A DNA stretch of 64,000 nucleotides from Pseudomonas putida. GTDB lineage: Bacteria > Pseudomonadota > Gammaproteobacteria > Pseudomonadales > Pseudomonadaceae. This document shows positions 1 through 64,000 of this stretch, in pieces. The stretch covers positions 3,596,001 to 3,660,000 of the forward strand of contig NZ_CP011789.1 in the NCBI RefSeq assembly GCF_001636055.1, in the 5' to 3' direction. Below the pieces are notes generated by a model. It did not search any database. It saw nothing but the letters and a program-made list of their open reading frames with translations, and was not told where the DNA came from. The position numbers were made by a program, and so were the translations under genes. The first letter of the stretch is position 1. Each line of letters starts with the position of its first letter.

Positions 1-497
1 GCTTCATGTGCATCGCCACGATCATCAGCGGTTTTCGCGGCAGCCTGCAGATCAGCCGCCTGCAGCGCTTGCTGTTCGTGCTGGGCATCGTGGGTGCAGC
101 GACGCTGGTGGCCCTGCTCGGCCAGCATTCGTTCCTGAGTGCATTCAAGTCGTTCATCCTGTTCCTGCTGACCTTCTTCGTGCCCTGGAGCGCGGTCAAC
201 CTGGTGGACTACTACTTCATCACCCGCGAGCGCTACGACATCCCTGCCCTGGCCGATCCCGACGGACGCTATGGCCGCTGGAACTGGCCCGGCATCATCG
301 TCTACAGCATCGGAGTGCTGATCCAGATGCCCTTCATCGACACCAAGCTGTACACCGGGCCCATGGTTGCGCACCTGGGCGGCGTCGATGTGTCGTGGCT
401 GATCGGGTTGATGGTGCCTAGCGTGCTGTATTACTGGGTTGCCCGGGGCAAGGCCAAGCACGCACCGGCGCAGCTGATCGAACCCCAGGCACGTTGA
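1..497 (+). CDS. NCS1-family nucleobase/hydantoin-type permease, C-terminal part
   Basis: This is the last ~165 residues of a cytoplasmic-membrane transporter whose start lies before the window. The visible part has hydrophobic segments separated by a conserved block (NLVDYYFITRERYDIPAL, then DGRYGRWNW), which is typical of the CodB/PucI-like NCS1 nucleobase-cation symporter-1 family. The reading frame is open to the left edge. The protein ends in a short polar tail. The substrate (cytosine, allantoin, hydantoin or similar) cannot be told from this end. The gene converges on the class II aldolase gene, with a hairpin between the two. Family assignment is fairly sure; function is inferred. Confidence 0.85.
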   Translation, partial: FMCIATIISGFRGSLQISRLQRLLFVLGIVGAATLVALLGQHSFLSAFKSFILFLLTFFVPWSAVNLVDYYFITRERYDIPALADPDGRYGRWNWPGIIVYSIGVLIQMPFIDTKLYTGPMVAHLGGVDVSWLIGLMVPSVLYYWVARGKAKHAPAQLIEPQAR

Positions 498-517
498 CCG
501 ACGCCAGCGCGGTCTTT

Positions 518-556
518 TGCAGGAGCGGCCTTTCGCGACACAAGGCCGCTCCTGCA
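518..556. terminator. Hairpin between convergent genes
   Basis: Perfect 15-bp inverted repeat (TGCAGGAGCGGCCTT, 9-nt spacer, then its complement). It fills the gap between the permease stop and the aldolase stop. There is no long T-run beyond the four T's just before the left arm (515-518), so it may act as a bidirectional terminator or be a REP-like element; the core GGAGCGGCC resembles the local REP family. Confidence 0.6.
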
Positions 557-557
557 G

Positions 558-1313
558 TCAGTCCCGATAATCCGGCGCCACTTTCTCCAGCAACCGCAAC
601 AGCGCCCCCCAGGCCAGCCCCATGGCATCCGGGTCCGCCAGCTCACCGGGCTTGAGCGGCCGTGCCGGGGCATTGAACTGCTGCTCGGTATGCGCGCAGA
701 CCTCGGGCGATGGCAGCACCACCTTCCCGGCGCTCTGCGCCGCCAACTGAATTTCGCAGGCCTTCTCCAGATAGAACATGCGCAGAAACGCCTCGCCCGC
801 CGTGCGTCCTACCGTCAGCAACCCATGATTGCGCAGGATCATCACCGGCTTGTCGCCGAGGTCGGCGACCAGGCGCTGCTGCTCGTCCATGTCCAGGGCA
901 ACCCCTTCATAGTCGTGGTAAGCAACCTTGCCGTAGAACTCCATGGAGATCTGGTTGACCGGTAGCAGCCCGCACTCAAGCGCCGCCACCGCGCACCCGG
1001 CGCGGGTGTGGGTGTGCAACACGCACTGGGCATCCTCGCGTGCGCCGTGGATGGCGCTGTGGATGACGAAGCCCGCCGGATTGACCGGGTACGGCGACGC
1101 CTCCACGGCGCGCCCTTGCAAGTCGATCTTCACCAGGTTGGACGCGGTGATTTCCTCGAACAGCAGGCCGTAGGGATTGATCAAAAAATGATGCTCGGGG
1201 CCGGGTATGCGCACCGAGATGTGCGTGAAGATCAGGTCCGTCATGCGGAAATGGGCAATCAGCCGATAACAGGCGGCCAGTTCCTCACGCAGGGTACGTT
1301 CGCTGGGGTGCAT
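558..1313 (-). CDS. Class II aldolase/adducin family protein
   Basis: 251 residues, cytoplasmic. This is the fold of L-fuculose-1-phosphate aldolase and related Zn lyases or decarboxylases. Putative metal ligands are H100 and H102 in VLHTHTRAG and H163 in ILRNHG. The start is placed at the ATG beginning MHPSERTLREE; the longer frame to 1400 would add 29 atypical residues that run into the divergent promoter. It is transcribed away from the OYE-type reductase gene, and the shared intergenic region holds a palindrome that could be the operator of the XRE-cupin regulator. Substrate unknown. Members of this family next to oxidoreductases often serve small-molecule catabolism, which is only inference here. 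Confidence 0.85.
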   Translation of the reverse strand: MHPSERTLREELAACYRLIAHFRMTDLIFTHISVRIPGPEHHFLINPYGLLFEEITASNLVKIDLQGRAVEASPYPVNPAGFVIHSAIHGAREDAQCVLHTHTRAGCAVAALECGLLPVNQISMEFYGKVAYHDYEGVALDMDEQQRLVADLGDKPVMILRNHGLLTVGRTAGEAFLRMFYLEKACEIQLAAQSAGKVVLPSPEVCAHTEQQFNAPARPLKPGELADPDAMGLAWGALLRLLEKVAPDYRD

Positions 1314-1387
1314 GGTGTCATCCAGGTTGTTCTTGTGGGACGAGCTTACCCCGGTACGAGGGGGTGAGCCGAAGCTAGTCCTGCCAA

Positions 1388-1442
1388 AGTAAAAAAACAA
1401 GTTGATTTTTTACTGAAGGTACACTTCCATGAAAAAAACAAG
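1388..1442. promoter_or_regulatory. Putative operator: inverted repeat plus direct repeats in divergent promoter region
   Basis: AGTAAAAAA (1388-1396) and TTTTTTACT (1406-1414) are perfect 9-bp arms with a 9-nt spacer. The element AAAAAAACAAG occurs at 1391-1401 and again at 1432-1442, exactly 41 bp apart (about four helical turns). It lies between the divergent aldolase and OYE-type genes. The likely binder is the XRE-cupin protein encoded at 3460, by proximity only. Confidence 0.5.
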
Positions 1443-1465
1443 AACGCACGCTGGAGCCCGCACGC

Positions 1466-3418
1466 ATGTCGACTGCCTTCGCTCACCTGTTCGAACCCTT
1501 GCAGATCCGTGGCAAACGCCTGAAGAACCGCATCATGTCCAGTGGTCATGACACCTGTCTGCCCACCGACAACCTGGTCAACGACAAGCTCGTCGCCTAT
1601 CAACGCGCCCGCGCCGAGGGCGGCGCCGGCCTGATCGTGCTGCAGGTCGCCGGGGTGCACGACAGTGCGCGCTACACCTCTCACGTGCTGATGGCCACCG
1701 ACGATGCCTGCATCGACGGCTACCGGCGCATTGCCCAGGCCTGTCATGCACATGGCACCGTGGTGTTGTCGCAGTTGTTCCATCCCGGCCGGGAGATCAT
1801 GGAATCGGCCGATGGCTTGCTGGCGGTGGCCTACTCGGCCTCGGCGGTGCCCAACGAGCGCTTTCGCGTGATGCCGCGCGCCCTGGAGCAGCCGATGATC
1901 GACGAAATCGTCCAGGGCTACGCCAGTGCAGCCCGGCGCCTGCACCAGGCCGGGCTGGATGGCGTCGAGGTGGTGGCCAGCCATGGTTACCTGCCCGCGC
2001 AGTTTCTCAACCCACGCGTCAATCGTCGCACCGATGGCTACAACGGCAACCTCGAAGCCCGCCTGCGTTTTCTGCGCGAAGTGCTGGCGGCGGTGCGTGC
2101 AGCCACTGACGAACAGTTCATCGTCGGCCTGCGCATCAGCGCTGACGAACGCGACAGCGAAGGGCTGAGCGAAGACGAATCACTGGCGGCCGCCATCGCG
2201 GTGCAGAACCAGGTCGATTACCTGCACATCGTCGCCGGCACCTCGGCCACCCTGGGTGGCGCGGTGCATATCGTCCCGCCGATGGCCATCGAGCCGGCCT
2301 ACCTGGCCCGCGAAGCCGGCAGTTTCAAGGCGCGCCTGGACATCCCGCTGTTCGTCACTGGCCGTATCAACCAGCCACAGGAAGCCGAACAAATGCTCGC
2401 CCGCGGCCAGGCCGATGTGTGCGGCATGACCCGTGCGCTGATCTGCGACCCGCAGATGCCGGCCAAGACCGAACAAGGCCGTGTCGAGGACGTGCGCGCC
2501 TGCATCGCCTGCAACCAGGCCTGCATCGGCCATTTCCACCGTGGCCTGCCGATCTCCTGCATCCAGCACCCGGAAACCGGTCGCGAACTGCAGTACGGCA
2601 GCGTCACACCCGCGCCCCTGCGCAAGCGCATCCTGGTGGCCGGTGGTGGCCCGGCAGGCATGAAGGCGGCCATCGTCGCCGCCGCCCGAGGCCATGAGGT
2701 GACGCTGTATGAAGCGGGCCCGCAGCTCGGCGGCCAGGTGCTGCTGGCGCAACTGCTGCCGCGGCGCAGCGAGTTCGGCGGCGCCAGCACCAACCTGCAG
2801 CGCGAACTGGCACTGGCCGGCGTGCAGGTGGTACGCAATACCCGCGTAGACCGCGCGCTGGTCGAGCGCGAACGGCCAGACCTGGTGATCGCAGCCACCG
2901 GCGCCACCCCTTACTGGCCTGCATTCGAGCGCAGCGGCGAGTTGCAGGTGGTGGATGCCTGGCAGGTGCTGCGCAACGAGCACGCCCTGGGGCGCTCGGT
3001 GCTGGTGCTGGACTGGCGCTGCGACTGGATCGCCCCGGGCATCGCCGAACGCCTGGTGCGTGAAGGCCATCACGTGCAACTGGCGGTCAACGGTACTCAC
3101 TGCGGCGAGAGCCTGCCGCTCTACGTACGTGACCAGATGGCCGGGGAACTGCACCGCCTCGGGATCCCCATCACCCCCTACGCCCGCCTCTACGGCACCG
3201 ACGACAACACCGTGTACCTGCAACACACCGCCAGTGGCGAGCCCATGATCTTCGAACAGATCGACACCCTGGTGCTGTGCCTGGGTCACCAGCCTGTCGA
3301 CACCCTGGCCCAGGAGCTGGCCGGGTTGGTCGAAGTACGGCGCATCGGCGACTGCCTGGCCCCGCGAACCGCTGAAGAGGCGATCCATGACGGCCTGGCG
3401 GTTGCCTGGTCGCTCTGA
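1466..3418 (+). CDS. NADH:flavin oxidoreductase, 2,4-dienoyl-CoA reductase (FadH)-like, FMN/4Fe-4S/FAD
   Basis: 650 residues. The N-terminal half (about 1-340) is an Old Yellow Enzyme TIM barrel that should bind FMN. Next is a 4Fe-4S cysteine set: C346, C349, C353 and C365 (CIACNQAC, then PISC). From about residue 388 there is a dinucleotide-binding domain with the motif ILVAGGGPAG. This is the layout of FadH, trimethylamine dehydrogenase and the N-methylproline/stachydrine-type demethylases. The start ATG has GGAG about 8 nt upstream. The next gene, 40 nt downstream on the same strand, is an XRE-cupin regulator. Because it pairs with a class II aldolase rather than fatty-acid genes, a catabolic reductase or demethylase role is as likely as dienoyl-CoA reduction. 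Substrate unknown. Confidence 0.88.
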   Translation: MSTAFAHLFEPLQIRGKRLKNRIMSSGHDTCLPTDNLVNDKLVAYQRARAEGGAGLIVLQVAGVHDSARYTSHVLMATDDACIDGYRRIAQACHAHGTVVLSQLFHPGREIMESADGLLAVAYSASAVPNERFRVMPRALEQPMIDEIVQGYASAARRLHQAGLDGVEVVASHGYLPAQFLNPRVNRRTDGYNGNLEARLRFLREVLAAVRAATDEQFIVGLRISADERDSEGLSEDESLAAAIAVQNQVDYLHIVAGTSATLGGAVHIVPPMAIEPAYLAREAGSFKARLDIPLFVTGRINQPQEAEQMLARGQADVCGMTRALICDPQMPAKTEQGRVEDVRACIACNQACIGHFHRGLPISCIQHPETGRELQYGSVTPAPLRKRILVAGGGPAGMKAAIVAAARGHEVTLYEAGPQLGGQVLLAQLLPRRSEFGGASTNLQRELALAGVQVVRNTRVDRALVERERPDLVIAATGATPYWPAFERSGELQVVDAWQVLRNEHALGRSVLVLDWRCDWIAPGIAERLVREGHHVQLAVNGTHCGESLPLYVRDQMAGELHRLGIPITPYARLYGTDDNTVYLQHTASGEPMIFEQIDTLVLCLGHQPVDTLAQELAGLVEVRRIGDCLAPRTAEEAIHDGLAVAWSL

Positions 3419-3459
3419 GGCTGGTCATACTCCCGGTTTTGCCGATGGACCGACACTTG

Positions 3460-4062
3460 ATGAGCCAGCGTCCCCTCGTCCCGCAACTCGCCGAAGGCGG
3501 CACTGCCGCCCCGCAGTTCCTCGGTTCCCGCATCCGCGGCCTGCGCAAGCGCCGCGGCATGACCCTGGCGGAGCTGGCCCGTCTGAGCGAGCTGACCGCC
3601 GGCTACATCAGCCAGCTGGAACGCAACCTTTCATACCCGTCGATCCCGGCGCTGTTCAACATCGCCCGCAGCCTGGGCGTGACCATCCAGTGGTTCTTCG
3701 CCAGCGAAGCCAGCACCGCGCCCGAGGACCAAGGCTTCGTGGTGCGCAGGCAAAGCCGCCTGAGCGTGCATTACGAAGATGGCGTGGTCGACCAGTTGCT
3801 CACCCCGCAACCCAACCGCCAGCTGGAGATGCTGCATTCGCGCTTCCCGCCGGGCGCCTACAGCCAGGAAAGCTACAGCCACGAAGGCGAGGAAGCCGGC
3901 TATGTGTTGTCAGGGCGTTTCGAGCTGTGGGTAGGCGAACGCCACTTCCTGCTCGAAGAAGGCGACAGCTTCAGTTTCCCTAGCCAGGAGCCACACCGCT
4001 ATGGCAACCCTGGCGAGGTGGACACGGTGGTCATCTGGGTGATCACGCCGCCAACCTTCTGA
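3460..4062 (+). CDS. XRE-family transcriptional regulator with C-terminal cupin
   Basis: 200 residues. The N-terminal helix-turn-helix spans about residues 20-80 (LGSRIRGLRKRRGMTLAELA onward, with the recognition helix near TAGYISQLE). A cupin_2 sensor domain spans about 120-195 (YSHEGEEAGYVLSGRFEL; EEGDSFSFPSQEPHR). This is the PuuR/SutR-like class that senses a small ligand. Possible starts are TTG 3439, ATG 3445 and ATG 3460. ATG 3460 is chosen because the domain begins soon after it and a weak GGA lies about 10 nt upstream; ATG 3445 is equally possible. It follows the OYE-type gene closely and probably controls that divergon. Confidence 0.88.
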   Translation: MSQRPLVPQLAEGGTAAPQFLGSRIRGLRKRRGMTLAELARLSELTAGYISQLERNLSYPSIPALFNIARSLGVTIQWFFASEASTAPEDQGFVVRRQSRLSVHYEDGVVDQLLTPQPNRQLEMLHSRFPPGAYSQESYSHEGEEAGYVLSGRFELWVGERHFLLEEGDSFSFPSQEPHRYGNPGEVDTVVIWVITPPTF

Positions 4063-4090
4063 ACGATCGCCTGCGCCTGATCGTCATTTT
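4063..4090 (+). terminator. Weak hairpin after the XRE gene
   Basis: ACGATC ... GATCGT, with a 10-nt loop, followed by CATTTTCC. The stem is short, so termination is only possible. Confidence 0.35.
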
Positions 4091-4146
4091 CCATTCACAC
4101 CCCTGTCGTAATCTGCCGGACATACCTGTGCCTCAAGGATCCCGGC

Positions 4147-5454
4147 ATGCCCCGCCCTCTCGCTGTTCTGCTCTGCCTGCTACCCCTGCTGGCTCAGGCG
4201 GAGCCCGCCACACTGCGTATCCAGGGCTCCAACACCATTGGCGCAGCACTGGGCCCTGCGCTGGTGCGCGGGCTGCTGCAAAGCCAAGGTGCACAAGACA
4301 TCCGCAGCGAACGTGGGAAACGGCCCAACGAGACTGACATCCGTGCCCGCGACGCCCAGGGCCAGCCATTGCTGATCAATATCGCCGCACATGGTTCCAG
4401 CACCGGCTTCAGTGCCCTGGACAGCGGCGAAGCCGACCTTGCCGCCGCCTCGCGCCCTATCTCCGACCAGGAAGCCCAGCAACTGCAACGTCTGGGCGAC
4501 CTGCGCAGCGCGGCCAGCGAGCAGGTGATCGGCCTGGACGGCGTCGCGGTCATGGTGCACCCCGACAACCGCCTGCAGCAGTTGAGTACCGCACAATTGG
4601 CACAGGTCTTCTCTGGCCAGATCCAACGCTGGGAGCAACTCGGCGTAGCGGGCGGCCCCATTCACCTGTACGCCCGTGACGACCGCTCCGGCACCTTCGA
4701 AACCTTTCGCGCCCTGGTTCTGCAACCGCAGGCACTGGAGCTCTCGCCACGGGCCAAACGCTTCGAATCCGGCGACGCCTTGGCCGAACGGGTCAAGGCC
4801 GATCCTGCGGCCATCGGCTTCAGCAGCCTGACCACCGTGCATGGCGCCAAGCTGCTGGCCATCGCCGAGGGCGATGCTCCAGCCCTGTTGCCAACCCGTG
4901 CAGCCGTGGCCAGCGAAGACTATCCACTGTCGCGGCGGCTGTTCTTCTATCTGCCGACTCACCCGAGTGCTCAGGCCAAGGCCCTGGCCGAATTCACCCA
5001 GAGCGCAGCCGGCCAGGCCATTGTCGCCGCCCAGGGTTTTGTCTCGCAGCAGGTCAAGGCAGTGCCGGTCGCGGTACAGGCCCAGATGCCCGCGCAATAC
5101 CGTGCCCTGGCTGCAGAGGCCCAGCGCCTGAGCGTCAACTTCCGTTTCCAGGAAGGCAGCGCCAGCCTCGACAACAAGGCCTTGCGCGATGTACAGCGGG
5201 TCAGCGACTACCTGCGTCAGGCCGGCAAGCTGCATGACAAAACGGTACTGGTGGGGTTTGGCGACCCCAAGGAAACACCCGGCCGCGCCGCCCTGCTCTC
5301 GCGCCTGCGCGCCATGGCCGTGCGCCGCGAACTGGCGCGCAATGGCGTGGAGATCCGGGATGTCACCGGCATGGGTGATGAACTGCCGGTGGCCGACAAC
5401 GACCTGGAACAGGGACGCCTGCGCAATCGCCGGGTCGAGGTCTGGGTCTACTGA
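4147..5454 (+). CDS. PstS-like substrate-binding protein fused to a C-terminal OmpA domain
   Basis: 435 residues, with a signal peptide of about 18 residues (LLCLLPLLAQA). Residues ~20-300 are a periplasmic phosphate-binding-like domain: IQGSNTIGA near the start, then DDRSGTFETF in the anion-binding position. Residues ~325-435 are an OmpA/MotB peptidoglycan-binding domain: VNFRFQEGSASLDNKA, then LRNRRVEVWVY at the end. The fusion suggests a binding protein anchored to peptidoglycan rather than a free ABC-transport component, and no pst transport genes are nearby. The RBS AAGGAT precedes the ATG. It could act in phosphate sensing, or in surface attachment like secreted PstS/DING-type proteins. 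The domain calls are sure; the role is not. Confidence 0.82.
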   Translation: MPRPLAVLLCLLPLLAQAEPATLRIQGSNTIGAALGPALVRGLLQSQGAQDIRSERGKRPNETDIRARDAQGQPLLINIAAHGSSTGFSALDSGEADLAAASRPISDQEAQQLQRLGDLRSAASEQVIGLDGVAVMVHPDNRLQQLSTAQLAQVFSGQIQRWEQLGVAGGPIHLYARDDRSGTFETFRALVLQPQALELSPRAKRFESGDALAERVKADPAAIGFSSLTTVHGAKLLAIAEGDAPALLPTRAAVASEDYPLSRRLFFYLPTHPSAQAKALAEFTQSAAGQAIVAAQGFVSQQVKAVPVAVQAQMPAQYRALAAEAQRLSVNFRFQEGSASLDNKALRDVQRVSDYLRQAGKLHDKTVLVGFGDPKETPGRAALLSRLRAMAVRRELARNGVEIRDVTGMGDELPVADNDLEQGRLRNRRVEVWVY

Positions 5455-5527
5455 CCCGCCTGGCGCTTGCCCCCAGAGGCGCGATGCGCGTACCGTGCCG
5501 GGCATTCCTGTGCAGGAGAACCGTCGC

Positions 5528-6391
5528 GTGTCCCTCAAAGCCCTGCGTACCCTGGTCACCATCGCCCGCCACGGCACCTTCGCCCGCGCCGCCGACCTGC
5601 TGAGCTTGACCCCTTCGGCGGTCAGCCTGCACATCAAGACGCTCGAGGACGAACTGCAAGTGCCGCTGTTCGACCGCAGCCGCCGCCAGGTGACACTCAC
5701 CGAAGCCGGGCAATTGGCCGTGGCGCGGGCCGAAAGCATTCTCACTGCCTACGACGAGCTGGCCGACACCCTGGCCAGCGGCCCGAGCCTGCGTGGTCGG
5801 CTGCGTATCGGTGCGATCCATACCGTGCTCGCCCGACGCCTGCCAAAGGCGCTGGTGTGGATCAAGGCGCACCATCCACATCTGCACATCAGCGTGGTCT
5901 CGGGCATGTCCGCAGAGCTGGCCCGGCGGATCGAAGACGGTGAACTGGACGCCGCCATCACCACCGAACCGGTCAGCCCCTACCCGCAGAGCCTGCAGTT
6001 CAGCCCGCTGTTCTCGGACCGTTTCTGGGCTGTGGCCAGCCCCGATCTGGCCGGGCAAAGCCTGGCGCAACTGCTCGCCAGCCAACCGTTCCTGCGCTTC
6101 GACAAACGCGCCTGGGCGGGCCGGCAGATCGAACAGGAACTGCGCCGCCAGCATTTGCAGGTCAGCGAGCAGATGGAGCTGGACAGCCAGGAAGCCCTGG
6201 CACGCATGGCGGCAATGGGCCTCGGGGTGGCGATCATCCCGATGAGCGACGATGACCTGCAACGGCTGCCGCCCGCCACCGTGCTGCCCTTTGGCGAGCC
6301 GCAATTGAGTCGCCACGTGGTGTTGCTGGAACATGAAAAGAGTCAGCGCCGGCACCTGAGCGCGGTGCTCAAGACCGCCTTGGGCAGTTGA
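5528..6391 (+). CDS. LysR-family transcriptional regulator
   Basis: 287 residues starting at GTG, with an AGGAGA ribosome-binding site 8-9 nt upstream. The longer open frame that starts at 5189 overlaps the previous gene and is not used. The winged HTH covers residues 1-60 (LKALRTLVTIARHGTFARAA; SAVSLHIKTLEDEL). The effector-binding domain covers about 90-287. It lies directly upstream of the AEC-family transporter on the same strand, so that exporter is a plausible target. The effector is unknown. Confidence 0.92.
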   Translation: MSLKALRTLVTIARHGTFARAADLLSLTPSAVSLHIKTLEDELQVPLFDRSRRQVTLTEAGQLAVARAESILTAYDELADTLASGPSLRGRLRIGAIHTVLARRLPKALVWIKAHHPHLHISVVSGMSAELARRIEDGELDAAITTEPVSPYPQSLQFSPLFSDRFWAVASPDLAGQSLAQLLASQPFLRFDKRAWAGRQIEQELRRQHLQVSEQMELDSQEALARMAAMGLGVAIIPMSDDDLQRLPPATVLPFGEPQLSRHVVLLEHEKSQRRHLSAVLKTALGS

Positions 6392-6435
6392 TCACGCAGC
6401 CACCTACAACCATGCAGTTTTCCTCAACAGTGAAT

Positions 6436-6459
6436 GCAGAAAACAACGTTTTTTTCTGC
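6436..6459. promoter_or_regulatory. Inverted repeat between lysR and the AEC transporter
   Basis: GCAGAAAA (6436-6443), an 8-nt spacer, then TTTTCTGC (6452-6459). The repeat is AT-rich and dyad-symmetric, about 50 nt before the transporter start. It may be an operator for the LysR protein or a weak terminator for its gene. Confidence 0.4.
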
Positions 6460-6508
6460 TGACTCACCCCGCTAACCTGTGCCGGTACCCGACCACGGAA
6501 CCGCGACC

Positions 6509-7426
6509 ATGCTGCCCCTGCTCCTCACCACCCTGGTGCCCATCATCCTGCTGATCGCCCTCGGCACCCTGTTGCGGGTGCGCGGTTTTCTCGCGGAGGG
6601 TTTCTGGCCCGGCGCCGAGCGCCTGAGCTACTACGTGCTGCTGCCCTCGCTGTTCCTGCATGGCCTCGCCACCGCCAACCTGGAGGGTGTACCGGTGTTC
6701 GGCATGGTCGGCGTGCTGATGCTCTCGACCCTGGCCGGCGCGCTCCTGCTGGTGCTCTACCAGGGCGCAGCAGGCCACGATGGCGCTGATTTCACCTCGG
6801 TGTTCCAGGGCGGCATACGCTTCAACAACTACATCGGCGCGACCCTGGCGGCAGGCATCTACGGCAGCGCCGGCATCGCCCTGGCGGCCGTGGCCAACGC
6901 GGCAATCGTGCCGCTGGTCAATCTGCTTTGCGTACTGGTGTTCGCCCGATTCAGCGCTCGCCACAGCTCTCCCCTCACCGTGCTGCGGGCGATTTTCGCC
7001 AACCCGTTGATCGTGGGCTGTGCGGCTGGCCTGCTGCTGCGGGTCACCGGCCTTGGCCTGCCGGCGGGCCTGGAACCGACGGTCAAGGCCCTTGGCCAGG
7101 CCGCCCTGCCCCTTGGGTTGCTGTGCGTCGGAGCGGCATTGGGCGGCGCGCGGATGGGCCAGCAGGTCAAGCCCCTGGTGGCCGCCTCGGCGTTCAAGTT
7201 CCTGGTCATGCCACTGACCACCTTCGGCCTGTGTCGCCTGCTCGGTCTCAGCGGCCAGGCCGCCGTGGTGGCCGTGCTGTTCCAGGCACTGCCCACCGCG
7301 TCGTCGTCCTACGTCATGGCCCGGCAGATGGGGGGCAACGCGCCGCTGATGGCGACCATCATCGCGTTGCAGACCGTCGCTGCAGCAGCCACCCTGCCAT
7401 TGATGCTCAGCCTCACGCTAAGTTGA
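6509..7426 (+). CDS. AEC (auxin efflux carrier) family transporter
   Basis: 305 residues, nearly all hydrophobic, with about ten membrane segments in two halves. This is typical of bacterial AEC/BART permeases that carry malate, malonate or similar organic acids. Family features include RLSYYVLLPSLFLHGLA near the N-terminus and FQALPTASSSYVMARQMGGN near the C-terminus. ATG 6509 is chosen over the GTG at 6479: hydrophobic sequence starts at once and GGAA lies upstream. It sits behind a LysR gene that probably regulates it. Substrate unknown. Confidence 0.88.
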   Translation: MLPLLLTTLVPIILLIALGTLLRVRGFLAEGFWPGAERLSYYVLLPSLFLHGLATANLEGVPVFGMVGVLMLSTLAGALLLVLYQGAAGHDGADFTSVFQGGIRFNNYIGATLAAGIYGSAGIALAAVANAAIVPLVNLLCVLVFARFSARHSSPLTVLRAIFANPLIVGCAAGLLLRVTGLGLPAGLEPTVKALGQAALPLGLLCVGAALGGARMGQQVKPLVAASAFKFLVMPLTTFGLCRLLGLSGQAAVVAVLFQALPTASSSYVMARQMGGNAPLMATIIALQTVAAAATLPLMLSLTLS

Positions 7427-7474
7427 AGCCGCTTGGCTAGAATGGAGTCAGCTCACTGACGCGGAAGCCCGATC

Positions 7475-8086
7475 ATGCGCCACTCGTGGATGGTCATCAG
7501 CCTGTTCCTGGCCCTGCCCGCAGGCCCGTTGCATGCCGCCGAGAGCGCCAAGGCTGCAGTCGCCGAAGACAAGGCCCAGGCGCTCGAACAAAAAGTGGTA
7601 AACGACGCCCCGCCACCCAAGGCGCCGGAGAAGATCACCCCCACCGAGGTGCAGGCCGTGGACCCGGCCGGGCAGGCGCCGCTGGACGACAGCATTACCT
7701 GCCTTGCCCGCACCCTCTACTGGGAAGCCAAGGGCGCCGACGAGACAGACATGAAGGCGGTCGCCAGCGTCGTGCTCAACCGCCTGGGCAAGGACGGCTT
7801 CCCCGACACCATCTGCGGCGTGGTCAAGCAAGGCGTCGAGAGCAAGAGCTGCCAGTTCTCCTGGTGGTGCGACGGGCGCCCTGACCAGGTCGAGGAAAAG
7901 GAGCGCTACGGGGTCGCCAAGGAAATCGCGCGCAAGGCGTTGAACCAGCAGTTGCAGGACAGCACCGCCGGAGCGCTGTACTTCCATGATCGCACTGTGC
8001 GGCCAGACTGGGCCAAGGCCTATCGGCGCACAGCGCAGACCACGCACTTCATCTTCTACAAGCCCAACCAGGCACTGGCGCGCTAG
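7475..8086 (+). CDS. Cell wall hydrolase, SleB/CwlJ-like (Hydrolase_2)
   Basis: 203 residues with a signal peptide of about 21 residues (FLALPAGPLHA). A low-complexity Lys/Pro/Ala linker follows to about residue 70. The catalytic domain then starts at CLARTLYWEAKG, where the Glu is the expected catalytic acid, and continues with VASVVLNRL and a Cys pair (TICGVV, CQFSWWCDG). It should be a periplasmic lytic transglycosylase or amidase acting on peptidoglycan. In non-sporulating bacteria such proteins serve wall turnover. The stop lies 15 nt from the stop of the convergent TonB receptor gene. Confidence 0.85.
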   Translation: MRHSWMVISLFLALPAGPLHAAESAKAAVAEDKAQALEQKVVNDAPPPKAPEKITPTEVQAVDPAGQAPLDDSITCLARTLYWEAKGADETDMKAVASVVLNRLGKDGFPDTICGVVKQGVESKSCQFSWWCDGRPDQVEEKERYGVAKEIARKALNQQLQDSTAGALYFHDRTVRPDWAKAYRRTAQTTHFIFYKPNQALAR

Positions 8087-8101
8087 CGCGACGACGGGCC
8101 A

Positions 8102-10270
8102 TCAGAAATCGAGGGTCCCGGAGAACTTCACCAACCGCGGGTCGCCCTGGGTCAGGTAACCGCCGTTGGCCGAGGCCCAATAGTTCTTGTCGGTCAGGTT
8201 TTCGACGTTCATGCGCAAGGTGATGTCTTTTTCCTGCACCTTGAAGCGATAGCGCGCACCGACGTCGAAACGGTTCCAGGTCGGCAGGCTCAGGGTGTTG
8301 GCCGGGTTGGCGTACTGCCCGCCGGTGCGCAGCATGCGTGCATTGAGCGCCACGCCGTCGAGCCCTGGCACGTCCCAGTCGACGCTGGCATTGAGCTGGA
8401 AGGTCGGGACACCCACCGCGTGGTTGCCATCGTTGGTGCCGTTCTGGGTGTTCTTCAGTTCCGTGTCCATGCGCGTACCACCGGCCATCAGGCGCAGGCC
8501 CGGCACCGGCTCGCCAAACACGCTGAGTTCGACGCCCTTGTTGACCTGCTCGCCGTCCTGCACATAAAGATTGCCCTGCACGTAGCCATCGGTGGGCCGC
8601 TCGATACGGAACACCGCCAGGTTGGCACCGTAGGTCTGGCGGTCGAACTTGATGCCCGCCTCGATCTGCTTGGTCTTGGCCGGCGGGAACACCTCACCGA
8701 GGTTGACCACCTGCCCCGACGCCGTGGCGCCCTGGGCCAGGCCCTGGATGCTGTTGGCGTACAACGAGACCGACGGGTTGAGCTTGTAGACGATGCCATA
8801 CACCGGCGTGGTGACCGCTTCGTCGTAGAACGCAGTGCGTCCGGCGTCCACCCCCGTGCCGCGGTAGGCATAGCCTTCGACGCGCAGTTGCTGGCGACGC
8901 ACGCCTGCGGTGAGCAGCAGCGTGTCGTCGAACAGGCCCACGGTATCGGACAACGCCAGGCTGCGGTTGCGGGTCTTGCCGGTCACGCCCGGGTCATCGA
9001 GCATGCCACCGACCAGCGTAGGCGTCGTCGGCTTGGGCAGTGGGTTGGTGTTGAAGATGTTGGTGTTCTGCGAGCTGTAGAACACATAGGCGTTTTCCTG
9101 CTGGGTCCAGATGCTCGCCGCACCGAGATTCAGCTGGTGGCTCACCGGGCCGGTCTGGAAGCGGCCGTTGATACCGGCCATCAGGCTGGTGTTGTCTTCG
9201 TTGTGCGGGATCTGCGAACCGCCGATGGTCGCGGCGCCCGTGGCAGCGTTGGTGAGGACCGGCGTGCCGTAGAAGCCGTTCTCACGGGTGTGCTTGACGC
9301 CACCGCTGATGTACCCGCTCCAGTTCTCGTTGAAGTCGTAGTCGCCGCGCAGCATGCCGAAGGTGTCTTCGGTTTCGGTCCACGACCAGTCCTGGCCGTA
9401 GTTGTGATCGGCGCTCGGCGCGCGCGGGATGCTGGTCACCGCCGACCCCAGGCGCACCGAGTTGCGCAGGTGATTGACGCGCTGCTTCTGGTAACCGATG
9501 TCGGCCGACAGGCGCAGTTGGTCACCACGGTAGTCCAGCCCGGCGACGAACAGCTTGCTGCGTTGGTCCTGGTCGTCCACGGCGGTTTCGCCTTCACGCT
9601 GGGACAGGTTCAGGCGCGCACCGAAACGGTTGTCCTCACCGAAACGCTGACCGATGTCCAGGTGCTCACCCACCCGGCCATCACTGCTGATGTCCTGGGT
9701 GTAGCGCCGGATCGGCGTGTCGCCGGCGCGCTTGGGCTGCAAGTTGACGTTGCCGCCAAGGCCGGTGCCGGTAGGGCTGGCACCGTTGAGGAACGCGTTG
9801 GGGCCCTTGAACAGCTCGACCCGCTCTACCGCGTCGGTGGAGATCATCTGCCTCGGCAGCACGCCATACAAGCCATTGAACGACACATCGTCGCCGCTCA
9901 ACGGCAGGCCGCGGATCACGAAGACCTGGGACTGGTTGCCAAAGCCGAACGACTGGCGCACCGATGGGTCATTGAGCAGCACATCACCGATATCCTCGGC
10001 CTGCTGATCCTCGATCAACTGGGAGGTGTAGCTGGTCATGGTGAACGGCACGTCCATCATGTCCTGGTTGCCCAGCACGCCCATCTGCCCGCCACGGGCC
10101 ACTTGCCCACCTGCGAAGGCCTCCGGCAACTGGGTGCGAGGCGCCTTGACGGCATCGGCATTGATGGCGGTGGCGTCGAGCTCCAGCGGCGCGTCAGCAG
10201 CATGGGCGGCAACGCCAAGGGAACAGCAGAGGGCGAGCAGGGTCGGACGAAAAGGACAGGAACGTGCCAT
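8102..10270 (-). CDS. TonB-dependent siderophore receptor
   Basis: 722 residues. Outer-membrane receptor with a signal peptide ending near AAHA. The plug domain follows, without an N-terminal signalling domain: PFTMTSYTSQLIEDQQAEDIGD, FVIRGLPLSGDDVSFNG, ERVELFKGPNAFLNG. The beta-barrel closes with a terminal Phe (KFSGTLDF). The start is the ATG giving MARSCPF, with GGGAG 6-7 nt upstream; the longer frame to 10363 is not needed. The AT-rich stretch at 10336-10354 resembles a Fur box only weakly (about 10 of 19). No siderophore biosynthesis or sigma/anti-sigma genes are adjacent, so it probably imports a xenosiderophore. Confidence 0.9.
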   Translation of the reverse strand: MARSCPFRPTLLALCCSLGVAAHAADAPLELDATAINADAVKAPRTQLPEAFAGGQVARGGQMGVLGNQDMMDVPFTMTSYTSQLIEDQQAEDIGDVLLNDPSVRQSFGFGNQSQVFVIRGLPLSGDDVSFNGLYGVLPRQMISTDAVERVELFKGPNAFLNGASPTGTGLGGNVNLQPKRAGDTPIRRYTQDISSDGRVGEHLDIGQRFGEDNRFGARLNLSQREGETAVDDQDQRSKLFVAGLDYRGDQLRLSADIGYQKQRVNHLRNSVRLGSAVTSIPRAPSADHNYGQDWSWTETEDTFGMLRGDYDFNENWSGYISGGVKHTRENGFYGTPVLTNAATGAATIGGSQIPHNEDNTSLMAGINGRFQTGPVSHQLNLGAASIWTQQENAYVFYSSQNTNIFNTNPLPKPTTPTLVGGMLDDPGVTGKTRNRSLALSDTVGLFDDTLLLTAGVRRQQLRVEGYAYRGTGVDAGRTAFYDEAVTTPVYGIVYKLNPSVSLYANSIQGLAQGATASGQVVNLGEVFPPAKTKQIEAGIKFDRQTYGANLAVFRIERPTDGYVQGNLYVQDGEQVNKGVELSVFGEPVPGLRLMAGGTRMDTELKNTQNGTNDGNHAVGVPTFQLNASVDWDVPGLDGVALNARMLRTGGQYANPANTLSLPTWNRFDVGARYRFKVQEKDITLRMNVENLTDKNYWASANGGYLTQGDPRLVKFSGTLDF

Positions 10271-10526
10271 GAAAGGCTCCCGATCAAGTGAATGGAGCGC
10301 CTTCCTGGCATGCATGATTGCGAGTGAGTCGTGTTTATAATGGATATTGCGAATTATTTCCAACCAATCGCACTTTTTCGCCCTTCGCCGGTCTACTGCC
10401 TCTTTTGCCGCAACAATCGGTTGCCGGTGGTTTACTGCAACTCACAAGACGAGACCAACAGCCTACGGCTTGTGTAGGATGGGCAGCGCCAACACGAGGT
10501 CGCTGCCAGTCATAGGGAGATTCTTG

Positions 10527-11387
10527 ATGCGCGTCCTGTCATCTGTTGCCTGCCTTGGCGCCCTGTCACTCGGCCTGGTCATTTCCACCAGTGCCCAGGC
10601 GATCAGCGGCGACGAAGCGCAACTGATCGAGTCGATCAATGCCTACCGCAGCCAGGCCCAGCGCTGCGGCGCCGCAGGCTCGCTGGAGCTGCCGCCGCTC
10701 AACAGCGACACCCGCCTGGCGCTGTCGCCGGAAGGCACCCGCGACCTGCAGCAGGCCATGACCCGTGCCGCCTACCCCATGGTCAACGTCCAGGCCATCA
10801 GCCTGTCCGGGCCACGGGATGCCAAGGCGGCGATGCACGCCATCGAAGAAAGCTTCTGCCAGGTAGTGCTCGACCCGCAGTTCGTGGATATCGGTGTCAG
10901 CCAGGAAGGCCGCGACTGGCGCATCGTGCTGGCGCGCCCGCTGCTCAGCGGGCGTCTGGGTGACTGGCAGGCAGAGGGTCAGAAACTGCTGCAAGAGGTC
11001 AATGCCGCGCGCAAGATCCCGCGCCAATGCGGCGGGCAGCCCTTCGCTGCGGCACCGGCCCTGAGCTGGAATGCCACGCTGGCCGGTGCCGCCGCCAACC
11101 ACACGCGGGCGATGGCCAACCAGAACTTCTTCGATCATATCGACCGAGAGGGTCGCACGCCGGGTGACCGGGCCGAGCTTGCCGGGTATCTCTACCAGCA
11201 GATCGGCGAAAACATCGCTGCCGGCCGCGACACGCCACGCAAGGTGGTCGATGGCTGGCTGGCCAGCCCTGGCCACTGCGCAACGCTGATGAACCCCGAT
11301 TACCGCGAACTGGGCGCCGCCTACGCCGTGGACCCCAAGAGCGATGCGGGGATCTACTGGACGGCAATGTTCGGGTCGCCGCAGTGA
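10527..11387 (+). CDS. Secreted CAP-domain (SCP/PR1-like) protein
   Basis: 286 residues with a signal peptide of about 25 residues (LGLVISTSAQA). An Ala/Cys-containing N-terminal half is followed by a CAP domain at about 150-285. Family landmarks are NHTRAMANQNFFDHIDREG, GENIAAG and SPGHCATLMNPDYRELGAAY, which carry the usual His/Glu pocket residues. ATG 10527 has a strong AGGGAGA box 6 nt upstream, so the longer frame from 10347 is rejected. Bacterial CAP proteins are periplasmic or secreted, with poorly known roles. It is a stand-alone gene. Confidence 0.87.
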   Translation: MRVLSSVACLGALSLGLVISTSAQAISGDEAQLIESINAYRSQAQRCGAAGSLELPPLNSDTRLALSPEGTRDLQQAMTRAAYPMVNVQAISLSGPRDAKAAMHAIEESFCQVVLDPQFVDIGVSQEGRDWRIVLARPLLSGRLGDWQAEGQKLLQEVNAARKIPRQCGGQPFAAAPALSWNATLAGAAANHTRAMANQNFFDHIDREGRTPGDRAELAGYLYQQIGENIAAGRDTPRKVVDGWLASPGHCATLMNPDYRELGAAYAVDPKSDAGIYWTAMFGSPQ

Positions 11388-11496
11388 GGCGGATGCATGG
11401 GGTGCGCAGCGGCCTCGGCGCCTGACGCCATCAGACTGGTCAAATGCCGTACAGCGTCTTTACTTCAAGGTACGTCCCTCAGGAACGGTGCAGCCT

Positions 11497-11883
11497 ATGA
11501 AGATCGTAGTCACCAGCATCCTCGTCGACGACCAGGCCAAGGCCCTGGCTTTCTATCATCACGTTCTGGGCTTCCAGCCCAAAGAAGACATCGCCATGGG
11601 CCGGTACCGCTGGCTCACCCTCACCTCCCCCAACGACCCCAATGGTGTCGAGCTGCTGCTCGAGCCCGACGCCCATCCGGCCGCCAAAACCTACAAGGCT
11701 GCACTCAAGGCCGACGGCATCCCGGCCACCTCCTTCGCAGTGCGTGATATCCAGGCCGAATACACGCGCCTGCACGCGGGCGGCGTCCTGTTCACCCAGC
11801 CACCTACGCCAATGGGGCCCGTCACCGTGGCGGTATTCGACGATACCTGCGGCAACCTGATCCAGATCGCCCAACGCCATTGA
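11497..11883 (+). CDS. VOC-family (glyoxalase/bleomycin-resistance-like) protein
   Basis: 128 residues forming one vicinal-oxygen-chelate domain with two beta-alpha-beta-beta-beta units. Landmarks are VTSILVDDQAKALAFYHHVLGF at the N-terminus and VTVAVFDDTCGNLIQIAQ at the C-terminus. The expected metal-site residues at the strand ends are only partly present, so metal dependence is unclear. ATG 11497 is used, with AGGA about 12 nt upstream. Role unknown; such small VOC proteins are often lyases or binding proteins. Confidence 0.85.
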   Translation: MKIVVTSILVDDQAKALAFYHHVLGFQPKEDIAMGRYRWLTLTSPNDPNGVELLLEPDAHPAAKTYKAALKADGIPATSFAVRDIQAEYTRLHAGGVLFTQPPTPMGPVTVAVFDDTCGNLIQIAQRH

Positions 11884-11972
11884 TCACAGCGCAATGCGGT
11901 AGAGGCGACAGCCCCCACGGCATCCGCTACATTCTGTTTACCCGCCAGCGCACATAGAACAAGGAAAAGCCG

Positions 11973-12560
11973 ATGCGCTACGAATTCAGCGAAGTCCTGA
12001 ACGACCTGGTCGACTATTTCCTCGTCGGCGACATCCAGCGCCTGGCGCGCTTCAAGGATGAAAACGCGCTACCCGACGACCTTGCCCGCGAATTCACCAG
12101 CACCGACAGCGGCGACCGCGCCGTGCTCGAAGGCGTGGTACTGCCTCTGGCGGGCATCGATAACCTGCCCTACCGCATCATCTTCAGCCTTGACGAACGA
12201 ACCCCGGCCTTGCTCGAAGCCGGCAATCGCGTGGCACACCGCCGCGCAGGCTACGTGCTGCACGTGGAGAACCGTGCGCTGATGCTTTTCACCTGGCGCA
12301 TGCTGCAGCACTTCACCAACAAGACCCTTGGCGACTTCATGGCCCGCTATCAGGTGCCAGGCCGGCCGATGATCGAACTCGACAACGGCTGGTACCAGGT
12401 CGAGGTCCTTGCCGGCGCAGTGGTGCGTGACGGGCTGTACGAGCCGGCGTTCGAGTTCCTGCTCAGCCGCACCCACTGCCAGCGGCCCGCCCCCGAGATC
12501 GACACCGGGTATCGCTTTTCGCTGGGTGGCGACGAAGTGCCCTCCGTCATCCCGCACTGA
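11973..12560 (+). CDS. Conserved hypothetical protein
   Basis: 195 residues, soluble, with no signal peptide or membrane segment. It begins MRYEFSEVLNDLVDYF and has a mixed alpha/beta look, with a central segment RRAGYVLHVENRALMLFTWRML. AAGGAAA lies 8 nt before the ATG, and codon use resembles that of the neighbours, so it is a real gene. I do not recognise the family. The next gene on the other strand is a tyrosine recombinase that converges on it. Confidence 0.75.
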   Translation: MRYEFSEVLNDLVDYFLVGDIQRLARFKDENALPDDLAREFTSTDSGDRAVLEGVVLPLAGIDNLPYRIIFSLDERTPALLEAGNRVAHRRAGYVLHVENRALMLFTWRMLQHFTNKTLGDFMARYQVPGRPMIELDNGWYQVEVLAGAVVRDGLYEPAFEFLLSRTHCQRPAPEIDTGYRFSLGGDEVPSVIPH

Positions 12561-12630
12561 CCCTTGCCCCCTCGGGGAGCTCCTGCTGGCAGTGGTACTC
12601 ACCGACGCGGGCCGGGGCGAAACGCTGACC

Positions 12631-13545
12631 TCAATAGTCGAACCGGTCCACCGCCCGCCGCCGCTCGTTGTCGTCACGGCGGTCATAACCTGCCGTGGTC
12701 TGGATATTCACGTGGTGGGCGAGTTTCTGGGCAATCGACAGATCGTGCTCTTCGATCACCCGGGTAATGAACGCCCGACGAAAATCGTGCGGCATGATCT
12801 TCGCCCCCACCTGCGCGCCGCGCTGGCGGGCGATGTAGTAGATCGCATGCTTGGTGATGCGCGCACGGGTGATATGGCTGCCCCGGCGGATCCGGTTGAA
12901 GAGGAAGGGATCGTCCCCCGTGCCCTCCGGCAGTTGCGCGCGGCGCAGGTCAAGCCAGGCCTGCAGCTTGTCGAAGGCCCAGGCCGGGGCGTACTTGACC
13001 AGTTGCCGATTGCCCTTGCCCAGCACCTGCAGGCTGCGCTCGTGGAAATCGACATCGCACAAGTCGATGTCCACCGACTCGGACTTGCGCATGCCGGTGC
13101 CGTACAGCAAGGCGATGATCGCCGCATCGCGCACACCTTGCGGCCGCGGATCGGCAGCACACACCTCCATCAGCTCGCGGATCAGGCTGCGGCGCAGGTT
13201 GCGACCCGGCGGCAGGCGCGTGCCACTCGCAGGCTTGACCTCGCGAATCCTGAGCAGATGCTCGTGGTCGATCAGGCCCTGGCGCCAGGCCTCGTTCATC
13301 ACCCCGCGCACGGCATTGACGTACAGCGAGGACGTGTTGGGTGCAAACCCATCGGCACGCAAGGCCGACACCAGGGCAATCACGTGGCCAGGTTCGATCA
13401 GGTGCCAGGGCACCGCGGCGATGTCACAGTCGGCGAACCCCAGCCGGTCGGCGGCATCCTGGAGGATATAGCGCATGGTCAACTGGCTGGAGGGCGCCAG
13501 GCGTGCCAGGTACTGCAGCAAGGGATTGTGCAGGGAATCGGTCAA
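12631..13545 (-). CDS. Stand-alone tyrosine recombinase (site-specific integrase)
   Basis: 304 residues. The SAM-like N-terminal DNA-binding domain covers about 1-105. The catalytic domain carries the full residue set: R153 (GTGMRKSE), K177 (LGKGNR), H253 and R256 (HDFRR), H278, and the nucleophile Y287 (TTAGYDRR). The start is TTG, supported by AGGA 8 nt upstream and by length typical of XerC/D-like enzymes. No excisionase, att repeats, cargo or tRNA gene is adjacent. It is therefore not clearly part of a mobile element and may be a domesticated recombinase. Confidence 0.88.
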
Positions 13546-13712
13546 AACGTGGATCCTGTTGCGTGAAGCGAATCATCACCTTGATACGCAAGGTTTTTAT
13601 TGATGGCGAACGCGGATGCTACCTGATGATCGAGTTCGGATCGAACACGTGGCGATACAACATCACCTGGTGCAGGCTAAAGTGGAAGGCAACTCACCAC
13701 CGCCGAGCGCCC

Positions 13713-14360
13713 ATGGCTTTCTACCGCCTGACCCACACCCACCCACGCCTGACCCTTGCCACGCTCGTCGGCCTGCTCGGCGGCTGGCTGATCCCCGCAG
13801 ACGACTGGACCCAACGTTTTCTCGCCGGCTGGAACCTCGGCGTCTGGCTGTACCTGGCGCTGGTGCTGTGGCTGACCTGGCGCGCCACATCGCAGACCGT
13901 GCGCAAGGTGGCCAACATCGAGGACGAGAACGCAGGCCTGGTGCTGTTTACCGTGTGCATCGCTGCCATTGCCAGCCTGGTCGCCGTGACCCTGCAACTG
14001 GCCTCCAGCCGCGGCCTGCACGGTAGCGCGCAGGCTCTGCACTACCTGTATACCGGCCTGACCGTGGCCGGATCCTGGTTGCTGATCGGTTGTATCTTCA
14101 GCCTGCACTATGCGCGGCTGTTCTACACCGACAGCCGCAAGGAACCCCCTCTGCGCTTCGCCGATGGCGAGCGCAACCCCGACTATTGGGACTTCCACTA
14201 TTTCGCTTTCACCCTCAGTGTCGCGGTCCAGACCTCCGACATCGGCGTGGCAAGCCGCGGCATGCGCCGGGTGGTACTGGCCCACTCCCTGGTCGGTTTC
14301 GTGTTCAACACCGCGATCCTGGGCTTCACCATCAATATCGCTGCCGGCCTGCTCAGTTGA
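13713..14360 (+). CDS. DUF1345 membrane protein
   Basis: 215 residues with about five or six hydrophobic segments. The layout matches DUF1345: two N-terminal helices ([29 protein letters not shown]), a middle pair, and a conserved [19 protein letters not shown] segment before the last helices. The ATG giving [13 protein letters not shown] is used; the frame upstream to 13341 overlaps the recombinase antisense and is not coding-like. The ribosome-binding site is weak. Function unknown; some relatives are annotated as possible channels. Confidence 0.85.
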
Positions 14361-14593
14361 CCGCTGGTCTGAAAGCGCAGGTCGCTCAAGCTCGCAGCCG
14401 TTCCTCGCCAAGCCACGAGGAAAACGTTTGCACGCATGGCCGCGGCTGGTTTACCAGAGCCGCATGGATGTGACCTGGGTCAAGCATTCGCCAATTTGTC
14501 ATGTTCGCTGCGCGACACTGGCGCCGTAGCTGCTATGTTTAAGTTTCGCCGTACAACGACCAGGCGCCCGAATACCCGGAAATGGAGGCTGGC

Positions 14594-14854
14594 ATGAACA
14601 AGATGACGTTCCCCAACGCCTGCCAGGTAATGCGCTGGCATTTCCACCCCCTGGGCTTCGAGGCCAGCATGGATGCACCCCGCAGCATGGTCGCGCGGTT
14701 GTTCGATCGGGCCACCGGCGAAACCGTACTGGCCATCGCTGGTATTCCCTGCGCCGCGATCATGGCCGCGGCAGATGTGGAACGCATCATCGAGGCAGTC
14801 GAAGCCGAGATGGACGCGTTCATGCCCTTCCCTACCCTGCGCGACGCCGGTTAA
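14594..14854 (+). CDS. DUF1652 family small protein
   Basis: 86 residues, soluble. MNKMTFPNACQVMRWHFHPLGFEA followed by RATGETVLAIAGIPC is the usual DUF1652 pattern, a family found mainly in Pseudomonas and of unknown function. GGAGGC sits 4-6 nt before ATG 14594, so this start is preferred over ATG 14582. Its stop overlaps the stop of the convergent cyclic-di-GMP gene (shared TTAA). Confidence 0.82.
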   Translation: MNKMTFPNACQVMRWHFHPLGFEASMDAPRSMVARLFDRATGETVLAIAGIPCAAIMAAADVERIIEAVEAEMDAFMPFPTLRDAG

Positions 14855-16923
14855 CCCTCCTCGCCCTGCTTCAGCCCTTGCATGAACTGCTCGGCCGGTA
14901 CCGGCTGCCCCAGCAAGTAACCCTGCAACGAGTCGCAGCCCAAGCGGGTCAGGAAGTCCTGCTGACGGTCGGTTTCAACGCCCTCGGCCACGATCCGCAA
15001 GCCCAACGCCTGCCCCAGTGCAACGATCGCCGAGACGATCGCGGCATCGTCGCTGTCATGCTCCAGGTCGCGGACAAAACCGCGGTCGATCTTCAGTTCG
15101 TTCGCCGGCAGACGCTTGAGGTACATCAGGCTGGAATAGCCCGTGCCGAAGTCGTCGATGGACAAATCGACGCCCATGTCGGACAGGCGCTGCAACACCG
15201 TCAGGCTGGCATCGGCATCGCGCATGGCGGTGGTCTCGGTGATCTCCAGGGTCAGGCGGTTGGCCGGCAGGCCGTTATCGGCCAGGGCCCGGGCGACACT
15301 GTCGACCAGTCCTGAATGGCAGAACTGGATGGCCGACAGGTTCACCGCGATGCGCCAATGTTCATGGCCCTGATCCAGCCACAGGCGCATCTGCCGACAG
15401 GCCTCGCCCAGCACCCATTCGCCGATGGGGATGATCAGGCCGGTCTTCTCCGCCAGGCCGATGAAACGGTCCGGCAGCAACATCCCCTGCTGGGGGTGCT
15501 CCCAGCGCAACAAGGCCTCGGCGCCGATCGGCGTGCATTGGTGCGCGTCGAATTTGGGTTGGTAATACAGGCGGAACTGGCCATGCTCGAGCGCCGCGCG
15601 CAGGTCCTGCAGCAATTGCAGTTGCTGGCGGGCATTGCTGTTCATCGAGGTGTCGAAAAAACTGTAGCCGTTCTTCCCGGCACTCTTGGCGTGATACATG
15701 GCCGCATCGGCGTTGCGCAACAGTTCGTGCTGGTCCTGGCCATTACCCGGATAGAGCACGATACCCACGCTTGCCGACAGTTGCAGGTCGTGGTCTGCCA
15801 CGCGGAACGGCCTGGCCACCAGGTTGACCTGCTTGTCCGCCACGCCCACGGCATCGTCGGGCTCCTGCAACTCGACCAGCAGGACAAACTCGTCACCGCC
15901 AATCCGCGCCAGGGTGTCCTGGCTATGCAGATGCCCGCGCAACCGCGCAGCCACGGCCTTGAGCAACTGATCGCCAACATGGTGACCAAAGGCATCGTTG
16001 ACCGGCTTGAACCCGTCCAGGTCGATGAACATCAGCGCAAAGCAACCGCCTTGCTCTGCCACCTTGGCCATGGCCTGCTCGATACGGTCGGCCAGCAAGG
16101 TGCGGTTCGGCAGCCCGGTCAGGGTGTCATGCAGGGCCAGTTGCGTCAGCTCCTGATTGGCCTGGGTCAATGAGCGCGCAAGTTCCGCGGTGCGGGATTC
16201 GAGGCGCGCGTCCAGCACCGACGTCAGCAAGGCCACCGCCAGCACCGCCAGGGTGGTGATCAATACTGCATAGTCCAGCCAGTCACCAGACAACCCGCCG
16301 ACCAGCGCACCGCAGTAACTGCCCACGGGGAAGTTGGCCGCCGCCATGCCGGTGTAGTGCATGCCGACGATGGCAACCCCCATCAGCACCGCTGCGGCAC
16401 CGCGGATCTGCCGAACGTACGGCGTCTGCCTGCGCAGGCGGAAGGCAATCCACAAGGCTGCCGCCGAGGCGCCCATGGCGATGGCCAGCGAAGCACCGAA
16501 CAGCGCCGGGTCGTAGTCGATCCCGGGCAGCATCTGCAAGGCAGCCATGCCGGTGTAGTGCATGCAGGCGATCCCGGTACCCATGAACAGCGCACCCAAG
16601 CCCACCTGCGGGCAACTCAACCGCGGCTGGCTGACCAACCACAAGGCAAAGCCTGCAGACAACACGGCGATCAGCAGTGACAGCGCGGTCAAGCCCAGGT
16701 CGTAGCCCAGCTCGATGGGCAACTCGAAGGCCAGCATGCCGATAAAGTGCATCGACCAGATGCCGGTTCCCATCGCCAGCGCCCCGCCGCCCATCCACAG
16801 ATACACCGCGCGACCCTTGGCGGTGGCGATGCGGCCTGCGAGGTCGAGTGCGGTGTAGGATGCCAGGATGGCCACGCACAGCGAGATCAACACCAGCGAA
16901 GAGGAGTAGCTACCTGTCAGCAT
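14851..16923 (-). CDS. MHYT-GGDEF-EAL membrane protein (cyclic-di-GMP turnover)
   Basis: 690 residues. Residues 1-240 form a seven-helix MHYT sensor with three motifs: SMHFIG near 58, CMHYTG near 121 and GMHYTG near 188. This domain is thought to bind copper or a diatomic gas. A short coiled linker leads to a diguanylate cyclase domain (GGDEF at 342-346), then an EAL phosphodiesterase domain (EALLR at 469-473). No RxxD inhibitory site precedes GGDEF; the four residues there are HSQD. Both catalytic motifs are intact, so the net activity cannot be told. The tail ends with GYLLGQPVPAEQFMQGL, usual for EAL domains. Confidence 0.93.
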   Translation of the reverse strand: MLTGSYSSSLVLISLCVAILASYTALDLAGRIATAKGRAVYLWMGGGALAMGTGIWSMHFIGMLAFELPIELGYDLGLTALSLLIAVLSAGFALWLVSQPRLSCPQVGLGALFMGTGIACMHYTGMAALQMLPGIDYDPALFGASLAIAMGASAAALWIAFRLRRQTPYVRQIRGAAAVLMGVAIVGMHYTGMAAANFPVGSYCGALVGGLSGDWLDYAVLITTLAVLAVALLTSVLDARLESRTAELARSLTQANQELTQLALHDTLTGLPNRTLLADRIEQAMAKVAEQGGCFALMFIDLDGFKPVNDAFGHHVGDQLLKAVAARLRGHLHSQDTLARIGGDEFVLLVELQEPDDAVGVADKQVNLVARPFRVADHDLQLSASVGIVLYPGNGQDQHELLRNADAAMYHAKSAGKNGYSFFDTSMNSNARQQLQLLQDLRAALEHGQFRLYYQPKFDAHQCTPIGAEALLRWEHPQQGMLLPDRFIGLAEKTGLIIPIGEWVLGEACRQMRLWLDQGHEHWRIAVNLSAIQFCHSGLVDSVARALADNGLPANRLTLEITETTAMRDADASLTVLQRLSDMGVDLSIDDFGTGYSSLMYLKRLPANELKIDRGFVRDLEHDSDDAAIVSAIVALGQALGLRIVAEGVETDRQQDFLTRLGCDSLQGYLLGQPVPAEQFMQGLKQGEEG

Positions 16924-17059
16924 TTCAAGTTCCGGCAGAGGGCGAAGAAGGGCCCGGAAAAGGCGGAGGATTTTACGCGAACAGGGAGCAAAGGCACGGG
17001 ATTTTGCGGGGGCTACAGGGTGGAAGATCCAGCGGTCGGTTACGCACGGTGCCGACGCT

Positions 17060-17080
17060 ATCGCGGGCTTGCCCCGCGAT
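17060..17080 (-). terminator. Hairpin downstream of the RND operon
   Basis: ATCGCGGG, CTTGC spacer, CCCGCGAT. This is a strong GC hairpin about 20 nt beyond the stop of the outer-membrane factor gene. It is related to the local REP core, so it may be both repeat and transcript end. No T-run. Confidence 0.5.
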
Positions 17081-17098
17081 CACGCCGGCACTGCAACC

Positions 17099-18592
17099 TT
17101 ACTGTTTGTCAGCCTCGGCGAAAGCCGGCCCCGCCTCCCAGCCGCCACCCAATGCCGCGATCAACTGCACACTGGCCACCAGGCGACCCTGCAGCAGATT
17201 CAGCACACTGCGCTCGTTACTCAGCGCTGTGGTCTGCACGTTCACCACGTCCAGGTAGCCGATCAGCCCGGCGCGGTACTGGTTCTCGGTCAGGCGCAAC
17301 GACTCGCGGGCAGCATCCAGCGCCTCCTGGCGGACCACGGCTTCGTCGGCATACACCTTCAGTTGCACCATGTAGTTCTCGACCTCCTTGAAGCCATCGA
17401 GCACGGTCTGCCGATACTGCGCCACGGTCTGGTCGTAGACCGCCACGGTGCGGTCCACCTCGGCGCTGCGCTTGCCGGCATCGAACAGGGTCAGCGCCAG
17501 TTGTGGCCCGACCGACCAGTAGCGGTTCGGCAGCTCGATCCAGTTGTTGAAGCTGCTGCTCGAATAGCCGCCGTTCATGCTCAACGACAGGTCGGGGAAA
17601 TAGGCTGCGCGCGACACACCAATGTTCGAGTTGGCCGCCATCACCTTGCGCTCCGCCGAGGCGATGTCCGGGCGGCGCTCCAGCAACTGCGACGGCAGGC
17701 TTACCGGGATCGGCGGCAGCGCCGGAATATCATTGCTGGCAGCCAGCGAGAACTCGGCAGGCGCCTTGCCCATGAGTACGGCGATGGCGTTTTCATACTG
17801 GGCGCGCTGCCAGGCCAGGTCGATCAGGTCGGCCTGGGTGCTCTTGAGCTGGGTACGCGCCTGAGCGACGGCATCGGGGCCGGCGACGCCTGCACGGTAC
17901 TGGTTCTGGTTCATTCGCAACGAGCGCTCGTAGGCGGCCACGGTGGCTTCGAGCAAGCGCTTCTGCTCGTCGATGACGCGCAGTTGCAGGTAGTTCTGCA
18001 CCAGCTCCGACTGTTGGCTCAGACGGATCGCCGCCATGTCGGCCAGGCTGGCCTCGGCGCTGGACTCATTGGCGTTCATGGTCTCGCGCAACTTGCCCCA
18101 GAGGTCGATCTCCCAGCTCACGCCCAACTGCGCGTTGTAGGTGTCGCGAATGCCGCTGCTGTTGTTCGACAGGCTGGAGCTGGAGCTGCCGGTGCCCTGG
18201 GCTGAACGGTTCTTGCTGGTGGTGAGGTTCAGCGACGGGAACAGCGAGGCGCGGCTGCTGCGTACCAGGGCCTGGGCCTGACGGTACTGCGCTTCGTACT
18301 GGGCAACCGTCTGGTTGCTGCGGTTGAGCTCCTCGACCAAAGCGTTCAAGCCCTTGTCGCCGTACAGCTCCCACCAGGCACCGCGGGCGATGGCATCCGA
18401 CGGGTTGGCCTGGGTCCAGCCCTCGGCCTGCTTGAACTGCGCCGGGCTGCTGACCTCCGGGCGATGATAATCCGGGCTCAGGGTACAGGCGCTGAGCATC
18501 GCCACGCACAGGCCGGCACCGAGCAGGCGCGAGCCACGGCCACGGGTCAGCAGTTGCAGGGCACGGTGCAGCGGGGTCTGGGCAAAGTTCAT
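17099..18592 (-). CDS. opmB: RND efflux outer-membrane lipoprotein (OprM/NodT family)
   Basis: 497 residues. The signal peptide ends in a lipobox (MLSAC). Two outer-membrane-factor repeats follow, with the usual internal duplication: EIDLWGKLR near the middle and ALTLFDAGKR in the second half, plus LLERRPDIASAERKVMAANSNIG. It forms the trimeric outer-membrane channel of the pump. Its ATG overlaps the stop of the upstream permease gene as ATGA, so it is translationally coupled as the last gene of the operon. The frame upstream to 18634 is not used. The name OpmB follows the muxABC-opmB layout. Confidence 0.88.
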   Translation of the reverse strand: MNFAQTPLHRALQLLTRGRGSRLLGAGLCVAMLSACTLSPDYHRPEVSSPAQFKQAEGWTQANPSDAIARGAWWELYGDKGLNALVEELNRSNQTVAQYEAQYRQAQALVRSSRASLFPSLNLTTSKNRSAQGTGSSSSSLSNNSSGIRDTYNAQLGVSWEIDLWGKLRETMNANESSAEASLADMAAIRLSQQSELVQNYLQLRVIDEQKRLLEATVAAYERSLRMNQNQYRAGVAGPDAVAQARTQLKSTQADLIDLAWQRAQYENAIAVLMGKAPAEFSLAASNDIPALPPIPVSLPSQLLERRPDIASAERKVMAANSNIGVSRAAYFPDLSLSMNGGYSSSSFNNWIELPNRYWSVGPQLALTLFDAGKRSAEVDRTVAVYDQTVAQYRQTVLDGFKEVENYMVQLKVYADEAVVRQEALDAARESLRLTENQYRAGLIGYLDVVNVQTTALSNERSVLNLLQGRLVASVQLIAALGGGWEAGPAFAEADKQ

Positions 18593-21500
18593 AGCGGGGT
18601 TTCCAGGGCGGCGTCGGTGCGCACGCCGCGCCAACGGTTGAAACGGTGGCGCGCGCGGTCCAGGTACAGGTAGACCACCGGCGTGGTGTAGAGGGTGAGG
18701 ATCTGGCTGAAGACCAGGCCACCGATGATGGTCAGGCCCAGCGGCTGACGCATTTCCGCGCCTTCGGCCTGGCTGAGCAGCAGCGGCAGCGCACCGAGGA
18801 TGGCAGCGATGGTGGTCATCAGGATCGGCCGCAGGCGCAGCAGGCAGGCGCGGCGGATCGACTCTTCCGGCGACAGGCCTTCGTTGCGTTCCAGTTGCAG
18901 GGCCAGGTCGATCATCAGAATGGCGTTCTTCTTCACCACCCCGATCAGCAGGAACAGGCCCAGCAACGAAATCAGGCTGAATTCCCCGCCGGTCAGGTAC
19001 AGCGTGAGCAGCGCACCGACGCCGGCCGAAGGCAGGGTCGAGAGGATCGTCAGCGGGTGGATGTAGCTTTCGTAGAGAATGCCCAGCACCAGGTACACCA
19101 GCACCAGGGCGCCGAGAATCATGAACGGCTGGCCTTCGGCGTTCTTGGTGAAGGCATCGGCGTCGCCACCGAGCTTGGCGATCACCGACTCGGGAAGGCC
19201 CAGCTTGGCCACCTCGCGCTCCAGCGCGGCCAGGGCCTGGTCGACGCTGTAGCCCTCGGCGACATCGAAGGAAATATCCTCGGACGCGAACTGCCCTTCG
19301 TGGCTGACACGGTCGTTGGCCAGGCTGTTCTCGTAGCGGGCGATGGTCGACAGCGGCACGCGCGCGCCATCGGTGGTAATCACCTGCACCTGCTCGAGCG
19401 TACTGGGGTCCCAGGCGTACTTGGGGTTGATCTCCATCACCACCTGATACTGGTTGAGGCTGTCGTAGATGGTCGAGATCTGCCGCTGGCTGTAGGCGTT
19501 GTTCAGGACTGCGGTGACCATGTCCATGTCGATGCCCAGGCGCTTGGCCTGGTCGCGATCGACCACCAGCGTCACCTGCTGGGTGCCGGCACCGTCACGG
19601 GCATCGATGGCGGTCAGCTCGGGCAGCTTGCGCAAGGCCGCAGCCACTTTCGGGAACCACTCGCGCAGGGCCGCCAGATCGCCGCTCTGCAGGGTGTAGA
19701 GGTATTGCGAGGTGCTCTGGTCACGGCCACCGCCACCGAGCTGCAGGTCCTGGTCGGCCATCAGATAGAGGCGTCCGCCCGGCACCTTGGGCAGCTCCTT
19801 GCGCAGCCGCTCGATGACCTTCTGGGCGTTTTCCTTGCGCTCGCCAATAGGCTTGAGGCGCACCAGCACGAAGGCATTGTTGGTGCCGCTGTTGCCACCG
19901 ATGAAGCCGGCAACGCTCTGTACCGCAGGGTCCTTGAGCAGCGCACGGCGGTAGGTTTCCATTTTCGGTTGCATCACGGTGAACGACAGGCCGTCATCAC
20001 CGCGCACGAAGCCTTGCAGCTGGCCAGTGTCCTGCTGTGGCATCAGGGTCTTGGGCACGATCACGTACAGGGCAACGTTGAGCACGATGGTCGCCAGCAG
20101 GCTGATCAGGGTCAGGCGCCGGTGGCGCAAGGCCCAGCCCAGACTCTTGTCGTACCCCTCGACCATGCGCTGGTGTACCCGGTCGCTCCAACGCTGCAGG
20201 CGCGTCTGGCCCTGTGGCGCATGGGGCTTGAGCCAGCGCGAGCAGAGCATCGGCGTGAGGGTCAGGGACACCAGCAGCGACACCAGGATCGCCGCCGCCA
20301 GGGTGATCGAGAACTCCTGGAACAACCCGCGCACGATGCCACCCATGAACAGGATGGAAACGAACACGGCCACCAGCGAAACGTTCATCGACAGCAGGGT
20401 GAAACCCACTTCCTTGGCGCCCAGGAACGCCGCGCGCATGGGCTTGGCGCCGTTCTCGATATGCCGGGAGATGTTCTCCAGCACCACGATGGCATCGTCC
20501 ACCACCAGGCCCGTGGCCAGGATCAGCGCCATCAGCGACAGGTTGTTCAGCGAGAAGCCGCACAGGTACATCACCGCAAAGGTGCCCACCAGCGACACCG
20601 GCACAGCGAGGCTCGGGATCAGCGAGGCGCGCAGGTTGCCGAGGAACAGGTAGACCACCAGGATCACCAGCACCACGGCGATCAGCAGGGTGTGCTCGGC
20701 TTCCTTGAGCGTGGCCTTGATCACTGGCGAGCGGTCCATGGCGATGTTGAGCTTGACGCTGGCCGGCAGCAGCGACTGCAGGGCCGGAAGCTGGTCCTTG
20801 ATCTGTTGCACGGTCTGGATGATGTTGGCGTTTGTCTGGCGGTTGACCACCAGCAGCACCGCCGCATCGTCGTTGAAGAAGCCGCTGTTGTAGCGGTTCT
20901 CGACGCCGTCGCTGACCTTGGCCACATCGGCCAGGCGCAGGATCGCACCGTTCTGCTGGCGGATCACCAGCGGCTTGTAGTCATCGGCCTTTTCCAGCTG
21001 GTCGTTGGCGCGTACCTGCCAGTTGCGTTCGGCGTCCTCGACGAAGCCCATGGGCCGACGCTGGTTGGCGTTGGCCACTGCGGTGCGTACATCGTCCAGG
21101 GCCAGGCCGTACTGATTGAGCAGTTGCGGCTCGAGTTCGATGCGCACGGCCGGCAGCGAACTGCCACCGATCTGCACCTCCCCTACCCCGGCGACCTGCG
21201 ACAGGCTCTGCGAGAGGATGGTGTCGGCAAGGTCGTACAGCTGCCCTTTGGACAATACGTCCGAGGTCAGCGACAGCACCATGATCGGCGCCTGCGACGG
21301 GTTGACCTTCTTGTAGGTCGGCATGCTGCGCATACCACTGGGCAACAGGTTGCGGGTAGCGTTGATCGCAGCCTGCACCTCGCGCGCGGCACCGTCGATG
21401 TCGCGCCCCAGGTCGAAGCCGATGATCACCCGCGTCGAGCCCTGGCTGGAGCTACTGGTCAGGGTGCTGACCCCGGCGATGCTGCCCAGCTTGCGCTCCA

Positions 21501-21699
21501 GCGGCGTTGCCACAGTCGAGGCCATCACCTCGGGGCTCGCACCCGGCAGGCTGGCCTGCACCACGATCACCGGGAAGTCCATCTGTGGCAGCGGCGACAC
21601 TGGCAGCAACCCGAAGCTGACACCGCCCAGCAGCATGATCGCCAGGCTCAGCAGCATGGTCGCTACTGGCCTGCGAATGAACGGACCGGAAAGGTTCAT
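18589..21699 (-). CDS. muxC: RND multidrug efflux permease, MdtC/MuxC type
   Basis: 1036 residues with twelve membrane helices and two large periplasmic loops. Transmembrane helix 4 has the proton-relay pair in [17 protein letters not shown]. The start [17 protein letters not shown] is typical of the second permease of MdtBC/MuxBC heteromers. It overlaps both neighbours by ATGA. It should work with MuxB as a mixed trimer, drawing drugs from the periplasm and inner membrane. Confidence 0.92.
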
Positions 21700-24600
21700 G
21701 CCTCGGCCTGCGCGGTGTCGTCAGCCGGGCGCCAGCGGCGCGCCAGACGGTCGAAGTACAGGTAGATGACCGGCGTGGTGAACAGCGTCAGCACCTGGCT
21801 GACCAGCAGCCCGCCCACCATCACCAGGCCCAGCGGCTGGCGCAGTTCGGCACCGGAGCCCGTGGCGAGCATCAGCGGCAAGGCACCGAACAGCGCCGCC
21901 AGGGTGGTCATCAGGATCGGCCGGAAACGCAGCAGCGCCGCCTGGTAGATCGCCTCATGCGGCGTCATGCCCTGGTGACGCTCGGCCTCGAGGGCGAAAT
22001 CGATCATCATGATCGCGTTCTTCTTGACGATACCGATCAGCAGGATGATACCGATGATGGCGATCATCCCCAGATCGTTGCCGCTGAGCAGCAGCGCCAG
22101 CAAGGCGCCCACTGCCGCCGACGGCAGGGTCGAGAGGATGGTCACCGGGTGGATGTAGCTCTCGTAGAGCACGCCGAGCACGATGTACATGGTCACCACG
22201 GCGGCGAGGATCAGCAGCAAGGTGCTCGACAGCGAGGCCTGGAAGGCTTCGGCGGCGCCCTGGAAGCGGGTCTGCACGCCCAACGGCATGCCAATGTCCT
22301 GCTGCACCTGCTCGATCACCTGCACCGCTTCGCCCAACGACACGCCCTGGCCGAGGTTGAAGGACATCATCACGGCGGGGAACTGGCCGATGTGCGAAAT
22401 GGCCAACTGTGCCTGGCGCTGTTCGATGCGCGCCAGCGCCGAGAGGCGAACCTGGCCGCCATCGGTGGCCTTGACGTGGATCGACTCCAGCGCCTGCGGA
22501 CCAATGCTGGCCGCTGCCTGCGACTGCAGCACCACGCGGTACTGGCTGGCCTGGGTGTAGATGGTCGAGATCTGCCGCTGGCCGAAGGCGTCGTACAGGG
22601 CGTTGGTGATCTGCGCGACGGTGATGCCCAGGCGGCTGGCCATGTCGCGGTCGATCACCAGGTACACCTGCAGGCCTTTGTCCTGCAGGTCGCTGGCAAC
22701 GTCGGTGAGCTCAGGGCGCTGTTGCAGGGCATGGACCAGCTTGCCGCTCCACTCGGCGAGCATGTCCGGGTCAGGCGAGGACAGGCTGAACTGGTACTGG
22801 GTGCGGCTGACCCGGTCCTCGATGCTCAGGTCCTGTACCGGCTGCATGAACAGGCGAATACCCACCAGCCGGTCGAGCTGCGGCTGCAGGCGGCTGATCA
22901 CCTGGCTGGCCGTGACATCACGTTCGGCATGGGGCTTGAGGTTGATCAGCAGGCGTCCGCTGTTGAGCGTGGCGTTGTCACCGTCCACCCCAATGTACGA
23001 AGACAGGCTCTGTACCGCCGGGTCCTGCAGGATCACCTTGCTCAGCGCCTGCTGGCGCTCGCTCATGGCGTTGAACGAGATGGATTGCGGGGCTTCGGAA
23101 ATGCCCTGGATCACCCCGGTGTCCTGCACCGGGAAGAAGCCCTTGGGCACGATGATGTAGAGGAACACCGTCAGCGCCAGCGAGGCCACCGCCACCAGCA
23201 AGGTCAGCGGCTGGTGCTTGAGCACCCAGGTCAGGGCGTGGCTGTAGCGTTCGATCAGCCAGTCGATCCAGGCACCGCTGGCGCGGTAGAAACGGCTCTG
23301 CTCCTCTTCCTTGGGTTCACGCTTGAGCAAACGCGCGCACATCATCGGCGTGAGCGTGAGCGATACCACCAGCGAAATCAGGATAGCCACCGCCAGGGTG
23401 ATGGCGAACTCGCGGAACAGCCGGCCGACGACATCGGCCATGAACAGCAGCGGGATCAGCACGGCGATCAGCGAGAAGGTCAACGAAATCAGGGTGAAGC
23501 CGATCTGCCGGGCGCCTTTGAGCGCCGCCTGCATCGGCGTTTCGCCTTCTTCGATGTGCCGGGAAATGTTCTCCAGCATGACGATGGCGTCGTCCACCAC
23601 GAAACCCGTGGCGATGGTCAGGGCCATCAAGGTCAGGTTGTTGATCGAAAAGCCGGCCAGGTACATCACACCGAAGGTGCCGATCAGCGACAGCGGTACG
23701 GCGATCGACGGAATGATGGTGGCGCTGACCCGACGCAGGAAGACGAAGGTCACCATCACCACCAGGGCGATGGCGAACAGCAGCTCGTGCTGCACATCGC
23801 GCACCGCAGCGCGGATGGTCTGGGTACGGTCGGTGAGCACGCTGACGTCGAGGCCGGCCGGCAGGTTGTCGGTGATCGACGGCAGCATCTGCTTGATGCG
23901 GTCGACCACTTCGATGACATTGGCGCCGGGCTGGCGCTGGATGTTCAGCAGCACCGCGTGGTTTTCGTTGGCCCAGGCCGCCAGCCGTTCGTTCTCGGCA
24001 CCGTCGACGATCTCGGCAACGTCCTTCAGGCGCAGCGGTGCGCCGTTGTTGTACTTGAGGATCAGGTTGGCGTATTCGTCGGGCGAACGCAGCTGGTCGT
24101 TGGCATCGAGCATCGACACCCGGGTCGGGCCATCGAAGTTGCCCTTGGGCTGGTTGACGTTGGAGGCGCCGATCAAAGTGCGTACATCGTCCAGGTTCAG
24201 GCCGTTGGCGGCCAGGGCATCGACATTGACCTTGATCCGCACAGCCTGGCGCTGGCCGCCGGCGATGCTGACCATGCCGACACCGCTGATCTGGGCGATC
24301 TTCTGCGCCACGCGGGTGTCGACCAAGTCGTTAAGCTTTGGCAGTGGCAGGGTGCCGGAGCTGATGGCCAGGGTCAGCACCGGGGTATCGGCGGGGTTGA
24401 CCTTGTTGTACACCGGCGGCGCCGGCAGGTCGCTGGGCAGCAGGTTGCTGGCGGCGTTGATCGCAGCCTGGACCTGTTGCTCGGCGACATCCATGTTCAT
24501 GTCCAGGTTGAAGCGCAGGGTCAGCACCGAAGCGCCGCCCGAACTGGTCGAGGCCATCTGGCTGAGGCCCGGCATCTGGCCGAACTGGCGCTCCAGCGGC

Positions 24601-24794
24601 GCAGTGACCGCGCTGGTCATCACCTGAGGGCTGGCGCCCGGGTAGAGGGTCATGACACGGATGGTCGGGTAATCGACCTGGGGCAAGGCCGCCACCGGCA
24701 ACATCTTGTAGGCGATCAGGCCGGCCAGGACGATGGCCAGCATGCTCAGCGTGGTGGCGACCGGGCGCAGGATGAACAGCCGCGAGATGTTCAT
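21696..24794 (-). CDS. muxB: RND multidrug efflux permease, MdtB/MuxB type
   Basis: 1032 residues with the same architecture as the neighbouring permease. It starts [19 protein letters not shown]. The helix-4 acidic pair is in [17 protein letters not shown]. Two permeases in tandem after one fusion protein is the hallmark of the MdtABC/MuxABC class, where both are needed for a functional heteromer. Start and stop overlap the neighbours by four bases. Confidence 0.92.
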
Positions 24795-26062
24795 GCGCCC
24801 GCCTTGCTCGACTCACCGGTCTGGGCCGAACCTTTGGCTTCCTGGCCTTGCAGGTGCTGGCCAGGGGTGGTCGGGACTTGCGAGCTGTCTTCGACCACCT
24901 CGACCTGGGTGCCCTCGCGCAGGCGGTCGGTGCCTTCGAGCACCAGACGCTCGCCAGCCTTCAGGCCCTCCAGGATCACACTGTTCTCGCCGTCGCTGGC
25001 GCCGACCTTGAGCTTGCGCACATTGACCTTGTTCTCGCCGTTGACCACATAGGCGAAGGTGCCGTCGTTGCCGAACTGGATCGCCGCCGCCGGGGCCAGC
25101 ACCACCTGCTTGAGGGTGTCGGCCAGCAGGCGCACGTTGACGAACTGGTTGGGGAACAGGGCGAGGTCCTTGTTCTCGAAGAAACCCTTGAACTTCAGGG
25201 TGCCGGTGGTGGTGTCGATCTGGTTGTCGAGGCTGCCGAGCACGCCGGTGGCCTGCAGCTTGCTGTCGCCACGGTCCCAGGCTTCGACCGGCAGGCGCGC
25301 GCCGCTGCGGTAGCGCTCGAGCACCGTGGACAGCTCGGTTTCCGGGAGGGTGAAGGCGACGTTGATCGGCTCGGTCTGGGTGATCACCACCAGCGCCGTG
25401 GTGTCGTTGGCTGCCACCAGGTTACCCAGGTCGAGCTGGCGCAGCCCCAGGCGACCGCTGATCGGTGCACGGATCTGGGTGAATTCGAGGTTCAGGCGCG
25501 CGTCATTGACTGCCGCCTGGTTGGTCTTGACCAGCCCCTGGAACTGCGCCACCTGAGCCTCGGCGGTGTCCAGGGTCTGCTTGGCGATGCTGTCTTCGGC
25601 ATACAGGCCTTTATAGCGGGCCAGGTCGACCTGAGCGTTCTTCAACTGCGCCTGGTTCTGCGCCAGGGTGCCCTCTGCCTGCTGAAGGGCGATACGGTAC
25701 GAACGCGGGTCGATTTCCGCCAGCAGGTCGCCAGCCTTGACCTGCTGCCCTTCCTTGAAGTGGATCTTGACCAACTCACCCGCCACCCGGCTGCGAACAT
25801 TGACCGTGTTGGTCGCCGTCACCGTACCCAGCGCCTTGTAGTAGAGCGGGAAGTCGCCGACCCGCACCGGCTCGACGCGCACCGGCACCGGGTCGCTGGA
25901 GGCACCAAAGCCTGGGCGCCCGCCTTTGCCCATGCGCACGCCCTGCTCCTTGTGCGTCGGGGCAGCGGCAGGCCACAGCCACCAGGCCAGCAAGGCCACC
26001 AGCAGCAGGATCAGCAGGCCGAACAGCCAGCGACGGGGAGAACGGGAGGCAGAAGCTTGCAT
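24791..26062 (-). CDS. muxA: RND periplasmic adaptor (membrane fusion protein), MdtA/MuxA type
   Basis: 423 residues. One N-terminal membrane anchor ([19 protein letters not shown]) is followed by the barrel-sandwich hybrid ([20 protein letters not shown]), an alpha-hairpin (about 120-190), a beta-barrel and a membrane-proximal domain. The C-terminal 30 residues are polar and disordered. It links the permeases to the outer-membrane channel. It is the first gene of the four-gene operon; the upstream 140 bases carry a striking inverted repeat with a direct repeat inside it. The AAGG ribosome-binding site is weak and distant. Confidence 0.92.
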
Positions 26063-26122
26063 GGGTTGAACGAACCTTGTTCAGAGAATGGCGACTGGGG
26101 AGGTTTGAACGATAAGCACTGG

Positions 26123-26184
26123 CATCGTTTTAGCAAAGGGCCTTTACCAGGCATTTACCATTGGCTGACGTTGCTAAAACGATG
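26123..26184. promoter_or_regulatory. Putative muxA operator: 14-bp inverted repeat enclosing a 7-4-7 direct repeat
   Basis: CATCGTTTTAGCAA (26123-26136) and its exact reverse complement (26171-26184) flank a 34-nt spacer. Inside the spacer, TTTACCA occurs at 26143-26149 and 26154-26160. These are direct repeats 11 bp apart, the geometry used by OmpR/PhoB-type response regulators. The element lies 61-122 nt upstream of muxA. The regulator is unknown. Confidence 0.55.
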
Positions 26185-26190
26185 AACTTT

Positions 26191-26222
26191 AAATGAAAAC
26201 GGCCCGGAATGGCTTCCGGGCC
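26191..26222 (-). terminator. Intrinsic terminator of tpx
   Basis: GGCCCGGAA and TTCCGGGCC form a 9-bp perfect stem with a 4-nt loop (26201-26222). On the minus strand it is followed by GTTTTCATTT. It lies about 55 nt after the tpx stop. Confidence 0.75.
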
Positions 26223-26275
26223 GGCGTAACAGTGTGTAAACCGCCAGGGCCGCGGGGCGACCCTCTGGCCAGCGT

Positions 26276-26776
26276 TTACTTCAGGACAGCCAGAGCCGCC
26301 TCGTAGTTCGGCTCGTCGGCAATTTCCCCGACCAGCTCGGCGTGCAGCACCTTGTCGTTTTCATCCAGCACCACCACGGCGCGGGCGGTCAGGCCGGCCA
26401 GCGGGCCGTCGGCGATGGCAACGCCGTAGTTCTCGATGAACTCACGACCACGCAGGGTCGACAGGTTCTTTACATTCTCCAGGCCTTCGGCGCCGCAGAA
26501 GCGGGCCTGGGCGAACGGCAGGTCGGCCGAGATGCACAGCACCACGGTGTTGGTCAGGTCATTGGCCTGGGCATTGAACTTGCGCACCGAGGTGGCGCAG
26601 GTCGGGGTGTCGACGCTCGGGAAGATGTTCAGCACCTTGCGCTTGCCGGCATAGTCCTTCAGCGACTTGTCGGCCAGGCCTTCGCCGACCAGGGAAAAGG
26701 CAGGCGCCTGGGCACCGACCTTGGGCAGCTCGCCCTTGACCTGAACCGGGTTGCCTTTGAGAGTCACTTGAGCCAT
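26276..26776 (-). CDS. tpx: Thiol peroxidase (atypical 2-Cys peroxiredoxin)
   Basis: 166 residues. The peroxidatic C60 lies in [10 protein letters not shown] and the resolving C94 in ARFCGAEGL, in the same spacing as E. coli Tpx. It reduces lipid hydroperoxides and H2O2 using thioredoxin, in the cytoplasm or periplasmic face. AAGGAT lies 8 nt upstream of the ATG. It is a single gene with its own terminator, next to but not part of the mux operon. Confidence 0.96.
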
Positions 26777-26900
26777 GGCAGAAATCCTTATACGGGGTTT
26801 GAAAAGGATTCCGAGTTAATCGCTTTTAGCGCCGGGCTGCAAGCTTAGAGCAACAGGCAGGCGCGGATTGCCGCGCGCCCGCCTGCGCTGTGCAACGGCC

Positions 26901-28181
26901 TCAGTTCAGCAGGCCGTAGACCACCGAGCTCAGGGCCACCAGGCCGATCACCAGGACGAAGAGGTTGGACATCGCGCCGCTGTACTTGCGCATCGACGGC
27001 ACACGGCGGATGGCGTACATCGGCATCAGGAACAGCAGCACCGCGAGGATCGGCCCGCCCAGCGACTCGATCATGCCCAGAATGCTCGGATTGAGCGTGG
27101 CGACGATCCAGCACACCACCAGCATCAGTGCCGCGACCACGCGGTCCAGGGCCTTGGCGCCCGGGCGCAGGCCGGTCTTGACGATGATGCCCTTGAGGCC
27201 TTCGCTGGCACCGATGTAGTGGCCCAGGAACGACTTGGCAATCGCGACAAAAGCGATCAGCGGCGCAGCAAAGGCGATGGCCGGATTGCTGAAGTGGTTG
27301 GCCAGGTACGACAGGATCGACAGGTTCTGCGCCTTGGCCTCGGCCAGTTGCGCGCTGCTCAGGGTCAGTACGCAACTGAACACGAAGAACAGCACCATCA
27401 CCACCATCAGCAGGTGGGCACGGGCCAGGATCTGCCCGCTGCGCTCATCGGCATGATCGCCATAGCGACGCTTCTGGTCGACCGCGAAGGCCGAGATGAT
27501 CGGCGAGTGATTGAACGAGAACACCATTACAGGGATCGCCAGCCACAGGGTGTGCACGAACGCCGAGCCAGACGGCAACTGGCCAGCCGTATCGAGAATG
27601 CCACCATTCCAGTGCGGCACCAGGTACAGGGCCAGCAGCGCCAGGGCGACGATGAAGGGATACACCAGCAGGCTCATGACCTTGACCGTGGCCTGCTCAC
27701 CGCAGCGCACGATGGCCAGCAGGCCGAGGATCAGCACGAACGAGAGGATCGCCCGGGGCGGTGGCGTCATGTGCAACTGGTGCTCCATGAAGCTTGCGAC
27801 CGTGTTGGTCAGCGCCACGCTGTAGATCAGCAGGATCGGGAAGATGGCAAAGAAATACAGCACGGTGATCAGCGCACCGGCAGTGATGCCGAAATGCTCC
27901 TCGACCACCTCGGTGATATCGCCGCCCTTGCTGCCGGACAGCACGAAGCGGGTCAGCGCACGGTGTGCGTAGTAGGTCATGGGGAAGGCCAGCACGGCCA
28001 GGATCAGCAGCGGCCAGAAACCGCCGAGGCCGGCGTTGATCGGCAGGAACAGCGTACCTGCGCCGATGGCCGTGCCGAACAGGCCCAGCATCCAGGTGGT
28101 GTCTTGACGCGACCAGCTACCGAGGGTGGCTTGTTGGGTCGATTCGAAGCGTTGTTCAACGCTTTGGGCCTGCTCATTCAT
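26901..28181 (-). CDS. HAAAP-family amino acid transporter (SdaC/serine-type)
   Basis: 426 residues with about eleven membrane helices. Family features are GLFGTAIGAGTLFLPINAG in helix 1 and FSFNHSPIISAF in the middle. It resembles SdaC/DlsT-type proton- or sodium-coupled serine/threonine permeases. ATG 28181 (MNEQAQSVEQRF) is chosen; the 33 residues upstream in the same frame look non-coding. It lies behind the aminotransferase gene on the same strand but 280 nt away across a REP pair, so it is probably separately transcribed. The exact amino acid is inferred. Confidence 0.87.
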   Translation of the reverse strand: MNEQAQSVEQRFESTQQATLGSWSRQDTTWMLGLFGTAIGAGTLFLPINAGLGGFWPLLILAVLAFPMTYYAHRALTRFVLSGSKGGDITEVVEEHFGITAGALITVLYFFAIFPILLIYSVALTNTVASFMEHQLHMTPPPRAILSFVLILGLLAIVRCGEQATVKVMSLLVYPFIVALALLALYLVPHWNGGILDTAGQLPSGSAFVHTLWLAIPVMVFSFNHSPIISAFAVDQKRRYGDHADERSGQILARAHLLMVVMVLFFVFSCVLTLSSAQLAEAKAQNLSILSYLANHFSNPAIAFAAPLIAFVAIAKSFLGHYIGASEGLKGIIVKTGLRPGAKALDRVVAALMLVVCWIVATLNPSILGMIESLGGPILAVLLFLMPMYAIRRVPSMRKYSGAMSNLFVLVIGLVALSSVVYGLLN

Positions 28182-28349
28182 TCCGGGTGCAACTCCACTC
28201 GCAAGACTGCAACAGGCTGAGAGTGGCGAAATAGAAGCCTCTCGCCACCTCAACCGAAAAAGAGGGGCGCGATTGTGCACTGAATAGGTGCTGTTGCGAA
28301 GCCCCGTCCGAGGGACGGCACCTGTTTTGGGAAAAGGAAGCGGATGATG

Positions 28350-28437
28350 GTGGGAGCGGCGGTTCGCCGCTGCGACTTGCCCGCGAAGGCGTCGGTAATC
28401 TCACGTCTTCATTCGCGGGCAAGCCCGCTCCCACAGC
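28350..28437. repeat. REP pair (inverted)
   Basis: TGGGAGCGG ... CTTGCCCGCGAA faces TTCGCGGGCAAGCCCGCTCC; the arms are imperfect because the left copy has an insert. It lies between the aminotransferase stop and the HAAAP gene start. Same family as the repeats at 47298, 56854 and 62091. Confidence 0.7.
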
Positions 28438-28460
28438 CCAGGCATGCCTGGGCCGGCGGA

Positions 28461-29660
28461 TCAGCCCTGTTGCACCGCCGCGAATGCCTCGGCGACACGC
28501 TGCAGGTTGTCCGGACGCAGGCCCGCCATGCACACCCGGCCGCTGTCGATGATGTACACACCGAACTCGTCACGCAGGCGACGTGCCTGCTCGGCACTGA
28601 AGCCTGTGTAGCTGAACATGCCGCGCTGGCGCAGGAAGAACTGGAAGTCCTGGCCTGGCAACTGCTTGGCCAGTGCATCGACCAGCCCTTGGCGCATGTC
28701 GAGGATACGCTTGCGCATGGTCTCGACTTCCGCCTGCCACTGGGCGTTCAGGCCGGCATCGCCGAGCACCCCAGCGACCAGCAGTGCACCATGGCTGGGT
28801 GGGCTGGAGTAGTTGCGGCGCACGGTAGCCTTGAGCTGACCCAGTACGCTCTGAGCGCTTTGTGCATCATCGCTGACCACCGACAGCCCCCCTACCCGCT
28901 CGCCGTACAGCGAGAAGATCTTGGAGAACGAGTTGCTGACCAGGCACGGCACACCGGCACGGGCCATTTCCCGGATGGCGTAGGCGTCTTCGGCCAGGCC
29001 TTCGCCGAAGCCTTGGTAGGCGATGTCGAGGAACGGGATCAGCTCACGCGCCTTGACCACCTCGACCACTTGCTGCCACTGGCTCTGGCTCAGGTCGACG
29101 CCGGTGGGGTTGTGGCAGCACGGGTGCAGCAGGACGATGCTGTGCTTGGCCAAGGTTTGCAGGCTTGCCAGCATGCCATCGAAGTCCAGGCCGCGGGTGG
29201 CCTGGTCGAAGTACGGGTAGGTGTGCACCTTGAAGCCCGCGCCTTCGAAGATCGCGCGATGGTTGTCCCAGGTCGGATTGCTGACCCACACCTCGGACTG
29301 CGGGAAGTAGCGCTTGAGGAAGTCGGCACCGACTTTCAACGCACCCGAGCCACCCACGGTCTGCACAGTGGCGACACGCCCGCCGGTCACGGCTGGGTGG
29401 TCGGCACCGAACAGTAGTGCCTGGATCGCCTGGCGGTAGCTGGCCAGGCCCTCCATGGGCAGGTAGAGCGAGGCTTCATGCGGCTGGCCGGCCAGGCGTT
29501 CCTCGACCTGGCCTACCGATGGCAGCTGCGGCACCACACCGGCTTCGTCGTAGTACAGGCCGATACTCAGGTTGACCTTGTCGGCACGGGGATCGACCTT
29601 GAAGGCTTCCATCAACGAGAGAATCGGGTCGCCGGCATAGGCATCGACATGTTTGAACAC
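28461..29660 (-). CDS. tyrB: Aromatic amino acid aminotransferase (class I)
   Basis: 399 residues starting at GTG, with AAGGAG 9 nt upstream. PLP enzyme; the Schiff-base lysine is K247 in [16 protein letters not shown], the same number as in E. coli TyrB. It also has [15 protein letters not shown] and [12 protein letters not shown]. It transaminates tyrosine, phenylalanine and probably aspartate/leucine keto acids with 2-oxoglutarate. It stands alone. The final Arg for the substrate carboxylate is in GLRPDNL. Confidence 0.9.
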
Positions 29661-29779
29661 AGCGTGCAGCTCCTTGGATCAGGACAGTTCGGAAAGGCTT
29701 CCCCGAGCATACCTGCAGTGGCGCGCAAGGAACATCATTGAATGTGCAAGCTGTGAGTGCAGGTTTGCATAGCGCCTCC

Positions 29780-30991
29780 TCAGAACAACCCCGACACCGG
29801 TGGGCGGGTGCCCTTGAGCTGCCAGGCCCCGACCACCGCCGCCTTCCACTGCCGTGGATTGTGGTTGGCCACGGTCCGGGCATTGCGCCAATGGCGGTCG
29901 AGATTGTGCGCGCGCCCGGTGGTCGAGGCGCCGCCGACGTCGAACAACGTCTCGGCCGCTTTGAGTGCAAGCTCTGCGACCAGGTACTGGGCCTGCGCCA
30001 CCTCAAGGGCAGCCTGCTCCACCGCTGCCTCGTCCAACTGCGCCGCCCAGGCCCGGTCGATCGTGGCGGCCGCCTTCAGCACCAGCGCCTCGGCGCCGTA
30101 GGCGCGCGCTGCGATATCGCCCACGCTCAGTTCCACATACGGGTCGTCCACCGAACGACTGGCCGTGCTGTGCTTGATCGGCCGGGCATGCTCGCGAGCG
30201 AAGCGGGTGGCATCGTCCAGCGCATTGCGGGCGATCCCGGCCAGCACGGTGCCCAGGAACAGCTGCAGGAACGGCGTCACCAGCGTGCGCCTGCCCTCCT
30301 CCACGGTACGCGTGCGCAGTTCGCTCTCCTCCACCCGCACATTGCGCAGGTGCGTGGTGCCGCTGGCGGTCAGGCGCTGGCCCATGGCATCGAAATCATC
30401 GACCAGCTCCAGGCCATCGCGATCACGCGGGAGGATGAACGACACCGGTTGCTCGTCCTCATCCAGCGCCACCGCGCTGACATAGTCGGCGAACAACGCT
30501 CCGGTGCTATAGAACTTGCTGCCATTGGCGCGATAGTGGTCACCCTCGCGGACCAGCCGTGCGGCGATGGCACCATTGGCGCCGCCGAGTTCCCAGCCGG
30601 CATTGCCGATCACCGCGCCTTGCAGGTAGCGCGCGAACCAGCGCTCGCGCTCCTGTTCGGCATCCTCTGCGCTCGACACCAGCAGGCCCTCGACAAAGGC
30701 GAAACCCGGGCGCAGGGCCTGGGCAACGTTGGAATCGGCCGACGCGATCTTCAGCAGCAGCTCGATGACATCGCTCACCGTGCCACCGGGCCCACCATAG
30801 CGGGTCGGAATGCGCACGGTGTAGAGCCCGGCCGCAGCCAGTTGGGCAATGGCCTCGAAAGGCAGTTGGCGCTCACGCTCGCGTTCGGCCGCACCGGCGG
30901 CGATATGTGGCAGCAGTGCATCGATGCGCACCTTCAAGGCCTCGACGCTGGCGGCGGGAGCTTGGGAGGGGAAACGTTGGAAGGTGGTCAT
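29780..30991 (-). CDS. Acyl-CoA dehydrogenase-fold flavin monooxygenase, SfnB/SfnC/DszC-like
   Basis: 403 residues. The three acyl-CoA dehydrogenase domains are visible: a helical N-terminus (FEAIAQLAAAGLYTVRIPTRYGG), a middle beta domain (GNAGWELGGANG; NGSKFYSTGALFADYVSA), and a C-terminal helical bundle ending NPRQWKAAVVGAWQLKG. No acyl-CoA catalytic Glu is evident. The sequence looks like the sulfur-acquisition oxidoreductases that use reduced FMN on sulfur compounds. Its ATG is 10 nt after the stop of the ABC ATPase gene, with AAGGA as RBS, so it is the last gene of a five-gene operon with a sigma-54 promoter. Substrate unknown. Confidence 0.82.
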   Translation of the reverse strand: MTTFQRFPSQAPAASVEALKVRIDALLPHIAAGAAERERERQLPFEAIAQLAAAGLYTVRIPTRYGGPGGTVSDVIELLLKIASADSNVAQALRPGFAFVEGLLVSSAEDAEQERERWFARYLQGAVIGNAGWELGGANGAIAARLVREGDHYRANGSKFYSTGALFADYVSAVALDEDEQPVSFILPRDRDGLELVDDFDAMGQRLTASGTTHLRNVRVEESELRTRTVEEGRRTLVTPFLQLFLGTVLAGIARNALDDATRFAREHARPIKHSTASRSVDDPYVELSVGDIAARAYGAEALVLKAAATIDRAWAAQLDEAAVEQAALEVAQAQYLVAELALKAAETLFDVGGASTTGRAHNLDRHWRNARTVANHNPRQWKAAVVGAWQLKGTRPPVSGLF

Positions 30992-31001
30992 GGGGCAATC
31001 C

Positions 31002-32711
31002 TTAAATGGCGATTTTCCAGAGGCGTGATTCATCGAACAGGTCGAAGGCTTCGTGTTCCAGGTCCAGCGGCGGCACCACCAGCTCGGCGCCGCTGCCCGG
31101 CAGGCGCGGCACCGAGCCGAGCAGACGGCGGGTGTATTCGTGGGCAGGCTGCTCGAACAACTGCTCGACCGGCGCGTGCTCGACCACCTGGCCATGGCGC
31201 ATCACCAGCACGTCATCGCTGACATGGCGAATCACGCCCAGGTCGTGGGAGATGAACAGATAGGCCAGGCCCAAGGTGTCCTGCAGGTCGGCCAGCAGGT
31301 CGAGTACCTGGGCCTGTACCGACACGTCCAGCGCCGACACCGGCTCGTCGCAGATGATCAGCTTCGGCTCGCTGGCGATGGCGCGGGCGATCGCCACACG
31401 CTGGCGCTGGCCGCCGGAGAGCTGCAACGGGCGGCGGCTGGCCAGGCTGGCCGGCAGGCGCACCTGTTCGAGCAGCACATGAACGCGCGCCGGGCGCGCC
31501 GCAGCCGCGAAGCCCGCCACCTGCAAGGCGTCATCGAGGATCTGTGCCACGGTCCAGCGCGGGTCGAACGAACCCAGCGGATCCTGGTAGATCACACTGA
31601 TCTGCTGGCGCAGCGGGCGGCGGCTGGCTTCGCTCACGGCATTGCCCGGGCGGTTCCATGGCTGGCCGCGATACAGCACCTCGCCCTGGTCCGGTTGCAG
31701 CAGTCCGAGGGCAATGCGCGCAACCGTGGTCTTGCCCGAGCCGGACTCACCGACGATGCCCAGGGTCTGCCCGGCGCGCAGGGTGAAGTCCACGCCCTTG
31801 ACCACCTGACGCACAACGCCGTCAGGGCCGGTGTAGCGCTTGCCCAGGCCATGGGCCTGCAGCAGCACCTCGCCAGGCACGACGCTACGCGCTACTCGCT
31901 CGCCCGAACGCTCCGGCGACAGGCGGCTGCCACGCGGATGCTCCGCCGGCACCGCGGCCAACAGCGCCTGGGTATAGGGATGTCGTGGCTGGCGCAGCAC
32001 CTGCTGCATCGGCCCCTGCTCCACCACCTCGCCATGGCGCAGCACCACCACCTCATCGGCCAGTTGCGCGACCACCGCCAGGTCATGACTGATGATCAGC
32101 AACGATGCCCCCCGCGCCTTGATCTGCTGGAACACCTCAAGAATCTGCGCCTGGACCGTGGCATCGAGCGCAGTGGTGGGTTCGTCGGCGATCACCAGCG
32201 CCGGATCCAGTGCCAGCGCACTGGCGATCAGCGCCCGTTGGCGCAGCCCTCCAGAAAGCTGGCCTGGCCGCTGCCGCGCACGCAACGCCACATCCGGCAC
32301 CCCGACCCGTTCGAGCAGCGTCAGCACGCGCGCAGCGCGCTGCGCCCGATCTCCATAGCCATGGGTCTGCAACACCTCGAGGATTTCCTTGCCCACGGGC
32401 CGCAGCGGGTCGAGCGACACCAGCGCATCCTGCAGCACGAAGCCGATATCCTTGCCACGCACCGCACGCCACTGACGCTCGCTCAGGGCCAGCAGGTCGC
32501 GACCGCCAAAGCCCAAGGTGCGCGCGGTCACCTCGCCACGCGCACCCACCAACCCCACCAGGCTGCGGGCGCTGACGCTCTTGCCCGAGCCAGACTCCCC
32601 CACCAGGGCCACACAGCGACCCGGCGCCAGGGTGAAAGACAGTTCACGCACCACGCTGCGGCCTTCGAACGTCACGTTCAGGCCCTCGACGATCAAGGTC
32701 TTGTCGCTCAT
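31002..32711 (-). CDS. Dipeptide/oligopeptide-type ABC transporter, double ATPase (DppD-DppF fusion)
   Basis: 569 residues with two full ATPase domains in one chain. First half: Walker A GESGSGKS at about 38-45, signature LSGGLRQR, Walker B LVIADEPTTALD. Second half: Walker A GESGSGKT at about 318-325, signature LSGGQRQR, Walker B LIICDEPVSALD. Each half ends in an oligopeptide-type extension. It powers the importer formed with the two permeases upstream. The ATG overlaps the permease stop (ATGA). The 49 extra residues in the frame upstream are not used. Confidence 0.92.
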   Translation of the reverse strand: MSDKTLIVEGLNVTFEGRSVVRELSFTLAPGRCVALVGESGSGKSVSARSLVGLVGARGEVTARTLGFGGRDLLALSERQWRAVRGKDIGFVLQDALVSLDPLRPVGKEILEVLQTHGYGDRAQRAARVLTLLERVGVPDVALRARQRPGQLSGGLRQRALIASALALDPALVIADEPTTALDATVQAQILEVFQQIKARGASLLIISHDLAVVAQLADEVVVLRHGEVVEQGPMQQVLRQPRHPYTQALLAAVPAEHPRGSRLSPERSGERVARSVVPGEVLLQAHGLGKRYTGPDGVVRQVVKGVDFTLRAGQTLGIVGESGSGKTTVARIALGLLQPDQGEVLYRGQPWNRPGNAVSEASRRPLRQQISVIYQDPLGSFDPRWTVAQILDDALQVAGFAAAARPARVHVLLEQVRLPASLASRRPLQLSGGQRQRVAIARAIASEPKLIICDEPVSALDVSVQAQVLDLLADLQDTLGLAYLFISHDLGVIRHVSDDVLVMRHGQVVEHAPVEQLFEQPAHEYTRRLLGSVPRLPGSGAELVVPPLDLEHEAFDLFDESRLWKIAI

Positions 32712-33571
32712 GGCAGGCGGCCCTCCAGGCGGTGTTGAAGGTAGCGGCCGGCCGCGGTGGTCGCTAACGTGGTGAGTACGATGAACAGGCCGGGGAAAAA
32801 GGTCAGCCACCAGGCGCTGGCGATGAAATCGCGGCCCATCGACAGCATGGTGCCCCACTCAGGCGCAGGTGGTCGGGCACCAAGGCCCAGGAAACTCAGG
32901 GCAGATGCCCAGACAATGGCTTGACCGACGCCCATGGTCAGGGTCACCACCAACGGCCGCATGGCATTGGGCAATAACTGACGCAAGACAATGCGTGCGG
33001 TCGGGTGCCCCAGCGCTCGCGCCGCTTCGATATAGCCCGAATTGCGCACCGCCAGCACCTGGCCGCGGACCATCCGCGCGTAGCCAGGAGCCCCACCCAG
33101 ACCGGTGGCGATGATCAGTGGGCCAACACCGCTACCGAACACCGCCACGAACAGCAGCGCCAGCACCAGGCTGGGAAAGGCGAACAGCACCTCCAGCAGC
33201 CAGCCCACGCCACGATCCACCCGCGCCCCGCCCAATCCGCCGAGCAGCCCGAGGCTGACGGCGATGGCCATCGACAGCAAGGTGGCCGCCACGCCGATCA
33301 GCAGGCTCTGACGCGCGCCGTGGACGATACGCGCGAAGATGTCGCGCCCCGACTGGTCGGTGCCCAGCCAGTGCGTCCAGCTCGGTGCCTGGAAGGCCTC
33401 ACGAGGCACGATCGCCAACGGGTCGATGCGAGTGAACAACCCCGGCGCCAGCGCCGCCAGCAATAGCGCCAGCAGGAACAGGATCGCCAGGCTCGCCCCC
33501 AGCGGCGGCCAGGGCAAACGCACTTGTCGACGCACTGGCGTCTGGCTGTGTTCAAGAATCAGGTCGCTCAT
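32708..33571 (-). CDS. ABC transporter permease, DppC type
   Basis: 287 residues with about six helices and the peptide-transporter permease signature GYIEAARALGHPTARIVLRQLLPNA (EAA loop). The short cytoplasmic N-terminus and HWLGTDQSGRDIFARIVHGAR are usual for DppC/OppC. ATGA overlaps are present at both ends. The start at ATG 33571 is fixed by the overlap with the upstream permease stop. Confidence 0.92.
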   Translation of the reverse strand: MSDLILEHSQTPVRRQVRLPWPPLGASLAILFLLALLLAALAPGLFTRIDPLAIVPREAFQAPSWTHWLGTDQSGRDIFARIVHGARQSLLIGVAATLLSMAIAVSLGLLGGLGGARVDRGVGWLLEVLFAFPSLVLALLFVAVFGSGVGPLIIATGLGGAPGYARMVRGQVLAVRNSGYIEAARALGHPTARIVLRQLLPNAMRPLVVTLTMGVGQAIVWASALSFLGLGARPPAPEWGTMLSMGRDFIASAWWLTFFPGLFIVLTTLATTAAGRYLQHRLEGRLP

Positions 33572-34551
33572 GCGCTCGTCTCCTGTTGGCGTGGGTCGAT
33601 CCATTGATAGAGCAGGTCCACGAGAACGTTGGCCAGCACGTAGGCAGCAGCCACCACCAGGGTGATGCCGATCACCAACGGCAAATCCTGCAGTTGCACC
33701 GCCTGGTACAACTGACGGCCCACGCCCTTGCGCGAGAAGATCACTTCGCACACCACCGCCCCGCTGATCAGCGCACCGATGGCCCAGCCCGACAGCGACA
33801 CGCCCGGCAGCAGGGCGTGGCGCAGGGCATGCCGGAAGCGCACCGCCAGGTCGCTCAGGCCACGGCTGCGGGCGCTGAGGATGAAGGGCTGATCGAGGGT
33901 CAGCTCGAGTGATTCACGGGTCACCTGGGCGATGAACCCTGCCAGCGGAATGGCCAGGGAGAATGCCGGCAGCACGAGGCTTGCGAGGCTATCGCTGCCC
34001 GCCGGCGGGAACCAGCGCAAGCCGAAGGCGAATACCGCCAGCAGCACCACCCCCAGCCAGAAGTGCGGCAAGGCGGCGCTGAGGGTTTCAGCCAGCGAGG
34101 CGAGTCCGCCGATGAGCCGGCCACGGCCAGCCGTGACCACCGTCAGCAGCAGCACCAGCAACCAGGCCAGCACCAGTGCGGCGAACGTCAGCTCGAGGGT
34201 TGCCCCGGCCTGTTCCGCCAGCACGCGGGTCACAGGCTGGTGCTGGGAATAGGACTGGCCCAGGTCGCCCTGCACCAGACGCCCGAGATACAGCGCGTAT
34301 TGCACCGGCAACGGTTTATCCAGGCCGTACTCGCGCCGGGTTGCCTCGATGGCCTCCGGCGTCGGGTTGCCGGTGGTGCCACCGAGAATCGCCAGCACCG
34401 GGTCACCCGGCATCAGACGCAGGGCGAAGAACGTCAGGGTCGCCACCGCCCACAGCACCAGCAGGCCGCCGCCCAGGCGAATGGCGGCGCGACGTCCGAG
34501 CACACGCAGGCGCTCGCGACGGGGATCGGTCAGGGTCGTCGTTTCACTCAT
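33568..34551 (-). CDS. ABC transporter permease, DppB type
   Basis: 327 residues with about six helices. It has MPGDPVLAILGG, DKPLPVQYALYLGRLVQGDLGQSYSQ and LTLDQPFILSARSRGLSD, as in DppB/OppB/NikB. It pairs with the DppC-type gene to form the membrane channel. The start at ATG 34551 is chosen because its ATGA overlaps the stop of the binding-protein gene; the frame extends four codons further. Confidence 0.92.
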   Translation of the reverse strand: MSETTTLTDPRRERLRVLGRRAAIRLGGGLLVLWAVATLTFFALRLMPGDPVLAILGGTTGNPTPEAIEATRREYGLDKPLPVQYALYLGRLVQGDLGQSYSQHQPVTRVLAEQAGATLELTFAALVLAWLLVLLLTVVTAGRGRLIGGLASLAETLSAALPHFWLGVVLLAVFAFGLRWFPPAGSDSLASLVLPAFSLAIPLAGFIAQVTRESLELTLDQPFILSARSRGLSDLAVRFRHALRHALLPGVSLSGWAIGALISGAVVCEVIFSRKGVGRQLYQAVQLQDLPLVIGITLVVAAAYVLANVLVDLLYQWIDPRQQETSA

Positions 34552-36182
34552 TTGCTCACCCATGCGTCATAGAGGTAGGTCACCGCCAGCGAGGGCTCCA
34601 GGCGCACACCGTGGGCCGTCTTGTAGAGGCCCAGCCGGGTGCTCTGCGGGTAAGTGGTCAATTGCAGGTACTGGCTGGCGGCCTGTTGCTGAGCCTTGAA
34701 GTACAGCGCCCGACGGCGCTCCGGGTCCTGGGTGGCGAGGGCGTCGTCGAGCAGCGCGTCGAAGCCCGGATCGGCGAAGCCTGAGGAGTTCTGGTGATAG
34801 CCGCCGACGCCTGCCGGCTGGACGAACGCCGAGCCAAAGATGATGCGCAGCACATCCGGGGTGTTGGTGTTCCAATAGCCGGTGCGGATGTCATAGTCCC
34901 AGGCGGCCTGACGCGCGGTGACCTGGGCGTCGCTCATCTGGTCGATCACCAGCTCCAGGCCGGCCTGACGGGTGGTGGCCTGCACCTGCTCCCAGAGGGT
35001 CAGCTCCGAAGGCGGTGTACGCGCGCCGATCAGCACCACCGCGCTCAGGCGCTTGCCATTGCGTGTGCGGTAACCCTGCGCATCACGCCCGGTCCAGCCT
35101 GCGTCATCGAGCAATCGGGCGGCGCGCTGCGGATCGTAGTCCTGGCTGCGCTCGAACTCGCCGCTGTAGAACGGCGTGGCCACGCTGAGCGGGCCGCCGG
35201 CTCGCGGAAACTCGCCGAAGTACACACTCTTGAGCGCACCTTCGATATCGGCGCTGCGCACGAAAGCTTCGCGCACACGGATATCATCGAAGGGCGCCCG
35301 GCGCAGGTTGAACGTGCCGTTGGTGGGGTTGCCGGGACGCTGGGCAATGATCAGCTCGACATCCGGATTGCGCCGCGCCGCCTCGTGCGACTCGGGCGGC
35401 ACGCTCTCGATCACGTCCACCTCACCGGCCTGCAGCGAGGCGAAACGCACCGAAGGCTCCTGGATGAACTTCCACACGATACGCTCGAGATACGCCGGGC
35501 CCTGGTGCCTGGCAGTCGGCGGCGCCCAGTTGTAGTCGGCATTGCGAACCAGCTCGACCTGGTTCTGCCGGTCCCAGCGCAGCACCTTGAATGGCCCGCT
35601 GCCCACCGGGCTTTCGCAGTTCTCGTCACGGCTGCGCTTGAGCGCGGTGGGTGACTGGATACCGAGAAAGCCTTGGGCGAGCACTTCGAGGAAGGCGGCG
35701 TAAGGCGTGGCCAGGTGCACCACGGCGGTGTATTCGTCGACGATGTCGGTGCCGCGATACTGGCGGATATAGCCGCCTGCGGTGCTGGACTGGGTCTTGG
35801 GGTCGGCCATGTGGTCGAGATTGGCCTTGACCGCCTGGGCATTGAACGGCGTTCCGTCGGTGAAATGCACGTCGTGGCGCAGGTGGAAGGTGTAGCTCAG
35901 GCCATCGGCGGACGCCTCCCAGCGCTCGGCCAGCCAAGGGCCGATACGGCCGTCGCTGTCCATCGACACCAGCGAATCCAGGTACTGCTGGGCCACGAAC
36001 ACTTGCGGCATGTCACCCGCCACATGCGGGTCCAGGCAGGTGGGCTCGCGGTCGGTGGCATAGACCAGGGTTCCGCCGCGCACCGGCTGGTCGCTATGGG
36101 TCGTGACCTGCTCGGCACGCTCGCAGCCGACCAGCGCCAGCACGGCACAGAGCGGGATCAAAGGGAAGTTGAGTCGGTTCAA
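34548..36182 (-). CDS. ABC transporter substrate-binding lipoprotein, SBP_bac_5 family
   Basis: 544 residues from a TTG start. The signal peptide ends in a lipobox (ALVGC, C20). The mature part has DREPTCLDPHVAG, the SBP_bac_5 signature region (LRHDVHFTDGTPFNAQAVKANLDH) and VGSGPFKV. It binds peptides or related small organic compounds in the periplasm. TTG 36182 has AGGAG 5 nt upstream and is 27 nt downstream of the transcription start predicted from the sigma-54 element. The ATG at 36218 lies upstream of that point and lacks an RBS. First gene of the ABC-monooxygenase operon. The ligand is probably sulfur-containing, by context only. Confidence 0.88.
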   Translation of the reverse strand: MNRLNFPLIPLCAVLALVGCERAEQVTTHSDQPVRGGTLVYATDREPTCLDPHVAGDMPQVFVAQQYLDSLVSMDSDGRIGPWLAERWEASADGLSYTFHLRHDVHFTDGTPFNAQAVKANLDHMADPKTQSSTAGGYIRQYRGTDIVDEYTAVVHLATPYAAFLEVLAQGFLGIQSPTALKRSRDENCESPVGSGPFKVLRWDRQNQVELVRNADYNWAPPTARHQGPAYLERIVWKFIQEPSVRFASLQAGEVDVIESVPPESHEAARRNPDVELIIAQRPGNPTNGTFNLRRAPFDDIRVREAFVRSADIEGALKSVYFGEFPRAGGPLSVATPFYSGEFERSQDYDPQRAARLLDDAGWTGRDAQGYRTRNGKRLSAVVLIGARTPPSELTLWEQVQATTRQAGLELVIDQMSDAQVTARQAAWDYDIRTGYWNTNTPDVLRIIFGSAFVQPAGVGGYHQNSSGFADPGFDALLDDALATQDPERRRALYFKAQQQAASQYLQLTTYPQSTRLGLYKTAHGVRLEPSLAVTYLYDAWVSK

Positions 36183-36219
36183 GGGCGCTCCTGCGGATGA
36201 CTGGGCATGCAGGGGCATT

Positions 36220-36235
36220 TGCAGGAGTTGTGCCG
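36220..36235 (-). promoter_or_regulatory. Sigma-54 promoter of the ABC-monooxygenase operon
   Basis: Read on the minus strand: CGGCACAACTCCTGCA. GG and GC are exactly 10 nt apart; the -24 part is GGCAC and the -12 part TGC followed by A, close to TGGCACG-N4-TTGCW. The expected start of transcription is near 36209, 27 nt before the TTG start codon. Confidence 0.75.
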
Positions 36236-36310
36236 GGTTTCAACCCCCTGATTTTGCTGGGATTTGCCAAATACGTGGTGATCGATGGCGGGCAAAGTGT
36301 GCGCAGGGTG

Positions 36311-36341
36311 TTGGCAAGCCAACAGTTGAACTGTCAGTTCA
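36311..36341. promoter_or_regulatory. Two palindromes between the divergent ABC operon and lysE-like gene
   Basis: TTGGC-AA-GCCAA (36311-36322) and TGAACTG-T-CAGTTCA (36327-36341). The second is a perfect 7-1-7 dyad. Its centre is about 125 bp upstream of the sigma-54 start, in the range used by enhancer-binding activators. It is also about 46 bp upstream of a start inferred from TATACT (36368-36373) for the LysE gene, so either gene could be the target. Confidence 0.45.
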
Positions 36342-36436
36342 TACCCATGCATAAAGACAAGCGGCCCTATACTCCGCACTCACAGGGCCGCTTCCGCGCA
36401 GCGGGCCCGCCGCCCCTTCCCCTACAAGGCGTTCTC

Positions 36437-37048
36437 ATGGCACTCGACACCTGGCTCATCTACCTGCTGGCAAGCATCGGCCTGTCACTGACCCCGGGGC
36501 CGAACAGTTTGCTGGCCCTCACTCATGGCGCCCGCTACGGCGCGCGGCGAACGCTGTTCACCATCCTCGGCGGCATGTGTGGTTTCAGCGCCCTGATCGC
36601 CCTGGCGATGTTCGGGCTGAGCGCACTGCTGCAGACGTCGGGTTCCGTGCTGCAAGTGCTCAAGTGGGTCGGCGGCGCCTATCTGCTGTGGCTCGGCATC
36701 CAGCTCTGGCGTGCCCCACCCTTGCACCTGGACCTGGCCCAGGGCCAGGCCCGGCTGGGAAATACCGGATTGTTTCGCCAGGGTTTGCTGTCGGCGCTGT
36801 CCAACCCGAAAGTGCTGCTGTTCTATGGCGCCTTTTTGCCACAGTTCATCGACCCGCAACGCGGCCTGGCCCTGCAGTTCATCGTGATGGCGGCGACGTT
36901 CGCCTGCGTGGAATGCCTGGTCGAATACCTGCTGGCACGCCTGGCCGGTCGCATCAGGCCGTGGTTGGCCAAGGGCGGCAAGGGTTTCAACCGCTGCTGC
37001 GGCGCGCTGTTCGCGATGATCGCAGTGGCGTTGCCGCTGGGGCGCTGA
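36437..37048 (+). CDS. LysE/RhtB-family amino acid exporter
   Basis: 203 residues with about six membrane helices. The family signature SLTPGPNSLLALTHGARYGAR is at the N-terminus, and SALSNPKVLLFYGAFLPQFI in the middle. It should export an amino acid (homoserine, lysine, cysteine pathway compounds or similar). It diverges from the ABC-monooxygenase operon. If the importer brings in a sulfur amino acid or peptide, the exporter could relieve excess; this is speculation. Confidence 0.9.
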   Translation: MALDTWLIYLLASIGLSLTPGPNSLLALTHGARYGARRTLFTILGGMCGFSALIALAMFGLSALLQTSGSVLQVLKWVGGAYLLWLGIQLWRAPPLHLDLAQGQARLGNTGLFRQGLLSALSNPKVLLFYGAFLPQFIDPQRGLALQFIVMAATFACVECLVEYLLARLAGRIRPWLAKGGKGFNRCCGALFAMIAVALPLGR

Positions 37049-37085
37049 GCCTGGCCTGCGAGCGCGTGCACATCGCAGGCCAGGC
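37049..37085. terminator. Bidirectional hairpin between convergent genes
   Basis: GCCTGGCCTGCGA and its exact complement, 13-bp arms with an 11-nt loop. It is placed right after the lysE-like stop and 8 nt before the TonB receptor stop. Confidence 0.7.
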
Positions 37086-37093
37086 GCAAGACG

Positions 37094-39319
37094 CTACAAC
37101 GACCAGTCCAGGCTGACCATCAGGGTGCGCGGTTCGCCGTTATAGACGCCGTTGTAGAACCCCAGGTTGTTGTAGTAGTGCTCGTCGAACAGGTTCTTCA
37201 CGTTCACCGAGGCCGACAGGTGTTCGTCGACCTGGTAGCGGGCCATCAGCCCGACCACCGAGAACGCCCGCTGGCTCATGCGGTCCCTGACGGTGATGAT
37301 GCCACCCGATGCATTGCGCCCCACCGGGCGGTTGCCGACACCGAAGGTGTGGCTCTGCCAGTCGAGGGTGCCGCCCACGGTCAGTTTTGGCAGCACCTTG
37401 TAGGTGCTCGAGAAACGCACCAGATTCATCGGTCGGGCCGTGTCCTTGCGCGTCTTGTCGCCACGCAGCGCGTGGGTGTAGCTGTAGCCCAGGCTCATCT
37501 GCCAGTCCGCCATCACCTCGCCTGCCAACTCGGCCTCGAAGCCCTCGACCACCGCCCCCTTGCCACCGGACTTGTAGTACTGCTCGCCGTTGGGGCCTGG
37601 CGGCACAGAGTCGTCGACCTCCGCAACGTTGTCCTGCTTGCTACGGTACACCGCGGCGCTGAGGTTGGCCCGATCCTCGAACAGGCTGCCCTTCAGGCCC
37701 AGCTCGTAGACCTTGCCCACGACCGGGTCCAGGTACTTGTCGCTGATGTCCTTGTTGGTCTGCGGGTTGAAGATGTCGGTGTAGCTGACATAGACGGTGA
37801 ACTGCTCGTTGAGGTCGTAAAGCACACCGGCATAGGGCGTCCACTGGTCGTTCTGGGTCTGCTCGCTGCGGGAGATGTCGGTGACCGCCAGGTTGTCATC
37901 GTATGTCCAGGGCTTGCTGGTGGTCTTCCAACTGCCGTAGCGGCTGCCAAGGACCAGGTGCAGGCGATCGGTGGGGTTGAGCCGGGTAGCGATGTAGCCG
38001 GCCTTCTGCTCGATGCGCGAGCGCGATTCATCCAGGCCAGTCTTGCGATCGTAGAACTTGGGAATCCCGCCCATGTATTTCCAGTCGGGGATGATCGCGT
38101 AGCCCTGCGGATCGTTGCGGCCGGTGTAGTACGGCGAGCTGTCGCGTCGCTCGGAGACCCCGTAGCCGATCATGAAGTCGTGGGTACGGCCCAGCAGCTG
38201 GTAGGGGCCGGCAAGGTTGAAGTCCACGGCATCCATCTGCTCCTCTCCGGAGAAATGACTGCTCCAGGCTTTCATGCCACTGCGGTCGGCCTCGGGGAAG
38301 CCATTGCCGCCGTAGTAGACCTTGCCGTCGCTGTCGCTCTGGCGGTGGGTGTAGGCCGCCTTGAGCAGCCAATCATTGCCCAGTTGCTGATCGAGCGTGG
38401 CGAACACCGTCTGGTCCTTCAGCGGCCAGGACGACCAGGGCGCCGCCAGGTTGGTCGAGCGCGGCAGGTTGGCCTTGCTGCCATCGGCGTTCCAGTAGGG
38501 CACGGTGCCCCAGCTGGAGCCCTGGACATGCTTGTTCTGGTAGTCGTAGCCGACCGCCAGCACCGTGCTGTCGGTAAGGTCGGCCTCGAGAATGCCGTAG
38601 GCCACCTCACGTTGGGTCTGGTAGTGGTCCATGTACGACGTGTTGTCGCGATAGGCCAGCACCGTGCGCCCACGCAAGCGCCCGTCCCAGCCCAACGGGC
38701 CGCCAACGTCCAGGTAGCTGTAGTAATTGTCGAAACTGCCGGCACTGATGCCGGTCTTCACCGCCAGCTCATGGGTCGGGCGTTTGCGCACCATGGCGAT
38801 GGTGCCGGAGGGATCACCCGCGCCGGTGGTCAGGCCGGTGGCGCCACGCACCACCTCGATACGGTCGTAGATGATGGTGTCGGAGTCGGACTTGAGCCCC
38901 GAGAAGGTGTTGAGCATTCCATCGATCTGGAAGTTGTTGATCGAGTAGCCGCGCGCATAGTACGTCGGTCGCTCGGAGTCGTTGCGCTGGACGGTCACGC
39001 CAGTGACGTGGCTCAGCGCTTCGGACAGGGTGTCGAGCTGGAAGTCGTCCAGCTGCTGGCGGGTCAGCACCGAGACCGATTGTGGGGTTTCCTTGATCGA
39101 CAGGTTCAGGCGCGTGGCGGCGCTCATGCTGCCGGTGGTGTAGGAGCCGGTGTGCTCGGTGGTGCTGCCCAGGCCCTGGGCGAGGATTTCGGTGGAGCCG
39201 AGCTCCAGTACGCCTTCCTCGGAACGCTTTTCGCGCTCTTCGGCCAACCCTGCCGGGCTGATGACGGTGGCGCACAAACCCAGGGTGAGGGTCATGCTAC
39301 GGCTGATGGGCGCGAACAT
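37094..39319 (-). CDS. TonB-dependent siderophore receptor (FhuE/FpvB-like)
   Basis: 741 residues. The signal peptide ends near SPAGLA. The plug has ETPQSVSVLTRQQLDDFQLDT, YYARGYSINNFQIDG and DRIEVVRGATGLTTGAGDPSGTI. The barrel ends MVSLDWSL. There is no N-terminal signalling domain, unlike FpvA. The plug pattern fits receptors of hydroxamate or pyoverdine-type ferric siderophores. ATG 39319 has AAGGAG 9 nt upstream. The promoter region carries a good Fur box, so it should be induced by iron limitation. No biosynthesis genes adjoin. Confidence 0.92.
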   Translation of the reverse strand: MFAPISRSMTLTLGLCATVISPAGLAEEREKRSEEGVLELGSTEILAQGLGSTTEHTGSYTTGSMSAATRLNLSIKETPQSVSVLTRQQLDDFQLDTLSEALSHVTGVTVQRNDSERPTYYARGYSINNFQIDGMLNTFSGLKSDSDTIIYDRIEVVRGATGLTTGAGDPSGTIAMVRKRPTHELAVKTGISAGSFDNYYSYLDVGGPLGWDGRLRGRTVLAYRDNTSYMDHYQTQREVAYGILEADLTDSTVLAVGYDYQNKHVQGSSWGTVPYWNADGSKANLPRSTNLAAPWSSWPLKDQTVFATLDQQLGNDWLLKAAYTHRQSDSDGKVYYGGNGFPEADRSGMKAWSSHFSGEEQMDAVDFNLAGPYQLLGRTHDFMIGYGVSERRDSSPYYTGRNDPQGYAIIPDWKYMGGIPKFYDRKTGLDESRSRIEQKAGYIATRLNPTDRLHLVLGSRYGSWKTTSKPWTYDDNLAVTDISRSEQTQNDQWTPYAGVLYDLNEQFTVYVSYTDIFNPQTNKDISDKYLDPVVGKVYELGLKGSLFEDRANLSAAVYRSKQDNVAEVDDSVPPGPNGEQYYKSGGKGAVVEGFEAELAGEVMADWQMSLGYSYTHALRGDKTRKDTARPMNLVRFSSTYKVLPKLTVGGTLDWQSHTFGVGNRPVGRNASGGIITVRDRMSQRAFSVVGLMARYQVDEHLSASVNVKNLFDEHYYNNLGFYNGVYNGEPRTLMVSLDWSL

Positions 39320-39382
39320 CGCTGCCTTTCTCCTTGTTCGATTCGATGAAAGTCCTGGATACCGGTTGACCGGCATTCATAT

Positions 39383-39412
39383 GATAACGAATATCGTATG
39401 AGAATCATTATC
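39383..39412. promoter_or_regulatory. Fur box(es) upstream of the TonB receptor
   Basis: 39394-39412 matches the 19-bp Fur consensus GATAATGATAATCATTATC at 14 positions (ending GAGAATCATTATC). An overlapping copy at 39383-39401 (starting GATAACGAATATC) matches at about 11. It lies about 65-95 nt before the start codon. Confidence 0.75.
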
Positions 39413-39521
39413 GAATTGTCATCACAACGAAAACAGAGGATCAGCTTGTAAGGTTCAGAGCCGCGGCAAGATTGGAATCATCAGAAAAATAATCTTATGT
39501 ATATCAATAGCATAAGAAACA

Positions 39522-39554
39522 TACATGAGGTCATTTATAGAAAAACCTCATGTA
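39522..39554 (-). terminator. Hairpin downstream of the YeeE/YedE gene
   Basis: TACATGAGGT and ACCTCATGTA, 10-bp arms with a 13-nt loop, in an AT-rich stretch 57 nt beyond the transporter stop. On the minus strand it is followed by TGTTTCTTATG, so it may end that transcript. Confidence 0.5.
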
Positions 39555-39610
39555 GTTTCTCAACATTTGGCAGGCACCTATCGCTTACGCTGCAGTGCCC
39601 TGAACGCGCC

Positions 39611-40825
39611 TCAGCAACCGGTCAGGGTCGCTGCGCGTCGCTCGCCAGCGAAGAACAGCGGCCGCAGTCGCACACCGATCAGGTTGCCGGTATAAGCCGC
39701 CACCAACCACAACCAGCCATGCACGCTGCCTGAGGCGATGCCGCTGAAATAGGCGCCGATGTTGCAGCCATAGGCCAGGCGCGAACCGTACCCCAGCAGC
39801 AGGCCGCCGATCACCGCGGCGATCAGCGAACGCGCCGGGATCTTCAGGCTCGGCGCGAAGCGTCCAGCCAGGCCGGCAGCGAGCAAGGCACCTAGCACGA
39901 TCCCCAGGTCCATTACCGTGGTGATGTCCTGCCACAGCGGTGCAGCCAAGGCTTTGGCGTTGGCCGGCGCCTCCCAGAACACCCAGCTGCCCACATCCAC
40001 GCCCAACCCGCTCAAGGTCTTGGCGCCCCACAAGGCGAAGGCCGAGGTGATGCCCCAAGGGCGTCCGGCCAGCGCCAGGGTGGCGTAGTTCAGCAGTGCC
40101 AGCGCGATTGCGCCCCACACCAGCGGCCACGGCCCGCGCAGGAAACGACGCAGGCCTTGGTGCTCGCTGTTCACGGGTGCTTCCAGTGCGCCATGGCGAC
40201 GCTTCTCCAGCACCACGGTGACCCAGGCGATCACCCCGAACAGTGCGAGGCTGGCCACCAGCGCAGGCCCCATGCCCCAGGCCTGGACGATCGAGGTGGC
40301 CGGGAACGAGGGCAAGGCGAACCACCAGTCGGCATGGTGGGTCGCGGTGACCGAGCCGATGATGAAGAACAGCAGCGTTACCAGCATCCGCGCATTGCCG
40401 CCACCGACAGTGAACAGCGTGCCCGAGGCACAACCACCGCCCAGTTGCATGCCGATGCCGAAGATGAACGCGCCGAACACCACCGACACCCCGGCTGGGG
40501 CCACAAGACCGGTGACCGGGTTGCCGAACAAACTGCCCGCCGACAGCGCCGGGAAGAACAGCAGGACCGCCAGCGCCAACATGACCATCTGCGCGCGCAA
40601 GCCTGCGCCACGGCGTTCATTGATGAACACCCGCCAGGCCGAGGTAAAGCCAAAAGCGGCATGGTAGAGGGTCAGGCCCAGCGCCGCGCCAACCAACAGC
40701 AACAGCACCTGCTTGAAACCGGCATTGAGGTTGAGGAACCAGGCGCCTGCCAGCAGCAGGGCCAGGGCAATCAGCGGCGCGCCAAGGCGACGCGGCTCAG
40801 GTGTGACGGTAGCGGAAAAACCCAT
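39611..40825 (-). CDS. YeeE/YedE-family transporter (TsuA-like thiosulfate/sulfur uptake)
   Basis: 404 residues with about ten to twelve membrane helices in two halves. Family hallmarks are GIGMQLGGGCASGTLFTVGGG in the first half and YGSRLAYGCNIGAYFSGIASG in the second. Their Cys residues are those implicated in thiosulfate relay in TsuA. It should import a small sulfur compound such as thiosulfate across the inner membrane. ATG 40825 gives MGFSATVTPEP; the RBS is weak. No TusA-like partner is adjacent. Confidence 0.85.
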   Translation of the reverse strand: MGFSATVTPEPRRLGAPLIALALLLAGAWFLNLNAGFKQVLLLLVGAALGLTLYHAAFGFTSAWRVFINERRGAGLRAQMVMLALAVLLFFPALSAGSLFGNPVTGLVAPAGVSVVFGAFIFGIGMQLGGGCASGTLFTVGGGNARMLVTLLFFIIGSVTATHHADWWFALPSFPATSIVQAWGMGPALVASLALFGVIAWVTVVLEKRRHGALEAPVNSEHQGLRRFLRGPWPLVWGAIALALLNYATLALAGRPWGITSAFALWGAKTLSGLGVDVGSWVFWEAPANAKALAAPLWQDITTVMDLGIVLGALLAAGLAGRFAPSLKIPARSLIAAVIGGLLLGYGSRLAYGCNIGAYFSGIASGSVHGWLWLVAAYTGNLIGVRLRPLFFAGERRAATLTGC

Positions 40826-40928
40826 TGAAATACTCGGATTAACAGTCGAACGGGCGGCGAGTATACCGCCGCACATTCGCGGATGGGAGCAACCGTCTTG
40901 CTCACACCCTTGAAAGCAGACCTGCCGC

Positions 40929-41075
40929 TCAACCGCGCTTCTTCCTCACGCCACCTTGGCGCGCCTTGAAGCGTGGGTTCGACTTGCAGATGACATACAG
41001 GCGGCCGCGGCGCTTGACCACCTGGCAGTCGCGGTGGCGCAGCTTGGCGTGCTTGAGGGATGACAAGACTTGCAT
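40929..41075 (-). CDS. rpmJ: 50S ribosomal protein L36, zinc-independent (C-minus) paralogue
   Basis: 48 residues, basic. It aligns with L36 through its length, but two of the four zinc ligands are lost: the first Cys of the usual CxxC is Arg (KLRHRDC) and the final His is Phe (NPRFKAR). It also has a basic C-terminal extension. Such copies replace zinc-binding L36 when zinc is scarce. A GTAATAACATTAC dyad 30 nt upstream resembles a Zur box and fits that role. The ATG giving [12 protein letters not shown] is used. Confidence 0.92.
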
Positions 41076-41104
41076 GGTGATTCTCCGATAGGGCATTTGA
41101 TAAC

Positions 41105-41117
41105 GTAATAACATTAC
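41105..41117. promoter_or_regulatory. Putative Zur box upstream of the L36 paralogue
   Basis: GTAATAACATTAC is a dyad (GTAAT-AAC-ATTAC) matching the gammaproteobacterial Zur core GTTATAATATAAC at 10 of 13 positions. It is centred 36 nt before the start codon in an AT-rich gap. Confidence 0.55.
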
Positions 41118-41162
41118 ATTAACGAGAATCATTAGCGATTGGCAAGCCCCTCTCCTATTGCG

Positions 41163-41915
41163 TCAACGCTTGTTCGCCCACACCCCGAAGGCCATGTCGC
41201 CGATATAGATCCCCTGCGACTGCATGCGCTCGGCATCCAGCCGTGCCTGTAGCGTTTCGATCCCCACCTGACGCGCCGTGGCGATGCCGTGCTCGAGGAT
41301 TCGTGGCAGGCACGCACGTATGATCGCTGCCAGCCCGTAGGGACTGTCCGGGGTCTGCAACAGGCATTCGGCGCGCAGACTCTGCACCTGCAGTCCGGCT
41401 TCGGTGAAGATGCGATGCAGGTTGAAGCCGATATGCAGGTCCGCCCCTTCGTGGGCGAGCATGCGCTGCAGCCACTGCTGGACACGGCGATGCAGCGGAA
41501 AAGGCGCCAGGCTTGCCGGAGTCAGGGTGCTGTCGTGTTCCTGGAACACCAGCACGCCACCAGGCAGCAACAGCCTGGACAACCTGCGCACAGCCAGGAC
41601 GGCGTCTGGCTGGTACATCAGCACCCGCCGACCGACGATGGCATCGAACAGCCCCAGGGCTTCAGGCAAGCGATGCAGGTCACAGGCGACGAACTCGACC
41701 GGGGCATGGCCTGAAACAGGCGAACGCTGGCGCGCCAGCTCAAGCGCGGCCAGAGACTGGTCGACGCCGACCACCGCCCCGTCAGGCCCCACCAACTCGG
41801 CGAGCAGCACGCTAACATCGCCCGTTCCACAGCCGACATCCAGCACCCGCATGCCAGGGCCGATGCCCGCGTCAATCAGCAATCGGGTGGTGAAATCCGT
41901 CGTCGAAAGTGCCAT
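41163..41915 (-). CDS. Class I SAM-dependent methyltransferase
   Basis: 250 residues. The SAM-binding motif I is MRVLDVGCGTGDVS at about 23-36; acidic loop 2 is VGVDQS; motif III lies around LLLPGGVLVFQE. ATG 41915 has AAGGAG 6 nt upstream; the 37-residue extension in the same frame is not used. It diverges from a second, unrelated-looking methyltransferase. Substrate unknown; the UbiE-like look suggests a small molecule. Confidence 0.88.
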   Translation of the reverse strand: MALSTTDFTTRLLIDAGIGPGMRVLDVGCGTGDVSVLLAELVGPDGAVVGVDQSLAALELARQRSPVSGHAPVEFVACDLHRLPEALGLFDAIVGRRVLMYQPDAVLAVRRLSRLLLPGGVLVFQEHDSTLTPASLAPFPLHRRVQQWLQRMLAHEGADLHIGFNLHRIFTEAGLQVQSLRAECLLQTPDSPYGLAAIIRACLPRILEHGIATARQVGIETLQARLDAERMQSQGIYIGDMAFGVWANKR

Positions 41916-42029
41916 GCGCTGCTCCTTGTCCAGGGAGGCCAGTGTGGCGGCGGCATGGGCCGATGCACAAGTATCGCGGCAGGGTTGCACTAGAATGCTG
42001 TTCACCGCCCACGCTACGCAGGCCAATCA

Positions 42030-42698
42030 ATGCCCAATCCCACCACCCAGTTACTGGACAGCTGGCAGCACAATGCCAAGGCCTGGATCGAGGCCGTGCG
42101 CAGCGGCAGCATCGCCTCGCGCCGCCAGGTCACCGACCAGGCGATCTTGCTGGCGATCCTCGGCCGCCAGCCGGAGCGTGTGCTCGACCTCGGCTGTGGC
42201 GAGGGCTGGCTGCTGCGCGCCCTGGAGAGCCGGGGAATCGAGGCGGTGGGTGTAGACGGCGACAGGACCTTGGTCGAGTCGGCCAAGGCTGCAGGCTCGG
42301 CGCAGGTGCACCTGGCCAGCTACGCGCAACTGATTGGCGCCGAGGTGGAGATCGGTCGGGACTATTCGCTGATCTGTGCCAACTTCGCCCTGCTGCATCA
42401 GGACATCATCCCGCTGCTCGGCGCCTTGGCGCCAAGGCTGGCACACGACGGCGCACTGTTGATCCAGACCCTGCACCCGTGGAGTGCTGCCGCGGGCAAC
42501 TACCAGGATGGCTGGCGGGTCGAGTCCTTTGCAGGCTTCGAGGGCAACTGGGAACCCATGCCCTGGTATTTCCGCACGCTGTCCAGCTGGCTTGCCGCAC
42601 TGGACATGGCAGGCTTCAACCTGTGCACGCTACAGGAGCCGCAACACCCCCAAAGCCCGGGGCCGCAGTCGCTGCTGCTGATCGCGCAACCCAAGTGA
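42030..42698 (+). CDS. Class I SAM-dependent methyltransferase
   Basis: 222 residues. Motif I is RVLDLGCGEGWLLRAL at about 50-65, followed by AVGVDGD and ICANFALLHQD. The C-terminal part has HPWSAAAGNYQDGWRVESF, seen in Pseudomonas methyltransferases of unknown target. It is transcribed divergently from the other methyltransferase, 114 bases apart. Substrate unknown. Confidence 0.87.
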   Translation: MPNPTTQLLDSWQHNAKAWIEAVRSGSIASRRQVTDQAILLAILGRQPERVLDLGCGEGWLLRALESRGIEAVGVDGDRTLVESAKAAGSAQVHLASYAQLIGAEVEIGRDYSLICANFALLHQDIIPLLGALAPRLAHDGALLIQTLHPWSAAAGNYQDGWRVESFAGFEGNWEPMPWYFRTLSSWLAALDMAGFNLCTLQEPQHPQSPGPQSLLLIAQPK

Positions 42699-42757
42699 AA
42701 CGCTTGCCGGCCCTGGGAGGGCTTGCCGCAACGCATTGCCCGCCCAACGGGCCAGGG

Positions 42758-43657
42758 CTATTGGCCGTCGAGGCTGGCCACATGCGCATCCAGTTCCTGC
42801 TCGGGCGGCGACAGGTGCAGGACGCGATCGCGGCCGCCTTCGGCGAGCAGGTAGCCACCCTTGCCATCGGGCACGATCGACTGCGGCGCCTTGAGGAAGG
42901 ACAACACGGTATGCCGCTTGCCATCGGCATCGATGCGCAGCAGGCGCGCGCGATGCGTGGAGTCTTCGCTGATCCACAGCCCGCGCTGGTCGCAGAACAG
43001 GAAGGTGGGATTGCGCAGCCCCTCGGCCACTACCGGGTCTTCACCCCCTTCGTTCAGCGCGCGGATCTTGCCGGCAGCCTTTTCGGTATAGAGCAACTGA
43101 CCACCGCTGCAGCGGGTCAGGCCTTCGGTTTCAGTCAGCGCCGAGCGCAGCACTTCCACCTGGCCGCTCTGCCAGTCGTAGCGCATCAGGCGGCCATCGC
43201 CCTTGCGATCCTCGATGGCGTAGAGGTGATCGCCATCGTTCCATAGGCCCTGCACACTTTCGCCGTTGAACAAGGCGGTGATCTGGCCATCGCGAGACAC
43301 GCTGACCGGGGCCAGTCCGCCCTCCTGGCTGAACACCCAGCCGCCCTCGACCGCGACCATGCCGTCAGGCTTGGACAGGCCATCGACCACTACCACCCGC
43401 TCGCCCTGTGGGGTGATCTTGAGAATGCTGCCCAGCCCATCGTCCAGCTCACGGCTGACCAACAGGCTGCCATCGGCCAGCGGCAGCAGCGAGGCGGCCT
43501 TGGCCACGTCACGGTGCAGCACCTGCACGTGCCAGCCATCGGAGGCCTGCACCGGATAGAACGTCTGCCAGGCGAAGAAGCCCAGGGCGCAGGCCACCAC
43601 GCCTGCCGTCGCCGTCAAGGTCAGCTTTACACCACGCTTGCGCAACACTTGAATCAT
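42758..43657 (-). CDS. Membrane-anchored beta-propeller protein (SMP-30/NHL-like)
   Basis: 299 residues. One N-terminal helix (LTATAGVVACALGFFAWQTF) serves as uncleaved anchor or signal. A six-bladed propeller pattern follows, with repeats such as SLLPLADGSLLVSRE, GLSKPDGMVAVEGGWVFSQ, GLRNPTFLFCDQRGLWISE and APQSIVPDGKGGYLLAEG. The periplasmic face is likely. It resembles SMP-30/gluconolactonase-like proteins, but the metal-site residues cannot be assigned. AAGGAG precedes the ATG by 6 nt. Confidence 0.75.
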   Translation of the reverse strand: MIQVLRKRGVKLTLTATAGVVACALGFFAWQTFYPVQASDGWHVQVLHRDVAKAASLLPLADGSLLVSRELDDGLGSILKITPQGERVVVVDGLSKPDGMVAVEGGWVFSQEGGLAPVSVSRDGQITALFNGESVQGLWNDGDHLYAIEDRKGDGRLMRYDWQSGQVEVLRSALTETEGLTRCSGGQLLYTEKAAGKIRALNEGGEDPVVAEGLRNPTFLFCDQRGLWISEDSTHRARLLRIDADGKRHTVLSFLKAPQSIVPDGKGGYLLAEGGRDRVLHLSPPEQELDAHVASLDGQ

Positions 43658-43808
43658 CGATCGCTCCTTCTTGTGGCGGCGATCCTAGCAAGGGGATGTG
43701 AAAAAAATGTCGTGAAGCGCATCGCACCCGCAAACCAGCAAGATCGTTCAAGCCAGGCAGCTTTTTCCTCTGGCATGCTGAACATCCCTGCCCCTGTCCG
43801 TAGCCGCC

Positions 43809-44510
43809 ATGTCCAGCAGTCCGCCCCTCGCCCGCCATGCTTTCACCCAAGGCACCGTCGCCATCCTGCCGTTATCGCTCGCCGTTGCGCCCTGGGGGCT
43901 GCTGGCCGGCTCCATGGCCATCGAAGCCAACCTCAGCGCCTGGGAAGGCCAAGGGCTGTCGGCGATCGTTTTTGCTGGAGCTGCGCAACTGGTGGCGATC
44001 GGCATGCTCAAGAGCGGCGCTGGGCTGCTGTCGATCCTGCTCACCACCCTGTTGCTGACGTCGCAGCACCTACTCTATGGGCTGTCGATGCGCCCTGTGG
44101 TGTCCGGCCTGCCGACCCGCTGGCGACTGGGGCTGGGCTTTCTGCTTACTGACGAACTCTTCGCCCTGACCAGCCACCACGACCAGCAACAGTTCAACCG
44201 TTGGTACGCATTGGGGGTGGGCCTGACCTTCTATGTGGCCTGGAACCTCTTCACACTGGCCGGCATCATCCTCGGCCAGAACATCCCGCACCTGGACCAG
44301 CTCGGCCTGGACTTCTCGATCGTCGCCACCTTCGTCGCGTTGATCACCCCGCTGGTACGCAGCGTGCCGACCCTGGTGTGCGTGGCGGTGTCGCTGTTCT
44401 GCTCGGTGCTGTTCAGCCATTGGCACTGGGAAACGGCGCTGGTGGCCGCCGGCCTGCTGGGCATGGCTGCGGGTTTTGTCTGTCAGAAATTCGCCGGGAG
44501 CCGCGCATGA
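43809..44510 (+). CDS. azlC: AzlC-family branched-chain amino acid exporter subunit
   Basis: 233 residues with about six membrane helices. AzlC features are AVAPWGLLAGSMAIEANLS, FAGAAQLVAIGML and LTTLLLTSQHLLYGLSM. It forms a two-subunit exporter with the AzlD-type protein; its stop overlaps the next start (ATGA). The natural substrate may be branched-chain amino acids or azaleucine. An AraC regulator follows in the same operon. Confidence 0.9.
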   Translation: MSSSPPLARHAFTQGTVAILPLSLAVAPWGLLAGSMAIEANLSAWEGQGLSAIVFAGAAQLVAIGMLKSGAGLLSILLTTLLLTSQHLLYGLSMRPVVSGLPTRWRLGLGFLLTDELFALTSHHDQQQFNRWYALGVGLTFYVAWNLFTLAGIILGQNIPHLDQLGLDFSIVATFVALITPLVRSVPTLVCVAVSLFCSVLFSHWHWETALVAAGLLGMAAGFVCQKFAGSRA

Positions 44511-44821
44511 TCTGGCTGCTGATCGTCGCCATGGGTGTGGTGGTGTTCCTCAATCGCTACGTCTTTCTCGAGCCGCGCCTGCCCCTGCGCCTGGGCTCCA
44601 ACGTGCGCCAGTTCCTCGGTTTCGCCGTGCCGGGAATGCTCACGGCAATCTGCGGGCCGATCATCTTCCTGCCCGAGCATCAGCTGAACCTCGATCCGCT
44701 CAATCCGTACCTGCTCGGCTCGCTGGTGGCCATCGCCCTGGTGCTGTTGACCCGCAGCGTATTGCTGAGCATGCTGGCGAGCATGCTGATCTTCTTTGTC
44801 CTGCGCAGCTGGCTGACATGA
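44507..44821 (+). CDS. azlD: AzlD-family small exporter subunit
   Basis: 104 residues with about three or four helices, starting MIWLLIVAMGVVVFLNRY. It has RLPLRLGSNVRQFLGFAVPGMLTAI, typical of AzlD. GGGAG lies 6 nt before the ATG inside azlC. Its stop overlaps the start of the AraC gene (ATGA). Partner of AzlC. Confidence 0.9.
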   Translation: MIWLLIVAMGVVVFLNRYVFLEPRLPLRLGSNVRQFLGFAVPGMLTAICGPIIFLPEHQLNLDPLNPYLLGSLVAIALVLLTRSVLLSMLASMLIFFVLRSWLT

Positions 44822-45651
44822 GCACGCCCCTGCGCGAACAGATCCACCTGTGGCAGGCACCAGCCCTCGGCGATGTCGAGATGCTGCACGCCCGCTACGT
44901 ACAGCAGCGCTTTGCGCCGCATGTGCACGAAGGCTATGTGTTCACCGTGATAGAGTCCGGCGCCCAGTGTTTCTGGCACCGGGGCAGTGATCACCTGGCG
45001 CCGGTCGGCAGCGTGGTATTGATCAACCCCGACGAATTGCACACCGGCGCCAAGGCCCACGAGGCGGGCTGGCGCTACCGTGCGTTCTATCCGGAACACG
45101 AACGTGTCACCGGGGTGCTGGACGAGCTGGAGCTGGGCCGCCACGGCTTGCCGCACTTCAGGCAGAGCGTGGTGCAGGACCCGACCCTGGCGGCGGCCTT
45201 CAGCCGTGTGCATCGCCTGTCGGAGGCCGGCGCGAGCGCGCTGGAGCAGCAAACCGCCTGGCGCGAGGCGGTCCTGGCGCTGGTACAACGTCATGGCCAC
45301 TGCAGCGAACCTGCTGCCCCCGGCCACGAACCGCTGGCGGTGGCACGGGCCCGCGAACTGCTGGAGAGCCAACTGGCCGACCCGCCTTCGCTGGAGGCAC
45401 TGGCCGCGGCGGTCAACCTGTCACCCTTCCACTTTGCCCGGGTGTTTCGCCAGGCCACCGGGCTGCCGCCCCATGCCTGGCTCAAGCAGCGTCGCCTGGC
45501 CCGCGCCCGGGAGTTCCTGCGCCGTGGCCTGCCGGCTTCGGAAGTGGCCTTTGCACTGGGCTTCGCCGACCAAAGCCACCTCAGCCGGCAGTTCAAACAG
45601 GCCTTCGGTGTGACGCCAGGCGCCTACCGCCTCGCCTGCCTGAACCACTGA
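44818..45651 (+). CDS. AraC-family transcriptional regulator
   Basis: 277 residues. The N-terminal cupin-like ligand domain covers about 1-150 (RFAPHVHEGYVFTVIESG; LINPDELHTG). The C-terminal double HTH covers about 180-277 (LAAAVNLSPFHFARVFRQATG; VAFALGFADQSHLSRQFKQAFGVTPGAYR). It is translationally coupled to azlCD (ATGA), so it most likely regulates export by sensing an amino acid, as in other AzlCD-AraC cassettes. Confidence 0.92.
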   Translation: MSTPLREQIHLWQAPALGDVEMLHARYVQQRFAPHVHEGYVFTVIESGAQCFWHRGSDHLAPVGSVVLINPDELHTGAKAHEAGWRYRAFYPEHERVTGVLDELELGRHGLPHFRQSVVQDPTLAAAFSRVHRLSEAGASALEQQTAWREAVLALVQRHGHCSEPAAPGHEPLAVARARELLESQLADPPSLEALAAAVNLSPFHFARVFRQATGLPPHAWLKQRRLARAREFLRRGLPASEVAFALGFADQSHLSRQFKQAFGVTPGAYRLACLNH

Positions 45652-45715
45652 CCCGTCGCCCGGCAAGACCGCCAGCCGCTGCTACACTGAGAAGGCTGAA
45701 CGGAGGAATCCTGCC

Positions 45716-45943
45716 ATGTCAGAACGAGAGCTCACCACCCTCATCACGCTGATGAACCAGCGCCAGGCCTGCCTGAGCAGCGCCTGCAAGGAAATCGCCG
45801 ACTGGATCGACCGGCAGGGCGATGTGCCCTCGGCCGGCAAGATCCGCGCGAGCCTCAAGGCCCTGGAGGCCGACGAAGCCCAGGTTCGCAAAACCCTGAC
45901 TTCGCTGACCATCGACCGGCCGCTGCCGCGATTCCGTAGCTGA
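45716..45943 (+). CDS. Small hypothetical protein
   Basis: 75 residues, highly polar and mostly helical by composition (TLITLMNQRQACLSSACKEIADWI; KIRASLKALEADEAQVRKTL). It looks like a two-helix coiled-coil. GGAGGAA 6-7 nt before the ATG makes it a convincing gene. I do not recognise the family. It ends just before a strong bidirectional hairpin. Confidence 0.65.
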   Translation: MSERELTTLITLMNQRQACLSSACKEIADWIDRQGDVPSAGKIRASLKALEADEAQVRKTLTSLTIDRPLPRFRS

Positions 45944-45962
45944 ACGACAGCAAGCAGAAAGA

Positions 45963-45988
45963 ACAAGGGCCGCTTGCGCGGCCCTTGT
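45963..45988. terminator. Bidirectional terminator hairpin
   Basis: ACAAGGGCCGC, TTGC loop, GCGGCCCTTGT: a perfect 11-bp stem between convergent genes. On the minus strand it is followed by TCTTTCTGC. Confidence 0.8.
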
Positions 45989-45994
45989 CGGTAC

Positions 45995-46477
45995 TCAGTG
46001 CTTCATGTGCATGTGGTCGTGCCCGGCATCCATCTCGGCAGTCAGCGGCTTGACCGGCGCCTGCACCTCGAGTGTCTGCTTCTGGCCCTTGGCATCTTCG
46101 ATGGTCAAGGTCAGTGGCACCTGCTGCCCTTCCTTCACCTGCTCGTTCAGGCCCATCAACATCACGTGCAAACCGTTGGGATCGAGGGTCACCGGCTTGC
46201 CGGCCGGCAGCTCCACGCCCTTCACTTCACGCATGCCCATCACATCGCCATTCATGGTCATCTCGTGCACCTGCACGGTCTTGGCCACCGGCGAAGCCAC
46301 GCTCACCAGCTTGCTGTCGGTGCTGGCGGTCAGGGTCATGAAGGCACCGGTGGACTGCTGGTGCGGCACGCTGGCGCGCACCCAGGCATCGCTTACGGTG
46401 GTGTCGGCCAGGGCCGGCAGGGCCAGGCCCAGCAGGGCGAGAGCGGCCAGGCCGCGCTTGATCGGTTGCATCGACAT
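45995..46477 (-). CDS. Periplasmic copper chaperone PCu(A)C
   Basis: 160 residues with a signal peptide ending ALPALA. The copper site has the exact spacing H71-x10-M82-x21-H104-x-M106, as in the PCu(A)C family. A Met/His-rich tail (DAGHDHMHMKH) adds possible copper ligands. It delivers Cu(I) to cytochrome oxidase or to SCO. Its ATG follows the SCO stop directly (TGA-ATG), so both are in one operon for CuA/CuB site assembly. Confidence 0.92.
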   Translation of the reverse strand: MSMQPIKRGLAALALLGLALPALADTTVSDAWVRASVPHQQSTGAFMTLTASTDSKLVSVASPVAKTVQVHEMTMNGDVMGMREVKGVELPAGKPVTLDPNGLHVMLMGLNEQVKEGQQVPLTLTIEDAKGQKQTLEVQAPVKPLTAEMDAGHDHMHMKH

Positions 46478-47086
46478 TCAGCAGATCTCCATCAGGGTGC
46501 GCAGGTCTTCGGCGCATTCCTGGGCATTCAGGGAATGGCCCAGGCTCAGGCGCAGGGTGCCACGCGTATCGTAGACGTAGCTGGTGGACGAGTGGGAAAT
46601 GGTATAGGTGTCGCCGGCAGGGACCTTTTCGTAGAACACCTTGAACTCCCTGGCCACCTCCTCGATTTCTTCCGGGGTGCCGGTCAGGGCGACGAACGAT
46701 GGATCGAAGGCCTTGACGTAGGCGTCGAGCACTTCAGGGGTATCACGCTCCGGGTCCAGGGTGATGAACACCACCTGGAACAGGTCGCGGTCACGGCCCT
46801 TGAGCAGTTTGCGGATCTGCGCGGCGCGTGCCAGCGTGGTCGGGCAGACCGCCGGGCACTGGGTGAAACCGAAGAAGATCATCGGCATCGAGCCGTAGAA
46901 GCTCGACAGGGTACGCTCGTTACCCTGCGGATCCTTGAGCTTGAACTTGCGTCCAAGGATCTCGTTGCTCATGTTCTTGCCGTACTTGAAGTCCAGGCCC
47001 CGGGCCGGGTTGCAACCCGCCAGCAGGCCAAGCCCCAGTACGCCCATCCCGGCGACGACCGCGCGCCGGGTCAGTAGATCAGTCAT
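46478..47086 (-). CDS. SCO1/SenC-family copper protein
   Basis: 202 residues. A lipobox-like end of the signal (LLAGC, C25), with RR ahead of the hydrophobic part, suggests a membrane-anchored periplasmic protein. The copper/redox site is C77 and C81 (TQCPAVCPTT) with H165 (TISHSS). It has the thioredoxin-like fold, with FFGFTQCP and ITLDPERDTPEVL. It assists cytochrome c oxidase copper loading. AAGGAT is the RBS. It precedes the PCu(A)C gene in the operon. Confidence 0.92.
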   Translation of the reverse strand: MTDLLTRRAVVAGMGVLGLGLLAGCNPARGLDFKYGKNMSNEILGRKFKLKDPQGNERTLSSFYGSMPMIFFGFTQCPAVCPTTLARAAQIRKLLKGRDRDLFQVVFITLDPERDTPEVLDAYVKAFDPSFVALTGTPEEIEEVAREFKVFYEKVPAGDTYTISHSSTSYVYDTRGTLRLSLGHSLNAQECAEDLRTLMEIC

Positions 47087-47297
47087 GGAACCATCCTTTA
47101 CAGGGAAGGTGCCGGCCCTCGAGCAGGGCCGGTCGAAAAACCGGGGCATTCTGGCATGACACCCTGAGACCAGCTACCCGACACCCGGAAGATCGGCCCG
47201 CAGCCCTTGATTTACGGGCTGCGGCCTGTTGTCGCAGGGCTTGAAACAGTAACACTTTGTTGCTAGGCAAAGGCATTTTTGGCGGGTGGCGAATGCA

Positions 47298-47363
47298 ATC
47301 GCGGGGCAAGCCCGCTCCTGCAGGTACGACGCCGTACCTGCAGGAGCGGGCTTGCCCCGCGAT
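47298..47363. repeat. REP pair forming a perfect 30-bp inverted repeat
   Basis: ATCGCGGGGCAAGCCCGCTC and the next ten bases (47298-47327) are exactly complementary to 47334-47363, with a 6-nt loop. It lies 8 nt beyond the nfuA stop, so it probably also ends or stabilises that transcript. The wider gap 47087-47371 also holds a 9-bp dyad at 47198-47224 (CCGCAGCCC) and nothing else recognisable. Confidence 0.8.
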
Positions 47364-47371
47364 AGGGCCTA

Positions 47372-47965
<594 letters not shown>

Positions 47966-48014
47966 TCACAGACTTGCCGCCCAGTGTACGCCAAGCCAGG
48001 CCTCGAACAAAGTC

Positions 48015-49049
48015 CTAGTAATTGACTCGGGATAGTGCAGGCGCCACCTGCCGTGTCCCGCGCGCCCCGAACCAGGCCTTGAGGCGCCGATACAGGCCAC
48101 GCTCCAGCCACTGGTAGCTGAACCACGACATTAGTCCGATTGACGGTACGCAGAAGGCGAACACCAGATACGGATTGAGCCGCAGCCGCTGGCTGATGAA
48201 CCAGCCGCCCCACAGTACCAGCACGTGGGTGAGATACACCGAGTACGAACAGTCGCCCAGCGCCTTGAGCACCCGGTTGCCGCGAAAGTACGGCTCCAGC
48301 GCGATGAAGGCCAGCACCACCATCGCACTCGGCAGGCCCCAGTGCAGCAGGCGCTGCGAGGCGTCGAGCTGGTACAGCGCGTACCCCGCCGCCGCCAGCA
48401 CCGCCAGCGGCAGCCACAGCCCCTCGCGGATCAGTCCACGCCGGTACAGCACACCCAGGCCGATGCCCAGCAGGAACTCGTAGATGATGTCGTTGTTGTA
48501 GAAGCGGCTGAGCACACCCAGGCGCCCCAGCACCTCGCTGACCAGCAGCAGCGCCGCGGTGACCAGCACCAGGTGATGACGCTGGCGTACCAGGAACGCC
48601 AGGCCGAACAGCAGGTAGAAGAACATCTCGAAGTTCAGCGTCCAACCCACGTTGAGGGTGGGGTACAGCCCATAGCCACCCGGGTTTTCCGCTGGCACGA
48701 ACAACAGCGACAGCACCAGGTGCTGCCACTCGAACACCTGATGCGGCATCCAGCGGCTGGCCACCAGCAACAGCAGCGCCATGAGCAAGGTGTAGAACCA
48801 GTACGCCGGGACGATGCGCAAGGCGCGGTTGAGCAGGAATTCGCGCGGGGCGATCTCCTTGTCGCGGGTCGAGAGGTAGATCACCAGGCCGCTGATGACG
48901 AAGAAGATGTCGACCCCCACCGCGCCGCGCTCGGCGAGCAGGCGGCCGACGGGGCCTTTGGCATTGAAATCGAAGAAGATCTGCATGAAGTGGTGGCAGA
49001 CCACCACCCAGGCGGCGAACGCCCGAAGCGCTTGAAGCGAATACAGCAT
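48015..49049 (-). CDS. Acyltransferase_3-family membrane acyltransferase
   Basis: 344 residues with about ten membrane helices. The catalytic His is in WVVVCHHFMQ near the N-terminus, followed by RGAVGVDIFFVISGLVIY, the family hallmark. The C-terminus is basic. Such enzymes O-acetylate sugars of exopolysaccharide, LPS or periplasmic glucans. ATG 49049 gives MLYSLQALRAFAAW with AGGA upstream; 34 more residues in the frame are rejected. It is isolated, without glycan genes nearby. Confidence 0.9.
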   Translation of the reverse strand: MLYSLQALRAFAAWVVVCHHFMQIFFDFNAKGPVGRLLAERGAVGVDIFFVISGLVIYLSTRDKEIAPREFLLNRALRIVPAYWFYTLLMALLLLVASRWMPHQVFEWQHLVLSLLFVPAENPGGYGLYPTLNVGWTLNFEMFFYLLFGLAFLVRQRHHLVLVTAALLLVSEVLGRLGVLSRFYNNDIIYEFLLGIGLGVLYRRGLIREGLWLPLAVLAAAGYALYQLDASQRLLHWGLPSAMVVLAFIALEPYFRGNRVLKALGDCSYSVYLTHVLVLWGGWFISQRLRLNPYLVFAFCVPSIGLMSWFSYQWLERGLYRRLKAWFGARGTRQVAPALSRVNY

Positions 49050-49131
49050 GGGTTGTCCTGCGGTTCTTGGTGCATTCAGGCCCACCGGCGAGCACTGCTC
49101 GCGCGAATCACGGAACCCGCCTGCTCCCGCC

Positions 49132-49159
49132 TGTGGGAGCGAGCTTGTCACGCGATGGG
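49132..49159. repeat. Single REP element
   Basis: TGTGGGAGCGAGCTTGTCAC followed by GCGATGGG: a diverged single copy of the local REP family, between the acyltransferase start and the cti terminator. Confidence 0.5.
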
Positions 49160-49203
49160 CTGCAACGCATCGCCGGGGCCACCCACAGGTCCGACCGCAG
49201 AAA

Positions 49204-49232
49204 GCCGGGAAAGGTCGGACGCCTTTCCCGGC
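49204..49232 (-). terminator. Terminator of cti
   Basis: GCCGGGAAAGG and CCTTTCCCGGC, 11-bp stem with 7-nt loop, 6 nt after the cti stop. On the minus strand it is followed by TTTCT. Confidence 0.75.
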
Positions 49233-49238
49233 AATCGA

Positions 49239-51539
49239 TCAGAGGTTCTCGTAGCGGTTCATGTCCAGCACGCCCGCCTCCACCGGCTCGGTCTCCTTGA
49301 TGTAGGTGTTCAGGTCGTGGAAGTACCGCCAGAACTGCGGGTGGCTGCGGCGCACGCCCCAACGCTCGACGATACGCTCGAACTTGCCCTGGTCGTCACG
49401 CGCAGCCTCCATGTCCTCGACGAACTCCGGTACGTCACTGGCCGGAATGTTGAAGATGAAGTTCGGGTAGCTGCTGAGCACGCCCGGATACAGGGTCAGG
49501 GTGTCCAGCCCCGGCTGGTAGCGATAGGCCTCGCCCAGCAGGAAGGCGACGTTGCTGTGCGCGCGGTTGCGCAACAGGCTGTAGACCTGACGCTGACCGC
49601 CCTGCCCTTCGATGCGCAGCATGGTCGCCTCGGGCAGTTGGCCGATCACCTTGAGCCCTGCCGCCGGGCGCGACACCAGGCGGCTCAGGCTCTGCTCCAC
49701 ATCACGAAACGCTTCGTTCATCTGTGGTCGCGAGCAGTAGGCACCGGTGCAGCGGTTGATCGGATCGGGTGCTGCGTTCAGGCTGCCGGTGCGCTGCAGC
49801 AGCTTGAGGCCGAAGTCGCGCGTGGCATTGTGCTCGTTCAGTTGCAGGGCGCTTGGGGTATCGGTGTCGATGTCGGTGTAGTCGAGCCACATCTTCACCT
49901 TGCCGCTGTTCTGGTACCAGTCGCTGAGAATCGCGCCGCGCTTGTTGGCCGGCATCAGGCGCAGGAAGTTGACCTCGGCGCCGTTGCGGATCAGGTCGAA
50001 GTACAGGCGCGTCTGCAACTGGTGCGAGACATTCCCGTACACGTCGAAGTTGACCGCCAGTTGGTAGTAGGTGCGCTCCAGCAGCGGGTAGTCGAACAGC
50101 CAGATGGTCAACGGCACGTCACCGATCAGCCCCTTGCTCACCGAGGCGCTGTCGAAGTGGCGGAAGATGCTGAGCAAGGCGTTGTCGTTGCCTGCCCACA
50201 GCGTCGACCAGCTCGGCGCTGGCATTTCGGCGTAGGCCTCGCGGCGCAGGGTCTCGTAGTCGTTGCGCTTGTCGCGGTAGGCACGCCACAGGCTCAGCAC
50301 GCTGCCGACATCGTCGATCTGCCCCGGCATGGCCAGCAACGGCGTGGCCTGGCCGCGGTAGGCGGCATCGGTGACGTAGCGGTCATGGGCCGGCTCCTGG
50401 AACAGCGCCCAGAAGTTGTCGCGGATCACGTCAGTGGCGATCTGCCCGCGGCACACCGGGCCACGGATGAAGGTGCGCACGAAGTACTCGGCGTTGTCGA
50501 GCATGAACTGGTAGCGCGCCACCGCCGGAATCGCCTCGAAGGTCTCGAACGGGTTGGCCCGGCGCTGCGGGCCATAGCCCGGCAGCGAGGTGGCGCGCCA
50601 GTCGCCGCTGTAGAACAGCTGCTTGACCCGCTTGAGCTTCTGCGGCCCCATCGGGTAGGTGATGTGCGTCTTGTGCACGATCACGCCCTGCACCGGGATC
50701 AACCGGTAGTAGAAGTCATTGCCCGGCGGGTCGTTGGGGCGGCGCGTGGCGATCACGTCGACCGGCTGGCCACTGGGCGTGCGCGAGCGGACCCACTGGA
50801 AGAAGTGCCCCTGCTCGCCGCCGACGAAATAGATGTGCGCCAGGAACAAATGCTCGTACAGCCAGCGCCCGACCAGCGCCTCGGTGGAGCCCGGACGGTT
50901 GAGCAGAGCTTCCCAGTCGGCGATCTGCTTCGCTTCGCTGGGGCTTGGCTGGATCGGCTGGTACTCGACCGGTGCACCGGCCGCCAGCCAACGCTGCAGG
51001 GTCGAATATTCCTGGTCGGTCAGCCCGGTAACCGCCAGCGGCATGCCCTCTTTCGGGTGCGCACCGGCATAGGCGTCGAACTCGTGCGGCAGCGGGCACA
51101 TGTTATTGCGGTTCAGGCCCAGGACGATCTCCTCGGGCAGCTTGGCGTTAGGCGTGAGCGGCGTCTTGTGGCCCAGTTCGAGCATGCGCGCCATCAGCGC
51201 GGCCTGGCTGCCCTGATTGTCGAGCACCGAGTAGAAGCCTTTCTTGCGCCAGCCCTCTTCATTCTGCGCGTCATAGAACAATCGCGTGGTGGCGACCGCC
51301 TGGCTGCGCTCGCCCTGGTACACCGGCACCTTGGAGGCGCCGCGCTCGGCACCTTCTGCGCTGCCCAGGTTGAGCTGGCAGGCGGCGTCGTTGCAGGCGT
51401 GGCAGGCCACGCACTTCTGGGTGAAGATCGGCTGGATGTCACGGGTATAAGAGATGGCCGAGCTCGATTGAGGGGCCTGCGCCAATGCTGCGCCGCTGAC
51501 GAGCAGGGCGAAGATGGCGACGATAAAACGATGCACCAT
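49239..51539 (-). CDS. cti: Fatty acid cis/trans isomerase
   Basis: 766 residues, the length known for P. putida Cti. The signal peptide ends near SGAALA. The haem c motif is C43-V-A-C46-H47 (QKCVACH). The periplasmic enzyme turns cis-unsaturated membrane fatty acids to trans without prior release, hardening the membrane within minutes of solvent or heat stress. It lies back to back with metH, as described for P. putida. The ATG giving MVHRFIVAIF is used; 11 further residues in the frame are not. Confidence 0.96.
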   Translation of the reverse strand: MVHRFIVAIFALLVSGAALAQAPQSSSAISYTRDIQPIFTQKCVACHACNDAACQLNLGSAEGAERGASKVPVYQGERSQAVATTRLFYDAQNEEGWRKKGFYSVLDNQGSQAALMARMLELGHKTPLTPNAKLPEEIVLGLNRNNMCPLPHEFDAYAGAHPKEGMPLAVTGLTDQEYSTLQRWLAAGAPVEYQPIQPSPSEAKQIADWEALLNRPGSTEALVGRWLYEHLFLAHIYFVGGEQGHFFQWVRSRTPSGQPVDVIATRRPNDPPGNDFYYRLIPVQGVIVHKTHITYPMGPQKLKRVKQLFYSGDWRATSLPGYGPQRRANPFETFEAIPAVARYQFMLDNAEYFVRTFIRGPVCRGQIATDVIRDNFWALFQEPAHDRYVTDAAYRGQATPLLAMPGQIDDVGSVLSLWRAYRDKRNDYETLRREAYAEMPAPSWSTLWAGNDNALLSIFRHFDSASVSKGLIGDVPLTIWLFDYPLLERTYYQLAVNFDVYGNVSHQLQTRLYFDLIRNGAEVNFLRLMPANKRGAILSDWYQNSGKVKMWLDYTDIDTDTPSALQLNEHNATRDFGLKLLQRTGSLNAAPDPINRCTGAYCSRPQMNEAFRDVEQSLSRLVSRPAAGLKVIGQLPEATMLRIEGQGGQRQVYSLLRNRAHSNVAFLLGEAYRYQPGLDTLTLYPGVLSSYPNFIFNIPASDVPEFVEDMEAARDDQGKFERIVERWGVRRSHPQFWRYFHDLNTYIKETEPVEAGVLDMNRYENL

Positions 51540-51617
51540 GTGCCGAATGTCCTGGTTCTTGATAGCTGTCACGATTTGCCTTTCTGTCCCTGGGACTGAG
51601 CCTTGGCACCACCAACA

Positions 51618-51630
51618 TGAATCAAATTCA
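51618..51630. promoter_or_regulatory. Putative MetR box upstream of metH
   Basis: TGAATCAAATTCA fits the MetR consensus TGAA-N5-TTCA (with central T on the other strand). It is embedded in the larger dyad CATGAAT-CAA-ATTCATG (51616-51632), about 83 nt before the metH ATG, in the cti-metH divergent gap. Confidence 0.55.
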
Positions 51631-51712
51631 TGAGACCGGGCGATGCGCCTAAAATCCGTGCAGCTTTGTTATTATTCCGCACTTCCGTTATTTGTCCGAC
51701 CAGGTAGTTCTC

Positions 51713-55420
<3,708 letters not shown>

Positions 55421-55428
55421 GCGGGCTG

Positions 55429-55452
55429 CGTGGGGTGCTCAGGCACCCCGCG
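55429..55452. terminator. Hairpin between convergent metH and the sigma-54 activator gene
   Basis: GGGGTGC-TCAG-GCACCCC core, extended by a G-U and two more pairs to a 10-bp stem, 8 nt after the metH stop. No T-run, so efficiency is uncertain. Confidence 0.5.
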
Positions 55453-55474
55453 GCCCATGCCGAGCAAGCCTCGG

Positions 55475-56545
55475 CTACCCGGCTTTCCCCAGCGCACCGA
55501 TCTTCTCCAACCGCGCCCGCACGATGTTGCGGCTGATATTGAGCAAACGCCCAGTCTGCAACTGGTTGCCATGGCAGTAGCGGTAGGCGGCGCGAAACAC
55601 CGTCTCCTCGATATGCTCGTACAGGTTCGGCACGTTCTGCTCGAACAGCGCCAGCAGTGCGCTTTCCAGGCTCACCGGCGCCGCTGCCGCTGCTGGCAAT
55701 CCTGCCGTCACGGCCACTTCTCCCGGCAACACCGCCTGCGGGCGCATGTCCACCAGGTGCAGGTCCTGCGGTGCCACCACCTGCTGCCTGCACACCAGCA
55801 GCGCGTGATGGATGGCGTTTTCCAGCTCGCGGATGTTGCCAGGCCAGCTATGCGCCAGCAGCTTGCGCTCAGCCTCGAGACTCAGTGACGCGCGGTCATA
55901 GCCCAGGCGTCGGCAGTGCTCTTCGATGAAGAATTCGGCCAGCGGCAGGATATCCCCAGGTCGCTCGCGCAGTGGCGGCAGGCGGATGGTCGCCACGTGC
56001 AGACGGTAGAACAGGTCCTCGCGAAAATGCCCGGCCACCACCGCGTCGGCCAGGTTGACGTTGGTCGCCGCCACCAGCCGCACGTTGATCGGGATCGGCG
56101 TGCGTGAGCCCAGGCGCACAACCTCGCGCTCCTGCAGTACGCGCAGCAGCTTGACCTGCATGTTCAACGGCAGGTCACCGATTTCATCCAGAAACAGCGT
56201 GCCGCCATTGGCGGCCTCGAACCAGCCGGCCTTGTTCGAGGTTGCGCCGGTGAAGGCACCCTTTTCGTGGCCGAACAGTTCGCTCTCCACCAGGGTTTCT
56301 GCAAAAGCGCCGCAGTTGACCGCTACGAACGGCTCACGGCCACGGCGGCTCAGGTGATGGATGTGGCGGGCAACCAGCTCCTTGCCGGTGCCGGTCTCGC
56401 CGATGATCAGGGTGTTGGCCTCGCTCGGGGCCAGGCGCTCGATGCGGCTGAGCAGCTCCTGCGAGCGTGGGTCCTTGAAGACGAGCACGGTGGCACGTAC
56501 CGACTTGGTCAGCTCTCGGGCATTGGGGTGAGTGATCAGCGACAT
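55475..56545 (-). CDS. Sigma-54-dependent activator, SfnR-like
   Basis: 356 residues with no separate N-terminal sensor domain. The AAA+ domain has Walker A GETGTGKE at 49-56, the sigma-54 contact loop GAFTGA at 96-101 and Walker B LFLDEIGD at 117-124. A Fis-type HTH closes the protein ([20 protein letters not shown]). The short N-terminus ([20 protein letters not shown]) and total length match SfnR, the activator of dimethyl-sulfone and related sulfur genes in P. putida. It diverges from an SsuA/LLM monooxygenase operon preceded by a sigma-54-like promoter. AGGAA is the RBS. Confidence 0.88.
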
Positions 56546-56792
56546 GATGCATTCCTGGCAGTTGAAGCGCGCCCTCATAGTGCACGAATAAATTTAGACC
56601 CAAAAATTATTAATAAATATTTATATATTCGAAATTAACATATTGAAAAAATCAACACCTCGATTGCTGCTGGAGCAGCAGCGGGCCAGCAATGGCCTGC
56701 GCAGGGATCAGCAGCCAGGCCATCGCGAGGGCTCTGGGTTGAGGGCCTGAAGGCCTAGTGCCACCGGGGCTGGAGCGGATCCGGGCCGGTGC

Positions 56793-56808
56793 TGGCATGC
56801 ATTTCGCT
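56793..56808 (+). promoter_or_regulatory. Sigma-54-like promoter for the SsuA-LLM operon
   Basis: TGGCATGCATTTCGCT: GG and GC are exactly 10 nt apart. It matches TGGCACG-N4-TTGCW except at one base in each element. The start of transcription would be near 56820, leaving a 166-nt leader before the first gene. Confidence 0.6.
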
Positions 56809-56853
56809 CAAGGGGAGGTAACACCCTGTTGGTGGTTGGGGCCGCTGTGCGGC

Positions 56854-56939
56854 CATCGCGGGGCAAGCCCGCTCCCACAGGTTCAGCGCAGGTCCTGAGA
56901 ACCGCGCGGTACCTGTGGGAGCGGGCTTGCCCCGCGATG
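56854..56939. repeat. REP pair, 29-bp perfect inverted repeat
   Basis: 56854-56882 (starts CATCGCGGGGCAAGCCCGCT) is exactly complementary to 56911-56939, with a 28-nt spacer. It lies between the sigma-54-like promoter and the SsuA-like gene, so it would be in the 5' leader. Confidence 0.8.
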
Positions 56940-56985
56940 GGCTGCACCGCAGCCCCGACCGCACCACCACCTCCTGGAGCCGCAT

Positions 56986-58059
56986 ATGAACACCCCCTGG
57001 CGTCACGCCCTGGCCCTGCTCACCGGCCTGCTACTGAGCTTCTCCACCATCGCCGCCGAAGCCCCGCCCGCCGTGCGCATCGCCATCGTCGCCTTCACCC
57101 AGGGCGGCGCGCCGGTATTCGGCGGCATCCCTGGCCGGGTCATCGAAGAGGGCTGGCTGGCACAACAACTGGCCGAGCGCGGCGTCAAGCTCGAATGGGT
57201 CGCCCTGCCCCACGCCGGCGCCGGTCCGCAGATCAACGAGGGCTTCAGCAACAACAGCCTGGACTTCGCCGTGCGCGGCGACCTGCCGACCGTGATCGCC
57301 GGTGCCGGTGGCGTGCCGGGCAAGCTGGTCGTGCCCGGTGGCAGCGGCAACAACATCTACCTCGTCGTGCCCACCGACTCGCCAGTGCGCAGCATCCAGG
57401 ACCTCAAGGGCAAGCGCCTGGCCCTGCACCGTGGCCGTCCGTGGGAGTTCGCCTTCAGCAATTTCCTGCACAGCCAGGGCCTGAGCCTGGCCGACTTCAA
57501 GATCGCCAACCTCAACCCGCAGGTTGGCGCCGCCGCGGTGTCCGCCGGCAAGGTCGATGCCGCCGTGCTGCTCAACGAAGCCTATGCCCTGGAAGACAAA
57601 GGCGTGGCGCGCATTCTCTGGTCGACCAAGCAAGGCGCCAACGACTGGCGCCTGGTCTCCGACCTGTTCGGCACCGATTTGTTCGTCGAGCAGCACCCCG
57701 ACCTCACCCAACTGGTCGCCACCGCCTGGGTCAAGGCCGCCTGGTGGATCTCCCAGGCAGAGAACCGCGACGCCTACTACACGCTCTCCTCTCGCGCCGG
57801 CATTGCCGAAAGCGTGCTGCGCCGCGATGACCAGGACGACCCGGTGGCCTGGAAAGACCGCTGGGCACCGAAGACCGACGCCCAGCTCGAAGCCCATTAC
57901 CAGGCCCTGGCCCGCTACGCCCTGGAGAACCGGCTGATCCGCACGCCCTACGACATTCGCCACGACCTCGCCACCCACTTCACCCGCCAGGCCCTGCAAG
58001 ACCTGCAGCTCACCGGCTACTGGCCTGCGGTCGCCACGCAATTGAGCAAACAACCCTGA
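56986..58059 (+). CDS. SsuA/NMT1-like ABC substrate-binding protein
   Basis: 357 residues with a signal peptide of about 24 residues (LLSFSTIAAEA). It is a type II periplasmic binding fold: VRIAIVAFTQGG, then LDFAVRGDLPTVIAGAGG, and IQDLKGKRLALHRGRPWEFAF, where SsuA family members contact the sulfonate. It should bind an alkylsulfonate-like or other organosulfur anion. No SsuB/SsuC partners follow. GGAG lies 6 nt before the ATG. First gene of the run activated, by inference, by the SfnR-like protein. Confidence 0.85.
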   Translation: MNTPWRHALALLTGLLLSFSTIAAEAPPAVRIAIVAFTQGGAPVFGGIPGRVIEEGWLAQQLAERGVKLEWVALPHAGAGPQINEGFSNNSLDFAVRGDLPTVIAGAGGVPGKLVVPGGSGNNIYLVVPTDSPVRSIQDLKGKRLALHRGRPWEFAFSNFLHSQGLSLADFKIANLNPQVGAAAVSAGKVDAAVLLNEAYALEDKGVARILWSTKQGANDWRLVSDLFGTDLFVEQHPDLTQLVATAWVKAAWWISQAENRDAYYTLSSRAGIAESVLRRDDQDDPVAWKDRWAPKTDAQLEAHYQALARYALENRLIRTPYDIRHDLATHFTRQALQDLQLTGYWPAVATQLSKQP

Positions 58060-58081
58060 ATTTCCGAAAAGAGACCCGTCC

Positions 58082-59305
58082 ATGAAACTGCCTGCCACCC
58101 TCGTCTTCAGCCTTAGCGCCCTGGCCTTTTCGATCAGCGCCCTGGCCGCCCCGACCTACGCCCCCAAGCCCGACCCGCAGCAAGGCGACGGCCGTGTCTC
58201 GGCGTTCTACAGCTGGAGCGAAGTGATCCCCGCCGCCCCCGGCAAGCTGCTACGCAGCGAGCCGCTGGAGCAGACGCTGAGCCTGCCCAGCGCCGCCAGC
58301 GCCCAGCGGATTCTCTACAGCTCGCTGGACGGACGCGACGGCAAGACCCCGGTCGTGGTTTCCGGGGCGCTGTTCATCCCCAAGGGCAAGGCTCCCGCCG
58401 GCGGTTGGCCGGTGCTGAGCTGGGGCCACGGCACGGTCGGCGTCGCCGACATCTGCGCGCCATCCTGGGCCGGGCGCTCCTACCGTGACGTGCAATACCT
58501 CGACCGCTGGCTCAAGGAGGGCTTCGCCATCGTCGCCACCGACTACCAAGGGTTGGGCGTGCCCGGTGGTCACCCATTGCTGAACAACCGCACCGCGGCC
58601 TACGGCATCCTCGACGCCGCGCGTGCCGTGGTGCACGGCGTGCCGGGCCTGGCCGACAAGGTGCTGATCGTCGGCCAGTCCCAGGGCGGCGCCGGTGCCT
58701 TCGCCGCAGGCGCCTATGCCGCCACCTACGCGCCGGAGCTGGGCGTCAGAGGCAGCATCGGCACCGGAGTGATCTACACCGTCGGCTCGAAGAACGTCGG
58801 TGAACGGGACAACAACAAGGTCGACCCATCCCTGGCCTATGGCTTCTACACCTTGCTCGCCGCGCAGCAGTACGACCCGAGCATCGACCCTCGCGATCAC
58901 TACACCGACAAGGCCCTGCCACTGTTCGAGCAGGCCCGCAGCAGCTGCCTGTCATCGTTGGTCAGCGACGTGGTCGGTACCGGCCTTACCACCGCCAACT
59001 CCAAGAAGGACTACCAGGGCGACAAGCTCAAGCCATGGCTGGCGCAGGTCTCCTACCCGACGCTGAAGCTGGCGCAGCCGATCTTCATCGGCACCGGCGC
59101 CGAGGACCAGACCCCCACCGCCGCCAGCCAGGCCAAGCTGATGCAGGACGCCTGCGACGCCGGCTCCATCGTCGAAGGCCACCTGTACAAGGGCCTGGGC
59201 CACAGCGAGACCGTCAACGCCTCGCTCAAGGATTCGATCCCCTTCGCCCACAAAGTCATCAACGGCGAACCCATCACCCCGATCTGCAAACCGACAGTCC
59301 AGTAA
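58082..59305 (+). CDS. Secreted alpha/beta hydrolase, secretory-lipase (LIP) family
   Basis: 407 residues with a signal peptide of about 22 residues (FSISALAAP). The nucleophile elbow is GQSQGG with S200. An Asp near GTGAEDQTPT and a His in KGLGHSE complete the likely triad. The oxyanion region is SWGHGTVG. It starts 22 nt after the binding-protein stop. In this context it may free a sulfur-bearing acid or alcohol from an ester (such as a sulfate-ester or thioester-like compound), which would then be bound by the transport proteins. That link is inference. Confidence 0.85.
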   Translation: MKLPATLVFSLSALAFSISALAAPTYAPKPDPQQGDGRVSAFYSWSEVIPAAPGKLLRSEPLEQTLSLPSAASAQRILYSSLDGRDGKTPVVVSGALFIPKGKAPAGGWPVLSWGHGTVGVADICAPSWAGRSYRDVQYLDRWLKEGFAIVATDYQGLGVPGGHPLLNNRTAAYGILDAARAVVHGVPGLADKVLIVGQSQGGAGAFAAGAYAATYAPELGVRGSIGTGVIYTVGSKNVGERDNNKVDPSLAYGFYTLLAAQQYDPSIDPRDHYTDKALPLFEQARSSCLSSLVSDVVGTGLTTANSKKDYQGDKLKPWLAQVSYPTLKLAQPIFIGTGAEDQTPTAASQAKLMQDACDAGSIVEGHLYKGLGHSETVNASLKDSIPFAHKVINGEPITPICKPTVQ

Positions 59306-59317
59306 AGGAGGCCCGAC

Positions 59318-60517
59318 ATGAGCATCGAGTTCTTCACCCGCCTGCCACTGCATGGCGAAACGCAGTTTCTTCCCGGCGACAGCCGCAACCGCGGCGACTG
59401 GCACCCGGGCGGGCCGAGCACCGGCGCGGTATCGGGGTTCGCCGTGGGTGATCACTTCACCTACATCGACTACCTCGGCCAGGTGGCCCGCGCCGCCGAG
59501 ATCAACGGCTTCGGCGGCGCGCTGATGGTCAACGCCCCCAGCGGCGAGGAGCCCTGGACGGTGTGCTCGCTGCTGGCCCGCGAGACCCGGACACTGAAGT
59601 TCGTCACAGCCTTCCAGCCCTATCACTACACGCCCTGGGTCGCGGTGCAGCAGGCGGCGACCTACCAGCGAGCCACCGGCAACCGCCTGGTCTGGAACAT
59701 CATCAACGGCGGCTCGGACGCGATCCAGCGCCAGGTCGGCGACTACGAAAGCCACGATGACCGTTATGCGCGCGCCACCGAGTTCATGGATGTCGTCAGG
59801 GGTTACTGGCACAACGAGCAGTTCCACTACGACGGGAAGTACTACCACGCCGACGGCGGTGGCCTGCGCGGGCCGCTGAGGAAGGCCGAGTTGCCGCTGA
59901 TCTGCACCGCCGGCTCGTCGGTCGCGGCGCGTGAGTTCGCCGCCAAGCATGCCGACTTCTACCTGATGCGCGCCGAGCACCCGGACGAAATCGCCGCGCT
60001 GATCGCCGACATCCGCGCCCGCGCATTGAAGTACGGACGCAACGACATCCGCTTCGGCCTATCGATCGATGTGATCGCCCGCGAGACCGAGACCCTGGCC
60101 CGCGCCGAGGCGCAGCGCTTCTTCGACGAAGGCATCGCCAAGGGCGCGGTCAAGGCCAGGGCCGCCCACGCTGGCCTGCGCACGGCACGCAAGCTCAGCT
60201 ACGAGCAAGGCTTTACCGACAAGGGCGATACCCCCGGCATCGACGACTTCTTCATCCATCCCAATGTCTGGACCGGCTTCGGCTACATCGGCATCCCACC
60301 CGGCTGCGCCCTGGTCGGCAGCTACGAGAACGTGGTGGCGCGGATCCGCGAGTACAACGCCATCGGCATCGACCTGTTCTTCCTCGCCGGCTACCCGCAC
60401 CTGGAAGAGGCCTATCGGATCGGCGAGCACATCCTGCCGCACTTCCGTGGCGAGCGCGCCGCCCTCGCCCGCCTGCCTGAAACGCCCGTGCAACTGCACG
60501 CGGCCAACGGAGCCTGA
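59318..60517 (+). CDS. LLM-class flavin-dependent monooxygenase, SsuD/SfnG-like
   Basis: 399 residues of luciferase-like TIM barrel. Features are VAVQQAATYQRATGNRLVWNIING, the SsuD-like segment VVRGYWHNEQFHYDGKYYH, CTAGSSVAAREFAAKHADFY and HPNVWTGFGYIGIPPGCALVGSY. It should use FMNH2 and oxygen to cleave a carbon-sulfur bond and release sulfite. A strong AAGGAGG lies 6 nt before the ATG. No flavin reductase gene is adjacent, so a reductase elsewhere must supply FMNH2. Confidence 0.88.
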   Translation: MSIEFFTRLPLHGETQFLPGDSRNRGDWHPGGPSTGAVSGFAVGDHFTYIDYLGQVARAAEINGFGGALMVNAPSGEEPWTVCSLLARETRTLKFVTAFQPYHYTPWVAVQQAATYQRATGNRLVWNIINGGSDAIQRQVGDYESHDDRYARATEFMDVVRGYWHNEQFHYDGKYYHADGGGLRGPLRKAELPLICTAGSSVAAREFAAKHADFYLMRAEHPDEIAALIADIRARALKYGRNDIRFGLSIDVIARETETLARAEAQRFFDEGIAKGAVKARAAHAGLRTARKLSYEQGFTDKGDTPGIDDFFIHPNVWTGFGYIGIPPGCALVGSYENVVARIREYNAIGIDLFFLAGYPHLEEAYRIGEHILPHFRGERAALARLPETPVQLHAANGA

Positions 60518-60521
60518 GCCC

Positions 60522-62075
60522 ATGACCAGGGACGGTTACCCCCTGAGCCGGCGCAGCTTCCTCGGCCATACCGGCGTGCTAGCGGGCGGGCTGTTGGTCG
60601 GTTGCGGCCCCAGCGACAGCCCGGCCACCGCAGTCGCCGACCAGCCACGCCACGGCGGGCGCCTGCGCCTGGGTATCATCGACGGCAACCAGAGCGGCAA
60701 CCTCGACGCCCACAAGCCCATCGGCAGCGGCATCGTGCGAGGCTTTGCGCTGTACAGCAAACTGTGGGAATGGGACGAGCAGATGCAGCCGCGCCTGGCC
60801 CTGGCCGAGTTCGCCGAGCCCAACGCCGATGCCAGCGGCTGGACCCTGCGCCTGAAGCAGGGCCTGGAGTTCCACCATGGCAAGACCATCGATGCCGACG
60901 ACCTGATCTTCTCCATCCGCCGCCTCACCGATCCGCAACTGGCCTCGCCCTATGCGGCGCTGCTGCACTGGGTCGATCGTGACCATCTGGAGAAGCTCGA
61001 CGAGCGCACTGTGCGCCTGCGTTTTCGCGAAGGCCGTAGCTACCTGCCGCTGCCCGAGACCTGGGTCAATTTCGGCGGCATCGTGCCGGTGGACTACCAT
61101 CCGGTCAGCAATCCAGTCGGCGCCGGGCCGTTCAAGCTCAAGAGTTTTACCCCTGGGCAACGCTCGCTGTTCACCCGTTTCGACAACTACTTCAAGCCGA
61201 ACAAGCCTTACGCGGACGAGTTGGAGATCATCGACTTCAAGGATCAGACCGGGCGCCTGGCGGCCCTGCGCGCCGGGCAGATCGACATGGCCAATGTCAT
61301 GTCCACCGAGCACCTGCAGGTGCTGCAGGCCGACCCGCGGCTGACCCTGCTCAAGTCGGTGAGTGGCAACTGGCTGTCGTTCGACATGAACACCGCCAAG
61401 GCGCCGTTCGACGACCCACGGGTACGCGAGGCCTTCCGCCTGCTGGCTGACCGTGAGGAGCTGGTACGCCGTGCGCTGAACGGTCAGGGTCGCGTGGCGA
61501 ATGACCTGTACGCCCCCTTCGACCCAACCTTCAACAACGCCCTCGGCCCGCGGCCGCACGACCCGCAGCGGGCCGCGCAGTTGCTGCGCGAGGCAGGCCA
61601 CGAACAGCTGGAGGTGGAGCTGGTGACCACACCCGGGCCGGGACTCGCCTCGGCGCTGGTACTGGCCGAGCAGGCCAAACGCATCGGCGTCACCCTCAAG
61701 GTGCGCCAGGTTGACCTGGCAACGTTCCAGGGGCCGCAGCGCGACGACTGGACCTTGAGCACCGGGGGCAGCATCGGTGCGCCGTTCCTGGCCAGCGCCA
61801 TCCATACCGATGCGCCGTTCGCGGTGACCAACAAGACCCACTTCCACGACGCGCAATTCAGCGAGGCGTTTCTCGCCGCCATGGCCCAGCCGGACCTGGA
61901 GAAGCGCAAAGTGCTGGTGCACCGCGCGCAAGAGATCCAGTACCAGCGCGGCGGGATGCTGATCTGGGGTTACGCCGACCTGCTCGACAGCGTCAGCAAC
62001 CGCGTCGGCGGGGCGCAGCCGGAGCGCTCGCTGTTCAGTACCTGGCGGTTCGAAAGTTTGTGGCTCAAGTCATGA
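60522..62075 (+). CDS. Orphan Dpp-type ABC substrate-binding lipoprotein with Tat signal
   Basis: 517 residues. The start SRRSFLGHTGVLAGGLLVGC holds a twin-arginine motif followed by a lipobox Cys (C28), so it is folded before export. The SBP_bac_5 body has LRLKQGLEFHHGKTIDADDLIFSIRR and VGAGPFKLKSF. It starts 4 nt after the monooxygenase stop. No permease or ATPase follows. It may use the Dpp-type permeases at 31002-34551, which have their own binding protein. Confidence 0.87.
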   Translation: MTRDGYPLSRRSFLGHTGVLAGGLLVGCGPSDSPATAVADQPRHGGRLRLGIIDGNQSGNLDAHKPIGSGIVRGFALYSKLWEWDEQMQPRLALAEFAEPNADASGWTLRLKQGLEFHHGKTIDADDLIFSIRRLTDPQLASPYAALLHWVDRDHLEKLDERTVRLRFREGRSYLPLPETWVNFGGIVPVDYHPVSNPVGAGPFKLKSFTPGQRSLFTRFDNYFKPNKPYADELEIIDFKDQTGRLAALRAGQIDMANVMSTEHLQVLQADPRLTLLKSVSGNWLSFDMNTAKAPFDDPRVREAFRLLADREELVRRALNGQGRVANDLYAPFDPTFNNALGPRPHDPQRAAQLLREAGHEQLEVELVTTPGPGLASALVLAEQAKRIGVTLKVRQVDLATFQGPQRDDWTLSTGGSIGAPFLASAIHTDAPFAVTNKTHFHDAQFSEAFLAAMAQPDLEKRKVLVHRAQEIQYQRGGMLIWGYADLLDSVSNRVGGAQPERSLFSTWRFESLWLKS

Positions 62076-62090
62076 TCACGCGCTGTCTGG

Positions 62091-62207
62091 GCCGGCCCTA
62101 TCGCGGGACAAGCCCGCTCCCACCGATACCCCACCGATCTCCCAGACCACGGGGTACCTGTGGGAGCGGCGGTTTGGCGCGCCGACTTGTCCCGCGATAG
62201 GGCCGGC
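62091..62207. repeat. REP pair with 22-bp outer inverted repeat
   Basis: GCCGGCCCTATCGCGGGACA with AG (62091-62112) pairs exactly with 62186-62207. Inner arms GCTCCCAC and GTGGGAGC also pair. It follows the binding-protein gene by 15 nt. The remaining 84 bases to the next gene show no clear promoter. Confidence 0.75.
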
Positions 62208-62291
62208 ACACCCCCCACATAACCCCAAAAACAACCGCAGGCGCGGCTGCGCCCCACCTCCATTCCACCCTACCCGAACGAGGCCCACTCC

Positions 62292-64000
62292 ATGCCCCGC
62301 GCAGCCCTGCACCCTGCATTCGCCCTGCTGGCCCTGGCCAGCACCCCGTTGCTGGCCGACGACACGGTCCTGCAAACCGTCACCGTCCAGGCCGAACAAC
62401 CCGACGACGACGCCCTGCCCACTCGCCCACCCTCATCGATCTACGGCGGCCTCGAAGCCAAGGTGCTCGACACCCCACGTTCGGTCACCCAGGTCAACGC
62501 CGAGCAACTGGCTCGCGACCCGATCCGCAGTGCCGACGACCTGGTCAAGTACGCCCCCGGCATCACCCGCGGCGGCGGCCAGAACGCCGGTATCGCCCCG
62601 CAGATGCGCGGCCAGAACAGCGAAGTGTTCCAGGACGGCCAGCGCGCCTATGGCGTACGCCACCCTGCCAACTTCAACGCCTATGAGGGCGCCGACATCG
62701 TGGCCGGCCCCTCGTCGGTCACCTACGGCTCGGTCAGCGGCAGCGGCGGCTACGTCAACTACCTGAGCAAGAAGCCCGACTTCGAACGTTTTCGCACCAA
62801 GCTCTCCGGTGAAATCGGCAGCTGGATCCCCGACGGCGAATCGCGCGATGCGACCAAATTCAGCATCGACAACACAGGCCCAATCAGCGACAACCTCGCC
62901 TACCGGGTCAGCATCACCCGCCAGCGCCAGGAAGACTTCTACGACAACGTCGAGAACAACTTCGACGCCTTCTACGGCGCCCTGGCCTTTCGCAACGACC
63001 ATGTGCGGGTGGACTGGAACGCCGCCTACGACGATTACTACGACTACAACATCACCCACGGCTGGAACCGCGCCACCCAGGACCTGGTCGACCACGGCAA
63101 GTACTACGCCGGCCGCGCCACACCGATCATCCAGAACGGCAATACGCTGTGGTCGCCGGTGCTGTCCTCCGGTGCCAGCGACGCCCAGGTGCTGGGCTGG
63201 GTGCAACGCCAGCGCAATGCCCAAGGGCAGTATTCGGTGGTCAACGGCAGCTTCCAGGGCGCGTCGCCCAACACCCAGGCCAACCCCGGCAGCCTGCGCG
63301 GCTGGGTCTACGACCCGTCGCTGGAAGGCAACGGCCTGACCTCGCTGTCGTCGCAGACCGGCCAGCGCGCCCAGGATGAGAACCGCTCAAGACGCTTCAC
63401 CACGCAACTGCGCATCGAAGGAGAGCTGACACCGTCGATTACCCTGACCAACAGCACCTTCTACCAGCACTCCACCGACACCACCGATGCGGTAGGCGCC
63501 TTCCAGGTCCAGGGCAAGGACGACATCTTCGACAACCGCTTCGAGTTCCGCGCCCGCGGGCAATGGCAGCTCGGCGGCCTGACCCTGGTCGACGACAGCA
63601 ACAGCGGCCTGATCTATCGCCGCGAATCGAACCAGTCGATCGCCGCCAACAACAGCTTCGGCTCGACCATCAACGCCTACGACCTGACCCAGGACCCGCG
63701 CCTGAAAAACCCAGGCGACCTGCTCGGCCTCGCCGGTCGCAACCCCGCCGGCGGCAACGCGGCCTGGATCGGCCAGCCCGGTGTGGCGCAGTTCTCCAAT
63801 CTCTACGGCTGGCTCAACCTGCCGGCCATGTACCCGGCCGGGCATGGCCTGTACGCCGAATCCATCGCGCCGTACACCGCCGACAGCACCTGGACCACCA
63901 AGACCCTGTTCAGCCAGCACAACCTGCGCCTGGGCGAACGTGCAGGCCTGAACATCGGCGCCAGCCGCAGCTGGATCGACGCACGCATCGAGAACCCCTT
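62292..64000 (+). CDS. TonB-dependent receptor, N-terminal 569 residues (runs off the window)
   Basis: The frame from ATG 62292 stays open to the window edge, so the gene is cut by the end. The signal peptide ends near STPLLA. The plug has a TonB-box-like VTVQA, TPRSVTQVNAEQLARDPIRSADDLVKYAPG, MRGQNSEVFQDGQRA and EGADIVAGPSSVTYGSVSGSGGYVNYLSKKP. Barrel strands then follow. No signalling domain. Because it follows the SsuA-LLM-SBP run on the same strand, it may carry the sulfur compound through the outer membrane rather than a siderophore. A REP pair between them leaves operon membership open. Confidence 0.88.
   Translation, partial: MPRAALHPAFALLALASTPLLADDTVLQTVTVQAEQPDDDALPTRPPSSIYGGLEAKVLDTPRSVTQVNAEQLARDPIRSADDLVKYAPGITRGGGQNAGIAPQMRGQNSEVFQDGQRAYGVRHPANFNAYEGADIVAGPSSVTYGSVSGSGGYVNYLSKKPDFERFRTKLSGEIGSWIPDGESRDATKFSIDNTGPISDNLAYRVSITRQRQEDFYDNVENNFDAFYGALAFRNDHVRVDWNAAYDDYYDYNITHGWNRATQDLVDHGKYYAGRATPIIQNGNTLWSPVLSSGASDAQVLGWVQRQRNAQGQYSVVNGSFQGASPNTQANPGSLRGWVYDPSLEGNGLTSLSSQTGQRAQDENRSRRFTTQLRIEGELTPSITLTNSTFYQHSTDTTDAVGAFQVQGKDDIFDNRFEFRARGQWQLGGLTLVDDSNSGLIYRRESNQSIAANNSFGSTINAYDLTQDPRLKNPGDLLGLAGRNPAGGNAAWIGQPGVAQFSNLYGWLNLPAMYPAGHGLYAESIAPYTADSTWTTKTLFSQHNLRLGERAGLNIGASRSWIDARIENP

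What the first reader, a model, noticed from the sequence alone, without database searches (positions are those of the whole stretch)
29780..64000. Two sigma-54 modules and an SfnR-like activator suggest a split organosulfur regulon
Seen: a sigma-54 promoter (36220-36235, minus) before a Dpp importer plus SfnB/SfnC-like monooxygenase operon, and a sigma-54-like promoter (56793-56808, plus) before an SsuA-like protein, hydrolase, LLM monooxygenase and second Dpp-type binding protein, next to an SfnR-like activator. Known: SfnR with sigma-54 turns on sulfone and sulfonate use in P. putida under sulfate limitation. Inference: both operons answer to the same activator and handle one family of sulfur compounds through two different flavin monooxygenases.
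Basis: partly seen in the sequence, partly recalled or inferred. Interest (0 to 1): 0.72.

Follow-up and report, generated by a model that had tools for sequence, protein, structure and literature searches.

The report
Two separate SfnR-type sulfur regulons
A Pseudomonas genome carries two similar-looking sigma-54 switches for organic-sulfur genes, and comparison with related genomes predicts that they are worked by two sister activator proteins that read different DNA marks, not by one shared activator.

Summary
Both sigma-54 promoters are real by conservation, but one shared activator is not supported. The GG-N10-GC element precedes operon 1 in 18 of 18 orthologues and operon 2 in 48 of 48 named Pseudomonas loci with upstream DNA (a 49th is truncated). 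Besides it, the most conserved upstream block is an enhancer-like dyad. Operon 1 has AACTGT-N8-CAACA (class A; exact in 7 of 18), centred 78-81 bp from the -24 element. Operon 2 has TGCTG-N6-CAGCA (class B), 117-121 bp away in 45 loci and 93 bp in 3. In this genome class A also precedes sfnECR and two other operons; class B also precedes promoters of an organosulfur island 115 kb away whose genes adjoin operon 2 in 22 of 49 named loci. The window's activator belongs to a sister clade (W) of the SfnR encoded in sfnECR (61% identical). All 18 operon-2 genomes have W, but 13 of 18 operon-1 genomes lack it; in 11 of 18, operon 1 lies within 16 kb of SfnR. Most likely SfnR drives operon 1 and W drives operon 2. 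Binding, sulfur response and substrates are inferred. Seven of 45 operon-2 dyads carry a class-A-like half, so cross-talk is possible.

The parts
29780..30991 (-). Operon 1: SfnB/MsuC/DszC-like flavin enzyme (acyl-CoA dehydrogenase fold)
   Evidence: TIGR04022 335.1 bits, below its cut-off 430.9; best solved relative methanesulfinate monooxygenase 6u76; start
31002..32858 (-). Operon 1: double-domain Dpp/Opp-type ATPase (ORF limits; start not refined)
32708..33751 (-). Operon 1: Dpp/Opp-type permease C (ORF limits; start not refined)
33568..34563 (-). Operon 1: Dpp/Opp-type permease B (ORF limits)
34548..36182 (-). Operon 1: SBP_bac_5 substrate-binding lipoprotein, most likely start TTG 36182
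   Evidence: PF00496; start inferred from promoter position and a Shine-Dalgarno-like GCAGGAG
36220..36235 (-). Sigma-54 element of operon 1 (CGGCACAACTCCTGCA)
   Evidence: element present in 18 of 18 orthologues
36309..36327 (-). Class A dyad AACTGTTGGCTTGCCAACA, centre 81 bp from the -24 element
   Evidence: 18 of 18 orthologues at 78-81 bp with 0-3 mismatches, 7 exact; one of 7 exact copies in the genome
55475..56578 (-). W-clade SfnR-family sigma-54 activator, no sensor domain (alternative start 56545)
56593..56622 (.). Conserved AT-rich block just upstream of the activator gene, possible CysB-type control region (inferred)
   Evidence: conservation 0.83-0.93 in 46 loci against a mean of 0.71
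56665..56680 (.). Class B dyad TGCTGCTGGAGCAGCA, centre 120 bp from the -24 element
   Evidence: 45 of 45 named loci at 117-121 bp, 3 more at 93 bp; conservation 0.95
56793..56808 (+). Sigma-54 element of operon 2 (TGGCATGCATTTCGCT)
56986..58059 (+). Operon 2: SsuA-like binding protein
   Evidence: TIGR01728 105.9 bits, cut-off 163.5; PF09084
58082..59305 (+). Operon 2: LIP-family hydrolase, probably exported (signal peptide and GQSQGG by eye)
   Evidence: PF03583; esterase 3h2g
59318..60517 (+). Operon 2: SsuD-like LLM flavin monooxygenase
   Evidence: TIGR03565 237.1 bits, cut-off 518.2; 1nqk, 1m41
60522..62075 (+). Operon 2: SBP_bac_5 protein with a twin-arginine-like lipoprotein start
   Evidence: PF00496
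62292..64000 (+). Operon 2: start of a TonB-dependent receptor that runs past the window; a second SsuD-like LLM gene follows it

Best explanation
The window holds one operon from each of two parallel sigma-54 organosulfur regulons run by sister SfnR-family activators. Regulon A (operon 1, sfnECR, an SfnB-LLM-Met-type operon, and an operon starting with an NMT1-type binding protein) carries AACTGT-N8-CAACA dyads and is most likely activated by the SfnR encoded in sfnECR about 190 kb away. Regulon B (operon 2 and the island at 3.777-3.800 Mb) carries TGCTG-N6-CAGCA dyads and is most likely activated by the W protein encoded divergently from operon 2. The activator would bind its dyad, loop to sigma-54 polymerase at the -24/-12 element and open it by ATP hydrolysis. 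Neither activator has a sensor domain, so activator amount, probably set by CysB under sulfate limitation, would be the signal. Shown here: conserved elements and dyads, spacing, linkage, co-occurrence, two activator clades with different helix-turn-helix residues. Inferred: DNA binding, activation, CysB control, sulfur response, substrates.
For: Elements and dyads conserved at constant spacing while the distance to the start codon varies from 49 to 588 bp; apart from the anchored element, the dyad is the most conserved upstream 16-mer in both operons (0.95 against a mean of 0.71; 0.82 against 0.52). In the own genome, 5 of 7 exact class A motifs (4 promoters) have a sigma-54 element 81-118 bp downstream; 3 of 12 exact class B palindromes have one of score 10 at 71-120 bp, all three at operon 2 or the island. 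W in 27 of 27 genomes with the SsuA-like gene, divergent beside operon 2 in 48 of 49 named loci. W in 5 of 18 operon-1 genomes; SfnR in 17 of 18 and within 16 kb in 11. Class A promoters in 63 of 125 SfnR genomes against 4 of 74 others; class B in 16 of 33 W genomes against 6 of 166. Separate clades, support 0.999 each; fixed helix-turn-helix differences.
Against: Half-sites overlap: 6 of 45 operon-2 dyads have one TGTTG/CAACA-type half and 1 has two. G116 has operon 1 and class A promoters but no SfnR of this clade. G076 lacks W yet has a class B promoter before a TonB receptor (assembly 93% complete, 650 contigs); 5 more non-W genomes match the class B pattern, of which the 2 examined have weak elements. 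Only 2 of 9 W-only genomes match the strict class B pattern. A fourth class B palindrome has a score-8 element at 43 bp inside an ORF. No binding or expression data.
Confidence: 0.77

Rival explanations
1. One reading: the SfnR-like activator in the window drives both operons.
For: Same sigma-54 geometry, shared TGYTG-N6-CARCA layout, same genome neighbourhood.
Against: 13 of 18 operon-1 genomes lack W; no class B dyad at operon 1 and no exact class A dyad at operon 2; operon 1 is linked to SfnR.
Confidence: 0.07
2. The SfnR of sfnECR drives both operons, and W is a minor or redundant paralogue.
For: SfnR-family proteins share the fold and both dyad types are similar; some operon-2 dyads have TGTTG-type halves.
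Against: Operon 2 with its dyad is kept in 5 of 18 genomes without that SfnR; W accompanies operon 2 in all genomes where it was seen.
Confidence: 0.04
3. Two activators with overlapping specificity: each mainly drives its own set but both bind both dyads, so the regulons are partly merged.
For: One-base difference in the half-site and mixed half-sites in 7 of 45 operon-2 dyads; G116 and G076 exceptions.
Against: Neither exact motif is found at the other operon in the own genome; separation across genomes.
Confidence: 0.1
4. The elements are chance matches without promoter function.
For: By consensus alone the window has no excess: 110 observed, 144.5 expected.
Against: Conservation in divergent orthologues at constant dyad spacing.
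Confidence: 0.02

Closest known systems
SfnR with sigma-54 in Pseudomonas putida (sfnFG, sfnAB, sfnECR); seen here only as titles in the reference list of PMC8234197 and a figure legend, otherwise recalled
   Same: Short sensor-less sigma-54 activator; sulfur-type monooxygenase operons; an sfnECR-like operon (FMN reductase, MsuC/DszC-like enzyme, activator) is in this genome with class A dyads
   Different: The window activator is a separate clade, sits beside operon 2 rather than sfn or msu genes, and goes with a different dyad
SfnR1 and SfnR2 of P. aeruginosa (named in passages of PMC8234197, PMC12581299 and PMC9602442)
   Same: A genome with more than one SfnR paralogue; SfnR1 with MsuCDE rises in sulfur-starved cells (PMC12581299 passage)
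   Different: Those group with msu genes according to the PMC8234197 legend; whether W is orthologous to either was not tested
Ssu alkanesulfonate system (SsuA, SsuD)
   Same: Nearest families of the operon-2 binding protein and LLM enzyme
   Different: Both score below the curated cut-offs; the operon adds a LIP hydrolase, a TonB receptor and a Dpp-type binding protein
MsuC and DszC flavin monooxygenases
   Same: Best solved relatives of the operon-1 enzyme
   Different: Encoded with its own Dpp-type importer

Membership tests
SfnR activator | Short sigma-54 activator: AAA+ domain with GAFTGA, C-terminal helix-turn-helix, no sensor domain | tested here: met
   367 aa, PF00158 at residues 33-198, GAFTGA in the translation
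SfnR activator | Groups with the SfnR of sfnECR rather than in a separate clade | tested here: not met
   61% identity; separate clades, support 0.999 each, 30 sequences each
SfnR activator | Encoded with sfn or msu genes (criterion recalled) | tested here: not met
   W lies between metH and operon 2; the sfnECR operon is elsewhere
SfnR regulon (operon 2) | Published SfnR binding site upstream | not tested
   The primary SfnR papers are not held; class A was derived here from operon 1 and sfnECR
Sigma-54 promoter | GG-N10-GC element at both operons, conserved | tested here: met
   18 of 18 and 48 of 48 intact loci
Sigma-54 promoter | RpoN-dependent transcription | not testable with these tools
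   needs an rpoN mutant
SfnB oxidoreductase (operon 1 enzyme) | TIGR04022 curated cut-off | tested here: not met
   335.1 bits, cut-off 430.9
SsuD alkanesulfonate monooxygenase (operon 2 LLM enzyme) | TIGR03565 curated cut-off | tested here: not met
   237.1 bits, cut-off 518.2
SsuA binding protein (operon 2) | TIGR01728 curated cut-off | tested here: not met
   105.9 bits, cut-off 163.5
Sulfate-starvation regulon | Induction by sulfate limitation | not testable with these tools
   needs culture work

The most novel reading that the evidence does not exclude
W is a dedicated activator, insulated from SfnR by a change in half-site recognition, for sulfur held in larger ester-containing sulfonates: a TonB receptor brings the molecule in, an exported LIP esterase cuts it, the binding proteins and the island's ABC importers take up the fragment, and an SsuD-like enzyme releases sulfite. 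W with the SsuD-like gene is the constant pair (48 of 49 named loci each; LIP and the SsuD-like gene stay beside W in 5 genomes without the SsuA-like gene). Against the esterase step as core: LIP is missing in 9 of 49 named loci.
Probability: 0.25. Interest if true: 0.62.

Novelty: new variant of a known kind. Interest (0 to 1): 0.47.

Why it matters
It replaces 'one SfnR regulon split in two' by 'two SfnR-family regulons with different enhancers' and gives a predicted regulon to an SfnR paralogue for which my seven literature searches listed none (open-licence library only). It offers a compact natural case of sister sigma-54 activators diverging in DNA recognition, with a one-base half-site difference and few fixed helix-turn-helix changes, which swaps of dyads or residues could test. 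It also ties a secreted hydrolase, TonB receptors, ABC importers and desulfonating enzymes into one predicted sulfur-scavenging programme.

Tried and rejected
Consensus scanning alone was uninformative. Co-occurrence of the two operons gave no signal. The first upstream alignments mixed orientations, because loci from the genome search are not turned to the match; this was redone with loci turned. A loose class B search with 2 mismatches gave 86 matches (40 + 46), most of them not followed. The strict class B pattern matched in 61 of 199 genomes; before counting I dropped by eye every match beginning TGCTGCG[C/T/A]TGGCAGCA or TGCTGCCCTGGCAGCA as a coding-type word, without checking each reading frame, leaving 16 W and 6 non-W genomes. 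Of the 20 sfnECR upstream stretches fetched, 8 yielded an sfnE start with an element 54-58 bp before it, and all 8 have an exact class A dyad; the other 12 gave no SfnE match or no usable upstream DNA. Class A pattern in genomes without SfnR: G093, G116, G170, G189, of which only G116 was considered further. The genome's third SfnR-family protein (L011) was not given a dyad. Structure prediction was not used. Papers: passages only of PMC8274868, PMC8234197, PMC13352529, PMC10949508, PMC10256816, PMC12581299 and PMC9602442; the primary SfnR papers are not held.
Full report
1. What is there. The window is 3,596,001-3,660,000 of a 5.81 Mb one-contig genome; named relatives with operon 2 are all Pseudomonas. 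Operon 1 (minus, 36182 to 29780): SBP_bac_5 lipoprotein, two permeases, double ATPase, SfnB/MsuC/DszC-like enzyme. Operon 2 (plus, from 56986): SsuA-like protein, LIP-family hydrolase, SsuD-like LLM enzyme, SBP_bac_5 protein, then past the window end a TonB receptor and a second SsuD-like LLM enzyme. Divergent from operon 2 is a sensor-less sigma-54 activator (55475-56578), flanked by metH (51692-55420, over the curated cut-off).

2. The promoters. Both elements are at the stated places but would not stand out by consensus (110 observed, 144.5 expected). In relatives they do. Operon 1: 18 of 18 orthologues at 75% identity or more. Operon 2: 18 of 18 in the genus sample and 48 of 49 named loci, the 49th (L236) being truncated. 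In 45 named loci the operon-2 element lies 49 to 588 bp from the start codon, yet 117-121 bp from the dyad centre; in L256-L258 the spacing is 93 bp and the promoter lies 1.4 kb from the SsuA-like gene, beside the activator. In operon 1 the spacing is 78-81 bp in 18 of 18; the dyad has 0 mismatches to AACTGT-N8-CAACA in 7 and 1-3 in 11. Apart from the anchored element, the dyad is the most conserved 16-mer upstream of each operon: 0.95 against a mean of 0.71 over 46 sequences for operon 2, 0.82 against 0.52 over 17 for operon 1. An AT-rich block just upstream of the activator gene is nearly as conserved (0.93).

3. Two dyads. Class A (operon 1, AACTGTTGGCTTGCCAACA) also precedes sfnECR in this genome and in 8 of 8 other genomes where the sfnE start could be placed. 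Its exact form occurs 7 times in the genome (backward control 1); 5 of the 7, at 4 promoters, have a sigma-54 element of score 8 or more 81-118 bp downstream: operon 1, sfnECR (two dyads), an SfnB-LLM-Met-type operon, and an operon starting with an NMT1-type binding protein; the other 2 are inside ORFs. A score of 8 or more is expected in 0.043 of 140-bp one-strand stretches. Class B (operon 2, TGCTGCTGGAGCAGCA): the exact TGCTGC-N4-GCAGCA palindrome occurs at 12 places (backward control 3); 3 have a score-10 element at 71-120 bp: operon 2 and two promoters, before a TonB receptor and an ABC permease, in an island at 3.777-3.800 Mb. The other 9 are inside ORFs; one of them has a score-8 element at 43 bp. 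The island's divergent SfnB and SsuA-like promoters carry variant dyads. Island genes (60% identity or more) lie within the fetched 10 kb of operon 2 in 22 of 49 named loci; no operon-1 gene at that identity does. The two forms share geometry and differ mainly by T against C in the half-site: 38 of 45 operon-2 dyads have TGCTG/CAGCA in both halves, 6 have one TGTTG/CAACA-type half, 1 has two; no operon-1 dyad has TGCTG or CAGCA in the aligned halves.

4. Two activators. The genome has three SfnR-family proteins: W in the window, one in an sfnECR-like operon at 3,433 kb (61% identical to W), and a third (54%) beside a run of LLM genes. I call the second SfnR from its gene order (FMN reductase over the MsuE cut-off, MsuC/DszC-like enzyme, activator); the name is recalled, as no SfnR model was matched. 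Over 199 genus genomes W (81% or more; next best 64%) is in 33, and SfnR in 125, after removing 9 genomes whose only match was W. In a tree of 66 proteins both are separate clades with support 0.999, and in the helix-turn-helix they differ at near-fixed positions: L/V, Q/H, G/A, I/L, V/T, E/I (30 sequences each).

5. Who goes with whom. Of the 27 genomes with the SsuA-like gene (18 at 77% or more, 9 at 45-48%), 27 have W. In named loci W is divergent beside operon 2 in 48 of 49, with gaps of 270-802 bp in 45 and about 1.6 kb in 3. Of 6 W genomes without the SsuA-like gene, 5 keep LIP and the LLM gene next to W, with dyad and element in 5 of 5; the sixth (G032) shows no operon-2 gene there. Operon 1: W in 5 of 18 (p 0.19), SfnR in 17 of 18 against 125 of 199 (p 0.004; missing in G116), within 16 kb on the same contig in 11 of 18. 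Operon 2 persists in 5 of 18 genomes without SfnR. Class A promoters by strict pattern: 46 of 101 SfnR-only, 1 of 9 W-only, 17 of 24 with both, 3 of 65 with neither. Class B after dropping coding-type matches: 6 of 101, 2 of 9, 14 of 24, 0 of 65. Leaving out sites next to W, class B is in 9 of 33 W genomes and 6 of 166 others. Of the 6 SfnR-only cases, G076 is a clear exception (class B and a score-10 element before a TonB receptor), G043 and G168 have weak elements, and 3 were not examined.

6. Reading. Operon 1 goes with SfnR and operon 2 with W; 'both answer to the same activator' is not supported. Overlapping half-sites leave room for cross-talk, and a common upstream signal such as CysB is plausible but untested. 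By relatives, the operon-2 LLM enzyme is of the carbon-sulfur-cleaving type and the operon-1 enzyme of the sulfur-oxygenating type (groups as in passages of PMC8234197). So two different flavin monooxygenases, but 'one family of compounds' is open.

7. Limits. The genus genomes are related, so counts and p values are not independent tests. The motif classes were drawn from operons 1 and 2 and then counted elsewhere; the counts at those operons themselves are not independent support. The published SfnR site could not be compared. There is no binding or expression evidence.

Noticed in passing
56856-56937: A pair of inverted REP-like repeats (GCGGGCTTGCCCCGCGA and its complement) lies between the operon-2 sigma-54 element and its first gene, so the predicted leader would fold strongly; the same word also occurs at 47299/47346 and 17063. 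REP is a recalled label.
   Followed up: partly
L011:10377-17899: A third SfnR-family activator of the genome (54% to W) sits beside a run of LLM-type ORFs and a TonB receptor-like ORF; its dyad and targets were not worked out.
   Followed up: no
L182-L185, L190, L195: In 5 of the 10 genomes whose operon-1 neighbourhood was fetched, operon 1 lies near a second, more distant Dpp-type importer with its own SfnB-like or LLM genes, suggesting a larger island of which this genome keeps part.
   Followed up: partly
L305:1501-1516: G076, without W, has an exact class B dyad and a score-10 sigma-54 element before a TonB receptor, at the same place as in G130, which has W. Incomplete assembly or another activator could explain it.
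   Followed up: partly
39611-40876 minus and 37094-39376 minus: A Sulf_transp (YeeE/YedE-type) membrane protein and a FauA/FhuE-like TonB siderophore receptor lie just upstream of operon 1; no link to it was tested.
   Followed up: no
L009:12034-15899 minus: Convergent with the end of operon 2 lies another ABC permease, a binding protein, an ATPase and an SfnB/acyl-CoA-dehydrogenase-like ORF; not assigned to either regulon.
   Followed up: no
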